64,000 bases of DNA from Massospora cicadina (lineage: Eukaryota > Entomophthoromycota > Entomophthoromycetes > Entomophthorales > Entomophthoraceae). A program made the translations under genes and the position numbers. The notes below the pieces were generated by a model that was given only the letters and a program-made list of their open reading frames with translations, made no database searches and had not been told where the DNA came from. Positions within the stretch are counted from its first letter, which is position 1, and each line of letters begins with the position of its first letter. Where the stretch lies: contig JAKSZP010009306.1 of assembly GCA_022478985.1 (NCBI GenBank), forward strand, positions 1 through 64,000. The letters run 5' to 3'. This document shows, piece after piece, positions 1 through 64,000 of this stretch.

Positions 1-454
1 GCACTTGAGACATCCAACGCAGATAATAACAGTTTAGCTTTCTGCCAATTAATAGCCTCCTCTATAGTGAACTCAAACCGCTTAAAAAAACCCATGTATG
101 TTACCATCTCAGTTAAATGGGGGCAGCCTGTCAATGCATATTTCTCCCTCCTTAAAAACCCTTATTTAATTTATACTCTGCACAGTCTAACTGCTCTGTC
201 ATTCTGCCCAAGAGTTTGGCAAGTTGGTTGGTGTGGTCACCTACCAGGAGCAATTAGAAGAAGGCATGGTTGAGCTGCTCAGTGATATTCTTATTTTCTT
301 GAAAAAGAACTGTTTGCGCCCTAAGTAAGGTATCTAAAGCAAGCTTCAGCTCCTCATATTGAGATAATTTGATAACTGGGGGTAGTACCCCATCCAAGCA
401 AGATGGTGGTGTCATAGGTGCAATGATGAAGTTGTTAATAGTTGATCAATGGCC
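1..454 (-). pseudogene. Ty3-1 gag, 5' fragment
   Basis: This is the leader and start of the gag region of a minus-strand Ty3/Gypsy element that runs off the left edge. It is identified by position: it lies directly downstream, on the minus strand, of a primer binding site and LTR related to those of Ty3-5. No intact reading frame or gag motif is visible, and the short plus-strand open frame at 67-273 is incidental. The product would be the capsid/nucleocapsid polyprotein. Function is inferred from context only. Confidence 0.5.
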
Positions 455-472
455 CCCCTGTAGTGAGCACCA
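455..472 (-). other. Ty3-1 primer binding site
   Basis: On the minus strand this reads TGGTGCTCACTACAGGGG, one nucleotide after the LTR end. It matches the binding sites of Ty3-4, Ty3-5 and Ty3-7. It is the copy closest to the consensus in the window. Confidence 0.85.
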
Positions 473-473
473 C

Positions 474-1002
474 TGTTAACTTTTGGTGAATATGACTTAT
501 TTCCGCTGAAAGAGTTGCACAGGGTTTAGCCCACTGAGCAACGTCCAAATGATATGGAGATAATTGGTCCCTCAAATAAACGTAATAACCTTATAAAATA
601 TAAGGAAATCGCCTCAGTTTCGCTACTTTTATTTTATATGATCTAACCACAGACTCTCTATGCTTATGCTTTCTTATTACTCCTTTTCACTTCTTCTTTC
701 TTCCTCTTCTTTTCTTCCTCCAAAAACCTTCCTACTTCTCTTTCTTGATCAACCCTTAACCCTCGATATTCCTCAATGGATTTGACACATTTCGCGTAGT
801 CAATCTCAATTCGCTATCTTTCTATAATTTGTTTGATCATTGAGGCTTCAACGGAATTATATTGATTACTGAATCATAATTGATTCGATCAATTCAACTC
901 ACATTGATCTAGCCTATTACTCGCCTTTGATACTCACTTTGCATCTAATTTATGATTCACCAGAACACTAGCTTATCGCCCAGTCATATTGATATTTTGA
1001 CA
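474..1002 (-). repeat. Ty3-1 5' LTR
   Basis: Read on the minus strand it begins TGTCAAAATATCAATATGAC and ends AAAAGTTAACA just before the primer site. It is recognisably homologous to the 480-bp LTR of Ty3-5: the start, the stretch around GCTCAGTGG-CTAA-ACCCTGTGCAA and the TTAACA end all align. It is about 50 bp longer. Its partner LTR lies outside the window. Confidence 0.75.
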
Positions 1003-1500
1003 CAATTTATCAATGGAAATGAGTCATTGATGCAATCTAAGCTTGGTTGAAATGGAAAGGTCTCTGTATTAATGCAGTCAAAATTTCTAAAGTTATAATT
1101 TAGTTAAAACTGAAGGTATCTTTAATGATAAAAATTTGGGGATGTTTAAATATATGTGCAAGAATTGAGATCAGCTTAGGATAGACCTTAAGAGAATCAG
1201 AATCGCATCAGGTATGGAAATCTCTTGAATAGCATGGCATAAAGCAAAGGTTTTTTCTGTACTCATTCCTTTTTGATCATAAAGTTTTACAGTGGTCTCT
1301 GAATGGCAAGATCTTCGTTATAAGAATGGAATCTTTGTTAGTTGGATTGGCGGATTTATAAAGGTTTTAGGATTTTTATCGCCCTTATAGTTCATTGTTC
1401 TTATGGATTTCAATATTCCTTAAAAAGTAGCTCCGTTGGTCTTGTTGTAATTTAGGTTGCGTTCAAATCTCACCCATTTTAGCGCAATTTTCAATATTTA
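1003..1500. other. unassigned spacer
   Basis: AT-rich sequence between the LTRs of Ty3-1 and Ty3-2. I see no gene, RNA or repeat motif. It may be older transposon residue. Confidence 0.4.
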
Positions 1501-2175
1501 TGAACGAGTCCCTGAACATCCAGGTTCAGGGATAACCACCATAAGATGGAGCTTGCAACTACAGGAATTGGTCCAAATGGACAATGTCACTAAAGCAGCA
1601 GTCAATTGGCGTCTAATTAGGGTATCTCAGAAATCCTTCATATCAAAACCCATATTATCATATATTTTACAGTTTTTCACTCATTTTTATCTTGATTTTC
1701 CCTTGAAATATAAATTACTACATTTTTACCTTTAAAAACTTTTTCACAGAATCTCAAATTTTATCACTATAGTGCACATATAGTGGTTAAGTTAATTAAT
1801 CACCAGCAATCAGTCTGAGATTAACCAGATATACAGAATACAGTGACCTATATAAGATCTGCTCTTTTTAGATAAAGACACTCAATTTTCGGATACCATG
1901 GATCCAGACTGCTAAGTAAGAGGTTGGATGCTTCCATGAGTTTAAGGGCCAACATATAACAATTATGTCTAAATATGTCAATAAGGGTTTCACATGTGCG
2001 TTGAACAATTTACCTATGCGATTGATTCTATAAGAGTTAGCATAAGAAGAGAATTCAGACTACAATAATGATTTTAATCTTAGCAAAGGTTGTCTGGTGC
2101 CTAATTTCGCAACTTAACCCCCTGAGTAGCGAATCATCCTCACAGAGTAAGTCAGGTGAGGTCATTGAGTTGACT
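1501..2175 (+). repeat. Ty3-2 5' LTR
   Basis: Begins TGAACGAGTCCCTGAACATC and aligns throughout with 7762-8439. Shared blocks include GTTAATTAAT-(A/G)CCAG, GAGATCTGCTCTTTT and CCCTGAGTAGCGA. It ends at TTGACT, where the 3' copy has a terminal ACA. Confidence 0.8.
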
Positions 2176-2176
2176 G

Positions 2177-2194
2177 TAGTGCTAACTACATGGA
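2177..2194 (+). other. Ty3-2 primer binding site (degenerate)
   Basis: Reads TAGTGCTAACTACATGGA. It matches the window consensus TGGTGCTCACTACAGGGG at 14 of 18 positions, and lies one base after the LTR end. Confidence 0.65.
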
Positions 2195-3760
2195 TGGCAT
2201 CATCAGGCCCTAGCAATGGTCAAGAAAATTCTCATGAGGAGTTTAAATATTAATCAGATAGAAAATATAACCTGGAGAAGATTCCTATGAGCTCCTGGTG
2301 AGGGAGGAGGATACGATCTTTTCAAGACTCTGTAATTTCTAATTAGAATTGTGAAATCTATGAAACGTTCTTGAGTGTGTCATGAGATCACTAGAAGAGC
2401 ACGAATTGCCTCACTACTTATTGCAATTGGACCATCACCTATTATGAAATTGGAACTAAGCTTAGTGTTTTTGAAAAGAGACTTGTATTCCTCAAAAAAG
2501 ACAAGGATGAAACTATTACCGCACTGAATGGATTTGGAGAACTCTTGGAACAGAACAGCAATATAATGTTTGCTATGAAGAAGAGAAAATACAATTAAAG
2601 GGTACAAAGTCATACTATAACTATACCTAACTTTACTCAGCCTATAAACTGATTGGAGGCACCTATATGGGTCACTCAACAGTATTTACCAAAAATTGTT
2701 AGACTGTTACACAACTGACCATGATGCAAGATGACCCTGTTGAAGAATATCTTAACTTTATACCGTATTTTAAAACATGTATACACCTGGAGAATAAACA
2801 CCTTTGGAGGTTTTCCAGATGTATGAGAACAGCATTGATGCCATTAGCAATTGCCAGAAGGCTCTCCATGTGCAATGACGTATGATCCAAAAGGCTCAGG
2901 AGTTTTAGTCAGGCCTAAGAACTGGACTAATTTGAACTAAAGTGAAGAGCAATTTACTTTCTGAGTTTGGTAGTGAACAAGGCGGTTAAAAATGAAACAA
3001 GAGTTACTCTTGATGAAAAGCGCAGAAATAAGTTGGTTGCAAATTACGCTTCTTGCTACTATCTCAAGGCCAGGAAAATATAAGCCACAGAACTATGGAT
3101 CTGCCTACCACAAAAACTTATTTGCCGAATTCTTTGGAGATGCATCCTAACTCAAGGATGCATATAACTCTAGCAGTGAAGATTGTGACGTCCCTAAAGG
3201 CGCTTAAGGAAGCGTTGCTCGATATACAAGGGATACATAAAGCGAATAAAAGGCCATGGGATAACACCACCACTACATCAAGTTAATAAGGTCATTTATG
3301 TTACTAATGGTAAGGGTACCAAATCTAAGGAAAAGAGTCCCAAATCGCCTAAATGTATGACTTGCCAAGAGTTAACCTGTAATAAGTTTAATAAACCTGA
3401 GAACTTTTAATTATCTTGTATGTTACTTGCCAAAAAGAAGAAAACAGCACTTAAAGAGGATACCCCACGCTGTAAAGTGGGTGGATCTCCATACTTAGGG
3501 TGAAGAAAACCGCGAAGATGATAATTTGACTAGTGCAGCACACCACATGCTAGGGGCACCTAGCATGGTAGACGTGCCTTCTGGCTTGAGAATCCATGGC
3601 ACAAATGGATCTACAACAAGTGACACTCCTTTTCATAAGCAAATCAGCCTATCTGGAGCATCACTACAAATTGAAGAGGGAGAGACGTTAGTTATGGCTA
3701 CCCTCAAGGATTTGGCATCAGATGTCTAGGATACTTTCAAGGCTAATATGAGTACTGAAG
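2195..3760 (+). pseudogene. Ty3-2 gag remnant
   Basis: Would encode the structural polyprotein that packages element RNA. Around 2640-2890 the plus strand gives a capsid-like stretch (EYLNFIPYFKTC, then an RxLSM segment), broken by stops. Near 3350-3410 a degenerate nucleocapsid knuckle reads CMTCQELTCNKFN. The first CxxC pair is kept, but the expected His and last Cys are changed. Open frames at 2380-2890 on the minus strand are shadows. The assignment rests on position between the primer site and protease plus this motif. Confidence 0.6.
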
Positions 3761-4630
3761 CTCTGAAACAATTGAAAAAAATATAATAATGTGCTGACCA
3801 CTGGAAACCCTATGGCAAAATTTAATGAAAGTGGAAGTAACCATCCAGAAGAAGCGCTACTAGAAAGTACTGGACACTTGGGCTCCAGTTAACATCATCT
3901 CATCCAAACTCATGACAAAACTGATTTCCTTGCTGATAAGAAAACAACGTGAACTACTGCACTACAGGACTTGATATAACCCGCGCTCTATTATTTTGTT
4001 CAGTGTTATACTTAGCTTTGGACATATGGTCCTGACAGCACCAGAAATGGTTCTAGCAATGACCACTAGGTTTTTATAATTGGGACACAGTTTCACTTTT
4101 TGTTTGGGGTGAATATTGATTTTACAACTAGCTTGATAAGCTTCTAGAGCTACCAACTTCCACTAGTGTCTAAGGACAAAAATGCCAAACCTCAGAAACA
4201 GCTCATGTGCTTAGTTGAAATGGACCAATCTATCTACACCCCATTCATTAAAATTGTCTAAGAAAGGTGTAATTAAGCTACCGCCTACCATTAGCATGGA
4301 GAAAGGGCTTCACCAAGAGCTAGCAAAACCATTGAGATTTTACTAGGGGATCAACGCTTGATGACCATGTCAATTAGTGTGAAGATTTCTCTTGATGCTA
4401 TATTGGAAAATTAAAGTCACAATGGAACCTATTAACAGGAATTAGAGCACTTCCAGGATTCTATGATACTACCTACTATGTAAAGTTGGACATCGTTTTG
4501 GAAAGCATTTTACTTGCCCAATACAAGTTGAAAAAAGATTATATGTAGCACTGGATCAACTGACAAGTTGACGGTTTATCAAACGTATCCATGTAGTGGG
4601 GGATTTTGATGAACTTGGGTTGGGGATGTG
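3761..4630 (+). pseudogene. Ty3-2 protease and linker remnant
   Basis: Aspartic protease region that would cleave the polyprotein. The active-site segment at about 3862-3905 reads LDTWAPVNIIS. In the related elements here the motif is D-x-G-A-P-V-N, so the catalytic glycine is replaced by Trp. Downstream, about 4120-4620, is the poorly conserved linker found before RT in all the elements of this window. No intact frame remains, so it is inactive. Confidence 0.65.
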
Positions 4631-5530
4631 ACCACTAAACGGCACGAAAGGCATAATGAACTGTTGGATAAATTCAAAGACATCTTCAGTACTGGCTCCA
4701 ATGACTATGGCCAATGAAGGGCGAGGTCCACAAAATGGGTACCAGTTCTGCTATCCTTTAAAATCTAAACCCATTTTTTTAAAAGCAGAGGAATCATTTA
4801 TTGCAAAAGAGCTCAGCCAGCTAGCCGAAGTGAGGCTAATAAGACTGTCAAAAAGCTCATGGGCATCTCTTTTGTTGCTTGTGAGTAAAAAAGGATAAAA
4901 CCCATAGAGTAGTCAAGGACTAACGCCTTCTAAACTAGATAACTAGAAGGGCTTATACCCTTTCGCACACTTGATGACACCCTGAAGTGCTTTGGAGGCT
5001 TGGAATACTTTTTAGCGATGGATCTTTTCTTTGGGATCTAGTATATTAAGCTCTCGCTAGAAAATCAAGAGAAATGCGCCTTGGTAAGTAGCCAGTGATT
5101 GTTTGAGCCCAAAAAATGACGCATGGTCTCTGGACAGCATCCGCTACTTCCAGCATGTATTAGATTGTATTATTAATGATATTAAGTTATTGAACATGTT
5201 ATAATATCTTGACAACATCCCAGTACTCAGTTTAACGTTCATAAAACATTTGCATCACATCTGGGAGATCTTTACATGGATGCGCAATCTAATCTAAAGT
5301 TGAAACAAGGCAATTGTGCCTATCTCGAGGGACATCTAGAGTTCCTTAGAAACTAGGTTAGCCCTAGAGGAACTAAGCCTCAAGATGGGAAGGTGAATGA
5401 CATTGTGGCTCTGGATCCACCAAGATTAAGGAGGGATATCCAGATGTTATTTGGAATGGGGGATACTATAAGCCTTCGTCCCCAATTTTGAGACTTGGGG
5501 CCACCCTTTACATACCTGATCACTTAACGA
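4631..5530 (+). pseudogene. Ty3-2 reverse transcriptase remnant
   Basis: RNA-dependent DNA polymerase domain. The N-terminal piece LLDKFKDIFST lies at about 4658-4690. The palm piece with AMDLFF (motif A, for the usual AMDL-SGY) is at about 5020. The catalytic box reads YLDN instead of YLDD near 5205, followed by IPVLS. A C-terminal EFL-N-VSP-G-KP stretch (thumb) is at about 5340-5380. Several stops and frameshifts separate these pieces. Loss of the second Asp of YLDD would by itself abolish activity. Confidence 0.8.
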
Positions 5531-5995
5531 AGTTTGAGTGGGGCCTGTACAGGAGCAGGCCTTTGCGGAGTCAAAGGCATGATTGGTAAGGCGCCAATCT
5601 TTGTCTATCTGGACTTCAACAAGATATTCTACCTAAATACTGACTCCAATGATGTGAGAATTGCTGCAATATTGGCACAGTTGGATGAAGATGGTTTGGA
5701 TCAAAAAATTATTACTACTCTAAAGTATTTAATAAAGCAGTAAAGAACTACACAATTACTGAACACAAGTTCTTAGCGGTGTTCAGAAAAGTCATACTTT
5801 TCAGACCTTGACTGTACCTTTTTCATTTCAAGGTTTTCACGGATCGTGCATTGCTCTTCTGGTTAAGAAATAAGTAGGATCCTGATGGACGCCTTGACCA
5901 TTGGGCTGTACTCGTCCAAGGCTATGATTTCGAAGTTATACATTGAGCAGGAGTTAAACACCTAAACGTGGTTTGTTTGATAAAGTTACCAGTGT
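5531..5995 (+). pseudogene. Ty3-2 RNase H remnant
   Basis: RNase H domain that degrades the RNA strand of the hybrid. Motifs read in order: FYLNTDSNDVRIAAILAQLD at about 5628-5690 (first catalytic Asp kept), then YTITEHKFLAV at about 5750-5780 (catalytic Glu), then a V-TDRALLFWL stretch at about 5835-5865 (the TDHASL box) and a degraded RLDHWAVLVQGYDF tail. Stops interrupt it at several points. Confidence 0.8.
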
Positions 5996-7240
5996 TCCAC
6001 TTGCAAGCGCAGTGAGCGATCACCTTTATGACTTGATTGGGCTACCTGAAGAGGCTTCTTTTATGAAAAAGAGGAAATTAATGAGTGTCTTGAGGAGATA
6101 TGAAAAAGGCGCTTGGCTTGTTGATGAAACTGTACATAAGAAGATACAAAACAAGTGGTAACCATATATCTAGATCAGTGACAGCATGGCTCTAGTAATG
6201 GAAGCTCACAGCAATTGAGACATGGAAGATTTTTGAAACACTGGCATACCTGAAAGAGAAGTTCTACTGGAATGCATGTCAAACGAAGTGCATCAAGATT
6301 TGGAATTGTGCATACTTGTGCATGTTTTTTCTTGTGGAGAAGCAATCTAAGTATTTTCTGATTCCCATCATAGTGCCCTTCAGTAATGTCTTGATTGGCG
6401 TGGTAGAACCTTTGCCACTGCCTCCAACAGGTCCAAGCCTATTCTAGTAGCGATCAACCGCTTTACTAAGTGGGTTGAGGCCTCCTTGATAAAGATGTAT
6501 ATCACAAATTAACCACCTGGTTCCTGTATAATCAACTCATCACAAGACACGGTTGCCATCTAGTGTTACTCTAGGGCAACAGAAAGAAATTCATCTTGGA
6601 TGTATTAGAAAAGTAAAGGACTATTGAAAGTGAAGAGGAAGCTCTCTAACCCCTATAATTTATCCTCAAATGGAATCATCACGTGAGGGAATGGAACCTT
6701 TAGAAGTTTTTAAAGAAAATGGCCCTCAACTACATGTTGAATTGATATTAGTTACAGGCCTCAGCGTTGTTGGTTTATAAGTTGATCCAATACTGAGGAA
6801 TAAGATGTCCCTTTTTAAAGCCCTGTATGGACGAGAGGCAGGTCTTCCAACCCTCCTGGAACTGATATCTCAGCTGATTGAAAAACCCTGCCACCTGTAA
6901 GCTACCATTTTAGTTAGCTGATGAGCTTATAAGAATCTGACGAGAGCTTCAAAAAACATTGCAGTGCTTATCCATAGGAGACAAAGAGAAAGTCAACAAT
7001 GAATTGACTATAGAAGTTCAGCCTAGGAGACAAGATTTTAGTCTACCATTTGCAAAGAACATACTCAGAGAATTTAAAAAGCTATTTGGACTGGACCTGC
7101 GACAATTTTAATGAAAAGGGGAGCGGCATACTCCATTCAGGATGATGATCTCAAAATAATGTTTAATAGAGTACACGATTTGCATCTTAGGTCATTCCTT
7201 AGGTCTCATTTTGTGAGGGAAAGTGTTGTTTATGAGGCTG
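5996..7240 (+). pseudogene. Ty3-2 integrase remnant
   Basis: Integrase that joins element cDNA to chromosomal DNA. After a degraded zinc-binding N-terminus (6060-6360), the core contains the INRFTKWVEA segment at about 6455-6485 and a late PL-KALYGREAGLPTLL segment at about 6810-6865. The C-terminal GPY/F module lies in the open frame entering 7111: WTGPATIL-KRGAAY, then VHDLHLRSF near 7165-7195, the usual end of a Ty3 integrase. The 85-residue open frame at 7111-7368 is therefore the integrase end plus read-through, not a separate gene. Confidence 0.8.
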
Positions 7241-7751
7241 CGACTGGTTTATTAGATCATTACTTGACCAGTGTAATAAGCATTGAGATTCTTTCAAACT
7301 GGCAAAGGTACAAGCGATCAACCCATCACATATGGGTACAAATGAGTCCTTTTTATAAATTTGAGTGAGATTAACAATCTATACCAAGAGTAGAATGATG
7401 TCATGTGAAATAAATATTGACATGATTAGTCAGGTGATTTAGTATATAAAGATGACACCATCGCCAAATTTCAGTCTGAAAACTGACCCCTTATTATATT
7501 TTTGTGGTCAAAAAATATTTTATTTTAATGATTCTGTGATGATAACCAGCAAAGTTACTCTGACAAGAGCATTTGAGGCTTAAAAAGAATATTACCAAAC
7601 TCAGCAATCAACCAAAAATTGAGACCTATGAAACCATGGTGCAAGGAGCATAAAAGAAGTGCCATTAATCACCCCTGAAGTTTACAAGAGTATTACCAAA
7701 TTTGATAATAAATTAATATCAGTAGAAGCCCTACGGCCCACTACCCAGATG
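7241..7751 (+). other. Ty3-2 3' untranslated stretch
   Basis: About 500 bp between the integrase end and the 3' LTR. I see no domain in either strand. Confidence 0.5.
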
Positions 7752-7761
7752 TGTGGAAGGA
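7752..7761 (+). other. Ty3-2 polypurine tract
   Basis: TGTGGAAGGA directly before the 3' LTR start. It is short and partly degraded but correctly placed for plus-strand priming. Confidence 0.5.
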
Positions 7762-8439
7762 TGAATGCGCCCCTGAATATCTAGGTTAAGGGATACCACT
7801 GCAAGATGGACCTCGCAGCTACAAGAATCGTCCCAAATGGATGAGGCCACTAAAGAAGCATACAGTTGGCGTCTACTAGGGATCTTAAAAATCCCATAAC
7901 GGAACCCATATTCCATATATTTTACAATATTTTCACCATTATTATATGTTGATTTTCTCAGAAATATAATTTACCTCATTTTTTATCTTAATAAAGAACC
8001 TTTCACAGAATATGTTTTATCCTTTCATTTTGCTGTTATAGTGATGTAAGTTAATTAATTGCCAGTAACTGGTCTGAGATTAACTAAGTATATAGTACAG
8101 TAATCAGTATGAGATCTGCTCTTTTATAATAAGGACAAATCTTTTGCGAATATCATGGATCAAAGCTGCTAGGAGAGAGGTTATATTGGCTTCCGTGAGT
8201 CCCAAGTGACACCATATAATGATTATGTATAATATTGTCAATAAGAGTTTTTACTTGGGCGTGAACAATTTACTTATGCGATTAATACTAAAAGGGGTAG
8301 CATCATAGGAGACTTTGCTCTAAGAGGATGATTTTAACCTTAGTGTAAGTTTTCTGGTGCCTAATATGCACGAAAAAACCCCTGAGTAGCGAGTAAGCCT
8401 TACAGGTTAAAAGAGCTGAAGTCAGCGAGCTGAATTACA
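7762..8439 (+). repeat. Ty3-2 3' LTR
   Basis: Begins TGAATGCGCCCCTGAATATC and ends CTGAATTACA. It is homologous to 1501-2175 along its length with many substitutions. Confidence 0.8.
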
Positions 8440-9734
8440 CCAAAAAAGTTGAGGTGGTAAAGTATATGAGCTTAACTTTAAGGTTTTTTTTAAAAAGTAA
8501 TTATGTTAATGTGGAAGTGATAGTGATTTTCCTAAATGTAATGTAAATGTGGTGTAGAATAATTTGGTATGAAATTACTTAACCCTTTATGAGGTGCTTG
8601 CCTGGTTACAAGGAGGGTCAAACTGATCGATGTTCTGCACTGGTGATATATGAAAATCTCATTATAGTAGTTTCTGATCTTCTGAAGTCAGGTATATAAA
8701 GGAAAAGGATGCTGAAAGGGCTCATTTTGGAAAGATTCACTGGACATGGCAATTACATGGAGATCAAATAGCTATGCCACAAGCGATTGAAGTAATGGCG
8801 GTGCTCTAAGTATACCATTGACCATGTCTAGCAATATGATAGTAAGTGGAAAACTAATAGCATCTATGAAACTTTGGAAACCCAAGGCACCCTTTAAAGA
8901 AGGAGGATATAGCGTGGCCACGCCTCATTATTGGAAGCAACATACAAGGAGATGATTGGTTTTATGTCAGGAATATACCATAGTTGAATAAAATAGAATG
9001 TTCCTTCTGTAGTAGCATCAATGCGAGGATTATTCTCATTTAAATTTTGAAAATGAATATATCAGAAAAGTTTATTTAAAATGATTCCGCCTGGATATGG
9101 AAGCAAAACTAGAATCATAACTTAAGATCCAATGCAACTGATGGTATACACCTGATGGAGTTATTTAGGTGAGGAAAAACATATATGCTAGCTTTTATAG
9201 ATCAGGGCTTCACAAATGTGGGTTGGAATAGCGTCATGTAAAGGGTTGGTACCAGCGCAACATAATTGATCCTGAGACGTCCCAGAAATCAGCACAAAAA
9301 TTTGGCCTGGAGGCAGCCCTTAACTGCTACCAATTCATGTTTATCCAGAAAGGTATAGATCTTGTAGGAGTTGGAATTTAGCGCCATGATGGCCACAACA
9401 AAAAATGAAGCCATAACTAGATTTATCAGGTTGAGGCATAACTGGTTAAAGGAGTTAAAAATATATATGGCCACACTTTTTAGAGATGACTAGATGATAG
9501 TAAAGCTAATAAAAGCTAATTTAAAGACTAATTTGATTATACTGATATTAGGTACTATATTAGTTATGATATTGTCATTTGACTTTAAGATCAAGAATAA
9601 TAGTAAGAGGATGTGCACCAACTTTATTATTAGTTGATAGATGTCAGATACCCGGATATCAGCCTTTATGGAAAGAATATTGATCATTTGACTTTCACAA
9701 AATAATTGTCGCCTAGATTAGAGTTGAGGTTTTA
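8440..9734. other. unassigned island between Ty3-2 and Ty3-3
   Basis: About 1.3 kb of AT-rich sequence. Around 8690-9000 the plus strand can be read for some length with few stops (pieces such as KDAERAHFGKIHWTWQLHG and SKYTIDHV), which looks like decayed protein-coding DNA. I do not recognise a family. An integrase zinc-binding region is possible but unproven. The minus-strand open frames at 9289-9687 are low-complexity and unconvincing. Confidence 0.35.
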
Positions 9735-10403
9735 TGATTCTTTTGATTAACCACCCAGTAATTAAATGTTTGATATGACTCAAATCAACCTTAGGAAAAT
9801 TCTGTCAGTTAAAATTAAGCCTAAAATACTCTGAGATAAAATTATGACTAATCAAAATGAAGGATCATCAAAATATCATGTGCAATTACTTAAGGTGGCA
9901 CTTGAGGCAGTAAATTTAATGTGAACTTAAAAAAATATAGTAATCAAAGTTTTGCTCAACGCACAACCTAACTGATACCAATTCTCATATGACTTAGTAT
10001 ATTCAACTTTAAATCTTTGCACCATCAGAAAGTGCTAAAAAGCATAGTATCATCTGATATGGATAATCAGACCAAGAGCCCTACTTCTAGATTACCTCTC
10101 CATTATTTTTATTAATTTTTTCCCTTTTGAAGTTTAAATTGTTAGATGTGGCATATAAAAACCCTTATTAAATACAATGGAAAGAACCCTTTTAATCTAT
10201 ATTTCGTTTTGATACTTGACTTCAATAAGTTCATTTTGCCATACTTACAATAGGATTCAAACTCTAGCTGATTAGACATTAGAAGTGACTTATTACCATA
10301 TTAAACTAAAATATACTTGTCATGCAACTTAGTTGGTTTCATGTATTGAATGTCAGGGCTTTTTGGGCATAGCACCATCAAGATTAAAAATGGAATCTTA
10401 ACA
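9735..10403 (+). repeat. Ty3-3 5' LTR
   Basis: Aligns with 45780-46439. Shared blocks include AAATCAACC-TA-GGAAA, CTAATCAAAATGAAGGATCATCA, GATACCA-TTCT and ATAGCACCAT. Ends AATCTTAACA. The exact start is uncertain by about 20 bp because neither copy keeps a clear TG. Confidence 0.75.
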
Positions 10404-10406
10404 GGC

Positions 10407-10424
10407 TAATTATTACTACAGGGG
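10407..10424 (+). other. Ty3-3 primer binding site (degenerate)
   Basis: TAATTATTACTACAGGGG. The last ten bases match the window consensus, and the initial TGG has become TAA by G-to-A changes. It lies 3 bp after the LTR. Confidence 0.6.
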
Positions 10425-11320
10425 TTCAGCTGACCCTTAACAATACCTGCACCTAATTAATCACACCTTGCATGATAACACATTTGATAGTCTCACCCTC
10501 TGGGTGCACAACAGGGATGCTGAAGATTATGACCAAATGGAAAGTCCAACCATCGCCACATTTGGAGATGTTCAGTTAAATCCTATAAAATTTCCGAATC
10601 TCATCAACTAACATGGATTACTAATTAAAGAGTCTGAGACTTACTTCATGGAGTCATTACCTCAGGAGATAGAGAAAGCTGAAAAGGGCATCTGTCATGG
10701 ACAGGACTTTCATAAATACTATGAATCTAGTGCTCTTTAAGAGTTATTAATCAAGTACATATCTATCTAGATATAGCACGCAATTCATACCCTACTCTCC
10801 ATCATACTGTGCATTTACTAGGAGCCCAAAATGAGGAGATCCACCCTTTCCTTAATACATAAGGGCCTTACAAATGGCCTATGAACAGGTATAAGAATTA
10901 GCATCACATAGTATAGAGACGTCTGACGATTGATCAAAGTGAACTATCCCTACATCATTAAGCTCCATAATCAAACGAATAAATTGATTCTGGTGTTATC
11001 AAGTATGTGAAGGATTCTACAAATCTTCTCTGAAAGGACATTTTAGAGTTGAAGAAAAATTACAAGTGATTGCTTGATGCCTTTTTAATGAGCTCTGAAT
11101 ACATAATATTAAAGTTCGTGGGTAAAATGGAAGCCCAACTTTAAACTAGCGTCAACAGTAGGAAGGACAGATCACCCTCCTTAAGGCCCAGCTAAAGAAA
11201 TCCCTATGGATAAATGGTAATCTGGAGGTCAACGAAACCTCTGAAATTTTATAATTAACTCAAAATATCATTATACAAGTGACTTACGTCGCCTAGATCT
11301 AGCACCCCGTGCAACCCAGG
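10425..11320 (+). pseudogene. Ty3-3 gag, first part
   Basis: Upstream portion of gag, interrupted at 11320 by the insertion of Ty3-4 and continued at 27479. Stretches such as MESLPQEIEKAEKGICHG (about 10650) can be read, with stops between them. The N-terminus shows no diagnostic motif. The call depends on the primer site upstream and on the zinc knuckle in the second part. Confidence 0.55.
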
Positions 11321-12092
11321 TGTTGTATTTGGATCTTGCCAACCATCCAAAACCCCCTTTATATGTCTTTTATTTTTATATTGTAACTAAAGAGAAGAAG
11401 GAAGACTTGATTGATTAGATGTTATCCCGTGTGGCCCTAGATTTTATAATAAAGTAGCCTGAAAGTTTTAGCCACTACTTTATGATCCCTAATTCCCCTT
11501 AAGCACAATCCTCATTCCTTATATCCTTTTTACTAATGCTGTGGCCTTAAAATTTTTATTGCAAACTATATTGGCTCTGCAGATTTATTCCATGTTGCCA
11601 CCATGCCAGAGTAAAGCATGATTATTTGGGTAATTAATATTTACCAAAGCATTTGACAGTAAAATAATAAGTCAGCGGATTAAACCTTTATGAGGAAACT
11701 ACTCTGAGCTCTATATTTTATCCTTTTGGCCAAAAGGATAGCCCATTTCAGCCTTTACAATTGTTGTTCTGCTTGGTATCTATGAAAGCACCAAATTAAA
11801 ACCCTGGTAGATAAGCATATCTAAGGTGAAGTGCCAATTGAAAAGAGATCTTTTTTCCTTGAGGGAGCTGTGATAGCCTACTTGATTTAGTTATCTAAAG
11901 GTGCCCATGAGTCACTGGCTGTACCCTATACTACAGAGTAATTACATTTAGTATTTAATACAACCCAAGTCTGGATGGTTTAGATTTTTGTTAGTTTTTA
12001 GTCAAGGTTAGAGTCTATAAACAGTTTCTTGTGATAAGTTAGGTGTATAACCTGTGCGCTGAAAATAAAACGCTGCTGCGCTAATTTTCACA
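11321..12092 (+). repeat. Ty3-4 5' LTR
   Basis: Begins TGTTGTATTTGGATCTTGCC and ends AATTTTCACA. It is homologous to 26718-27478, for example ATTTTTATATTGTAA, CAGATTTATTCCA and AATAATAAGTCAG-GGATTA, with strong divergence. Confidence 0.85.
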
Positions 12093-12094
12093 TG

Positions 12095-12112
12095 TGGTGC
12101 TCACTACAAGGG
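12095..12112 (+). other. Ty3-4 primer binding site
   Basis: TGGTGCTCACTACAAGGG, two bases after the LTR end. It matches the window consensus at 17 of 18 positions. Confidence 0.85.
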
Positions 12113-13620
12113 TTTACCTTGCCCTCTTTAGTTCAATTCTTTATGAATTCTGAGATCCTAGTTGCAGATTCCACCACCGCAGAGGTGGCGAAACCATTTA
12201 AAGCATTAATAGCTGGCCTTAAGGCACTGCCAATTAATTATTCTGAGATTTAAAAACTAAGCAGACATGAAAACTCATGTTGGTTTACTCTCCAATATAC
12301 TGTTAGGCCATGATTGAAAAATTGAGAGATTTAGTAAAAGACATGAATGGAGTTGTTTACTCTGTTACCAATTTATAAGGAGCTTGACTCCTTAAGCAAG
12401 TAACTAAAATTCAGGAATAAATTGTTAAGTATTTAGTAATTTGAAAATAGCACCCTGAAGGCTGACTTTCAGCCCATTAACCATATAGTAGTCTATATGG
12501 AAACAAAGTTACAGGCGGAATGTCGCCGTTTTCATAAAATGCTGAGACAATTTAAGTTGCAATCCAGAAAAATAACCGCCTGGATAGACTGAGTCAAGAC
12601 GGTATGGAAACTCTACCAATGGGACCAAAGATTGGTCCACCATTCTGATTGTTGGTGCTTCAGGGCACTTAAAGGATACAGCAGATAAAACCGTATCACT
12701 CCCCTTCCTGGTGCTAGTAATTTGAAAATTCAAAAGCTCTATTGCTGACCCTCAGCCCTGCAAATGAAAATCAATTACTGGTTAACATTGTTAATTTAAA
12801 AAAGTTAATAAGAATGTGAACATGCGCAAATTTATTGACCTCTTTTGAGACTATCATGGACTGAGCTTCCGAGACTCCCAAAGTGACAGTGGTCATGAAC
12901 GCGTTAGACTCTGTAAGTAAGGAGTTAGTTATGCGTAAATTGAAAAAGGCTGACATGTCCTACCCTTAAGCTAAAGACCTTATTATCAAGTAATTAGCAG
13001 GTGGTGAAAGGATGACTACTTGGAAGATTGAATTCACTAAACATCTTGTTTAAAAAAGATGAAACTATTCAAACATTTTAAAACATATACTTGGAGGCGC
13101 AGACGCTATTTGAGGCTAATGTTAAATAATTTTGACTTCTAAATTGCCTCCGCCACCCCTATGAACCCTATAAGAATATGTATAGGGTGTTAATACCAGT
13201 ATTCATTAAGGAGACTGATATGACCCATATGGTTAATTATCTCAGTCGTTGTGGTCTCTTTAAAAAGCCTAAATTAAAGTCAGCGAGAGCCTTGAGAACC
13301 ACAACCATGAGCCATCTCCACTAAAGAAGAATTATCTCAGCCCTCAGGGCCTTGTATTGATCGATCTGACCTTACCTAAGTCAGCTGTTAATACTGTAAG
13401 AACTTGGGACGCTATACAAATCACTGCTAAGAATAAGTTTTAGAACCAAGTTTCAGTTAGTATAACCGTTGCATGAAAAAGATTTGGGAAAAGGCAGGAC
13501 AGATAAAAAAGGGTTTTCTACCTCCTCCCCATCAAGAAAAATTACAAGCGAAAAAATCTTTAACTTAAGTTTTCATCCAGCGGAAGACCATATATTTCAT
13601 ATTATTTCTGGCGGATCATC
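12113..13620 (+). pseudogene. Ty3-4 gag remnant
   Basis: Structural polyprotein region between the primer site and protease. Plus-strand pieces at about 13095-13280 include a YLEAQTLFEANVK segment and LRHPYEPYKN, compatible with capsid but not diagnostic. No intact zinc knuckle was found. Minus-strand open frames at 12509-12956 are shadows. Confidence 0.55.
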
Positions 13621-14640
13621 AAGTATATATTTATGATTTGGTACTTAAGCCTAGTTGCTCTTAGAGAGAAAGGCGAGCTGGCAATAGAATTAGTACCAAC
13701 TCCTTATGTACAACAACTAGAGAAAAAAGAAATCTCAGTTGAAATTAGTGACGTCCTCAAATTTCAGGGCGTTCAAGTGGCGATACCTATTGAGGTTCTA
13801 AGAAATCTAGTCCTTTAATAGGTGAGGATATTTAGAATTGTTTAGATCAAGAAGATACCTTGGAGGTCCATACAGTTAACACTTTTAATGTTTACTTCTC
13901 CAATTACACTTATATTTTAATTTAAACTAAACAAATTAAAGTTCAGAGCTATTGAGGATAATGGAGCACCAGTGAATATTGTCTAACAAGCTGGTTAAAA
14001 GACTAGGCCTCGCGCCAGATCTAAATTACTGGAGATTATATGATATGGCAAGATTTCATACCACTACATTGTAAGGAGCCTACAATACTCTGCACCTGTG
14101 GTTTGGTTCCTTAGTACTATCTTCTTCAGCCATTGTTTTTGCAAACCAGAAGTATGAATTTCTTCTCAAAACCTCTTATAGTAGAACATATGGAGTCAAG
14201 GCTGATTTTAAAGAAACATGCTAGAGATTGTGGGTCAGAAACTTCCACTATCTTATCGTTAGAAAGATAGGATCCCCACTCCTATAAATATAGGCGGAGT
14301 TAAACTTGCTTTTTTAAATGGATTAGTGTCATTAAGTATCAGCAGATGTGAAGCCATACCCATCGTTTACACAACTAGATTGTGGAACATAAAAGTATTC
14401 CGCTACACGTTAACCATATCCTGACCATTCTGGTGGGCCACCAAGCTATTGTGGTAACTAAAATCAATTAAAAAATCCCCAGAGGTTCTATACCTAAATT
14501 TTCGCTTGTTTCTTGATCTAAATCAAAACTAGTTGCTGCGCTGGCGATTATCTTTCCCAAACCTGGCGAAACTAAAATAAAGCACGTGTATCTATATGTC
14601 TACACTATTTTGATTCAATGATATCACCTGATTACGTTTG
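13621..14640 (+). pseudogene. Ty3-4 protease and linker remnant
   Basis: Around 13940-13985 the frame gives AIEDNGAPVNIV, the aspartic protease active site in the form DNGA rather than DTGA, followed by the PVNIV context shared with Ty3-2 and Ty3-5. A 61-residue open frame at 13633-13818 (ending QVAIPIEVLRNL) just upstream corresponds to the VAIPVEKI segment of Ty3-5 at about 21515. The linker downstream, about 14000-14640, is decayed. Confidence 0.7.
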
Positions 14641-15199
14641 TACATATGCTACCAGTTGAAGAAGTGCAGAACATACATGAGTTTGGTTAACTTAATGAAT
14701 TAGGACTTAGTGATAACAATGATCAATCTTTTTGCTCTTTGATACCTCAAAAACCTATTCAAGTTAACTGAGATGGAGAAGGATCAGGCACTGGCCCTTT
14801 TTTGAAAAGTATAGTTGTCTTCTTGCGAAAGATAACTTTAGATTTGGGTTGTGCACAAGATGTGTTACATCATAATAAAACTGGCAATCATCTGCGTATA
14901 AGCCATCATCTGATTAGGTTTTCCAAGGTGATGGATGAAGTCATTAATACTGAAATTAATCAGCTTAACATCACGGGATGTCAGTCCCTCTAAGGGTCCT
15001 TGGTCCTCACCAGTGCTACTTATTAAGAAAAAAGATGGCTTTATTTAGGTAGTAATAGACTACCGCAAGCTCAACAATATTACTAAAAAGAAATTTTCAT
15101 CCTTTACCACAGATCAATCTTATTCTAGACTTATTGAGTGTAGAGCAATATATTTCAGCATTAGATTTAATTTTATGGTTATTGGAAGATGAGCTGCAT
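14641..15199 (+). pseudogene. Ty3-4 reverse transcriptase, first part
   Basis: N-terminal RT with LDLGCAQDVLHHN near 14834-14872 (parallel to the DLGCAQGVVHQ context of Ty3-5), SPVLLIKKKDGF at about 15010-15045, VVIDYRKLNNITKKK at about 15047-15090 (fingers) and ISALDL at about 15155 (motif A). The frame then ends in the GO-1 insertion. The downstream half resumes at 17135. Confidence 0.82.
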
Positions 15200-17134
15200 A
15201 TAATTTTCTTTCTGCTAGGAGTAACTTTTGAGAAATTTTAATTAAAAAAGTAAAAAGAGACTAACTAGCCTACGCTGAAATCCCCATTCACTCCCCAATG
15301 ACCTCAGATTCTCTGCTGTCTGCTCCCATGTGGGGCACCGGCGAAAACCCCACCCAGCATTTTACATGACTGTAAACGTGCTTGGACTGGCCTGTGCAGT
15401 CACACTAAATCATGTGGCTGTTTCATTACGCCCAAGGATCTCGCCATCCACCTGATATGTGTTCAGGCAGTGCCTCACATCCTCATCGTTCTCCCTCAAT
15501 CCCAGATGCATTTTATCCTTTGGTTCTAATATGGACCTTATTCCCATACGCAAAGAAAGACATTATTAATTTATCCCAGGCAGTGATACTGCCAGCCAGT
15601 TTGATATATTTCACCCCTACAAGGGGCATTTTGATCTAGGCTTCACTTGTGAAGCTGACGCCACCACTGTGGCCACCTTTCTCCTAGTTTTCCAGGGCAC
15701 CCCTATCCCCACAACGTGTACCCAGCTCCCCATTGACAATACTATGGTGGGTCAATTTGCAGGGTTGCCCATGCACCTCCCCCTCAGTGCTCCATCAGGA
15801 GTTGGTGGAAAGTTTGGCAGCGTATGGCTCCAATCCCATCCTTCAGTTTGTGGTCCCCAATGGGGCCGCTCGCCTCACTGGGCCTCAGGCATTTGCCACA
15901 ATTAACCCATATTGCAATAAAGTTGCTTGAAAACCCCCCGCACTGTCATTCCCTCTGCCCCCAACACCCATTCTGGGCCTACGTCAAGGGCATGCAGACG
16001 ATATGCCCATCCTGCTTCAACATGGATCACCCAAAGTGTAAATGCCACTCTTTTGATACTTTCTCCAAAGCTGCATTGTCTCCATCTGGCCCCAAGTGGT
16101 CACACACTCAACTGCCTTTCTGGATTGGGTTACAATCCTTCCCCCCCTCCCCCAAAGCCTGCTGCTACTATGATTCCAGAAACTGCAAATCAGCCCTCTC
16201 CTTAGTCCAGTGCCACCTGCACCTCAGTTAAACAAGAATTAGCTTTGACAACAGTTTGTTCCCACGTTATTCTTTAGTCTCTAGCAATAGCTTATCAATT
16301 CATTAGCCCTGATTTTCATTACAACTTAAATCAATGGAATTCATTCTATGAAACTGATAAAATGGGCAATGTAATTGAAGACTCAAATACCCAAATAAAA
16401 TATTTTGCACAGGTATAGCACCCCATTCAGATCACTTGGCGTTTTTATGCCCCCTAGCAAAACGCCTCTGTGTTCCGCTCAGACCACCAGCTCGCTGTTG
16501 CTGCAGCCAAAAACCAATATAACACCCCCATCCATGAGATAGCCAATTTGTCAGTAGCGATACTTGCCAAGGGTCTCCCTCCTCCCATTATTGCTCCAAT
16601 CATAGCCCTTCAGGGCAAACTTAACATCCTAAAACTCCACAAACCAGAAAATGCCACCATTCAGAAAGTTGCTATCGCTTCACAGTTTAATAAAAACCAC
16701 CCGCACCACCATAGCTTTATTATCCCAGCACCCTTACATCTGCCTTCATGTGGAAAACTGTTTTTCCAAATACCTAGGTACAGTTTTTGATGCAAGTAAT
16801 TTTGACGACCTGATGACCATCAGCCAACTTGTTTTCATGTCGCTGATCACCCCACACCATTGCTCTCCTCCTTGGCCTACAAACTTACCTATGAGGCGGA
16901 ATCTGATACCAAGGATGAGCCACCTGATCCCCTTTCCTCTTCTGCCATGGTGGGTTGAGAAACTTGTTGCTATCCCACCAGGTTGGTTGTATTCTCGTTA
17001 AGGTTGTGTTTCACCTGCACTTTTTGGGCGGTCAATTATTCTTTTCAGCAAGGTTTGTTCATTCATTTTTTAGCTCTTTGAGCTTTGGTAATTCCTGTTA
17101 CCCTGGTCAGCATACCTCGAATATATTTAAATAA
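15200..17134 (+). mobile_element. GO-1, ORF1-only non-LTR retroposon
   Basis: A block of about 1.9 kb with base composition unlike its surroundings (C-rich on the plus strand), inserted in the RT of Ty3-4. It carries one long decayed reading frame homologous to LINE ORF1 and no endonuclease or RT. It ends in the LINE-type 3' tail at about 17091-17134. Its C-terminal coding part and 3' UTR also occur in GO-2, so this is a family and not a truncated LINE. The 5' edge is uncertain (15200-15265). A possible decayed target duplication pairs about 15185-15199 with about 17135-17149. Confidence 0.75.
15400..17001 (+). pseudogene. GO-1 ORF1-like gag protein with CCHC zinc knuckle
   Basis: The protein would be an RNA-binding gag. 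Reading across frames: a FDLGFTCEADATTVATFLLV region (about 15630-15690), similar to the LINE ORF1 stretch WLDLGFESKKAADEAAVVRV, then HPFWAYV and a complete zinc knuckle CPSCFNMDHPKCKC (C-x2-C-x4-H-x4-C, Cys codons at 16004, 16013 and 16043, His at 16028). A proline-rich linker follows, then a second conserved domain with SDHQLAVAAA (about 16480) and SVAILAKGLPPP, and an acidic C-terminus with YEAESDTKDEPPDP (about 16890-16930). The last two are shared with GO-2. Multiple frameshifts. Overlapping open frames at 15669-16231 are pieces of this one gene. Confidence 0.7.
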
Positions 17135-17640
17135 GAAAGATCAGTTTACTCAAGGAGGAGCAGGAAAATGCGCTATAATTACGGCCCAGGGTCTCTACCA
17201 GCCTACCATTGTGCCACAGGGCTGTGCAACTCGCCTGCGACCTTTCAAAGGGCTATAGATGGTATACTTAGTGATTTTAAAAAAACACTGCATAATCTTT
17301 TATTTATACAATATTAAAGTTTTTTACATAACGTTTACAGATTAACTACAACATCTGGGAAAGGTTTTCCGTCATTTTTTAGGCTGATCTTAAGATAAAA
17401 CCTCGTAAGTGCAATTTTCTGTGAACAGATTGAATATTCTGGGTTATCATTGATAAACATGGCTTGTGGCCCCAGCTGGCAATTGTTGAAGCAATTGAAT
17501 GCATAGCGCGGCTGAATAACAAGCGTAGCGTTAGAATGCTCCTTGGAATGACTGACTATTATCGCTGATTTATAAAGAATTTCAGCAAGATAGTTGAGCC
17601 ATTATTTTCACTTTCTCAGGAATGGAGTATACTATGAATT
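17135..17640 (+). pseudogene. Ty3-4 reverse transcriptase, second part
   Basis: Continues the RT after GO-1: GLYQPTIVPQGC at about 17191-17226 and the frame-shifted ATFQRAIDG segment (motif B region). The catalytic box is degraded to YLYN (about 17305), where Ty3-5 has YLDD. A KIKPRKCNF thumb segment lies near 17392-17420 and an LGMTDYYR-FI connection at about 17541-17580. Stops and the lost Asp residues make it dead. Confidence 0.78.
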
Positions 17641-18090
17641 AATATAACTTGTCAGCTAGCCTTTAATATACTCAGACTTTACCTTACTCAAGTACCCCTT
17701 AATTCACTTTAATTTTGAAAATTGATTATTATCCAAATGGATGATTCTTTCACGCTATTTTGGTGTAATTTCAAAATTAATCTAAAGGATTTGAACACCC
17801 TTTACTTATTGCATTCAAAAGTTAGATCTTCCTGAGAGAAGCTATACAGGAACTGAGAAGTAGTGCTTATTGGTTATTTACGTTTGTAAACAACTTTGGG
17901 TTTAAAATCAAAGCGTGTACTTTATGGTAGTAACGGATAACGCCTCTCTCCATTAATTACAACAGTTGAAAGAATTTGAAGGAAGATTAGCCTTCTGGGC
18001 CTTGAGATTGAAGGCTTATGATTCTGAAATCCAACATCTGCCAACGTAAAACATCAAAATGCTAATGGGCTATCCAGACTGTCTATGGTC
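17641..18090 (+). pseudogene. Ty3-4 RNase H remnant
   Basis: RNase H with a degraded N-terminus (17700-17840), the E-(K)-CLLVIYVCKQL helix near 17852-17890, and VVTDNASLH followed by LQQLKEFEGRLAFWAL at about 17927-18010 (the TDHASL box and conserved RLARW). The tail is KAYDSEIQHLP. Broken by stops. Confidence 0.8.
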
Positions 18091-18291
18091 CCTTAGTGGC
18101 CTTGTGGCTGATGAACTATTTGCTAAAATGCTGAATTATGGTTGTGACAATGAACTGGTGGAAGTTTAACAGTCTATAGAAAAATTGAGAATAAATACAA
18201 ATTCTGAAAATGATAAATTATATAGATCACAAATGAGCTTAACTTTTAGATGACCCAGCCATAAGATTAAACTTATATTATTATTGGGGCC
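18091..18291 (+). pseudogene. Ty3-4 integrase, N-terminal piece
   Basis: Linker between RNase H and the integrase zinc finger. It stops at the GGGCC target site of Ty3-5 (18287-18291). The zinc finger continues at 25622 with GHGD and later CKECQ. No domain is complete on this side. Confidence 0.65.
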
Positions 18292-18771
18292 TATTGGGAA
18301 GTTGATATGACTTGACGATATGCTACCCATATTGGCAGATCGGAGGGAGATTGAGACAAGTCTCAAGATTTACAAAAAAGAGATATTTGAATTATAACTG
18401 AGCAAAATGAGGACATTCAGCAAATCGAAAGGAATTATACCAAGATTTGATACAAACGAGGGTAATTCAAAAAAGGAAGAAGAATAGAAGATTACCAAGC
18501 TGAGGATGCATCCAGCTGAGGAACCAAGGTATAAAGAGTCTCATGGAAGTTTAAAAGGGGATAGTCTTTTTATGAGGAAATAGAGCGCAGAAAGGTCTGC
18601 GAGTTATATTAAAAACTAAGGTAGAAATAAGGGGCGATAGCTCCATATATTTTATCAAGTTTTATTAAAAGAATCGGCAATCCTCATATTGTTTGATTTG
18701 TTTGCTCAGTGGCTAATACCCTGTGCAAATCCAACTTGGTGGAAGAAGACCCAGATGCTGAGAAATTAACA
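18292..18771 (+). repeat. Ty3-5 5' LTR
   Basis: Starts TATTGGGAAGTTGATAT (3' copy TGTCAGGAAGTTGATAT) and ends GAGAAATTAACA. Closely similar to 25140-25621 over its full length. Confidence 0.9.
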
Positions 18772-18772
18772 G

Positions 18773-18790
18773 TGGTGCTCAATACAGGGG
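18773..18790 (+). other. Ty3-5 primer binding site
   Basis: TGGTGCTCAATACAGGGG, one base after the LTR. It has one mismatch to the window consensus. Confidence 0.88.
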
Positions 18791-21300
18791 GCCACTTAGA
18801 AACTATAGCTGATAAAACACAATGATGAGTCCTCATTTGATCTGACATAACCTGATTGGATTCTGAGCACGGTATGCTGAAGAAGCCCAGGAGGCACTTA
18901 ATCCTGAACCAACATTATTTACTGTTACCAAACCAGGGTATGATGAAGTTATGATTAATTTTAAATTTGAGAATTTCCCAGAGCTGACGACTAACCAACA
19001 AGGACACTATACAAGTGTGACTACCCAACAATTGATAAATATCATAGACTTGCTGTTGCACAGATATCGCCTATACAAGGATGAGACTGGGGAAAATGCC
19101 CTGAGTCTGTTCTATAACCAACGCGATTAAGAGAATTGATACACAATGTTCATGTCTTATTTGGATGCAACTACTATGGGGTTAGTTCGCTGCCTTGATA
19201 CTCATGGAATTGAGGAATATTTAGTTGCTTATGTGCAACCATTGATTCGCCAGCTACTGCATGTTCTGGCTCGCCATAATATTGAAATTGAAGATGTATT
19301 GCAGTTTGCACAAGCACAACAGCAAAATAATCGCCTCCTGATTGACTGCCTCAATCATTCGAATTTGGAAATACAAGGGGCACTGGCACAGATGGATCAA
19401 CGTGTTGGGGATGTTCGCCATTGATTGGAAATTTTAGTACCACAGTTAAACTCATAATTACCTCGAGTAATAAGGGAACTGCTGGAAAAGCATGGCTTAT
19501 CAACGGAGTGGATTCAGGATGTAACAACCTTGGGGGATAATACTGAGCACTGTATGATGGAGATAGCCAATTGGCAGAGGCTCTTGAACCTGTGATTGTT
19601 CAGCTCAAGGAAAGAATGACCCTAATGGAACAGCAAGTGATGGCCCAAGTTGAAACTCTATTGAAAGAAGTAGTCCAACTCCATATGGAATGAATAGCCA
19701 GCGAATGACAGATAACACGCTTATCATTTGGTAATGTCTCCTGAGTATCTCCAGCTTATTCATCGAGTTACACAGCTGGAAGTCATTAGTCAGGTTGAGC
19801 GCCAATGAGCCTTCCCTCTCCATATTGGTGAGACAAGAGAGTATGAAGACATGCAAGGGCGCCTTGATACCCTTCAATGGGCCAATGAGGAATCGGTGCA
19901 GGAATGATCCTACCTTATTAACCTAATAAACAATGCCAACCAGCAAGCAGAAAACGCAAGCCAACAGCAAACCCTCCTGCAGAATATAATTAAGGAAGTT
20001 CTTTCATAATTACAAACTATGGAACAAACACTGAATGAGGAAAGAGAATTTCACGTGGATTTGCAACAGCAGTATGAAGCGCTGCAACAGGAATATCAGG
20101 ATGGACAGTGTAAATGTTATTCAGTTAAAGTGGAAAAGCTTATTAACCAACAGTTTTCGGGGTGTACCAGAGCTGGGGGAATGGGACAGTTAGTGGTGAC
20201 TTGGGGGAAGAATATTATGAATCAGCAAATGAGTATCCATTGGGTGATACAATGGACCCCCCGCGTGACACCACTTCTTCCAATTCTATTTTGATGGGTT
20301 CAAGATCATCCGGCTGGTGGTATGATAATGCACCAAATTATGGTTCCCATAGTCACTCAAAAAACAATTCACCTGCCCATTGCAGCAGAACCCTAGAGCC
20401 AAGCGAATTCATTCATATCAAAAAATTACCTCCTTTCAGCTGTAATGGAAACCTACATGGTTACTTTAAATGTTTTGAATTCGCTGTGGAAGGGGCTACT
20501 GATAAACAAAAAGCAAATTTGTTGCTTTCCGCTTTAGATGTGTAAAGCGCTGATCAAGTGACCTGCTATCTTCCAAATAGATCAGTGTCTTATGCACAAA
20601 AAAAGAAAACATTATCCAGCTGTTTGGAGGCGCAAACAAGATGTCTCAATGGAAAGCTGAATTTATGACAATACAGTTTTACCAAAATGAAACCCTGTAG
20701 AATTTGCAATGTGGTTTTCTGGCGTAACACGTTCTACTTGGGGCTAGTATTTTAACCACTGAGGATGTAGATATAGTGATTACGGCAGCGGTCAAACCAT
20801 ATTGGTAACTATATAATGCTATGTCTCATGTGTTGGTCGGTGATACTGGTCTAATTTAAATTATGAATGCATTACATTGACTCTCCACCATGAACATCGC
20901 CCCCAACGTAGCTAAAAACCTCCGTTGCCTCCGCTCCATCCCTTTCTGAATATAGGCCGCAGTGACTGAGTTATCAGCTCCTGGAACATATTCATCCATC
21001 GTATGAGTCAGTAGACCCTTTCTGGCCTGTATACGCTTCACCTGTTTGACCGCAATCCTGGAACCTTACAGGAAATCTTCAACCTAGTCCTTTTGGTCCA
21101 AATTATATACATACACCTTTTATGAACACTTGCTTCCAGTGCGGACAAAGAGGGTATTATGCAGCCAATTGCCCTAGCAAACCACAAGTGTACGCAATGC
21201 CAACTAAGATAATTGAGTAGAGAAAAACTTGAGCAGAGTAGAGATGGAACGCTCTACCTCCGCTAAGTCCAATTCATATTCCCAGAAAATTGCCAAACAA
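18791..21300 (+). pseudogene. Ty3-5 gag with long coiled-coil N-terminus
   Basis: Structural polyprotein. The first about 1.6 kb (18800-20400) can be read across frames as Gln/Glu/Leu-rich helical sequence such as LQFAQAQQQNN and LQQQYEALQQEYQDG, which suggests coiled coil. It leads into the capsid-like segment LPPFSCNGNLHGYFKCFEFA at about 20430-20480. The nucleocapsid knuckle near 21128-21175 reads CFQCGQRGYYAANC: the C-x2-C and last Cys are present but the His is Tyr (CAT to TAT, one transition). Frames at 19146-19424, 20019-20294 and 20162-20545 are its pieces. The N-terminal extension is longer than in the other elements here. Confidence 0.78.
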
Positions 21301-21335
21301 CTTTCTGAGTAGAAATCAAACCTCAATCGGATGAT

Positions 21336-22500
21336 TTGTTATACCAGCAGCTTTCATTGGATACCCTTGCTTCCACTTCCAAGAGTAAGAGTTTACCCAA
21401 TCAGGCTAAGTTCCGCCAAGACATGCAGAAGCTATATGCATGGCAGATCCTGGAACAGACTGGCACCAGCAACGCGGATTCTTCACCGAACGTTGCTCCT
21501 TTAGTAGGGGTTAATGTAGCTATTCCAGTGGAGAAAATCGCTAGTTCATATCCTCAGGTCAGCAAGGGTATTTCTTCCTTCTTAAGTAACACAAAGCCAT
21601 TGAACGTACAAGTAATAAACACTGATGGTTCTTCTAACTCAGGATGTATTTATTGTGAAATATTTGTTCAAAATAAAAAAATCCGCGCTATCATAGAGAT
21701 GGGAGCACCTGTGAACATAGTCTTTACCCGATTAGTGGCTAACCTTATGATGAAATTGGATGTGGACTATCGAGTAGTATACGGGACCACAGAGATGCAT
21801 AGCACTGTGTCAGAAGGAGCATATAGCGCGTTGCCTCTATGATTCAGGTCAGTCCAGGTGTCTTCCAGAGGTGGTTTTGCCAAATAACCACTACAATATG
21901 TTAATTGGAGCGGCTTTCATGAGGAAATTTGGCATTGTGATAATTATGGCGGAAGAAACCCTTACTATGTCTAGCCAGCAGATTCCAGTAAATTTTTCCT
22001 CTGGTATAATCCCAATAGAACCAGTCCACTCTGGTCAAATCAATCTAGCATACAGTGACGGAGTGATTCCTGTTTGCTACCAGTGACTGAGTCAGTGGAA
22101 CAAGATCCTCCCTAACCAGATATATTAGTACAAAGGAATCCCACTTTGAGCAACGCGCGCTTTAAGCCTATTGTCTGGACACCAGAGCATATAGGGACTG
22201 GGCTTGAAATCAAAGTTCCTAAAGGGCTTTATGGAGAAATTCTGGCGCCTCATCAGCACTTGCAGCTTGAACCAAACGTGGCTCCAGGGTTACTGCTTCA
22301 TGGGAAAGGGGAGGTGAAGGTGCTGCTCACGAACATACAGAAGGAGACAATGATGATCCAGTGGCACCAAGTGGTGGCTTACCTACACTTCGTCCTTATA
22401 GGGGAAGATCGTCATATTCATGACTTTAGAACATGGGAAATCTCAGACTACTGGCTCACTCCTCGTTCAGCGTAATGACCGTAGTTCTGTGGGAAGTGCT
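21336..22500 (+). pseudogene. Ty3-5 protease and linker
   Basis: A 168-residue open frame (21336-21842) carries VAIPVEKIA and then the protease flap and active-site region AIIEMGAPVNIVFTRLV at about 21690-21740. The catalytic DTGA is replaced by EMGA, so the enzyme would be inactive. The second protease half is in the next frame (21871-22086: NHYNMLIGAAFMRKF, the usual YDMLLGMDFL-like segment). A 109-residue frame (22146-22475) gives the pre-RT linker with VAPGLLLHGKGEV. Two frame breaks separate the three pieces. Confidence 0.82.
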
Positions 22501-22509
22501 CATGGGATT

Positions 22510-23347
22510 ATAGGTGGATCAGCAAGATAAGGCTATGGCATTATTTGAAAAGTATCGGGATATTTTCACAAATAACAATCATGACTTGGGGTGCGCTCAA
22601 GGGGTGGTACATCAGATTGATCTGGGGGATCACTTTCCAATTTGTTTGCATCCTATTAGACGTTCTTAAGCAGTGGAAGAGGTTGTCTACAACAAAGTGG
22701 ATAAACTTATTGAGTAAGGAATGCTATAGCCATCAAACAATCCGTGGGCATCACCTGTGCTCATTGTAAAGAAAAAGGATGGCTCAAATTGGGTGGTTAT
22801 TAACTATCGTAAACTCAATAAAATAATGAAGAAGGATTCTTATCCTCTTCCATGGATTGATGGTGCATTAGACATATTGGGTGGGGCGGATTATTTTTCC
22901 GCCATGGATCTGATCTTGAGGTACTGGCAGATCGAATTGCCATTAACAGAATGGGAGAAACGTGCAATCATCACCTCAAGAGGGTTGTTCCAGCCAACGA
23001 GCATGCTGCAAGTATTGTGTAATGCTCCAGCTATGTTCCAGCATGCCATGGATATGATTTTAGGTTATTTATTGCTGTCCTGCGTCTTAGTTTACCTTGA
23101 CGACATCAATGTGCCTTTGCAGATGTTTACAGAGCATCTGGCCCACTTGAAGCAAGTGTTTCAGCGCCTTGCTGCCTCTAATATCAAAATTAAGCCTCGA
23201 AAGTGCCATTTTTTTAAAGAGCAATTGGAATGCCTCAGGTTTGTTGTGGATTCAAATGGTCTTAAACCACAGATGGCTAAAGTGGAAGTGATAGGCAAGA
23301 TGACTTGGACAGGCTATAAGCGGGACATTCAGTTATTTCTGGGATAG
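22510..23347 (+). pseudogene. Ty3-5 reverse transcriptase, nearly intact
   Basis: RT domain. The 196-residue frame 22757-23347 contains VKKKDGSNWVVINYRKLN (fingers), YFSAMDL (motif A, catalytic Asp present), LCNAPAMFQHAMD (motif B), CVLVYLDDINV (motif C with both catalytic Asp, about 23081-23113) and the thumb segment NIKIKPRKCHFF. The upstream part (22545-22750) is frame-shifted. Odd changes include LILRYW for the usual LASGYW and QVLCN for GLCN. This is the only RT seen here that keeps YLDD. Confidence 0.9.
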
Positions 23348-23985
23348 TTGGGTATTATTGACGGTTCATTCCCAATTTCAGCTGCATCAGGGCCCCACTT
23401 TTCGAGTTATCAAAGAAAAACGCTTCTTTTAATTGGATAGAACAATGCCAGAACGCTTTCAATGTATTGCGTACCGCGTTAGCAAGTGCACCCATTTTGC
23501 AATACCACAACTTCAACAAACAGTTTATAGTACAAATGGATGTATCCCTCGCTGCTATTGTGGCAGTATTATCTCAGAAGGATGATGACGGCGTGGAACA
23601 TCCTGTCACATTCTGTAGTTGAAGCTTGTACTGTCATGAACAAAACTACACCGTAACTGAGCAGGAGTGTTTAGCTGTGATCTATGCTTACAAACAATTT
23701 TGGGTATATTTGCATGGAATAAATTTCAAGTAGTGATGGATCACACCTCCTTGTGCTGGCTACAGAATCTGAGTGAACCAGAAGGATGGCTTGCACGTTG
23801 TGCTCTGAAGCTGCAAGCATATAATTCCATGATTTTACATCAACCTGAGGCAAAACATCAAAACGCGGATTGTCTATCTCAATTGCCCACAGTCACTATC
23901 ACAATGGATCTAGCTGATATAATGTACCTAAAAGATGGTGGCGAAAAAACCAGGATGAGCCGCTGCAGGTGATCAAGGTGTTGGA
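23348..23985 (+). pseudogene. Ty3-5 RNase H
   Basis: Reads QFIVQMDVSLAAIVAVLSQ (first catalytic Asp, about 23520-23575), HEQNYTVTEQECLAVIYAYK (catalytic Glu, about 23635-23690) and, after a frameshift near 23700, FQVVMDHTSLCWLQNL (23725-23775) and WLARCALKLQAY. A stop (TGA, about 23621) interrupts the FCS-SLY segment. The domain is otherwise well preserved. Confidence 0.87.
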
Positions 23986-25075
23986 TAAATTTTAGAGAAT
24001 ACCTACATATGAGGGGAAGTATTATACAAGCAGATTGGAGACTTGATGCTGAATTTTCCTAAGTCTTTGGTTAGACCCTTGATAATTATGGATGCTCATC
24101 GGGCTGTAGGCCATGAAGGATTGAAGAAGATGCTAGAGTTTTTGGGACCCAAAACTTCTGGAAAAACATTTCAACGTATTGGAAATGGTTATCTGTTGCC
24201 ATCAATGTCAAGTTGAAAGACCTTTCTGTAAGAAAACCACCTTTCAATTAGTGAAGCCCCAGTTCACATGGCACACCATTTCCATTGATGTAGTGGGATC
24301 TCTGCTGACTAGTGCCAATCAATCCAAGTATATAATTGTTGCCATCAATCATTTGATCCAATGGGTGGAGTTTAGGGCTATTAGCGACTTGGGCGCGGTC
24401 ACCACTGCCAACTTTATTATGAAGTGTGTTATACAGTGGCATGGCTGCCAACAGTTCATTCTGATGGACAATGGAAAAAACTTCACTTCATATATCCTGC
24501 TAAAGTTAAATGAGTTGATGGCAATTTATGGGGTTTTGACCACCCCCTATCATACAGAATCAAAATGGGATGATGGAGCGAGTCAATGGAACCCTAGTGA
24601 ACATACTACGCAAATTGATAATGGATCAGCCCTCATAATAGAATGCTCTTCTACCTACTGCTGTGTTCACTTATAATATCAGCTATCATTCTGCCACTGG
24701 TAAGAGTCCATTTCAACTACTGTATGGTTGACATCCAGCTCTGCTGCCTTGCTATATTCGTGTGTAGAGGACACTGGTGAGTGAATCCTCAGTGATATCT
24801 GAATTAACTCACAGATACATTGAACAAGTTCTAAATGGAAGCTTACTCCACCAGTTTGGCAAAAAGATTTGTGACCAGTCAGCTGACCAGAATCTAAGGA
24901 GTGGACTTTCATTGTTTGCTGTGGGGAACTATATTTTATTCCTCGATCAGCAAGGATTTAGACAAAAAAATAAGCTCTCCAACATTTGGCTTGGCCCATT
25001 TGAGATTATTGAGAAGACTGGCATGGATGTTTACACAATTAAGGAACCTGCTGGGGGTTGGATTATCAACTGAGT
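23986..25075 (+). pseudogene. Ty3-5 integrase with GPF module
   Basis: Zinc-binding N-terminus is degraded except CCHQCQVERPFC (about 24200-24235). The core has HTISIDVVG (first catalytic Asp, about 24270-24297), ILMDNGKNFTS (second Asp, about 24458-24490) and, after a frameshift near 24560, NGMMERVNGTLVNILRK (catalytic Glu, about 24565-24620). The C-terminal module is NIWLGPFEIIEKTGMDVYTI (about 24980-25040), then VHTKFLREYK just past a stop. All three catalytic residues survive, but in different frames. Confidence 0.88.
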
Positions 25076-25126
25076 TCACACAAAGTTCCTTCGAGAATAT
25101 AAACAGTAAGTGCCTATCATCCAGTC

Positions 25127-25139
25127 AAAGGGGGGAAAA
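25127..25139 (+). other. Ty3-5 polypurine tract
   Basis: AAAGGGGGGAAAA immediately before the 3' LTR start TGTCAGG. It is well preserved. Confidence 0.85.
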
Positions 25140-25621
25140 TGTCAGGAAGTTGATATTATTGAATGATATCTACCCATATTGACGGATTGGAGGGGGATCA
25201 AGATGAGTCTCAAGATTTATGAAAAAGGGATACATGAATTAAAATTTGAGCGAAATGAGGACATTTGGAGAATTGTGAGGAATTATGCTGAGATTTGATA
25301 TGAATGAGAGTAATTCAAAAAAGGAAGAGGAATAGAAGATTACCAAGCTGAGGATGCATCTGGCTGGTGAACCGAGGTATATAGAGTCTCATGGAAGATT
25401 AAAAGGGGATAGTCTTTTATGAGGAAAATAAAAGCGCAGAAAGGTCTGAAAGTTATGTCTAAAATAAATATAGAAATAAAGGACGATAGCTCTGTATATA
25501 TTTTATCAAGTTTAGTAAAAGAACTGGAGATCCTCATATCATTTGATTTGGTTTCTCATTGGCTAATACCCTGTGCAAATCCAACTCGGCAGAAGCAGAC
25601 CTAGATACCAAGAAATTATCA
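25140..25621 (+). repeat. Ty3-5 3' LTR
   Basis: Starts TGTCAGGAAGTTGATAT and ends AGAAATTATCA. The right target duplication GGGCC follows at 25622-25626. Confidence 0.9.
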
Positions 25622-26700
25622 GGGCCCATAAGATTATAGGACATGGAGATTTATGAAAACCGTTTGAGTTGTTAATGCAGCAACATTATTGAGATTCTAT
25701 GAATTTTGATGTTCAAATAAGCCTCCACTGCTGTAAAGAGTGTCAAGTGGATGGGCCTTAATGGAAAGCTATCTCATATTAGCTAGTAAATCCAACTATG
25801 CTTGGCATACAGTTTTTATTGATGATGTAGGCCCTCTGGAGAGTACCTAAGGTCAATTCATGTACATAATTGTGGCTATAGATTGCCTCAACAAGTGATG
25901 TAGGGTAAAGTGGTTAGAGACTTAGGATTCGCAACCACAGCTAAGTTTATATAGGGTAAACTTATTTATCAGCATAGGTGCCCTCAGTATTAATAAAGGA
26001 TATTGGGACTAATTTTGTCTCAGATGATTTCCAAGCTCAACGACTGAATGGGGATATGCAGGGTATTGTCTACCTCTTACCAATCTGAAACTAATGGTAC
26101 CAAAAAAAAGTGAATGGTATTATCATTGGGATTCTGCGTAAGATTTAATTTGGTGTAGGCGTCCACCTAAATTCTTTTCTCGCCTCTTTGCAAATTTTTA
26201 CTTACAACGTATCTTATCAACTTGCCATAGGTCATTCATCATTCATGTTTTTTTATTAAGGGTGAAAGATGTAACCCTAATTGATACCTTGTTTAAGTCA
26301 AGAAGCCATGACTCCAGTGCAATATTTTGAAACATTAGTGCATAATAAAATTTAAATAAAAGTTAGAAATACTTTTTATATACTGACTCAGGAACCCCAT
26401 CCTGGGAATCAGATAATGTAGACTGGCAGATGCTACCTCAGTTTAACATAGGAGAAATCAATTTTGTACTATGTCATCCATGGGTTTGGATGAACTAGTA
26501 AGTTTAAAAATATATGAAAGAGCCTTTTGAGATCATTGAGAAGAGATATAGATGCCTACACTCTGAAGAAAACTGTTAAAATTCAAATTTAAGAACTGCG
26601 TGCATGTGAAGGTCTTGATAAAACAGCAGAGTTCTATGCCAATGACCACAAACTCCACATAAGTTTATTGACCCCAACACATCTTTGTTACCCAATGTTT
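25622..26700 (+). pseudogene. Ty3-4 integrase, main part
   Basis: Resumes directly at the Ty3-5 target site. Zinc finger: KIIGHGDL and QHY, then CKECQ (about 25640-25745). Core: HTVFIDDVGPL (first Asp, about 25805-25840), KDIGTNFVS (second Asp, about 25997-26020), TNGTKKK-NGIIIGILRKI at about 26093-26145 where the catalytic Glu codon has become Lys by a G-to-A change. C-terminal module: EPFEIIEKRYR (about 26520-26550, for the usual GPFEIIEK) with V-VLI near 26605. Stops throughout. Confidence 0.82.
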
Positions 26701-26704
26701 GTTC

Positions 26705-26717
26705 AAGTGGGAGGAAA
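26705..26717 (+). other. Ty3-4 polypurine tract
   Basis: AAGTGGGAGGAAA directly before the 3' LTR start TGTTGTAATT. It resembles the tract of Ty3-8 (AAGTGGGGAGGAAG). Confidence 0.8.
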
Positions 26718-27478
26718 TGTTGTAATTGGGTCTGACCAATCATCTGGATATCATATTAATGTCTTTTAATTTTTATATTGTAAAAAAATAGATAGTGAAC
26801 TCAATTAATTTGCTGGTATTATATCACAAAGCCCTAGATATTATTTTTGTTGCTTAATATATTTTTTTGAAGATTCATAATACTCCACCATCTCAATCAT
26901 CATTCCTTATATTTATAGGTTTCTGATGCTGCTATATTAAATTTTTATTGTAACCTATTTTAGCTCAGCAGATTTATTCCACATCGCTCCTAGACATCAT
27001 AAACATTTTTTGATAGGGCCTTAGTACTTACTAAGGTTATCTGCCTCTAATATAATAAGTCAGTGGATTATATCTACTCAAGGAAAATACTCTGTGCTCT
27101 AGTTGTCACTTATTTGACCAATTCAGATAATCCATATCAGCCTTCCTACCTTTGTGTTATGCTTAGTAACTATGGAAGCACCAATGAGAACACTGGTAGA
27201 GTGAGCATATCTGAGGAGAAGTGCAAATTTCTTGGGATTTTTTCCTGTAGTAAGCTGTGATAGCCTACCCAATATAATAACTTGAAGGTGCTCATGAGCC
27301 TCTGGCAATATCTGATACTACAGAGTGCTCTCTTTTAGTATCCAATAAAACCATATTCTAGTTTATTCAGATTCTTGTTGTTTATTGGTCAGGGTTATTG
27401 TATCCAAACAGTTCCTTATGATAATTTGTTGTTTAATCTGTGCACTAAAAATATGACACTACTGCTCCAAATTTCACA
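26718..27478 (+). repeat. Ty3-4 3' LTR
   Basis: Begins TGTTGTAATTGGGTCTGACC and ends AAATTTCACA. It is followed by ACAGG, the right copy of the decayed target duplication. Confidence 0.85.
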
Positions 27479-27814
27479 ACAGGCTACTCTTTCAATTATT
27501 GAGCGCTTTAACAAGTTGAAGAGTGATCTGAGAGGCAAATCATCCTAGTATGAAGTCTTTAATTAGGTTTACTGACGCCTTAACAAATCTGAACAACGTT
27601 GTAACACTCTTACAGAAGAGCTGTAAGCTAAAACTGACAAGCCTCTAAAAAGCACTGAATGCAAAGAGATGAAAGAAGATTTTTTAAGTGCATTAATTAC
27701 TAGAGGCTGATAACAAGCTTTTTCAATTTATTGCTCATTCTTTCATCTAAAAATTCATGATCTGGACATCCGCGTTAAGAACTTTGAGAACAATAAAGTC
27801 ATACTCAAAAGAAG

Positions 27815-28095
27815 GCGAGGATACCCCAGTGGTAGAATAGGGACCTCTACCACTGCCTCCCCTAGTTCGATTCTGGTATGGGAACTTTGGGTAAGGACAA
27901 TTATGACTGTGTTAGTGCTGCGCACCAATGCCCAAAACTGAGATAGCAAATATAAAAGGTGGTACATGGAGCTCCTGGCCTATCATACGCCATGCATGGT
28001 GGTTTTCCAGATTTTATACTCCTTCACATTCATTTGATTTCCCACTAATCAGTGCAGTAACATCCCCAGGTCATCCTACCTTGAATAAAATTATA
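27815..28095 (+). mobile_element. SINE-1, tRNA-derived SINE with LINE-type 3' tail
   Basis: 281 bp inserted in the gag of Ty3-3 and flanked by an 18-bp target duplication, AGTCATACTCAAAAGAAG (27797-27814) and AGTTATACTCAAAAGAAG (28096-28113), one mismatch. The 5' 60-70 bp resemble a tRNA, closest by eye to tRNA-Gly: GCG start, CCCAGTGGTAGAATAG (D-arm) and AGTTCGATTCT (T-arm). A body of about 170 bp follows. The 3' end ACATCCCCAGGTCATCCTACC then TTGAATAAAATTATA matches the ends of LINE-1, LINE-2, GO-1 and GO-2. This is the classic layout of a SINE that borrows a partner LINE's tail. Confidence 0.88.
27822..27874 (+). promoter_or_regulatory. SINE-1 internal RNA polymerase III promoter (A and B boxes)
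   Basis: The A-box region lies at about 27822-27841 (TACCCCAGTGGTAGAATAG) and the B box at 27864-27874 (AGTTCGATTCT, against the canonical GGTTCGANTCC). The B box has two end changes, so activity is doubtful now. Spacing is tRNA-like. Confidence 0.65.
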
Positions 28096-29000
28096 AGTTA
28101 TACTCAAAAGAAGAATCAACTTACTGGATGTTGTGTCTAGATTGACCATGGAGGAAATGATGTAACATTAATTCTCTACAGGATCAAATATGTCAGCTCT
28201 CACATCAAGTTAAAAGAGTGACACATGTACCAAAAAGACCGAATATAAAGTTCCTTGGTATATGTCATTATGCTATTAGAGGCCTCCACCTTCAAACCTA
28301 CATTCAAGGATAATTTTACACCTGGATAAATTAAAGTTCGCATCTTTTTTCTATGTTTTTGAAGCTTTAAAGGAAAGTGCAACTGAAAATCAAAAGGCTT
28401 ACATGCCCCAACTTGTTTAAGATGCATGGCTCAAGAGGTTATGGTACTCAATTAGACCTGTATACTTGGAGAGAATTGAAGGAAGTGCTCATTAAAGAAT
28501 TCAGGTTAGAGAAAAGCTTGAGTATAAGAAATATGCCTTTATGAAAATCACATTATGCCAAAATAAAACACCGGTAAAACCGAAGATTTTTTGTTAAGCC
28601 ACAAATGCTGTTGACATCAAAAATGATTACAATAGATGATGCTATAGTCACCATCATCGCTGGTTAAATTAGTAACATTGACTTAAACATGCAAACACAA
28701 TAATAATATGAAGTTTCAACTCAGCCTAAGACGTTAGATAAAGCCCTAATCAATTTAGTTGAAATACAAAAGCCGTAGATCTGCCAAAAGGCCTCCATAA
28801 AGCACAGAGTGTATAATGTGGAGGAATCAAATCCTATTATGGAGAAAGGCCAAGCTGTAACTACTATAAAAAGAACAATCATATTGAGGATATTTGTTTT
28901 AAGAAGAATCCTGCCTTGTCAAGCAAGGTTAAGGAAGGTCGGCTTAGGGTCAGGTACCTCTTAAGTTGACTATCCTAAAGCACCTGAAAAGCGATACATT

Positions 29001-30230
29001 GACAAGTATTAATCTCACGAGAATTAGAAATGAACCTGATGAAGACTCTGAAGAGGATTAAGAAAAGCTCAAGTTGTAATATCTTTGGTTACCCGCTGAG
29101 CTTGTCATTCTAGATTGCTTGAAAGCCAAGAAAATTGCTAACTACTAGGTTCCTGAAGGCACTTACCCCAGTCCGATTATTGAGTGCCCCAGAATAATTG
29201 AAACAGCCAGTGATACGGATCAATACTTGGTTTGTTAATATCATTTATTTTAAAAGGTCACAAGCTACTGAAGCCATGAAAATTATTATTAGACTGCCCA
29301 AAAGCACAATGCAACGTCCCTCATTATTGAGGAGTTAGCTACCACTGAAATTAGAGGCACCATAATAAAACGGAAGTGGTAATTCAAATATTCCAAATTA
29401 AGGCTATCTTATATAGGGATCACTTATAAATGCTGTAACGTCAACCTCATCAAAAAGAAAAAGATCGCCCATGACCTCAAATACACTTAGATTATAGCAC
29501 CAGTCCAAACAATTCCAAGGCAATAGGTGCATACTCATATCTGCCATTTTGAGTTGGAAGATTTAGTTTTCTCAGTTTCCGCAATTGTCATGTATAATAT
29601 CTAGTATAACTTACTTTTAGGTTGCAGTATATGAATATATATGAAGGAGTTATCAAACTGAAAGAAGGATAATTATCACTCCTCAACTATGAAGTTCCCC
29701 TTATACTAAATAACAAATCCTCCAAGCAAGATGATTACTCTTGTCTGGGTAAGTATTTTTCCGCTTTACCTTTGCAATACTCTACCTTGGCAAAATACAA
29801 AAAAGCTACCTGACCTAGTAGATGCAGCAAAGGGCTTACCATTTTATGTCACTAAGGAGGTAAATTTAAGCCATGAGAACAAAGAGTGATTTCTACCAAC
29901 ATACCCATAAGTACACCCCAAACTTCTTGCTACATATCACTAGGGGTCAATTGAGTAAATAGTTTTAAACCATATGTTTTTCTAAGATCCCTGAATAAGC
30001 CTACTACTGTCCTATTGTGCTACTACTTGGGAGCCTAATCAACCAAGATATCTTGGTCAAAAAAACATTAAGTTTTACTGGAGAGGTCATTGGCATATTA
30101 TTAATGGAATTGACAATGTACATTTTGACGGTACTCATAATGATTTTGGCCTACCCACTAAAAACTTAACTTGCACTATCCCTTAAGTCCACATAACCAA
30201 ATAAGTTAAATCAGTAAAACTTGATAAAGT
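29001..30230 (+). pseudogene. Ty3-3 protease and linker remnant
   Basis: Reading across frames, plus-strand segments match the order seen in Ty3-6: ELATTEIRGTII-like (about 29335-29365), DLKYTQIIAPVQTI-like (about 29475-29515), a ICHFELEDLVFSVSA segment (about 29540-29580) parallel to the CFRELILKATAVA of Ty3-6, and the linker FDGTHNDFGLPTKNLTCTIP (about 30123-30183) leading to HQLLKDYQDVF at about 30233. No protease DTG is readable and stops are frequent. Confidence 0.65.
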
Positions 30231-31090
30231 GCATCAATTACTCAAAGACTACCAGGATGTTTTTTTACGTAAGATGCTGATTATGGTCACATGAAATACT
30301 AGACACATAGTTGTGATTTAGGAGATTCAGCATCTATCTGGTTAAAGCCATACTGGAAGTCAAAGGTTGAGGAGCAATATATGAAGGCTAAGCTTATATA
30401 ATTATTGATTGCTGGCTTACTTGTGCCCTCCCAGAGTCCATGGTCATCCCCCCTGTTACTTAGAAAGAACTATAATGTTGGTCACAGGATTGTGGATATT
30501 ATTAGAAGCTAAACAGCCTCACTAGTAGGACAGCTATCAATTTAAGAATTAAAAATTTTCTCTGGCCTGACTCATTGGCTTAAATTACTTCTCTGCGATG
30601 GACTTCACTAGTGGTTATTGGCAGATGTATCTATCACTATAAGACCAAGAAAAATGTTGTTGATATACACGGAAAGATTTTCCAATTTACCTGGTTTCCT
30701 CATGAATTATTCAACGCTCTCACTTTGAGCCAATGTGGATGGATCACATCATGAAAGATCTTAAATTAGTCTGTGTGATTGTATACCTAGATGGAATAAT
30801 GGTATTTTCTATAACCTTTACTAATCATCTAGACCAACTTGAGTCAGATTTTTTACAACTGAGTGAGAACCACATCAAATCAATACCTGCAAAATGTACC
30901 TTCTTTTAGTAGAAACTGGGATTTTCAGGACATGTCATAATTCTAGGAATAAATTCAACCCTTGTAGAAGAGGTTAACACAATCTCCAATATGCATGAGC
31001 TGACGAATCTCTGTGACATACAGATATTCTTAATAATGTTAAGGATATTAACACAATATTATCTTCTAATTTTGCTTAACTTACTGAACC
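30231..31090 (+). pseudogene. Ty3-3 reverse transcriptase remnant
   Basis: LLKDYQDVF starts the domain. LIAGLLVPSQSPWSSP (about 30405-30455, frame-shifted) is the fingers approach, NYFSAMDFTSGYWQMYLS motif A (about 30585-30640), and motif C reads CVIVYLDGIMVFS (about 30772-30813), with the second Asp of YLDD changed to Gly. The thumb has NHIKSIPAKCTFF and LGFSGHVI (30868-30945). Stops and frameshifts occur between the motifs. Confidence 0.8.
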
Positions 31091-31454
31091 TCTTGTCCGC
31101 TTGCTTGCCAAATATACCCCTTTCATTTGTGGTGTAGAGATAAGATATAAATTTAATACCATGAAGGATTATTTAAGGAAAAGACCTATTTTGCACCATC
31201 TGGACTTTGGGAAGCCATTAACCTTGTTTATTAACGCCTCTAAATTATCTGCATGCGCTTTTTTTTTCAAATATAAGAATAAGGAATGGACCCTCTGAAG
31301 TCTTATTAAAGCAATACGCTTTTCCAAATCTGAGTGAACTTATAGCTTTATGAAGAAAGTGTGCTTTGCTTTTCTCCTGGAATTAAAACTTTTTAAGCTC
31401 ATTATGTGCTTATGAACTTTACAATTGTTACAGACCAAGTAACTTTAAAGTTGA
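31091..31454 (+). pseudogene. Ty3-3 RNase H, first part
   Basis: Contains RPILHHLDFGKPLTLFINASKL at about 31180-31245, where the catalytic Asp of the usual TDAS is Asn, then FMKKVCFAFLLEL (about 31350-31385) and FTIVTDQVTLKL at about 31420-31453. At that codon Ty3-6 is inserted. The C-terminal remainder, beginning NMKD, is at 37968. Confidence 0.8.
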
Positions 31455-32179
31455 TGTCTGAAATTTAGTAGTCTGATGTATTAATAAGAGTGGTTCAGAG
31501 GTGCACATTGAAATTATTGGCCAAAAGACCCTGGCAATTCCTGGTGTAACCCCTCAAATTGAGTAACTCTTCTACTAACACTTCTCAGGCAAATAGCATG
31601 AGTTTTGTAGTTGAATTGCACTGTTATGCGGCGAAATCAGGGGAGGCCATTGGGTTCTTCCCCAGACCACTTCTAATTTAGTACAACCTACACTGAAAAG
31701 ACTGGGCCCATTTATAGGGTTGGAAGGTGTCCAGCAAGGCTAAATTATTTTTTTGCCCCATGGTTAGATAATTTAATAAAACCTTACCTCACGGGTTTAT
31801 CTTACCTGTCATTGATCTCCATCAGCCGTTACATCAAAGTGAAGTGAGTCTCAAGAGATCCAATAGGTTAAATCCCAATATTTGCTAATATGGATTCTTG
31901 GCCTGATCTGAACTTTGAGCCTTGAGATTATTATCTATTAAGCACTGAGTTATTGAGAGAATTGCTTTTGACCCCAACAATATCACCAATGAAAAACACA
32001 TATGAAACCAAACTGCGTTTTTCAGGTATTTAAATTCTCTCATTTTATTCTTCTTGTGATAATTAAATTCCCGTTTTTATAATAGCAGTAGAGAGTTATT
32101 ATACTTCCTTTCCTGCTGAAATTTTCAGATCCTGTAAAATTAGTATCAGCAAGCGTTAGCCATTGCTAAGATTTTGACA
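31455..32179 (+). repeat. Ty3-6 5' LTR
   Basis: Starts TGTCTGAAATTTAGTAG and ends AAGATTTTGACA. It aligns well with 37171-37967, for example GACTGGGCCC-TTTATAGGGTTGG and ATTGAGAGAATTGCTTTTGA. Confidence 0.88.
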
Positions 32180-32181
32180 AG

Positions 32182-32199
32182 TGGTGCACACTAAAGGGG
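32182..32199 (+). other. Ty3-6 primer binding site
   Basis: TGGTGCACACTAAAGGGG, two bases after the LTR, two mismatches to the consensus. Confidence 0.85.
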
Positions 32200-32229
32200 C
32201 ACTGTGAACCACAATAAAATTTATTAAAA

Positions 32230-33360
32230 ATGGAGTTTAGCGGGGAAATTACCCCACACAACCTCCCCACTTCATCTGATTCTAAAATAGCTGCCTTAGA
32301 ACTACAGCTAGATAGTGCCTTGTCCCAACTTGAAAGAGCTCAAGCTTCACTTCTTTAAAGGCCTTTATGGAGCCTCTCAAACCATTCACAAACCCCCTTT
32401 CAGGGACAAGTTTATACCGGGCAAGGGAAGTATTGAAACCTTCCTCTTTGTATATAAATCTGCGATGGAAGGAGCAACTGACCAGCAAATGCTCAAAACT
32501 ATTCTTCCCTGCTTGTATCATATGTATAATGAGATAATTGTTCCCACTCTAGCCACAATTGACACTTGGGCGGAGGCGAAACTGGCGCTCATTGACAGAC
32601 TTGGCTACCAACAGATTTTAAAAAGGCGCAAAAAGACCTTTATGTGCCTTAGCCTTCAATAGGTCGAAATAATCCCCTCTTTTGTTGAGCGATTTTATAT
32701 TAAAGCTCAACCTCTGTTGCTTGCTATACTGCTACCTCTAGATGATGACATTGCTGCTATAATGGCTGGCTTAGCGTCTCTCCCTCATTTAAAAATGCAT
32801 ATCTCTGCAGTCAAGCGCACCTTTTGAACAGTATGGGATATTAAAGAGGCTCTTCTAGCATTGGCTAATTTCATGAACTTGGACTTATGCAAAGAGCTAC
32901 TAGGAGAGAATCAACTTTTACCCCTCCAGTCACTTTAGTGGCTTTCCCCCTTTGGAACCCTGTTTCACCAGAGCTGGAGTGATGAGATGCTCCCCTACCA
33001 TGTGAGGATAGCCTGAGAATACTAGCAGTTTAAGGAAGCACTTCCCTCTTTCATCAGTTATAAAAACTCATCCATTGTGGTCAGTTATTACTTTTCTTGC
33101 TCTCCTCTTATTTTAAGCGGCCTACTAGGGTGGAGCAAATATCTCGTCCCTCCAAGCCGCTGTCTTGATTCCCTCAGCCTCACCTCAGGCTGCCCCTAGT
33201 TCAAAACCTGAAGTCATGGGGCAGCCTAAACCTGTCACTTCCAAGGCAAAAGTCAAAGCCAATTCCATTCCAACGCCTCCCCAAAAGTTATTAAGGTGGA
33301 GGAGCAACCCCAGGACTTATTATACCATCAAGGAAGCCCTGAACTTACCTCACAACTGAT
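32230..33360 (+). pseudogene. Ty3-6 gag remnant
   Basis: An ATG at 32230 opens MEFSGEITPHNLPTSSD and then a short heptad-like stretch (LELQLDSALSQLERAQ). After a frameshift near 32360 the capsid follows in 32315-32662: KPPFRDKFIPGKGSIETFLF and WAEAKLALIDRLG, matching KPPLRDKYTSGEGSISSFLY of Ty3-7. A further frame gives SFVERFYIKAQPLL and DIAAIMAGLASLP (32690-32785). The C-terminal part up to 33359 is Pro/Ser/Lys-rich. I did not find an intact zinc knuckle. Confidence 0.8.
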
Positions 33361-33439
33361 GGACTCTATGACGTGCATCAATAAACCTCCTATGACAAGT
33401 GTGAAGGGGATTGGGAAAAATTGTCATTATGTTTTATTC

Positions 33440-34530
33440 ACCATCTGAAGTGGAGAAACCTGACAGGTTGAAACCATAAAGAGTAAACATGTCTAGATCC
33501 ACCGTCAAACTTATCTCCTTTAAGAGCTGAGAGGCTTTAAGTTCAATGACACTGCCAGTGACGCTGACCAGCTCATTGCTACTCTGATCCGATCCAAACA
33601 GTGTGTTCATACCATGCAGTCTAACCAAGACAAATACCCTGAAACGGCCAAAAGACTTGCTTATACTCTCCGTTTAAATGAGGTCCTAGCTCTTTCCCCC
33701 AACGTAGGTGGAACATTAACTAAGGTGGAGATCGCTCTTAATGGAGTGTGGGTCTCATCTATCCTTGACACTGGATCCCCAGTGAGCGTTGTGTCATCCA
33801 AAATTCATGAAAAAGTTTTAAGCTAGCCCCTGACCTCAACTACACCCAAGAGTTAGAAACTGCTGGTCCTTCCGACACCCGTGCTACAGGACCCTACTCT
33901 TAATTGCCCATTTGTTTTAGGGAGCTCATCTTGAAGGCCACAGCGGTGGCCTTAGCCAATAATTCATATGATCTACTCATCGGTACCCAGTTCATGCTTA
34001 AATATGAAGGAATTATTGACTTTAAGGAGGGCTATCTCTCCTTTCTTAACTGCGAGGTTCTTCTAATTCTGACCCATGATGAGCTTAATAAAAAATTATT
34101 TTTCACAGTTGAGTTTCCCTCTTCCGCCTTATCCTTACATTATACCACGGCAAGACGGCATACAAAAATGTTGCCTCAATATGTGGACGCCCTAGAGGAT
34201 ATCCTTTTCTATGCCTCTGGTGTATTTTCAATGCAGGTTAACAACAGGTAGTTGACACTAAGATTACTTTACAAATCCCCAACAATTCTTATTGCACTAT
34301 ATCAGCATTGATAGAGTTAGCCCTCTAAAGGATCAAGTATTGCCTGGCGTGCTAAACCCCTTTTATCAACGACCTATTAATCTCCTTTAGGGAATCTCAC
34401 CACAAAAGAAAAGTTTTCAAAAATCATCGGAAGAACGGAAGAAGCATGCTGGTCCCTATTGAGGAGAACAACCAAGTCTACTTTATTGGGTCTATAGCTG
34501 ATATGAGCTTACTCAACGACTAGTCATAAT
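33440..34530 (+). pseudogene. Ty3-6 protease and linker
   Basis: Frame 33614-33826 carries VEIALNGVWVSSILDTGSPV, an intact aspartic protease active site DTGS (about 33766-33780), the best preserved one in the window. The second half, frame 33904-34251, has NNSYDLLIGTQFMLKYEGII and a linker with LPQYVDALEDILF. The segment 34260-34530 matches the RPITILLGNLT region of Ty3-7. One stop at about 33824 and further frame breaks. Confidence 0.85.
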
Positions 34531-34534
34531 AACT

Positions 34535-35430
34535 TTGTCCACCATTCATATCTCTGAGGAACTAACACCAGAGGAGCTTTACAAGATCCACATACTAATT
34601 GAAAACTATAGAAACATCTTCTCTACCTCTGATACCAGCTATGGGCACATAAAGAATTGGCTCACACTATTGATGTTGGAAATGCTCGCCCTATCTTCTC
34701 CAACCCCTATTGCAAATACAAAATTGAGGAGCTATTGATGCGGATGGAGCTCAAACAGCTTCTGGACTCTGGGTTGCTGGTACCATCCCAAAGTCCTTGG
34801 TCGTCCCCTATTTTATTTATAAAGAAGAAAAACGGAGATCATCAAGTAGTTATGGACTACCATAAGCTGAACAACCTCACCAAGAAGGCTAGTGCCCTAA
34901 CACTCGTATTGATGACGCTTTAGCCCAATTCTCTGGTTCCAAGTTCTTTTCTGCAATGAACTTGGCTAGCGGGTATTGCAGATAGACTTTCTATCCACAG
35001 GATCAGGAGAAGTTCGCCCTTATCTGTAGTGAGGGCCTATTTCAACCAACTAGGCTACTTATGGGTTATGCAATGAGCCTCCCATTTTTCAGAGGGCGAT
35101 GGATCAAATTCTTCAGAATCTCAAGCTGAGCTGTGTGATTGTCTATCTCAATTACATCACAATTTTTCCAAGACCTTCAACCAGTACCTCACACACCTAA
35201 AAGCAGTTTAATGGTTGCGGGCATACAACGTCAAATTATAGCCCTCCTAATGTACTTTCTTCCAAAAGAAGTTGGATTTCCTTTGACATGCTACATCTCA
35301 AGATGGTATTCAACCCCTTTAATACAAGGTTAAATCAAGTCAAGATGCCAACGCCAAAAACCCTTCACATCGGACAAGCCTTTTTGGACATGATGGGGTA
35401 CTACAATTTATCCCAAAATTCCAGCTCAGT
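34535..35430 (+). pseudogene. Ty3-6 reverse transcriptase
   Basis: HISEELTPEELYKIHILIEN starts the domain (34541-34600), matching HISDELTPDELEKVHTL of Ty3-7. Frame 34657-34923 has LLDSGLLVPSQSPWSSPILF and VVMDYHKLNNLTKK. Motif A is AMNLASGY (Asp to Asn) at about 34957. Motif B is frame-shifted (LCNEPPIF-RAMDQIL). Motif C reads CVIVYLNYITIF at about 35131-35163, both catalytic Asp lost. Dead by three independent active-site changes. Confidence 0.87.
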
Positions 35431-35439
35431 GAGCCCCTC

Positions 35440-35930
35440 ATACATCTATTGGATAAAAATACCACTTTCCATTGGGGTGCTGAACAAAAAACCGCATTTA
35501 GGACCCTGAAAAAGGTGCTGCAACATTGGCATTTCCTCCACCAACCTTACTATGTAAGTTTTTTTGGGTGTTTACATATGGCTCTGACTATGCTGTTGAA
35601 GCCATCTTGGCTCAATTGGATGAACATGAGGTCGATCATCCTGTGTCCTACTTCAGCAGGATGCTCTCCAAAGCCGAGTATAATTACAGCGTCACTGAGA
35701 AGGAGTGGCTGGCTATCTTGCTTGCAGTAAAGTACTATCGCCCCTTCTTATATGATACATCGTCCAAAGTAGTTACTGACCACGCCTCATTGATGTCGTT
35801 GCAAGTTATGATAGATCCCTCTAGGTGGTGGCTCACTGGCTCTTAAGCTCCAGCACTACAATATGACCATTGAGCATCAAGCTTGGACGCATCATATGAA
35901 CGTTGATGGGTTGACGTGGATGCCTGTCCT
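35440..35930 (+). pseudogene. Ty3-6 RNase H
   Basis: TFHWGAEQKTAFRTLKKVL (35464-35520) is the RT connection. Then comes the first motif region FGCLHMALTM / VFTYGSDYAVEAILAQLDEH (about 35570-35630), followed by YFSRMLSKAEYNYSVTEKEW (35650-35708, catalytic Glu), VVTDHASLMSL (35771-35800) and, after a frameshift, an EHQA-THHMNVDGLTW tail (35870-35920). Confidence 0.87.
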
Positions 35931-37150
35931 TCACCTTGACAATAGCGTTTCAGAGAGGTTTCATGATCTCTTAAAGACCCTTGACGTGTTAGTGATGAAG
36001 ATGAACCAGTAAAGAAGAAGCTAGAATGGCACTCCCGCAACACCACGGTGTATAGCGGGAAGTTATATAGGAAACTAGGAGTAAATTGGTTGCCCTTTAT
36101 TTGTCCATCAGAGCGAGTACCTGTCTTCTTGGAGTCTCACACTATCATGGGTCATGGCGGAGTATTCAAAACCTACAGGTGAGAAAAAGAGCGGTACTAC
36201 TAGTAGGGAATTATGGAACCATAACTGAAGTCTTGTATGCTTGAATGACCTGTAAAAAACAGCCCAGCTTCGAGACCTGATATCAGTTTCAACTTACAAA
36301 GCCCCAAAAACATTTCCACACCATAAGTTTGGATGTGGTAGGTTTTCTACCTCAGACCACCAGTGGTGATCATTACCTCTTGATCAAAATTGATCATTTT
36401 ACCAAATGGGTTGAAGCTGTGGCTCTCCCCGGTCATACTGCTAAATCTCACGGTCACCTTCTTACATCAGTATATCTTCACCCAGCGTGGGTGCCTACAG
36501 GTCCTCCTATGTGTTAAAGGGAAAAGTTTACCTCATAAGTGATTAAGCTCCTCGCCACCTCCAGGAGAGCCCAACAATTCTTCTCAGCTCCCTATAACAC
36601 ATACTCCATTGGTGCTGTAGAAAGAGCAAATGGGACCCTGGTCTCTATACTTCAGAAAATGGCTAACTCAAACCCCTTCACTGGGATCTTTGCTTACCCA
36701 GTGCCCTTATGGCCTACCAGATCAGTTACCACTAGATTCTTAAGATGTCTTCATTACATGTGTTGTATGTCCAAGAACCTGTGGGTGCCTGCTTTACTAG
36801 ACAAAGATGTTTTCTCATCTAGTACTGATGATCTGGATCAAGCCATGAATAAGTTGGTGTAGCAAATCATCTAGTTACAGTCTGAGGCGATGGCTAATTT
36901 ATTAAAAATTTCACTAAAGAGGGCCAAGTGGCCAATAACTCTAGCCACCACTTCCTTCCTTCTTTCTAAGTGTCAGACTTGGTTTTTACTACCACAACTG
37001 TATAATGCCTAGAAGAGAAAAGCTTGGGTCCATCTAGGAAGGGCCTTTTTTTATCACCTTTAAGCGAAGGGATGGGAATTCCTTTAATTTTGGCTTCTAG
37101 ATTTACCATAAACCAAGAGCATGGATGGTTCTTGCGACCTTATTCCCCCT
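35931..37150 (+). pseudogene. Ty3-6 integrase
   Basis: Zinc-binding region degraded (36050-36290). Core: HTISLDVVGFLPQTTSGDHY (first Asp, about 36320-36380), IDHFTKWVEAVALPGHTAKS, then the second Asp lost: the expected LLCDNGK reads VLC-KGK near 36508-36530. The third motif SIGAVERANGTLVSILQKMA (36608-36665) keeps Glu. After that come LHYMCCMSKNLWVPALLDKD and a long C-terminal region with VSDLVFTTT (36970-37000). Several stops. Confidence 0.85.
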
Positions 37151-37159
37151 ACCACACTT

Positions 37160-37170
37160 GAAGGGGGTAA
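37160..37170 (+). other. Ty3-6 polypurine tract
   Basis: GAAGGGGGTAA immediately before the 3' LTR start TGTTGGATAAC. Confidence 0.8.
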
Positions 37171-37967
37171 TGTTGGATAACTACAAGTTCAATGTATTTT
37201 GAGAGTGGGTTGGAGGTACACAATGAAAATATTGGCCGAAAAGCCCCTGGTAGATTCCTGGTGGAACTCCTCGAATTGGGTAACACTTTTAATAATACTT
37301 TTTGGGCAAATAGCACGAGTTTGGGTAGTTGAATTGCACCGACTATGTAGCAAAATTAAGGGGAGGCCATTGGAGGTTCCTCCCCGGCCCACTTCTAATT
37401 TAGTACAGCCTACACTGCAAAGACTGGGCCCTTTTATAGGGTTGGAAGAGGTCCAGCAAGACTAAGATATTTTCCTGCACCATAATTAGATAAAATATAT
37501 TATAACCTTACCTCAATCTATTATCCAACAAACCATAGCCCTCCATTGGCTATTCCATCAAATCAAAGCGAGATATAAAAGCTCCAATAGTCAAATTCCC
37601 ATATCTACTAATATGGACATTATTAGCCTGATCCAAACTTTGACCTTAGGACTATTAATTACTAAGAACTGAGATATTGAGAGAATTGCTTTTGACCCCA
37701 CCAATATCACTTATAAAAAACATAAATAAAACTAAACCCTGTTTTTCCTAGTATTTTAATTCTCACTTTTTTATATTATTTTGATAATTAAATTCCCATT
37801 TTTGTAATAGCAGTAGAGAGTTTTTATACATCGATGAATCCCCCCTCAGGTTGGGACCATCTAGTACTAAAAAAAGTAGAGAGTTTTTATACTTCTGTTC
37901 CTGCTGAAATTGTCAGATCCTGTAAAATTAGCACCAGCAAGAGTTAGCCATTTCCAGGATTTTTAAA
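37171..37967 (+). repeat. Ty3-6 3' LTR, with a small retroposon insertion
   Basis: Homologous to 31455-32179. It is longer because 63 bp were added at 37830-37892 (46-bp insert plus one duplicated 17-bp target copy). Confidence 0.88.
37830..37875 (+). mobile_element. 5'-truncated retroposon tail in the Ty3-6 3' LTR
   Basis: 46 bp ending CCATCTAGTACTAAAAAAA and flanked by a perfect 17-bp duplication GTAGAGAGTTTTTATAC (37813-37829 and 37876-37892). The 5' LTR of the same element has a single, uninterrupted site. The poly(A)-like end and long duplication indicate target-primed reverse transcription. The same ending occurs twice at 53798-53849. Its full-length source is not in the window. Confidence 0.85.
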
Positions 37968-38115
37968 GTAGCTGTAAAATATGAAGGACTAAAAGGAAGC
38001 CTAGTCCAGTGGGCTCTCAAATTTTAGCGTTGACAATAATATTGCCCACCAAGATGGAATGAAGCACATGAATGTGGATGTTTTGGATTTTTTTGCCCTT
38101 ACTTCATCTATATAC
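37968..38115 (+). pseudogene. Ty3-3 RNase H, C-terminal piece
   Basis: Continues from 31454. It reads NMKD, LVQWALKF, then after a frame change NIAHQDGMKHMNVDVLDFFA (38038-38098), the usual RNase H tail in this family (compare RAGTRHMNVDGITWL of Ty3-7). Confidence 0.82.
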
Positions 38116-39012
38116 TGATGAAGCTTAACATTTTCACTGACTACTAATGAAGCCAGAATCTTGGAAGGAAGAGAATGAGCTAGCTCAAAAAGATTCTCAA
38201 ATGAAATGCTTGATGTATAAAAGTTCTCAACGGATTATTTTACAAGTGAGTCAGAATTGACTTGCTACATTACTTTCTACTTTTGAAATGGGTACCAGTT
38301 ATGATAAAAGCTCCCAATTCTTAAAACATGGGGGTTCTAAAAAACTTACAAGTGGATTAAGGTTACTACTAGAAATAAGTTATACTAGCCTCTGCAGCGG
38401 AAGACTTAGATGCTTAAATCAATTATATAAATCAGATGCCACATAAGGAAAGTACAACTTTCAGCTAAAATCCCTCAGCAGCCATTTCATACCATCAATT
38501 TAGATGTCATAGTTTCCATTACTGAATACACATGAAGAAATCGACACATCTTGTGGGGATTTAATTTCAAAAAAAGTTGGTCAAAGCAAATGCCATTCCT
38601 TAGAAGAATGCAACGCTACTAAAAACTTTTTTTACTATAAATTGTATTCAGTAAGCACGGCTTCCCCCAGGTAAGGCTATGAGACAGTAAAAAAAGACTT
38701 TTTTCAAGAGTTGTGAGGATCTTAGCTATGAACATGGGGACTCAACAACAATAGATATTGCCTTCTAACCCTTCACTAATGGGAATTTTTAATGAGCAAA
38801 TGGAACTTTGGCTTCAATATTACGCAAGATGGCCATATATGAACCATCACACTAAAACCAGAATACTACAAGTGCGCTGATGCTTACAGAATAAGTTTCC
38901 ATCGCATTCCAAAAATGTCTCCATTCAAGGCCTTATATGGAAGAGAATCTGAAATTCTGTCTCTATTAGCTTAAGAAGCTACCAAGCAAAACACTGAAGA
39001 GCCTGAGAAAAC
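38116..39012 (+). pseudogene. Ty3-3 integrase, first part
   Basis: Zinc-binding region decayed (38250-38470). Core: PQQPFHTINLDVIVS with the first Asp at about 38480-38520. The second motif is degraded around 38640-38700. The third reads GIFNEQMELWLQYYARWP for the usual G-VERANGTL-SIL-KM (38780-38840). A late core segment KMSPFKALYGRESEILSLL lies at 38912-38970, then EEPEKTLRLL at about 38995-39022, where LINE-2 is inserted. Confidence 0.8.
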
Positions 39013-40009
39013 GCTAAGATTATTAAATTTTAAATTTTTAAAGTTTGAATTTTATTCAGAAAAGGCCAACCATAGGATGGACACTTCTTATAAACACCAA
39101 CTACAAAACACTAAGAAAATTGAGAAGCACCCCAAAGGTGCTGTAGCTACCTCCTGTTGCCAGCGAGACTGCCAGTGGAAGGAAGAGGGGGAATTACAGG
39201 GGAGGCATGGGCTGAAACTGAACACAAATGAAGGAAAAGATCAGAAGAGAGAATTAGATGGGGAACCAGGTTATATAAACTGGCATTGGCAGGATGGTAG
39301 GTTGCCAAACAACCAAGCTTGAAAGAGAACCATAAGGTAAGAATGGAATTGATGCACAGCTTCACGTAGGGTTGGGGTAGTGCCAGAGAGTGCATCAAGG
39401 ATAATGGTGTAAATTGTCCACAGCGCTATTGCAACAATTAAGGTGTGGAGCTATGAGTGGATAGGGGAGATCAAGGAAAAAGCGAAGACGTTTTTAGACA
39501 GGCTGAAAGCCTGCTCGCTCTCCTGGCAAAAGAGGCGCATAATATCCTACCAAATTGCCTTTGAAGGTGGGCAATTTTCCAAGCTATGGACTAAAGATCC
39601 ATATTGAACGCACTCAATGCATGAAGTTTGAGAGGAATTGGACCACTCAGCCATGCGGTACACTTTTCTCAGGAATCTCCACACATGGGCGCGAATTTGG
39701 GATTGTAAAAGGGGATGGTGATTGTACTTCCAAACGTCCTTCTGGGTTCCAAAATGTAAGGGATGTCAAGCTTGTCAGATTAGTCCACAGGGCAATGAGG
39801 TGGGTACATTGTGGTACCAGGCTGTTTAAAACTACTTGCCCATTAAATTCTTGTTTGAAACAGGGAGTAGGGCGACCCCTCAGGCGGTGTGTCCACTGAT
39901 GCTGATTCTCTATTCAGCTTTGCATGGAGAGGAGAATTCATTTAATATGGGGCAACGTCCCAAGTGGGCCCGTGGCAGAGGGATTCAAATCAAGATAGTT
40001 AAGCAGAGT

Positions 40010-40023
40010 ATGTGGGTGGGTAG
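40010..40023 (+). repeat. GO-2 target duplication, left copy
   Basis: ATGTGGGTGGGTAG. The right copy at 41116-41129 reads ATGTGGGTAGGTAG, one mismatch in 14. Confidence 0.85.
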
Positions 40024-41115
40024 CCCCTCGTCAACCATTTCTGGAGGATTGGATGACTCATCCACTAACCTCCAATCTGCTGCCCACCCTGTACAATTTC
40101 CAGTATGGGGCACAATCCTCCCTTCCCCCACCCCAAAGCATGTTGCTGCAGCTGCACCTGCAGCTACAATCAGCCTCCTCCCCACACCAATGCCATAAAT
40201 AATTCCTCCAATCAAGCATCGGATTAAATCCCAGTTGAATCATGCTTCCTCAAATGAATCTACCAAACCTCAATTGTACGATGATTCCCCAATCCAATTC
40301 AACCAAATCCCATGGGAATCATTGGCTAAAACTTATGAATCGGGTAAGTTCATTGAAGAACCATCTCTGCAAATTGAGCGGTGTATTAATTCAAAATGTG
40401 ACACTAAATACCCCCTAGATTTCTTACCCCACAGCCAAATGCTGAATCATTTTGCAGTGATCACCAGCTTGCAGTCGAAGCAGCTGCAACACTGGATCGT
40501 CATCCCCTGCATAAAGCTGTCACTAAATCAGTAGCAATACTCAAATGAGGAATTCCACCTCCTGTTATCCCCGCAACCTTAACTCCAAAAAGTAAAATTA
40601 CGGTGAACCAGTATTACAAAAATGCAAACGATGCTATCCAGAATGTGGCACCTATAGCACGAAATCCAAAAAGCAAAAATAACCTTATAAAAACATTTCC
40701 ACATTTGTAAACTCCCAGACGCCTACATTAAAGCTGAAAAGGCTTTAACCGAATATCTCAGTGCCATTTATCTAGCTGGCAATTTCCATGAAATTCCAAT
40801 CATTGGTGATATCAAACCAAATACCGCAGATGCCTCAACGCCATTACTGTTGGCTGTGACACGCACTCTACTATGGGAGGAAGAAGCTGCTGCCAAAGAG
40901 GCTGCTGAAGATGAGCCCCTCAACCCCCCTCCCCTTCCGCTATGGAGGGATAAGCGGCTTTCTCTGCCCACCTTGTTGGTCACTTTTTTGAAGCGTTTCA
41001 CTCAATCCGCTCATTAGGGCGTTTTGTTTGAAACAAGTAGTTAAGTTAGTTTTTGGTATAGTTTTAGCTTTGGTAATGTCCATCCCCTGGTCAGCTTACC
41101 TCAAATAAATATAGA
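40024..41115 (+). mobile_element. GO-2, 5'-truncated ORF1-only retroposon inside LINE-2
   Basis: 1092 bp on the plus strand inside minus-strand LINE-2. It is bounded by a 14-bp target duplication, and LINE-2 sequence is continuous when it is removed. It matches the 3' half of GO-1: Pro-rich linker, SDHQLAV domain, acidic C-terminus, and 3' UTR. The end is TGTCCATCCCCTGGTCAGC followed by TTACCTCAAATAAATATA (41077-41113), the LINE-type tail. It contains no RT or endonuclease. Confidence 0.87.
40060..41017 (+). pseudogene. GO-2 ORF1-like protein, C-terminal part
   Basis: Segments shared with GO-1 are FLPHSQMLNHF then SDHQLAVEAAATLDRHPLHK and SVAILK-GIPPP (about 40425-40570, across two frames), a TVNQYYKNANDAIQNVAPIA stretch (about 40602-40660), and an acidic C-terminus WEEEAAAKEAAEDEPLNPPP ending at the stop TAG 41015-41017. 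The N-terminal RNA-binding region and zinc knuckle of GO-1 are missing by 5' truncation. The function of the SDHQLAV domain is unknown to me. Minus-strand frames at 39985-40243 and 40768-41001 are shadows. Confidence 0.72.
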
Positions 41116-43883
41116 ATGTGGGTAGGTAGGATTTCTGAGGCCCAGGGCGCAGGAAAAATTGGTTTGGGCTGCGCGTGATCAGTGTTGGGCTTAGAGTGTG
41201 GGGTAGGAGAATGCAGTGATACAGGTGCCAAGTACTTTGGCAGAATGGGCCTTGAAGTTGAGCAAGCCCATACTACACTATGGCGAGGGCCAAATATGAC
41301 ATCCAGGAGAACAGGCGATTGAAAGCCTAACCAAAGCCACCCTTTTGGGAGGACTTATAAATAGGTTAAGAAAGAGGAAGAAATGGCGATAGCATGGGCT
41401 ACAAACCAGACTTTGGACAGGAACATAGAGTTGGCAAGTAACCTGGCCTGGGAGGGTAGTCTAGTGGGCTCTGAGGGAAGCGATGCGATTTGCAACATAT
41501 TCTAAGATGTGGTGCTCCATCACCAACGAGGTGTACCCTCCCGCCTCCAGCCACACTCTTAAATGGCATACCAGACCAGCAGTTGGTCTTGGCACAAAGG
41601 GAGCACAAGCGGGACAGTATGAGGTGGGTGGGGCAAGAGAACCTGTGATCTAGCTGCTGAAGCAGTTAGGTAATGGGGTGCTGGTGACCAGTGGGCTTGG
41701 TACCGGCCTAAGAAAGTATAAAGGTTTTTGAGGCGTTAATTGCAGCGTTACTGACCCTGGAGTATTCTTGGATATTAGCTTCAAGTGTGCGTGCATCATG
41801 ATTATTAGACACCCCAACCAAAAAATTATCAGCAAACGCCAACATCATAACTGGTGCTTGGTTTTGCACATGGACACCAGTAAGGCTGGCATTCAAATTG
41901 ATTAAAAGTGGGTTAAGTATAATGTTTTACAAGAGTGGGCTTAAAGGCTCCCCTTAAAGAAGGCCCTTTTGAGGGTACACCACATCAGTGAGGAAGCCAG
42001 GGTAACTCACTGCCATTGTGGCGAATTTAGTAAGCAACATCACCCAATTAATGAACTGATTGGGAAGGTGGAACTTGTGGAGGCAGGCTTTGAGGTAATA
42101 CAAGTTGACCCTATCATGAATCTTCTGATGATCTAAGAAAACCAGAACTCCAGTAGCCCTGGATTGGCAGACGTTCGCTACAGTGTGCATGTTGTCCCAT
42201 ATAGATCGCTTGAAAATGAAAAGGAACTGCTTAGAGGAGATTATATCAGAGGCAACTTCCCCTAGGCGGTTGATCATAATTTTAGTAAATAAATTAGTAT
42301 CTGTGTTATTAAGTGATATGAGGCGCCAGTTAGCCAAGTCCAGCTTATCCCCTTTTATGTACAGTGTTATTGTTACGCCTCCTGGCCCCCAGGAAGGAGG
42401 CGCTTTTCTAACAGACACTGGTTCATTGAGGTTAGCAACAAAGAGGAGAAATAATTAAAATATCTCTTATAGAGCTCATATGAGCCCATCTGGACCTGGG
42501 CATTTCCTGTGCGGTACACCATTAACGGCATACCAGAGTCCTGATGAATTAAATTATTTAACTCTGAATAATGAAAAGGTGCAGATATGTGCACTATCGA
42601 GAAATTCTTCTACTTCAGCTGGTACAACTGAATTGAATTAGTACAATTCGGGGTAATAGTTTTAAATTTTGATTGTCACTTTGACTAGAGTTTCTGTGAA
42701 GGAGTGGTATGGCCGTCTCAACTGTGTTCAGGTCAAGCTCAGTTGCAGTGCAAAAAATTTTCATAAAAAAGAGCTGATCATGTGTTGCCCGCCATTAATT
42801 TTTGCCTTAAACTGAACACAAATGCAATGTTTTTGTTGCCTTACCTTTGCGTTGAGATGAGCAGACAATTCTGCCCACTTGCGACCCCAAGCCAGGCTGA
42901 AGCCTGCAGTAGGGAATTAGACTACAGATGGTCCACTTCTGCAAGCATGAGCTTAATGACCGCTGAGGCAGCCTGAGAGTGACATGATGAGAGATGGCAT
43001 GCCTGACGGATGATAGTCACTTTGAAAGTTGACCAGGTGTAAATGGTCCACACAGAATGGTGTGGCGAGCTCCAGTGCAGAAGTTTTGGTGTCCACCCAT
43101 GAGGAAAACCTGGGAGACGTGATCTCAGTTGGACGAAGTTTAAACTACTTCGTTGCCTGTGCCTCTGGTTTTAACAAAGAGAAGGAAATTGACACCAATC
43201 TGTGGTCAGAGAAATCAAATTTTGTCTTTGTGAAGTGCACAATCTGGGGGCGAAAGTTTGACGGGCAAGAAGCTAGGTCAATGTAAGACATAGACCTCAG
43301 CTGACCGTTGTCACATGTGGATGTTACATGTTGAAGAACAGCGGTGCATTTTTGGGGAGGGCATTAACAAGCCTCAAAGTGGCTTTTATAATGAGTAGTT
43401 CTGCATACCCCTGTGGGAGGTAAGCTTAGAAGGCCAGCATTTGGTGGCCAGTGTGCCGAGAAGTTCATGTCACCCACCACAAATTGAACATACGGAAGTG
43501 GGAGTGAAGTTATGGCTGAGAGGAATTCCCAGCAAGCCCGTGCACAGGTCAGGGCATAAATATTAATAATAGTGTGCACTTTGTCATCCCACAAAAAGGA
43601 CACCACAAACACATGGCATTGAGGTATGAATTTTCAGAAATAAACTTAAAATTACAGGTCACGCATAAAAGCACCCCACAGTGCAACGACCAAAAGGAAA
43701 GGGAGGGTAGGAGCATGGTTGACCATGTTTCCTTAGCACTGTGTGGACAGTGGGTTTCCTTAATGGCCATGATGTCCACAGGTAACCTAAATTTTATGAA
43801 ACCCAGTTTTCTAGCCTGGGATGGCGAGGCCTTGGGTCCAGCGATGTTCAACGTCCCTATTGTGAAGGCTCCCCCATCACACC

Positions 43884-45330
43884 TTAGGTGCAATGGGAAG
43901 GGACCTCTTGCTATCCTTTGCCACTTTCTCAGCAGCAGTTTTGACCGCATATTTATTTGGGTACGAGGTCTTGAGGAATTCTCTCACGCTGAGTTTATTT
44001 TTTGTTTTTGGAGCTTTTTTTAGACTTAGCTTAAATTTTTGAAACGGTGTGGTCCTGCGGTGCATCATCAGAGGTCAACAAAAATTTGGGAGGGAAATGG
44101 GTGAAAGAATCAGTTTCAATTAGTGCTTGGTAATTTTGCTTGGGTAAATCAGACTCACCTATCTGGTCCACAGGTAAGTTGGCCCAATCCGATTGGTGAG
44201 CTGATTCTTGAGCTGCCTCAGCTGCAAATGACTCAATGTCATCCTGGGTCTAGGCAGGTGGGATCACAGACGTGGCCATAGCTGCTGCCTTGGCTGCTGC
44301 TCTACAGGCCTGTTTGGCCTTCTTGCGCTCCAGTGGGGACACAGGTTTAACCTGAATATAACACCCCTACATGCCCAATGGGAAGGCGGTGTCAAAGTCA
44401 ATGGCGGGTTAATAATTGAAGTCTGCACTGCCCATTGCATCGGGGAAAATTTCATGTTGAGTGATGCCCTCTCTAGAAGAGCATGTGTGCATCTTTTGGC
44501 CAAAAGCGTGACAAAAGGTGCAGATAGGGGGCACTCTATCACTGTGATGCTTAATGGGTGGTATTTCTGCCCATCAATATCCACAACAAAAATGTGGGGG
44601 ATTTGGGTAAAGTCTTCCATGATGACCGCGGTTGTTGTGATCACTGAAATCTCTTTGCCTATGCACAGGTCCAGCATAAGCATAAAGCATTTTATTTCAA
44701 AGGAGTAATGTTCCCCATAGTTTTTAATCCCAACCATGAGATGGTGGTCCAGAACTGTGCGCTTTATCGTTGTGGGGGAGAAAGTCAAAAATTACAAAAA
44801 ATGATTTAATTTGGTTCAGCAAGTGCACTTCATCTTGACCGCCCGTTAACCATCTGGGAGGTCTACCACTACACGCATCAGTGCAGCTTTATCCACTGCT
44901 TTTTTAGGGTCAAACCTGAGATCCAACCAACTATGGGTCAGAGAGTGTGGTGCAACATATACTGCGTTAGGGAAGTGTTTATGCACATCTCCACAGAACT
45001 TTTCCCAAAGCGCCGTTTGGTTAATATTAAGTAAATTTAAACCCAATGCTCCACTAATGACATGGGCTGGGAATGCGGAGTTTTGACGAGCTGGATGCAT
45101 TTTGCTCACCAGGCTAAATTCTTTGGGGAAATACTCAACACCAGTTTTTTTCTTATCTAGGCCGCTGGTGTCTCCAGGGCGTTTACAAACTTTAGATGGT
45201 GTGAAGCCCAATCCTTTTCCCTTTACTTTGCTAGCCCAACTGCTATACAACACTGGGTGCACACTAATCTCCTCAAAGAGATTATCAAACTTAACTAGTC
45301 TTGAATAGAATTCGTTGCAAATAATGATTG
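43884..45330 (-). pseudogene. LINE-2 ORF1 (gag-like, CCHC)
   Basis: RNA-binding protein of the LINE. From the N-terminus: FDNLFEEISVHPVLYSSWAS (about 45300-45235), QTALWEKFCGDVHKHFPNAV, VAPHSLTHSWLDLRFDPKKA and RVVVDLPDG (to 44846), then a decayed middle. The zinc knuckle at about 44525-44485 reads CTFCHAFGQKMHTC, with the expected His replaced by Gln. A KPVSPLERKKAKQA segment and a basic C-terminus follow. It ends at the stop 43886-43884, 6 nt before ORF2. No catalytic role expected. Confidence 0.8.
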
Positions 45331-45351
45331 CAAAGAGAGAGAAAAATTAGT

Positions 45352-45759
45352 GCTAAGACTTTAGATCAGAAGATTATCCAACACCATTATGATGCAATGA
45401 CGAACTTAGCCTAGATGGTTACAAGAGAAGATCAAAAAGAAAATGAAGCGCACCAACCTCTACTCACTTTAGAGATTTCAGACTTATTATGTACTAGCAA
45501 AATCGTATAACACCCCAAGGAGGATAACTATATCCCATTTGGGATGGGCCATAAGCTATACTTTATAAACGCGAAGACAAATACTCAATAAAGTCCCTAG
45601 AAATTGGAGTCACTATCAACTGCTTAAATAGCCAATTCTTGCATCAGTACTTCCCTACCAATATTCTTGAAGTGCAAGATGTCAGAACACTAGTCATTGT
45701 CCATGATGGGAAGAATATCGACTATTTTGACTCCCATGTCAGAATTGATGCCTATACAT
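45352..45759 (+). pseudogene. Ty3-3 integrase, C-terminal piece
   Basis: Resumes after LINE-2: DQKIIQHHYDAMTNLA-MVTRE and LLTLEISDLL (45365-45500). This aligns with IQLQYETMINLTKTVTNEGQ and PLPSFHVSDMAYTT of Ty3-7, so the frame runs from TLRLL (39020) across LINE-2. The rest up to the 3' LTR is decayed. A purine stretch AAAGAGGGGGT lies at 45760-45770. Confidence 0.75.
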
Positions 45760-45779
45760 AAAGAGGGGGTTAAAGAAGA

Positions 45780-46439
45780 TACCTCAATATATAACCCAGT
45801 ATAATGATACTCATTATGACTTAAATCAACCTAAGGAAAGTTTTGTCAAACCAAATTGAGTCTAAGATACAATAAGATGAAATTATGCCTAATCAAAATG
45901 AAGGATCATCAGAAAGTCAGGTGTTAATTACTAAAGGCTGCACTCAAGGCAGTAAATTAAGGCAAACACAAAAAAGGGTTGATAATAAGAATCTTTTCAA
46001 TGATTAACCTAAATGATACCAGTTCTAATCTGACTTAGTTCATTCAACTTGCTATTTGCCCTATTAAAATAATCTTCAAAAGGCATTATACCATCCAGAA
46101 TGCATCGCTTAACAAAGAGCCTCTCTTCCAAATTCCCCTACATTTTTTATTAATCCTTTTTCTTTTATAATCTATATTGTTATATGAGACATATAAGCCC
46201 CCTATTTTATACTATAATAATTAATCGTCTTTATTACTATACCTTTTTTGTTACTTGACCTCAATAATCCTATTTTCTGTACTTACCCTAGGACGGATAC
46301 TATAGCTTATGGAACATAAGAAGTGACTTGGCACCCTATAAAATAAATAATATACTTATCTTGGGTCTTAGATGTCTAAAAATATTGGCTTGGTCTTCTT
46401 TATCATAGCACCATAGAGCTTAAAAGTGGAAGCCCAACA
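45780..46439 (+). repeat. Ty3-3 3' LTR
   Basis: Homologous to 9735-10403. Ends GGAAGCCCAACA. The divergence from the 5' copy is among the highest in the window, in keeping with Ty3-3 being the host of all other insertions. Confidence 0.8.
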
Positions 46440-48332
46440 ATTATAATACCTGGATTTGATCCAAGCTTTGATGCATGTAACTTTTTGCCAGACTCATTTG
46501 CCTAAATGTTTTTGTTTGTAATTTGGGTTTTTGGCTAAAGTAGTAGTTTGTTCGTTTTGTACATTGATAGATTGCTTCAAGGTACCAAATAATCTAGGTA
46601 TTTAGTTGGAACTGTTGCTATGTTACAACGCTGATTTAAACAACTTTAAGTTGCTTAACTCAGTGACCCGGCCTAATTTACCAAGAGTAAATGTTTCAAA
46701 TCAAAATCATGACCGTTAGCTACTTAAAAAGGTAGTTAAGTTTGACTAAATATCAGATCTTACTTTAACAAACTAAGCCTGGAAGATATAAGCTTTTTTG
46801 GCAACAGCCGCCATTTTGAAGTGATGGCATTCAATTTATTGGGAATCAAAAAATTCAAACCCTTTACATATAAATACTTAATTTTAATAATAAAGTCAAA
46901 TTTTATACTAAGTGTTTAGAACTGGTATTTTTTGTTTTATAACTGTGTTTAGTTCACCTATATATAGTCTAAAAATGTTTTGAGTGAGGTGAAAAGTATT
47001 TGTTTTAAAATGATACCTGATTGATGTTAATTCTAATTATAAAAGAGATTTTATTGGTGCTTGATGTCATCATACAATAGCACTTTTTATTTCTTACTTC
47101 AGTTATATGAGAATGGACATCAAAACTTGAAAAAAATTTATAATTATTATAGGGTCTAGTTGAGTCAAAGTAACATATTTAGAAAGCCAGAATACTTCAG
47201 CATTATGGAAAACGTTTTTAGAGATATATATATGAAAATTTGAACAATTTAAAAAATCATTAATCAGAATACGTTGGCAAAAACAGCTCAGGATTACTTG
47301 ATAACAATAGAGGACTAAGTAGCAAAAATTAACAAAGAAGTTTGTTAGTATAAAATTACCAAGAAACTATATGGACAAGTTCTCAATTTGAAGAAGAATG
47401 AAACCTATCCCAAAAAAATTACTAATGTTAAAAGCTGCTTTTAATTTCTGAGTCAGAGGTAATTTTCAACTGTGAAACTCTGAAACTAAAATCTTGAAAT
47501 GACTATAAGAATAGGAACATAAGTTTAGTTGCTTTTTTGAAAAATTGAGTTATGCAAAAATGACTTTTATATAAACAAATAGGAGAGCAATGTCAGCCAT
47601 GTTAGCCTGCTAGAGTTATGCCTGGCACTTCTGTTACTTAAAGAAAATACCTAATAATACCATGGTTGCATCTCGGGTTCCTGGTTGCAACCTTGTGAAA
47701 CTGCTAAACTTGTTATTGTTAATGATTTATAAAATACACCAATCTGCATGCGTTCCACAAGTACAAAGCACCTTCTTTCTATGGCTGTTATAATGACTAT
47801 GTTTGAAAGCAGTGATATAAAAAAATACAATCATCAACTTCTTAGACACCAATTGTCAATATCTGGTGTTGCCTCGAGTACAAGGTAAGATTGGTCATAA
47901 CAATGACAAAGATGTGACCATGAATAAGTTTGGCATCTCAGAAGAAAGGTGTACGCAAACAGGAGTTTATGAAGATCCAGTAAAAAGAGAATCAGTGGGG
48001 CATCACCAACAGGTTTTACCAAGAGTCACAGATACTGATTGGCATAGACGCTGTGAGTGCCTTTAACGCTTACATTGCCATGTAAATAGCACTTTGAACC
48101 ACCTTGAACTTCATAAAGCAATGGTTTGTTGTTAGCCACTAATAACCTTCCTTGAAAATTGGTAAAATACATCTTATGTTGGGTTTAGTCTTTGGCATGC
48201 CTGAAAAAGCTTTTTTTTCAACTAAATATAAACTAAAATTCGGGGAATTTATGACAAGTTTAATGATTATTTAAATTTTGCACAAGGAAAAAGTGAAGAA
48301 CAGAAATGGCCAGATAAATCTCGTTTTACCTA
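46440..48332. other. unassigned island
   Basis: 1.9 kb, very AT-rich, with no transposon domain I can recognise. One stretch (47820-48066) is less AT-rich and reads 66 codons on the plus strand from a Met at 47866 (pieces KFGISEERCTQTGVYEDP and RVTDTDWHRRCECL). It could be a host exon or decayed transposon. There is no supporting second exon or motif. Confidence 0.35.
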
Positions 48333-49084
48333 TGTGGGAATCCAGCTGTTTTTTTCTCGCTGTTGCTGATGGGTGCTTGATACACAAAAGGGTTTTAAAT
48401 AGTAAAAATTTAAGAAAAATTAAACAACCAAAAAAATGATTTTTTATAAGGTTTATTAGTGTCAATGTGGGGTAAAAAATGAACCCTCTTGATATCAGAC
48501 TGGTTAGTATCTAAACTTTGTTGAGGGTCAAAGGTAATTTATTGATAAGATTGGAATGGCTTGTTACCATATTAATAAGGAAATATGTAAATCCAACTTA
48601 TCAAAACTTGGAAAATTTCATCTTATTTTAACTGAAAGACCAATGGGGGGTTTTCTTAGGTAAGATGTACCCATGGGTTATCGATTTAATATATTTTAGC
48701 CATTCCCCATTAGTGAAAATTATTGCATCTTGGTGGACCCACATCCAGCCTATAAAGGGGTGTGGTCCCTGCTTAGGTGTTTGCTTTGTACTTGATGTGC
48801 CCAAGGAGGAACCTCCAATGGACTCCCTTGTTTTCTCTCATGGCTGGGGCAATCCAACAGCCAGATTTAGTGGCATTTGCCCTTTTTATATACATAAAGG
48901 TTTTACCCTGATTTGAGGGGTTCCACCAAGAGTTGGACAGGGTCTTTTGGCCGATATTGTCATTATTTTTGTTCAGAGCCATATTGAGAGATCAGAAATT
49001 TATTTCGCTATCATATTTGGGGAGTCAGAACTATTCTTACCTACAATTTTCTTTTTCTGAAGTTGAGATGAGAATTGTCTGACA
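48333..49084 (-). repeat. Ty3-7 3' LTR
   Basis: On the minus strand it starts TGTCAGACAATTCTCATC (49084) and ends GATTCCCACA (48333). It aligns with 53940-54686, including GGGGGTTTTCTTAGGTAAGA and TGTACCCATGGGT on the plus strand. Confidence 0.9.
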
Positions 49085-49095
49085 TCACCCCCCTC
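49085..49095 (-). other. Ty3-7 polypurine tract
   Basis: On the minus strand GAGGGGGGTGA, directly before the 3' LTR start. Confidence 0.8.
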
Positions 49096-49159
49096 AAGAA
49101 TGTTGGGGGAGAATAGGGCCGTAGGAAATAGCCATGTACTCAACTAATGTTAATCCCTG

Positions 49160-50250
49160 TAGCTAAGGATTTGATAGAGTACTCATTTCCTCTTTTGCAA
49201 TTGATTGTGAATGGACCCTCCTAAATTGAGCCAAGCTTGCCAGTTCTAAGAGTGATGCAATTATTGTAGTATAAGCCATATCAGACACATGAAATGAAGG
49301 CAGGGGAGCCCAAAGCTCATTGGCAGCTTGTCCTTCATTAGTGACCGTTTTAGTTAGGTTTATCATAGTCTCATATTGAAGCTGAATGATATAGTGAGCT
49401 AATCTTCTCATGGTTTTTACAGGTTCCTCACCACTAGAGAATACATCCTTAGATAAGAGAGAAGGTATTCCTGGTTTCCGCCCATACAAGACATGGATTG
49501 GAAACATTTTTAAAACTGGTGATAGATAATCCAGTAAGCCATTAAAGCACTGGATAGGTATTGATCCCAGTGAAGATGATCAGAGGAAGCCATTTTTCTG
49601 TAGAATAGAAACCAAGATTCTATTGGCTCTTTCCATGGTACCATTGTTAGAGGGTTTGTATGGAGCCAAGAAAATTTGTTAGGCTCCAAAGGAAGTGAAA
49701 AGTATTTTGACTACTCTGGAGGTGACTTTCTTACCATTGTCACAGAGTAGTACTTTGGGATGCCCATGACGAGTGAATATGTTTTGATGTAAGAAGGTGG
49801 CTGTGGCCTTGGCCGTTTGTGCTGGAATAGCCATGGCTTCCACCTACTTAGTGAAGTGGACAATGCCTACGAGGATAAATCTGTTTCCACAAGTCATCTG
49901 AGGGAGGGGACCTATTACACCAGGTTGATGGTGTGGAACAGTTGTTGAGGGGTAGTTGGTTGATATGGGTGTCTAATTTTGAAACTGGATTGCTTTTTAC
50001 ACTTGAGGCAAGCAACTAAGACTTTGACAATGTTTCATATCCCCTTCTAATAGTACTAATCCTTAATCCACTCATAGGTTTTCTTCGCTCCTCCATGACC
50101 CAGGGTGGTGTGAGCTTCTAGAATAACAGGTACACGTTCAGAGGGCCAGAGGTAAGGTAGCCAATTTGCCCCCACCTGCTTGTACAATTTTTACTCTCCA
50201 CTTTGGTGTTTCAGGAGTGCCGGGCTAACATTTTCTGTATGGGCTCATCC
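49160..50250 (-). pseudogene. Ty3-7 integrase
   Basis: Reading on the minus strand: zinc-binding region decayed at 50230-49990, then the core with FILVGIVHFTK-VEAMAIPAQ (49890-49825), HGHPKVLLCDNGKKVTSRVV with the second catalytic Asp (49775-49715), and APYKPSNNGTMERANRILVS with Glu (49670-49610). The late segment VLYGRKPGIPSLLSKDVFSS opens the 49507-49163 frame, which continues with YETMINLTKTVTNEGQ and FHVSDMAYTT. The first Asp segment is altered (VIGPLPQM without a clear D-VG). A few stops. Confidence 0.87.
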
Positions 50251-50265
50251 TCATCCTCCAATTCA

Positions 50266-50790
50266 TTAGGGGGTCATTAAGAGGTCATATAACCTCTCCG
50301 CCTCTCCACTATCTAAGTGACTGAATGGCAGCCAAGTTATCCCATCAACATTCATGTGACGGGTTCCAGCACGATGTTCAATCCTTATGTCATAAATCTG
50401 GAGCTTTAGACCCCAGCGAGCTAACCGGCCAGTAGGATCCTTCATGTTCTGTAGCCATTTCAATGAAGCATGGTCAGTAACCACAGTGAAGGTGGTCCCA
50501 TACAGTAAAGGACGGTAGTGCTTCACAACTAACAGAACGGCAAGGCACTCCTTCTCTGTAAAGCTGTAGTTGTGTTCCACCTTTTAAAGCATCTTATTAA
50601 AATAAGGTATAAGATGATCTACCCCGTTTAATCCAATTGAGCTAAGCTGGCCCCAATGTCATAGTCAGAGGCAACAGTAAACAAAGTAAGTGGTTTTTTG
50701 TAATAGATGCCTCAGGATAGGACGTTATTGTAGCAGATGCTTCAACGTCTCAAAAGTGGCCTTCTGTTAAGCACCCCAATATAAAGGGGT
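50266..50790 (-). pseudogene. Ty3-7 RNase H
   Basis: Frame 50580-50266 reads YSFTEKECLAVLLVVKHYRP (catalytic Glu), FTVVTDHASLKWLQNMKD, RLARWGLKLQIYD and EHRAGTRHMNVDGITWLP, a textbook Ty3 RNase H C-terminal half. The N-terminal half (50790-50590), with the first catalytic Asp and an ILAQLD-like segment, is frame-shifted. Confidence 0.9.
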
Positions 50791-51640
50791 GTTCTTAGTC
50801 AATAAGCAAATGAGGGGTTTACTGAGCTGTGCGAACTAGGGGATGAACTGATGGTAATACCCCATCATCCCTAGAAGCACCTGAATACCACATAAATTTT
50901 TAAGGGGAGACATTTTTGAGATCACTTAAGCCTCATCTTGTATGGGTTGGATTCCTTCTTGAGAAATGAAGTGTCCAAAGAAATCCAATTTACTTTGGAA
51001 GAAGGTACACTTTGAGGGCTTCAACTTAATGTTTGACTTATATAACCATTTAAACACCTCCTTCAGGTGATCAAAAAGTTCGTTGAGGGTTCTTGAGAGC
51101 ACCGTGATGTCATAAAGATAGACAAGTACACAAGTTAACTTCAATTCCTGCAAAATGTGATCCATTGCACTCTGGAAAGATTCAGGTGCGTTACACAACC
51201 ATTGAGGTAATCTGGTGGGTTGTAAGAGACCCTCACTACAAATGAGAGCACATTTATCCTGGTCTTCAGGGGAAAGGTCCATTTTTCAATAGCCGCTAGC
51301 CAAGTCCATGGCAAAGAAGAAGCTAGAGCCAGAGAGTTGTGCAAAGATGATATCAGTGCGGGGGATAAGATAGCTATCCTTCTTTGTGAGGTTGTTTAAC
51401 TTGCGGTAGTCCATGACTATCTGATAACCTCCGTTTTTCTTTTTAATTAGAAAAAGTGGTGAAGACCAAGGGCTTTGTGATGGAACTAGTAACCCCACAT
51501 CTAGTAACTGCTGGAGCTCCGTCCATATTTGCTGTTCCTCCACCTTTGATTTCAATAAGGTTTTGAACTAGTAGGATGGGCATCACCCACATCGATGAAG
51601 TGGCTCCAGCCCTTCATGTGTCCATAGTCAGTATCTAACT
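50791..51640 (-). pseudogene. Ty3-7 reverse transcriptase
   Basis: Frame 51555-51286 has LLDVGLLVPSQSPWSSPLFL, GYQIVMDYRKLNNLTKKDSY and FFFAMDLASGY (motif A intact). After a stop near 51285 the frame 51282-50926 gives GLLQPTRLPQWLCNAPESFQ (motif B) and CVLVYLYDITVLSRT (motif C: YLDD changed to YLYD by one base, about 51115). NIKLKPSKCTFFQSKLDFFG forms the thumb. This is one of the best preserved RTs here, killed by the motif C change. Confidence 0.92.
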
Positions 51641-52560
51641 TCGAGACTATGTCGCTATATTATTCCATAAAGTATGGACTTTTTCCAGCTCATCTGGGGT
51701 CAACTCATCCGAGATATGGACGTTGGGCAAGGTACATACCAGGTTGTCCATGGGCAAGCCCAAATTCGCCATAGAGCCAATGAAATGGAAACGTTCAATG
51801 TCCTCCACTGGAATTAACAAGCCTCTGCCAATCTCTTGATGTTTTCTTATAACCATGTCCCTGCCGGTGAGGTTTCCCAGCAGAATAGTAATAGGCCTCT
51901 GGTAGGCTGGGTCTAATATCTCAGGTAATACCCGAGGCTCCCATGGGGCTAACGCCCACAAGACTTATAATATGCAACAAGTATTGGTATGTGATTTGGA
52001 GCGTGATTTATGTGTCAACCATTCGTTGTTTACCAGGATTAATTAAGACCTTGTCTGCAGCATAGAAAGGGATACCGTCCATAGCATCCACTAAATCAGA
52101 TAATTTCTTTGTGTTGCACCCAGAGTTGGAATAATGCAAAGTCTAGCTGAAAAGGGTTATTTGTCCAAGCAAGAGTATTCGTGCATGCTGGGTTCTTTAT
52201 TGGATAAGATTAAAGGGACTTCATGGTTAAGCAATGAGAGTAAACTTGCTTCATATTTACTATTCCCTCTTACTTAATCATAAAATGGGTACCATGGGCA
52301 TACATAAGCGTTATTGTCCAAGGCCACAGCAGGGGCCAATAAGATAAGCTTCCCAATTTGAATAGGAAGGGAAGAGTATGCCTGGTAGCACAGGTATTGT
52401 TTAATCCTGCAGTTCCAAATTCTTGAGTGCACTCCAAATCAGGCTCTAGCTTATTCTTTTTGATAAGCTTAGTGAAGATCACGTTAACTAGGTATACAGT
52501 GTCTAGGATAGCCATTATTAAGTCTTTTTATGTTCACTTCAACCTTGGAGAGTGTTCATC
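51641..52560 (-). pseudogene. Ty3-7 protease and linker
   Basis: Frame 52515-52270 opens MAILDTVYLVNVIFTKLIKK: the protease active site, with DTG-SPVN altered to DTVYLVN, then LSYWPLLWPWTITLM in a shifted frame. The linker frame 51961-51647 contains YQRPITILLGNLTGRDMVIR and VHISDELTPDELEKVHTL leading into RT. The plus-strand frame at 52600-52920 is a shadow. Confidence 0.8.
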
Positions 52561-52599
52561 CAAAGTTAGGTGACAAAGCTAGGACCTCCTTGAGATGGA

Positions 52600-53864
52600 A
52601 TGTGGAGGTTAGTTTCGAGCAGTCTCAGGGTATTTATCCAAGGTGGATTTCATGGGATGGACTCGCTGAAGAGGCAGAATCAAGCCAGCTTAGAAATGAT
52701 CACCATTGATGGCAGTGTCAATAACTTTTGGACACCCTACAATTTGGCTGAGGTACTTTTCCTCGGGAATGGTGGTCTCGTCTACTCCTTCAGCATTCAA
52801 ATGATCAGAAGCCTCTACTTCCTGCGAATGCTCCCAATATGTAGTAACCAACATCATCTTCACCCCCCCTCAGATTCATCCCCTAGGGATATTCTCAACC
52901 GCTGGCAAGGTTGCAACTAAGGTAGATGAGATGGCCACATGAGTTTGGGTAGCCTTAGGGCGCGCAACTACCAGCTTGGCTGGAGGGAAAGGCACAGCGG
53001 CTTATGTGAGCATGTGCATGAGCATGGTATTAACTGCATTATAGGTCTTAGACCTACAGGAGGGAGTAATATCTGTTTTAAGTCGCATTAAAGAGCAGGT
53101 TTCACAGGGAGGATAGGCAAAGGTGGGCTCACCCCTCAACTGATCAACAGCCAAAAACTCCTCAATGGTTATAATGGAAGGTTTCACCTCAGCTTCATTT
53201 TGTTGCACATAAATTGAAATTGATAACGTCAAAAAGTGCCTCTTTTATGCCATGGATGTTTTTGAAGTGGCATTTCATTGAGATGGTATGCCTGGCTAGA
53301 GAGGGTTGGGAAGCTAACCCAGTTAACATGGCTGCGATAGCATCATCAAGGGTTAGCATGTTAGACGTTGACAACCTTTGCGCAGCATTATAAAATCGCT
53401 CAACAAAGGCAACGGTTGGTTTGCCCTCATACATGCTAAGGCGCATAAAGACCTTTTTTCCCTGTGTAGACTCTGCTTTGATCCGAATTCAGCCAAAAGA
53501 GCCTCCTTCACCTCTGCCCAGTTGTGCAGAAGTCCATGTAAGGGACTATCATCTCTTGTGCCAAATGACTTGAGCAAGGGAGGATGTGTTGAACTTTTTG
53601 CTTATCCATTGCATCATACATGGCAGCTTCATAAACATACAAAAAGGAACTAATGCTCCCTTCACCAGAAGTGTACTTGTCTCTTAAAGGGGGTTTTAAA
53701 GAGCGCTGCTCAAGCTCTTTGAGACGGGATAAGGCACTTGCTAGTTTCTTCTCCAGGGAAACTAAACGTAATTCATTTTGAAGAGAGAAAGTTTGAGCAT
53801 CTAGTACTAAAAAAAAGAGAGAAAGTTTGAGCAACTAGTACTAAAAAAAGAGAGAAAGTTTGAG
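52600..53864 (-). pseudogene. Ty3-7 gag
   Basis: Starts with a coiled-coil stretch (LEKKLASALSRLKELEQRSL, about 53765-53700), then KPPLRDKYTSGEGSISSFLY (capsid start, 53700-53640). Further frames give WAEVKEALLAEFGSKQSLHR (53520-53460) and YEGKPTVAFVERFYNAAQRL with DDAIAAMLTGLASQPSLARH (53440-53290). The same segments occur in Ty3-6, in the same order. The C-terminal third (53180-52600) is decayed with no clear zinc knuckle. The extreme 5' coding end carries the duplicated mini-insertions at 53783-53864. Confidence 0.85.
53783..53864 (-). repeat. tandem mini-retroposon tails with repeated target site
   Basis: On the plus strand the 15-mer GAGAGAAAGTTTGAG occurs three times (53783-53797, 53817-53831, 53850-53864), separated by CATCTAGTACTAAAAAAAA (19 bp) and CAACTAGTACTAAAAAAA (18 bp). 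The inserts equal the end of the 46-bp insert in Ty3-6. Either two insertions at one site or one insertion plus a tandem duplication. Confidence 0.88.
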
Positions 53865-53916
53865 GGTTACTCACATTTAAAGCCTCCACTTAGACGAATT
53901 TTGTGGTGTGAGGTGG

Positions 53917-53934
53917 CCCGTGTAGTGAGCACCA
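53917..53934 (-). other. Ty3-7 primer binding site
   Basis: Minus strand TGGTGCTCACTACACGGG, 5 bp after the LTR end as I place it. Confidence 0.85.
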
Positions 53935-53939
53935 CTTTG

Positions 53940-54686
53940 TGTGGGAATCCAGCTATCTTTCACTCGCTGGTGCTGATGGGTGCTGGATCCACAAAAGGGT
54001 TTTAGTTAGTAAAAAATAAAAACTCAGATAACCAAAAAGTTGATCTTTTAACTGGTTTATTAGTGTCAAAGTGGGGTAAAAAAACCCTCTTGAAATCCGA
54101 CTGGTCTGTATTTAAACTGTAACAAGGGTCAAAGGTAATTTACTGATAAGTTTAGAATTTCTTGTTACTGTATGAATAAGGAGGTATGTAACTACAACCT
54201 ATCAATGCTTGGAAAACTCCTTTTACATTGACTGAAAAATCAATTGGGGGTTTTCTTAGGTAAGATGTACCCATGGGTAACGATTTGATATATTTTAGTC
54301 AATCCCCATTAGTGAAAATTGTTACATCTTGGGGGACCCCCATCCAGCCTACAAAAGGGGGTGGTCCCTGCTTAGGTGTTGGCTTTGGACTTGATGTGGC
54401 CTGGTGAGGAACCTCCAATGGACTCCTCTGGTTTTCTCACATGGCTAGGGCAATCCAACTTCCCAATTTAGTGGTATTTGCCTATTCAATATTCATAAAG
54501 GTTCTACCATGATTTGTGGTGTTCCATCAAGGATCAGCCAGGGCCTTTTGGCTAATATTGTCATTACTTTTGAGCAAAACCATATTACTATAAGATTAGA
54601 CATTTAATTGGCTGATTATATTTGTGGAGTCATACTATTCTTACCTACAATAATTTTTGTTCAGTCAAGATGGCAATTGTCTGATA
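53940..54686 (-). repeat. Ty3-7 5' LTR
   Basis: Partner of 48333-49084. The start on the minus strand is TATCAGACAATTGCCATC, with the terminal TG changed to TA. Confidence 0.9.
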
Positions 54687-55196
54687 ACCTTCCATAATTG
54701 TTAAACTATGGACACTTTACCTTAAACTTCTATAGCAATAGTATCAAGGACTAAGTAAACTTTGTTAAATTTCAGCAGAAGGAGTCCAATCAAGAGGCGA
54801 TAAAAGGCATAATTGTCTAGATGAAGGCTATATAGCTAAGCATGTCACCCATTTTTCCAGACAAGACCTGCCAATGACGGATAAATCAGGTTTATATGTC
54901 CAAAAGCCAGTAATATATCTTCAGCATCTAGTGTTCCAGCAAGACGTAAATGAGATGACCCAATCAATTCTTAAGGGGATAAACTTTGAGTTTATAAAAG
55001 TCACTTTATCCCATTTACAGCAATTACTTAAAGCGGTGAGAAATGCTGAAGTCGATGGGAGTTGCAGTAATCCAATTTAATGACATATATTTCACTAACC
55101 CATGTAATGCTATCTATAATTGCCTCCTGATATTTCATTAAACTTATTCACATCCTATAATCATCATATGATGCTGCTATCTTCTATGTATTCAAC
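54687..55196. other. unassigned sequence between Ty3-7 and LINE-1
   Basis: About 500 bp. The plus-strand frame at 54874-55080 (68 codons) has no recognisable motif. It is probably part of the same old DNA as 60494-61200, from which LINE-1 separated it. Confidence 0.35.
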
Positions 55197-55208
55197 ATAT
55201 CATTACCC
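55197..55208 (+). repeat. LINE-1 target duplication, left copy
   Basis: ATATCATTACCC, identical to 60482-60493. Confidence 0.93.
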
Positions 55209-55249
55209 ACTTTTCTTTCTCGTTGCAATCACTATTGCAACCTACTTAA

Positions 55250-56711
55250 TTCAAGACTGAATCTAATTTGATAATCTCACAGAGGAGATTAGTCTGCGCC
55301 CATGTCAGGGAGCAGTTGGGCAAGCAAGGTAAGAGGAGCAGGTGGAAGGCCCGCGGCCTCCAACATTCGAAAACGCCCCGAAAATCTGGCGGAATAGACA
55401 AAAATCTTAAAAAACTGGTGGTCATGATTTCCCCAGAGATACTTGTATGGCAAGCACGATGCAACCAGTACATCAACATGCCACACTCCCAACCACTTTC
55501 ATCGGTGGAATTCAGAGTCTGCGTGTATCTGGACATCCAAAAAACGGCCTTATGGGAAAAATTTTGTGAAGATGTACACAAAATTTTCTGAACGCGGTGT
55601 ATGTTGCACCTCACTCCATGTCATGCAGTTGGCTGGATCTAGGTTTTGAGAGCAAAAAAGCAGCAGATGAGGCTGCAGTGGTACGCGTAGTGATCGACCT
55701 CCCTGAAGGGCAATGGGTCATTGACCAAATACACCAGATGGACAAAATAAAACCAAATTTTCCTCAAGTTTGACTTTTTGCCTACTACGGTAAAACGTGA
55801 CATTTTGGAACAACACCTGAAAGATGGTCTCGCCGTATACAGTGATATACAATCTTTTGAAATGCAACACTTCACACTGATGCCACACCTGTGCACCGGC
55901 AAAGCCATTGCAGTCCTGACCTAAATGAGGAGATTGCAAAGGATCTAACCCAGATTTCGCACTCCACTTTTATTGATATCGCAGGGCATACCACCCACCC
56001 ATTCTGGGTGACCGTGGACAGCGCGCCCCCCAATTTCACCCACTGTGATGCGTTTGGCCACAAGGCGCACGCATGCCCCATCAAAGAGGGCGTTACATTC
56101 CAAGAGCACCCCTCAGCGGCCATGGCCAACGGAGAGGCGCATTACAAACCATCCTCAAGCACCAAGGAGGCTTTCCCGTGGGGAGCACAAGGCTGCTACC
56201 TATTGGTAAAGCCTATCTCCCCACAAGAATGGAAGAAGGCTAAGCAGGCCATAGGGCCGCAGCCAAGGAAATGACCAAGGCCACCACCGCCATCCCACAC
56301 TCACAACGCCAGGAGGACATGGAAACCTTTGCAGTGGAAGCAACTCAGGAATCCATCAACCAAACAGATTGGGAAGCCCATGCTGAGTGGGCCACTCAAT
56401 CTGAGGATCCAATGGGAGATTTGATCTCACCCAATCGTTGCACCCAAGCTCCGGTTGAAACTGATTTGGGACCTATCCCAAATAAAAAAAATTTTTTTGA
56501 CCCGCTCAACGGTGCACTGAACTCATCTGCACCGCAAAAAATTCGTCTGACGTCGGGAAAACAAAAAGCGAAGGCCAAAGCCAACGCGACTCTTTCTGCA
56601 AAAATCAACAAAAACTCCGATAGCATTGCTGCTAACACCCACGCTGCTGTGAAAGCACGTGGGGACCTAGAAGAGGCTGGTGGGCCCAGGGGCCCACCCC
56701 CTCGCACCTAA
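55250..56711 (+). pseudogene. LINE-1 ORF1 (gag-like RNA-binding protein)
   Basis: From the N-terminus: QKTALWEKFCEDVHKIF (about 55540-55590), PHSM-CSWLDLGFESKKAAD and RVVIDLPEGQWVIDQI (55611-55735, shifted frame), a decayed middle, FIDIAGHTTHPFWVTVD (55970-56020) and the knuckle region FTHCDAFGHKAHAC (56034-56075). That is a CCHC knuckle whose first Cys is Phe (compare CPSC in GO-1 and CTFC in LINE-2). KPISPQEWKKAKQA follows, a frameshift near 56265, then the C-terminal frame 56271-56711 with a basic Lys/Ala-rich end. It stops at TAA 56709-56711. The start codon is not certain. LINE-2 suggests it lies near 55250. Confidence 0.85.
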
Positions 56712-56720
56712 GGTGCGATG
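56703..56720 (+). promoter_or_regulatory. ORF1 stop / ORF2 start hairpin
   Basis: CGCACC, TAA, GGTGCG, ATG: a perfect 6-bp stem whose loop is the ORF1 stop codon, followed at once by the ORF2 start. LINE-2 keeps the TAA, the 6-nt spacer and the ATG (43886-43875, minus), with a weaker stem. It suggests termination-reinitiation for ORF2 translation. This is an inference. Confidence 0.55.
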
Positions 56721-59700
56721 GGGGAAACCTTCACTTTAGGGACATTGAATATCGCCAGACTCAAGGCCTCCCAGTCCTGGGCTAGGAAACTGAGTTTTTT
56801 ACAACACAATTTACCTGTGGATATCCTGGCCATCCAGGAGTCCCACTGTCCATGAGGTTCCATGGAAACTTGAAAAACAATGCTCCTCCCATCCCTATCC
56901 TTTTGGTCGCAGCACTGTGGGGTGCTTATTTGGAAAAATAATTTTTTCAAATTCAAATCCTCAGAAACATTCTTAAATGGCCAAGTGCTCATCGTCACCT
57001 TCTCATGGGCTGATGTGGCACACGCAATCATCAACATCTATGCCCCAAACGGTGCACATGAGCATCAGGAATTTTTTCTTGTTGGTCAAATCCCTCCCGC
57101 TACCCCCTGATTCCTTCATAGTTGGCGACATGAACTGTTGGCTAACCTCACCAACGGACTAGTGGCCTCCATCACCCCACACCCCACATGGTCACGTTGA
57201 ACTACGCGTTCATAAAGCCACCCTTGGGTTAATGGATGCGCTGCTGCAACATGCCCCACTGCACAAAAACATGATGTGTCCCCACATCCACAACGGCCAA
57301 TTAAGGTCCATGACCCGCATCGACCTTATTCTATGCTGGCGAAATTCCAACCCCACTTCTACTTCAAAACAACGAAAATGGAATTCTCTGACCACCAACT
57401 GGTCTCAATAACATACCACCTACCTGTCACAGTTGCTAAGGCCCCACATTGGTGCAAAATCTGCCTGCAAGCTCGCGTCGCCAGGATTTTCCATGTGGGT
57501 GGAAGAGGCAACTTTGGCAGAAAATTTTGTTGCACTTTTTTGCGCGGACCCCATTTCCACATAGGCAACTTTCAAAGAGGACACCATCTGCCACTCTCGC
57601 CATCTCTCCTCCAGATGCTCATGAGCCACATTGGCGGTTATCTCGCGCGCTCTGGCAGAATTGGCACACTTGGAGTCCAACATTCCAGCCACAGGATACA
57701 GCCCTGCATGGTGCCAGAAGTGGGCGGAGGCAGCCGCCCACCTCAATGCACTTGAAAGGCAACACAAACATCGGGTTTGTGTTCAATACAGGGTCACATG
57801 CATCACTAAAGGTGACAAGTGCACCACATATTTCTTTAAAAAAATTTCGCACCACGCCAGAGCGTGGCCTGCACACAGGTGCAAAGATTAGATAATTCTA
57901 TTGCAGATACACTGACTGAAGTGGCAATCAAAATGCAAAAATATTACTCCGAGTTGTACTGAGCCAAACCAATTCAGCCAGCCAAGGTGGCAGAATTTCT
58001 CGACTGATCTCATATCTGCACCATTTTCCAATACCCAGTAATAATGAATTTAATTACTCCGAATGAATTATGGACAGCCATTCGTGGTGCGCCAAACCAA
58101 AAATGCCCAGGCCCAGATGGCATTCCATATGAGTTCTACAAAAAAAATTTCAAATATATATCCCCACTTCTGCTTGCCTCACTTAACCAAAGCCTGTTGG
58201 AAACGCGCCTCCTACCAGGAGGACATGAGGCCTTTACTGTCACACTCTTCAAGAAAGGGGATAGGCTAGACTTAGCCAACTGGCGCCCCATTTCTCTAAC
58301 AAACACAGACACCAAAATTCTAACAAAAATCATGGCTAACCGTTTAGGGACTGTAGCATCTGCCACCATCTCCCCAGAACAATTCGGTTTCATCCCCAGA
58401 AGGTCAATTTGGGATAATGTGCACACTGTGGCTAATGTATGTCAGTCCACAGCCTCTGGGGCACTTGTATTCTTGGACCAACAAAAGGCTTATTATAGAG
58501 TAAACTGGGAATACCTAAGGGCCTGCCTCCATCAATTCCGCCTACCTCCTCGCTTCATCAACTGGGTGATGCTGCTCACGGAATCTTCAACAATGGCAGT
58601 GCGTGGCCCTGGCTTCCTAACGGAAGTAGTCCACCCTCAAAGGGGCTTGCGACAAGGGGACCCCCTCAGCCCACTCTTAAACAACTTCAGCCTTGACCCA
58701 CTACTGCGAAATGTGAATGCCCAACTCACTGGGGTCCATGTGCCAGGCCAAGCCCCAGTCAAAAATATTGGCGTTTGCAGATGATTGTGTGGTTTGGGTG
58801 TCTGATAATCAAGATGCACGCGCGCTTGAAGATCTCATCCAGGAATATTCCCGGGTAAGCAACGTGGCACTGAACGCCTCCAAAACCAAAGTCATCCTCC
58901 TTGGTCAGTTTCAGAACTGCTGGGCCCCAGCAATTAGTTCCCAACCTGGCCTATCTGCTCGCCCACGTCCACGCCTTACTAACTCAACACACACTGCTCC
59001 ATTGATGCTCCCCTTTGTGCCACGCCCTACCATAGGACCGGTGCGCCATCTGGGCATGTGGATAGAGGCAGGCGGATACGATTCAGCAGTAATGGAGTGC
59101 CATATTATGGACAACATGACGAAGCGAATCGCCTCTCTCAGAGCCCACCCTACTTCCCTTACTGGCAAAGTTGTTTTAGCCAATTCTATGCTCCTATCCA
59201 AAGTCTGGTTTGGAGCCCACGCCATCCCCTTCTCCCCAAGCTTCTTCAATTCCCTGTATGCCTTACTGCAAGGATGGCTTTGGTCAGGCCGCCCTCCACC
59301 AGTGCATCTAGAGGTCATGTTTGGCCCTCATCATCATGGTGGCATGGGCTTGCTTGACTTCAAAGCCCATGCTGCCAAAATCCTGGGCACCTGGATTACA
59401 GCCGTCACCGCTCCTACACTCCCATCCCAACACTGGTCCCGCGCAGCCCGCTCCAACTTCTCCCAAGCCTTGGGCCTCAACAATCCAACAAACCCCCACT
59501 CCCTGATGAAATACCTCGCATCACACACATCGGCCACAGGTCCTCACGGGACAAAAACCCGCTACAAACGAATCCTACTCTCCATGTGGAGCGCAGAGTG
59601 GAGAATTCGTATTAGTGGACATACAACCCAAAGAGGCCGCCCCTCTCCTCAGTTCACACAAGAGGTACAGGGGCTACCCATCCATGATGGCGTGATCCCC

Positions 59701-60342
59701 ATTTGGCCCCATGTCCTATCCAGGGTGGACTACCTGGACATGATGGACATCACTTATTCCATTGAGACCCAAAAAACAATCTGGAAATATGTACATCACC
59801 CTATGTTGCAGCCTCAAGTCCGCTCCCATGTGTGGCACTGCCTGAGGTGGGTGTATAGTACAGCTGAGCGCTCTAATGCTTTACCCTCATTCTGTGTCGT
59901 GTGCGGCCAATATGGAATTCTGTTTCACTGCCTGGAGAAGTGCCCCACCTTTAAAGTTATATGGCGTGAAGTTCAACGTCTGCTGGGCCAGGATCAAACG
60001 CATCCTTTCAGTCTGTCAAGAGATATATTTGCTCTATCAATGGCCTCCTCCATTCCACCCTCCCTCTGTGCTCTGTTGGTTGCAATCGCCATGTGGACCA
60101 TCCACACGATTGTCTTAGATGCCATCGCAGGCTCCACCCCCACCCTCCCAGAAACTGTCCACAGATTCCGGTCTCATTTGGTGGACCACTTTCAAGCGAG
60201 GATGTTTGGATACCTCCCACAGCGTCACCAACAGCTGGTCTCCTCCTGGTTCCCAATCTGGTTCATCAAATCAGACCCCTTCCTCCACACGTTCTCAATA
60301 GTGGCTACGGCCCCTTCACACATTCCCTCCCCCTCCCCATAA
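56718..60342 (+). pseudogene. LINE-1 ORF2 (APE endonuclease, reverse transcriptase, C-terminal CCHC)
   Basis: About 1208 codons if frameshifts are ignored. The endonuclease nicks target DNA: GTLNIARLK, ILAIQESHC (catalytic Glu, 56825-56852), IINIYAPNG, FIVGDMNCW (57113-57140), RIDLIL and EFSDHQLVSI (57380-57410, catalytic His). A stop follows at 56851. RT: CPGPDGIPYEFYKK (58108), DLANWRPISLTNTDTKILTK, QFGFIPRRSIWDNVHTVANV, ALVFLDQQKAYYRVNW (motif A; the second Asp of KAYDRV is Tyr) and RGLRQGDPLSPLL (motif B). A one-base shift in an A run near 58763-58768 separates this from KILAFADDCVVWV (motif C, both Asp intact, 58762-58800). The C-terminal knuckle CVVCGQYGILFHCLEKC is at about 59898-59944. 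I saw no RNase H. Confidence 0.92.
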
Positions 60343-60434
60343 GTGGCGTTCCCACTGGCAACAAGAGATAGCATCGCTTCTCTGGGGTGCCTCCCCCGGT
60401 ACTAAGTTTATCTGTCCTGAGTCAAATTTGGAAG

Positions 60435-60481
60435 TGTCCATCCCATGGTCGGCCTTCCCCGCAATAAATTAAAATTAAAAT
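60435..60481 (+). other. LINE-1 3' tail, shared with GO and SINE elements
   Basis: TGTCCATCCCATGGTCGGCC then TTCCCCGCAATAAATT and AAAATTAAAA. Cognate ends lie at 39026-39082 (LINE-2, minus), 17091-17134 (GO-1), 41077-41113 (GO-2) and 28057-28095 (SINE-1). Likely the recognition site of the LINE reverse transcriptase. Confidence 0.8.
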
Positions 60482-60493
60482 ATATCATTACCC
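60482..60493 (+). repeat. LINE-1 target duplication, right copy
   Basis: ATATCATTACCC, identical to 55197-55208. Confidence 0.93.
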
Positions 60494-61200
60494 TGAATGT
60501 ACATATGCTAAAATCTTAGTTTATAATTTAAAAGTGAGGTCCATTATTGAACCCCTATCAAAATCATTTTGATAAAGAAAGGTAATATTTGATAATTTGC
60601 ATCATATTTAAAACTCCAAAAATATGAGATAATGGGACCTATTTTACAATATCATGTTGCTTCTATTGCACCTTGCCATTATAATTTGGATATAAATTAT
60701 TACCACAATCAATTGTGTTGCTTAACCAAAACTATGATGTATCTAATAGTTAGAAGTTTGTTTATTATGGTGTAAAGTTCAATCATTAAAAAACTTTCTG
60801 AAGAGTTTGAGTCACACCTTGCTGATGAAAATAACTAAAAGGGAAGGACCCATTGAAAAAAGGAATAACTTGGTTGCTTAAGTTTACAACAACGTGTTTT
60901 CCAAGTCAATACATATTGATTGATTATGCATTAAGTTTGCCTATGCAAACTAAGAGCAAGTTGTGGTTTCTAACTTTAAGTCATACGAAAATACCATACA
61001 ACATAAGATGAAATCTGTGACTGTTTTGTTCTTACACTAGATTTGCCTGAGTAAGTAATGTGGAAATCAAGCTCCATGGCAAAAACTGAGAATTGAACCT
61101 TAGGAAGCTCTGGGCATTCTTTTTCTGGGTCATTTTGAAATATGAGTTTAAGTTGCTAATCACAACAAAAAACCTATATAATGTAAAACAGTTATTAGTC
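60494..61200 (-). other. unassigned, possible decayed integrase fragment
   Basis: AT-rich. On the minus strand about 60860-60640 gives pieces that loosely resemble an integrase core (a D/C-GNN segment after an LTIRY stretch, compare DNGKNF). The match is too weak to assign. Nothing else is seen. Confidence 0.3.
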
Positions 61201-61209
61201 TATTGCGTT

Positions 61210-61954
61210 TTTCCAAATGATACAATAAAAGAATTAGGGCCTTCCATGATTTTGTTATTCTAGACAAATAGAATATCAAAGGAAGCTTCTAAAAACGCGA
61301 ATTTCTGTGGAGCAAGAACAATTGGTTGAACTATTGGAAACTCAGAAAGAGTAAGTTCTAAGTTCATTATAATAGCACTGAGTGTTTATTTGCCTAAAAT
61401 GCTCATTATTATTGTAGAGCTCGAGACAAGCACTCTACTTGCACAGATATAGTTATTCCCAGGAACTCTGTCAATCCAACACAATCATAACACCTCTATC
61501 CAGTAGCAATGTAATTTCCACAAAATATTGTACAGAGTACTATACAGTTATCAATATCCACTAAACTCTTGCAAAAAATCTCAACTACAAGAGTGATTTC
61601 TGATAAACTAAGTTAAGTTTAGCAAGTGATACTTTATTAGCATTAAAGTTGGGATATCATCAAGGGATTTTATTACCATGGAACAAAAATATTTCCAGGC
61701 TTGAATCATATATGTTGGGGAGGTATTAAGCACTTTGAGTACATTAAATACAATAAGTATAATCATACCCATTTGCAGGGAAAGTTTGATTTAGAGGTTT
61801 TGAAACAGCGCATAACTATTTGTAATGAATAGGGAACCCATAGAGTGTGATGGATTGTTAGAACGTATTAGAAGCATTCTGATCACATTTGTTATAGTTC
61901 CAATATAAACATTTATAAAAGATTACTAAGTCGAGTTGACACCTTTAGAGAACA
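61210..61954 (-). repeat. Ty3-8 3' LTR (left limit uncertain)
   Basis: On the minus strand it begins TGTTCTCTAAAGGTGTCAAC directly after a polypurine tract. The 5' LTR is outside the window, so the other end cannot be fixed by comparison. The limit at 61210 is a guess from the usual 700-780 bp LTR length here. Confidence 0.55.
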
Positions 61955-61966
61955 CTTCCTCCCCAC
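61955..61966 (-). other. Ty3-8 polypurine tract
   Basis: On the minus strand AGTGGGGAGGAAG, followed by TGTT. It resembles the tract of Ty3-4 (AGTGGGAGGAAA). Confidence 0.75.
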
Positions 61967-63190
61967 TTGACCGACTTATCTTCCAAAGGAGGCTGGAAAG
62001 AAAATTACCTGCTGTAGTAAGTCTAAAAACTTTGTGTGAACTCTATTAACAATTTTTATCATGTGAAATCCTTAATAGTATATACATCTTTGGATTAGCA
62101 CTCCAAAAATATGTTTTGTCATTTCTAGAGTGTTAACATCTTATGGGTTTGTCCAAACCTGAAGAAGTCGCAGTATGCCACCTGATTACACATGTTGAAC
62201 TAGTGCAAGGGTCTTTAATAGATATAAACTGTGATTTCTGGTGGTTTTTCTAGTTAAGGCGGATCTATATGCCTCAGTCTGAATCTTTATTAGTGCCTTG
62301 AATAGCCAACCAAAGTATCTTTAGAACTGATTCCATCTTCATAGTTGACAATGAAGCATAATATAGATGGTAAGGCTTAGTATTTACCATATGATATTTG
62401 GAAAGGGAAGGATTCAGTATCATTATACAGCTAGTGTTGTAGGAGAAAAATAGTGAAATTTATTTAGAGGGTCATTGGGAGTGGAGGAGGCGACAAACTT
62501 ATGTAGGATTTGTTCTAGGGCTTTAACACTCTTAGTGATTCCATTGGTCTGCATATGGTTCAGAAAACCTCATTTAATTCCCATAAGTCAGTTCAGACAA
62601 AAAATCACTTGTTGAGGTTAAGTCAGTAGCATAGTCCATCAGGATAACCTGCAGAAACCTGTGCCTTTGAGAGATTTTCTATAAAGACAAACAAGTCAGT
62701 GATGACTACTCCAATAGTTTATAAAGGCTTATATTTGACCTACTTGGTTAAGTCTTCATTGGCCACAATAATGTACTGATAATTATTTTCTCACTAATAG
62801 CGGATCACTAACATCAATCGAGGTGGTGTGCCATGCTCAGTTGGTTTTAATCAGCTGATAGGTTGTGATAGGCTTAAAATATTGTTGCAATTGCAATCAT
62901 GGCATTTTGTGAAGGTGCTCTGGATGTCAAATCTCATTGACATCCAATAGTAGCTCTGTTGGATCTGCTTTAGGGTCATTGCTAGTCTGTTATACCCAAT
63001 AATGCGATGAGCTTACATAATGATTGATAGTCATTTGGAAGTCATGAGGTATAGTCATTTTCTACTGTTGCTATCAATTTTATAGAATACCCTTTTCTAA
63101 ACTTCAATATTTTTCATAAATTGATCCAAAGTACGTCTGATAAGGGGTTTTTCATCGTTGTATTTATGGGTTTTCATTTACTAAAATAGA
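61967..63190 (-). pseudogene. Ty3-8 integrase remnant
   Basis: Minus-strand reading: zinc-binding region decayed (63000-62880). The core has YIIVANEDLTK-VKYKPL (62790-62735), then GVVITDLFVFIENLSKAQVS (62715-62650) and AGYPDGLCY for the usual DNG segment (62655-62625), second Asp context degraded. Next is MESLRVLKPLEQILHKFVAS (62555-62490), which takes the place of ME-VNGTLVNILRK. The late segment TESFPFQISYGKY is at about 62405-62365. The rest up to the tract is decayed. Confidence 0.75.
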
Positions 63191-64000
63191 ATTTGGTGTA
63201 TATATCAGCGTGAACAAGTAAGTAGCTGGGTATTCTATCAGAATTCTGATTAGAGGACCCTATTTAATGTGTCACTTCATAGTCATAGGCCCGGAGCTTT
63301 AACGTCCACCTTTTCTGCTGGCCTTCAGGCTCTTTAAGGTTATATAACCACCGCAAAGAGGTTGATCAGCAATTACTTGATACTTAGTGTCATGAATTAA
63401 AACATGGTTTGTTTACAAGCAAAAATAAAGGCTAAAAATTAGCTTTCTATTATCATAGATTTTATTTCCTGCTTGGTAAGTGTGCGAATTCAAAAAAATG
63501 CTGGGCGCTCCTCACCATGTTCATCCTGATGAGAGAGCATAACCCTGATGGCTGTTAAAAAGCATCAGATTGGATATTTATTGCCTCTCAAAGTCAGGAT
63601 ACTGTAGCACAAATGCTTGAATTAACGTCGCCTTTAGCTTGTTGATAGCAATCTCACATTTGGGGGACCAAAGAAAAGTCAATCTAACTTGGAGTAGGCG
63701 GAACAAGGACTCATACTGCTGAATGAATCTTCGTATGAACTGGCAGTAATATAACACTATACAAAAAATATTTTGGAACTTCCCGCTTGTTCTTGAGACT
63801 TTTTTATATAATTGAAAACCTTGAGCTTCTGGGATGAGCGTATTTTTTGACTTAAACTGATGCGACCCAGATACTCCATCTAATCCCTTGAAACTGACAA
63901 TCAATGCCCCTAAATCCTAAATATAGACTTGGAATTTCTTTTAAAAACCTCTTGTCAAAATTTGAAAGATGCTTCATAAAGGTTCACAAAAAACATTTAT
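63191..64000 (-). pseudogene. Ty3-8 RT C-terminus and RNase H, cut by window edge
   Basis: The minus-strand frame 63904-63578 contains YYCQFIRRFIQQYESLFRLL, TFLWSPKCEIAINKLKATLI and FVLQYPDFE, the RT connection and start of RNase H. Upstream, 64000-63905 gives INVFCEPL and LTRGF, the thumb region just after YLDD, which lies beyond the window. RNase H continues to about 63280, with degraded TEQEI and DH-SL motifs and FNLKEPEG near 63345-63320. The element is oriented like Ty3-7 and is truncated only by the window. Confidence 0.82.

What the first reader, a model, noticed from the sequence alone, without database searches (positions are those of the whole stretch)
27815..60481. A LINE, an ORF1-only element and a SINE share one 3' tail
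Five elements of three structural kinds end alike. LINE-1 (60435-60481): TGTCCATCCCATGGTCGGCC, TTCCCCGCAATAAA. LINE-2 (39026-39082, minus): TGTCCATCCTATGGTTGGCC, TTTTCTGAATAAAA. GO-2 (41077-41113): TGTCCATCCCCTGGTCAGCT, TACCTCAAATAAA. GO-1 (17091-17134): CCTGTTACCCTGGTCAGCAT, ACCTCGAATATAT. SINE-1 (28057-28095): AACATCCCCAGGTCATCCT, ACCTTGAATAAAA. Tail sharing between LINE and SINE is known for stringent LINE families. Here the same tail also serves a protein-coding, RT-less element. The inference is one LINE machinery with two tiers of parasites.
Basis: partly seen in the sequence, partly recalled or inferred. Interest (0 to 1): 0.87.

Follow-up and report, generated by a model that had tools for sequence, protein, structure and literature searches.

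The report
Three retroelement kinds, one hairpin tail
In 64 kb of an unidentified genome, two decayed LINE retrotransposons, two copies of a protein-coding element with no detectable reverse transcriptase, and one short tRNA-like element all end in closely similar tails of about 40 bases, which are predicted to fold as a hairpin and likely let a LINE enzyme copy all three kinds.

Summary
All five tails lie at element ends. The ends are fixed by clear target-site duplications for LINE-1, GO-2 and SINE-1, by an interrupted Gypsy element for GO-1 (seen with one of three Gypsy copies compared), and by homology to LINE-1 for LINE-2. GO-2 sits inside LINE-2, and LINE-1 shows the unoccupied site. The tail holds a 5-bp stem with three pairs changed on both sides. 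A model built without the SINE ranks the SINE tail first among non-training hits (E 0.13, weak alone, but exactly at the SINE's end).

New here: GO-1 starts with the LINEs' 5' motif too, and the SINE tail is GO-type at 6 of 6 positions that separate GO from LINE, so "one LINE, two tiers of parasites" is too simple. GO's protein is conserved between its copies; its kinship to the LINE's ORF1 protein is only suggestive.

Tail-sharing LINE/SINE pairs, hairpin-tailed L1-clade LINEs and ORF1-only elements (HAL1, HeT-A) are known. The threefold sharing is a new variant; the listings of eight answered paper searches showed no report of it. The genome-wide test was not run: the genome search was unanswered in 16 tries.

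The parts
55209..60478 (+). LINE-1, full length, decayed frames (ORF1 with zinc-knuckle-like motif, reverse transcriptase), L1-clade-like
   Evidence: Ends from target duplication; RVT_1 E 1.8e-26; best solved relatives human L1 ORF2p
55194..55208 (.). LINE-1 target duplication, 5' copy (3' copy 60479-60493), 14 of 15 identical
60429..60468 (+). LINE-1 tail; predicted stem arms 60430-60434 and 60454-60458
39023..45345 (-). LINE-2, 65-67% identical to LINE-1 in three aligned stretches, interrupted by GO-2; both ends uncertain by a few bases
   Evidence: blastn; 5' start like LINE-1's; duplication not above chance
39050..39089 (-). LINE-2 tail
40024..41112 (+). GO-2, no detectable reverse transcriptase, inserted in LINE-2 on the opposite strand; probably 5' truncated (inferred from GO-1's length)
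   Evidence: Target duplication 40007-40023 / 41113-41129, 15 of 17 identical; LINE homology breaks at 41113/41114
41071..41109 (+). GO-2 tail; predicted stem arms 41072-41076 and 41096-41100
15204..17133 (+). GO-1, about 1.9 kb, inserted in a Gypsy reverse transcriptase region; probably full length; 3' end uncertain by a few bases
   Evidence: Similarity to the Gypsy copy near 22.9 kb stops at 15203 and resumes at 17145; two other Gypsy stretches gave no clean break; protein shared with GO-2
15204..15213 (+). GO-1 5' motif TTTTCTTTCT, also at LINE-1 55211-55220
   Evidence: Two exact places on both strands of the window, which are these two; LINE-1/GO-1 5' alignment reached by 2 of 1000 shuffles
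17086..17125 (+). GO-1 tail
27815..28094 (+). SINE-1, tRNA-like head with box A-like 27822-27832 and box B 27865-27873
   Evidence: Target duplication 27796-27814 / 28095-28113, 18 of 19 identical; boxes by pattern, box A with a relaxed third position; not called by ARAGORN or Rfam
28055..28090 (+). SINE-1 tail, GO-type
   Evidence: Held-out model hit; 6 of 6 diagnostic positions GO-like in a hand alignment

Best explanation
LINE-1, LINE-2, GO-1, GO-2 and SINE-1 end in one shared tail of about 40 bases that is predicted to fold as a hairpin, and this tail is likely the handle by which an L1-clade LINE reverse transcriptase picks up the RNAs of all three kinds for target-primed reverse transcription. 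Shown: the shared tail at element ends; clear target duplications for three of the five; covariation in one stem; no detectable reverse transcriptase in GO; a GO protein conserved between its two copies; a shared 5' motif in GO-1 and LINE-1. Inferred: that the tail is the recognition signal, that one LINE family (perhaps a GO-type-tailed subfamily outside this window) supplies the enzyme, and that GO descends from a LINE that lost ORF2. GO would then be the stringent-tail counterpart of HAL1 or HeT-A, and the SINE a non-coding passenger that took its tail from GO or from GO's partner LINE.
For: Tail scores above all shuffles in six of ten pairs. Within GO-2 the only DNA match to LINE-1 at E 0.01 is the tail (41069-41110). 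GO-2 is nested in LINE-2 with a 17-bp duplication, LINE-1 being the unoccupied site. RNAalifold finds the outer stem unprompted; 3 of its 5 pairs change on both sides and 19 of 20 cells pair in the four rows counted. It is the only one of 225 5-bp placements with at most one broken cell; 28 of 20000 column permutations do as well with three double changes. Held-out SINE hit; SINE against GO-2 and GO-1 cores reached by 6 and 9 of 8000 window places. GO-1 and LINE-1 share the 5' motif. GO coding: protein score 234 against at most 47 in 96 null tiles; codon-position mismatches 34/27/49 of 75. Reverse transcriptase closest to human L1 ORF2p among solved chains. Hairpin-tailed L1-clade LINEs and tail-sharing SINEs are established (PMC3747384, passages).
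Against: Only five copies, one window. RNAalifold's consensus energy is only -0.22 kcal/mol with no covariation term, and single-strand folds are mildly better than shuffles at best (z -1.1, -1.2, -1.9, -0.8, +0.5). In one search, 42 of 500 shuffles reach the number of double-changed pairs and 280 of 500 the number of pair types. 2791 of 20000 column permutations give some stem with at most one broken cell. GO-1 breaks one outer pair and SINE-1 two of five; the inner hairpin is whole only in the two LINEs. LINE2/GO1 tails alone are not above chance. Duplications of GO-1 and LINE-2 are not above chance. GO-ORF1 homology is unproven. No Pfam match to the expected APE endonuclease in the LINE-2 piece that covers its start.
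Confidence: 0.62

Rival explanations
1. Plain descent: GO is an old deletion derivative of the LINE, and its tail is kept by inheritance and as a polyadenylation region, not because the enzyme needs it.
For: All five tails carry AATAAA or AATATA; GO-1 shares the LINE 5' motif too.
Against: DNA similarity of GO-2 to LINE-1 is confined to the tail while the stem covaries; the SINE, which shows no other match in the window, carries it too.
Confidence: 0.2
2. GO and SINE belong to another LINE subfamily, with GO-type tail, absent from the window; LINE-1 and LINE-2 are cousins that mobilise neither. This is compatible with the mechanism above and differs only in the partner.
For: SINE and GO share 6 of 6 positions against both LINEs; the two best tail pairs are within type.
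Against: LINE1/GO2 still match at 31 of 39 positions, as many as GO2/GO1.
Confidence: 0.4
3. The SINE tail is a chance match.
For: E 0.13 in the held-out search; LINE1/SINE reached by 13 of 500 shuffles, LINE2/SINE by 36 of 500; SINE fold not better than shuffles.
Against: Best non-training hit on both strands of the window and exactly at the SINE's 3' end; above all 500 shuffles against both GO tails.
Confidence: 0.08

Closest known systems
Stringent-type LINE/SINE pairs, including plant and algal L1-clade LINEs (maize ZmSINE2/3, Chlamydomonas SINEX-3_CR)
   Same: SINE shares its 3' end with a LINE; L1-clade LINE; 3' hairpin with compensatory changes (PMC3747384, passages)
   Different: Here a protein-coding element without detectable reverse transcriptase carries the tail as well, and the SINE tail resembles that element more than the LINEs
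HAL1 (half-L1) of mammals
   Same: Non-autonomous L1 derivative that encodes only ORF1p (PMC5753468, passages)
   Different: Mammalian L1 is thought to use poly(A) rather than a specific 3' end (PMC3747384, passages); GO's ORF1 kinship is unproven
HeT-A with TAHRE/TART of Drosophila telomeres
   Same: Gag-only non-LTR element that lacks the transposition enzymes and resembles a complete partner, TAHRE (PMC5537684, passages)
   Different: GO-1 and GO-2 lie inside other elements, GO-2 with a target duplication; no SINE partner is mentioned in the passages I saw

Membership tests
L1-clade LINE (LINE-1, LINE-2) | L1-type reverse transcriptase | tested here: met
   RVT_1 E 1.8e-26; human L1 ORF2p ahead of R2 proteins among 11 solved sequences matched; no tree was built
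L1-clade LINE (LINE-1, LINE-2) | APE-type endonuclease upstream of the reverse transcriptase | tested here: inconclusive
   No such Pfam hit in the LINE-1 and LINE-2 pieces scanned; motif TLNI...ETH seen by eye against recalled L1 sequence
L1-clade LINE (LINE-1, LINE-2) | Target-site duplication | tested here: met
   LINE-1 14 of 15; LINE-2 not above chance
tRNA-derived SINE (SINE-1) | Pol III box A and box B in a tRNA-like head | tested here: met
   Patterns at 27822 (relaxed at one position) and 27865; ARAGORN and Rfam do not call a tRNA; box consensus recalled
tRNA-derived SINE (SINE-1) | Target duplication and LINE-like 3' tail | tested here: met
   18 of 19 duplication; tail held-out hit E 0.13
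tRNA-derived SINE (SINE-1) | Multiple genomic copies | not testable with these tools
   Genome search did not complete; only itself in the window by blastn
HAL1-type ORF1-only element (GO) | No reverse transcriptase | tested here: met
   No Pfam match in five pieces scanned (three at E up to 1; two at E up to 10); the first 365 bases of GO-1 were not scanned
HAL1-type ORF1-only element (GO) | Protein homologous to the LINE's ORF1 protein | tested here: inconclusive
   hhalign E 0.015, probability 3% at the HPFW-knuckle stretch; E 0.41 for a second piece; LINE-1 exceeds all 96 null tiles but at another place, LINE-2 is matched by 6 of 96
HAL1-type ORF1-only element (GO) | Coding constraint | tested here: met
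   Mismatches 34/27/49 at codon positions 1/2/3 over 75 codons; dN 0.55, dS not computable
Stringent-tail LINE | 3' hairpin required by the enzyme | not testable with these tools
   Covariation only

The most novel reading that the evidence does not exclude
A three-tier retroelement economy: the LINE supplies the enzyme, GO supplies an RNA-binding protein of its own and its own version of the hairpin handle, and the SINE copied its handle from GO rather than from the LINE, making it a parasite of a parasite.
Probability: 0.2. Interest if true: 0.75.

Novelty: new variant of a known kind. Interest (0 to 1): 0.52.

Why it matters
If true, it gives one natural system in which cis preference, ORF1 need and 3' hairpin recognition can be pulled apart: a complete element, an element with a protein but no enzyme, and an element with neither, all on one handle. 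It would also extend ORF1-only or gag-only elements, known from poly(A)-using mammalian L1 and from Drosophila telomeres, to a hairpin-tailed L1-clade LINE.

Tried and rejected
Tried without result: protein search with the LINE-1 ORF2 C-terminus (none of 7995 scored candidates at E 1e-3); protein search with the C-terminal half of the GO protein (none of 1992 candidates at E 10); LINE protein and tail pattern in IMG/VR (no relative, no match); Rfam and ARAGORN on the SINE head. GO-1/SINE similarity upstream of the tail (a shared CATTCATTT) was rejected: 469 of 1000 shuffles as high. The first stem count used a wrong partner column; one search is the corrected one. In the alignment the SINE's 5' stem arm fell in a gap, so the counts leave the SINE out of the outer stem; its 3 of 5 pairs come from a hand alignment, as do the six diagnostic positions. 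A poly(A)-signal-only explanation was rejected as sufficient, because the similarity extends about 30 bases upstream of AATAAA. Of three Gypsy stretches used to bound GO-1, one gave a clean break; the other two aligned both flanks to the same stretch and ran past 15203.

Literature: eight answered searches, seen as listings with the starts of abstracts; two searches found no paper with the terms asked. Passages were read in three papers. Ohshima 2012 is not held. PMC5135761 was seen as a listing only. The HAL1 paper of Bao and Jurka was seen only as a reference.
Full report
Observation. The five tails exist as quoted. Pairwise scores exceed all 500 dinucleotide shuffles in six of ten pairs; LINE2/GO2 (8 of 500), LINE1/SINE (13 of 500) and LINE2/SINE (36 of 500) are weaker and LINE2/GO1 (294 of 500) is not above chance. 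Over the 41-column hand alignment LINE-1 matches GO-2 at 31 of 39 ungapped columns, as many as GO-2 matches GO-1.

Element ends. LINE-1 is 55209-60478 with a 15-bp duplication (14 identical). SINE-1 is 27815-28094 with a 19-bp duplication (18 identical). GO-2 is 40024-41112 with a 17-bp duplication (15 identical). GO-2 lies on the opposite strand inside LINE-2. Similarity of LINE-2 to LINE-1 breaks at 41113/41114 and resumes on the other side of GO-2, and the same spot is unoccupied in LINE-1. This places GO-2's 3' end at its tail independently of any tail comparison, and shows that GO-2 landed after LINE-2. GO-1 interrupts a Gypsy reverse transcriptase: similarity to the Gypsy copy near 22.9 kb stops at 15203 and resumes at 17145; two other Gypsy stretches tried gave no clean break. 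Its duplication, like LINE-2's, is too decayed to beat random place pairs.

What the elements are. LINE-1 and LINE-2 are 65-67% identical in three aligned stretches, with broken frames. The reverse transcriptase gives RVT_1 at E 1.8e-26, and its best solved relatives are human L1 ORF2 proteins. Its three best database relatives are unnamed, at 45-53% identity over 72-90% of the query; the organism is not identified. LINE-1's ORF1 has a zinc-knuckle-like motif (E 0.013, below Pfam's cut-off). GO-1 and GO-2 share a protein (104 of 296 aligned positions identical, with nine frame shifts; 0 of 96 null tiles as high) with excess change at third codon positions (34/27/49 mismatches in 75 codons). 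No homologue of its C-terminal half and no Pfam family in five pieces was found. Its kinship to the LINE ORF1 is suggestive: an HPFW motif nine residues before a CX2CX4HX4C knuckle in GO-1 lines up with the LINE profile (hhalign E 0.015 but probability 3%), although LINE-1 lacks the first cysteine and LINE-2 the HPFW. The frameshift-tolerant alignment of LINE-1 with GO-1 exceeded all 96 null tiles but chose a different place, and LINE-2 with GO-1 was matched by 6 of 96.

A shared 5' end. GO-1 starts, right where the Gypsy similarity ends, with TTTTCTTTCT. The only other exact copy on either strand of the window is two bases into LINE-1; LINE-2 has it with one mismatch. Over about the first 60 bases LINE-1/GO-1 reach a score met by 2 of 1000 shuffles, LINE-2/GO-1 by 66 of 1000. 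GO therefore probably shares both ends with the LINEs, as expected of a LINE-derived passenger.

The predicted hairpin. RNAalifold on the five tails finds an outer 5-bp stem, though with a consensus energy of only -0.22 kcal/mol. In the four rows with letters on both sides 19 of 20 cells pair and 3 of 5 pairs change on both sides; for outer and inner stems together 85% of cells pair, against 22.5-52.5% in slid versions. Of 500 shuffles 1 reaches the paired cells and 1 the covariation score, but 42 reach the number of double-changed pairs. The outer stem is the only one of 225 possible 5-bp placements with at most one broken cell. Of 20000 column permutations 2791 give some stem that whole and 28 one with three double changes as well. 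Against it: single-sequence folds are only mildly stable, GO-1 loses one outer pair and SINE-1 two, and four or five related sequences are few.

The SINE. A covariance model made without it places SINE-1 first among non-training hits on both strands of the window (E 0.13, next E 1), exactly at the SINE's 3' end. At all six columns where both LINEs agree against both GOs, the SINE has the GO letter (6 of 6, hand alignment); the paired columns 4 and 29 are among them. So the SINE took its tail from GO, or both go with a LINE subfamily that is not in the window.

How it likely works. By analogy with stringent LINEs, whose 3' ends are needed for retroposition and shared with SINEs (PMC3747384, passages), the LINE enzyme would bind the tail hairpin and start reverse transcription at a nicked target. 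GO would use the enzyme in trans while making its own protein, as is argued for HeT-A, which lacks the enzymes (PMC5537684, passages), and as its coding capacity suggests for HAL1, which encodes only ORF1p (PMC5753468, passages). The recognition step and the trans step are inferred, not shown.

Novelty. Each part has a precedent. The threefold sharing and a SINE tail of GO type did not appear in the listings of my eight answered searches, in a library that lacks most subscription papers.

Noticed in passing
15204-15213 and 55211-55220: GO-1 and LINE-1 share the 5' start TTTTCTTTCT; these are its only exact places in the window.
   Followed up: yes
18323-18772 / 25170-25622, 31653-32175 / 37375-37963, 48333-48802 / 53940-54401: Three pairs of direct repeats at 5.6-6.9 kb spacing, likely the LTRs of three Gypsy-type elements.
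   Followed up: no
9774-9934 and about 45815-45975: A 162-bp repeat at 80% identity lies about 0.5 kb outside the 5' end of LINE-2 and near 9.8 kb; nature unknown.
   Followed up: no
15965-16045: GO-1 carries HPFW-x9-CPSCFNMDHPKCKC, a CCHC-like knuckle spaced from HPFW as in LINE-1's ORF1, which has lost its first cysteine.
   Followed up: partly
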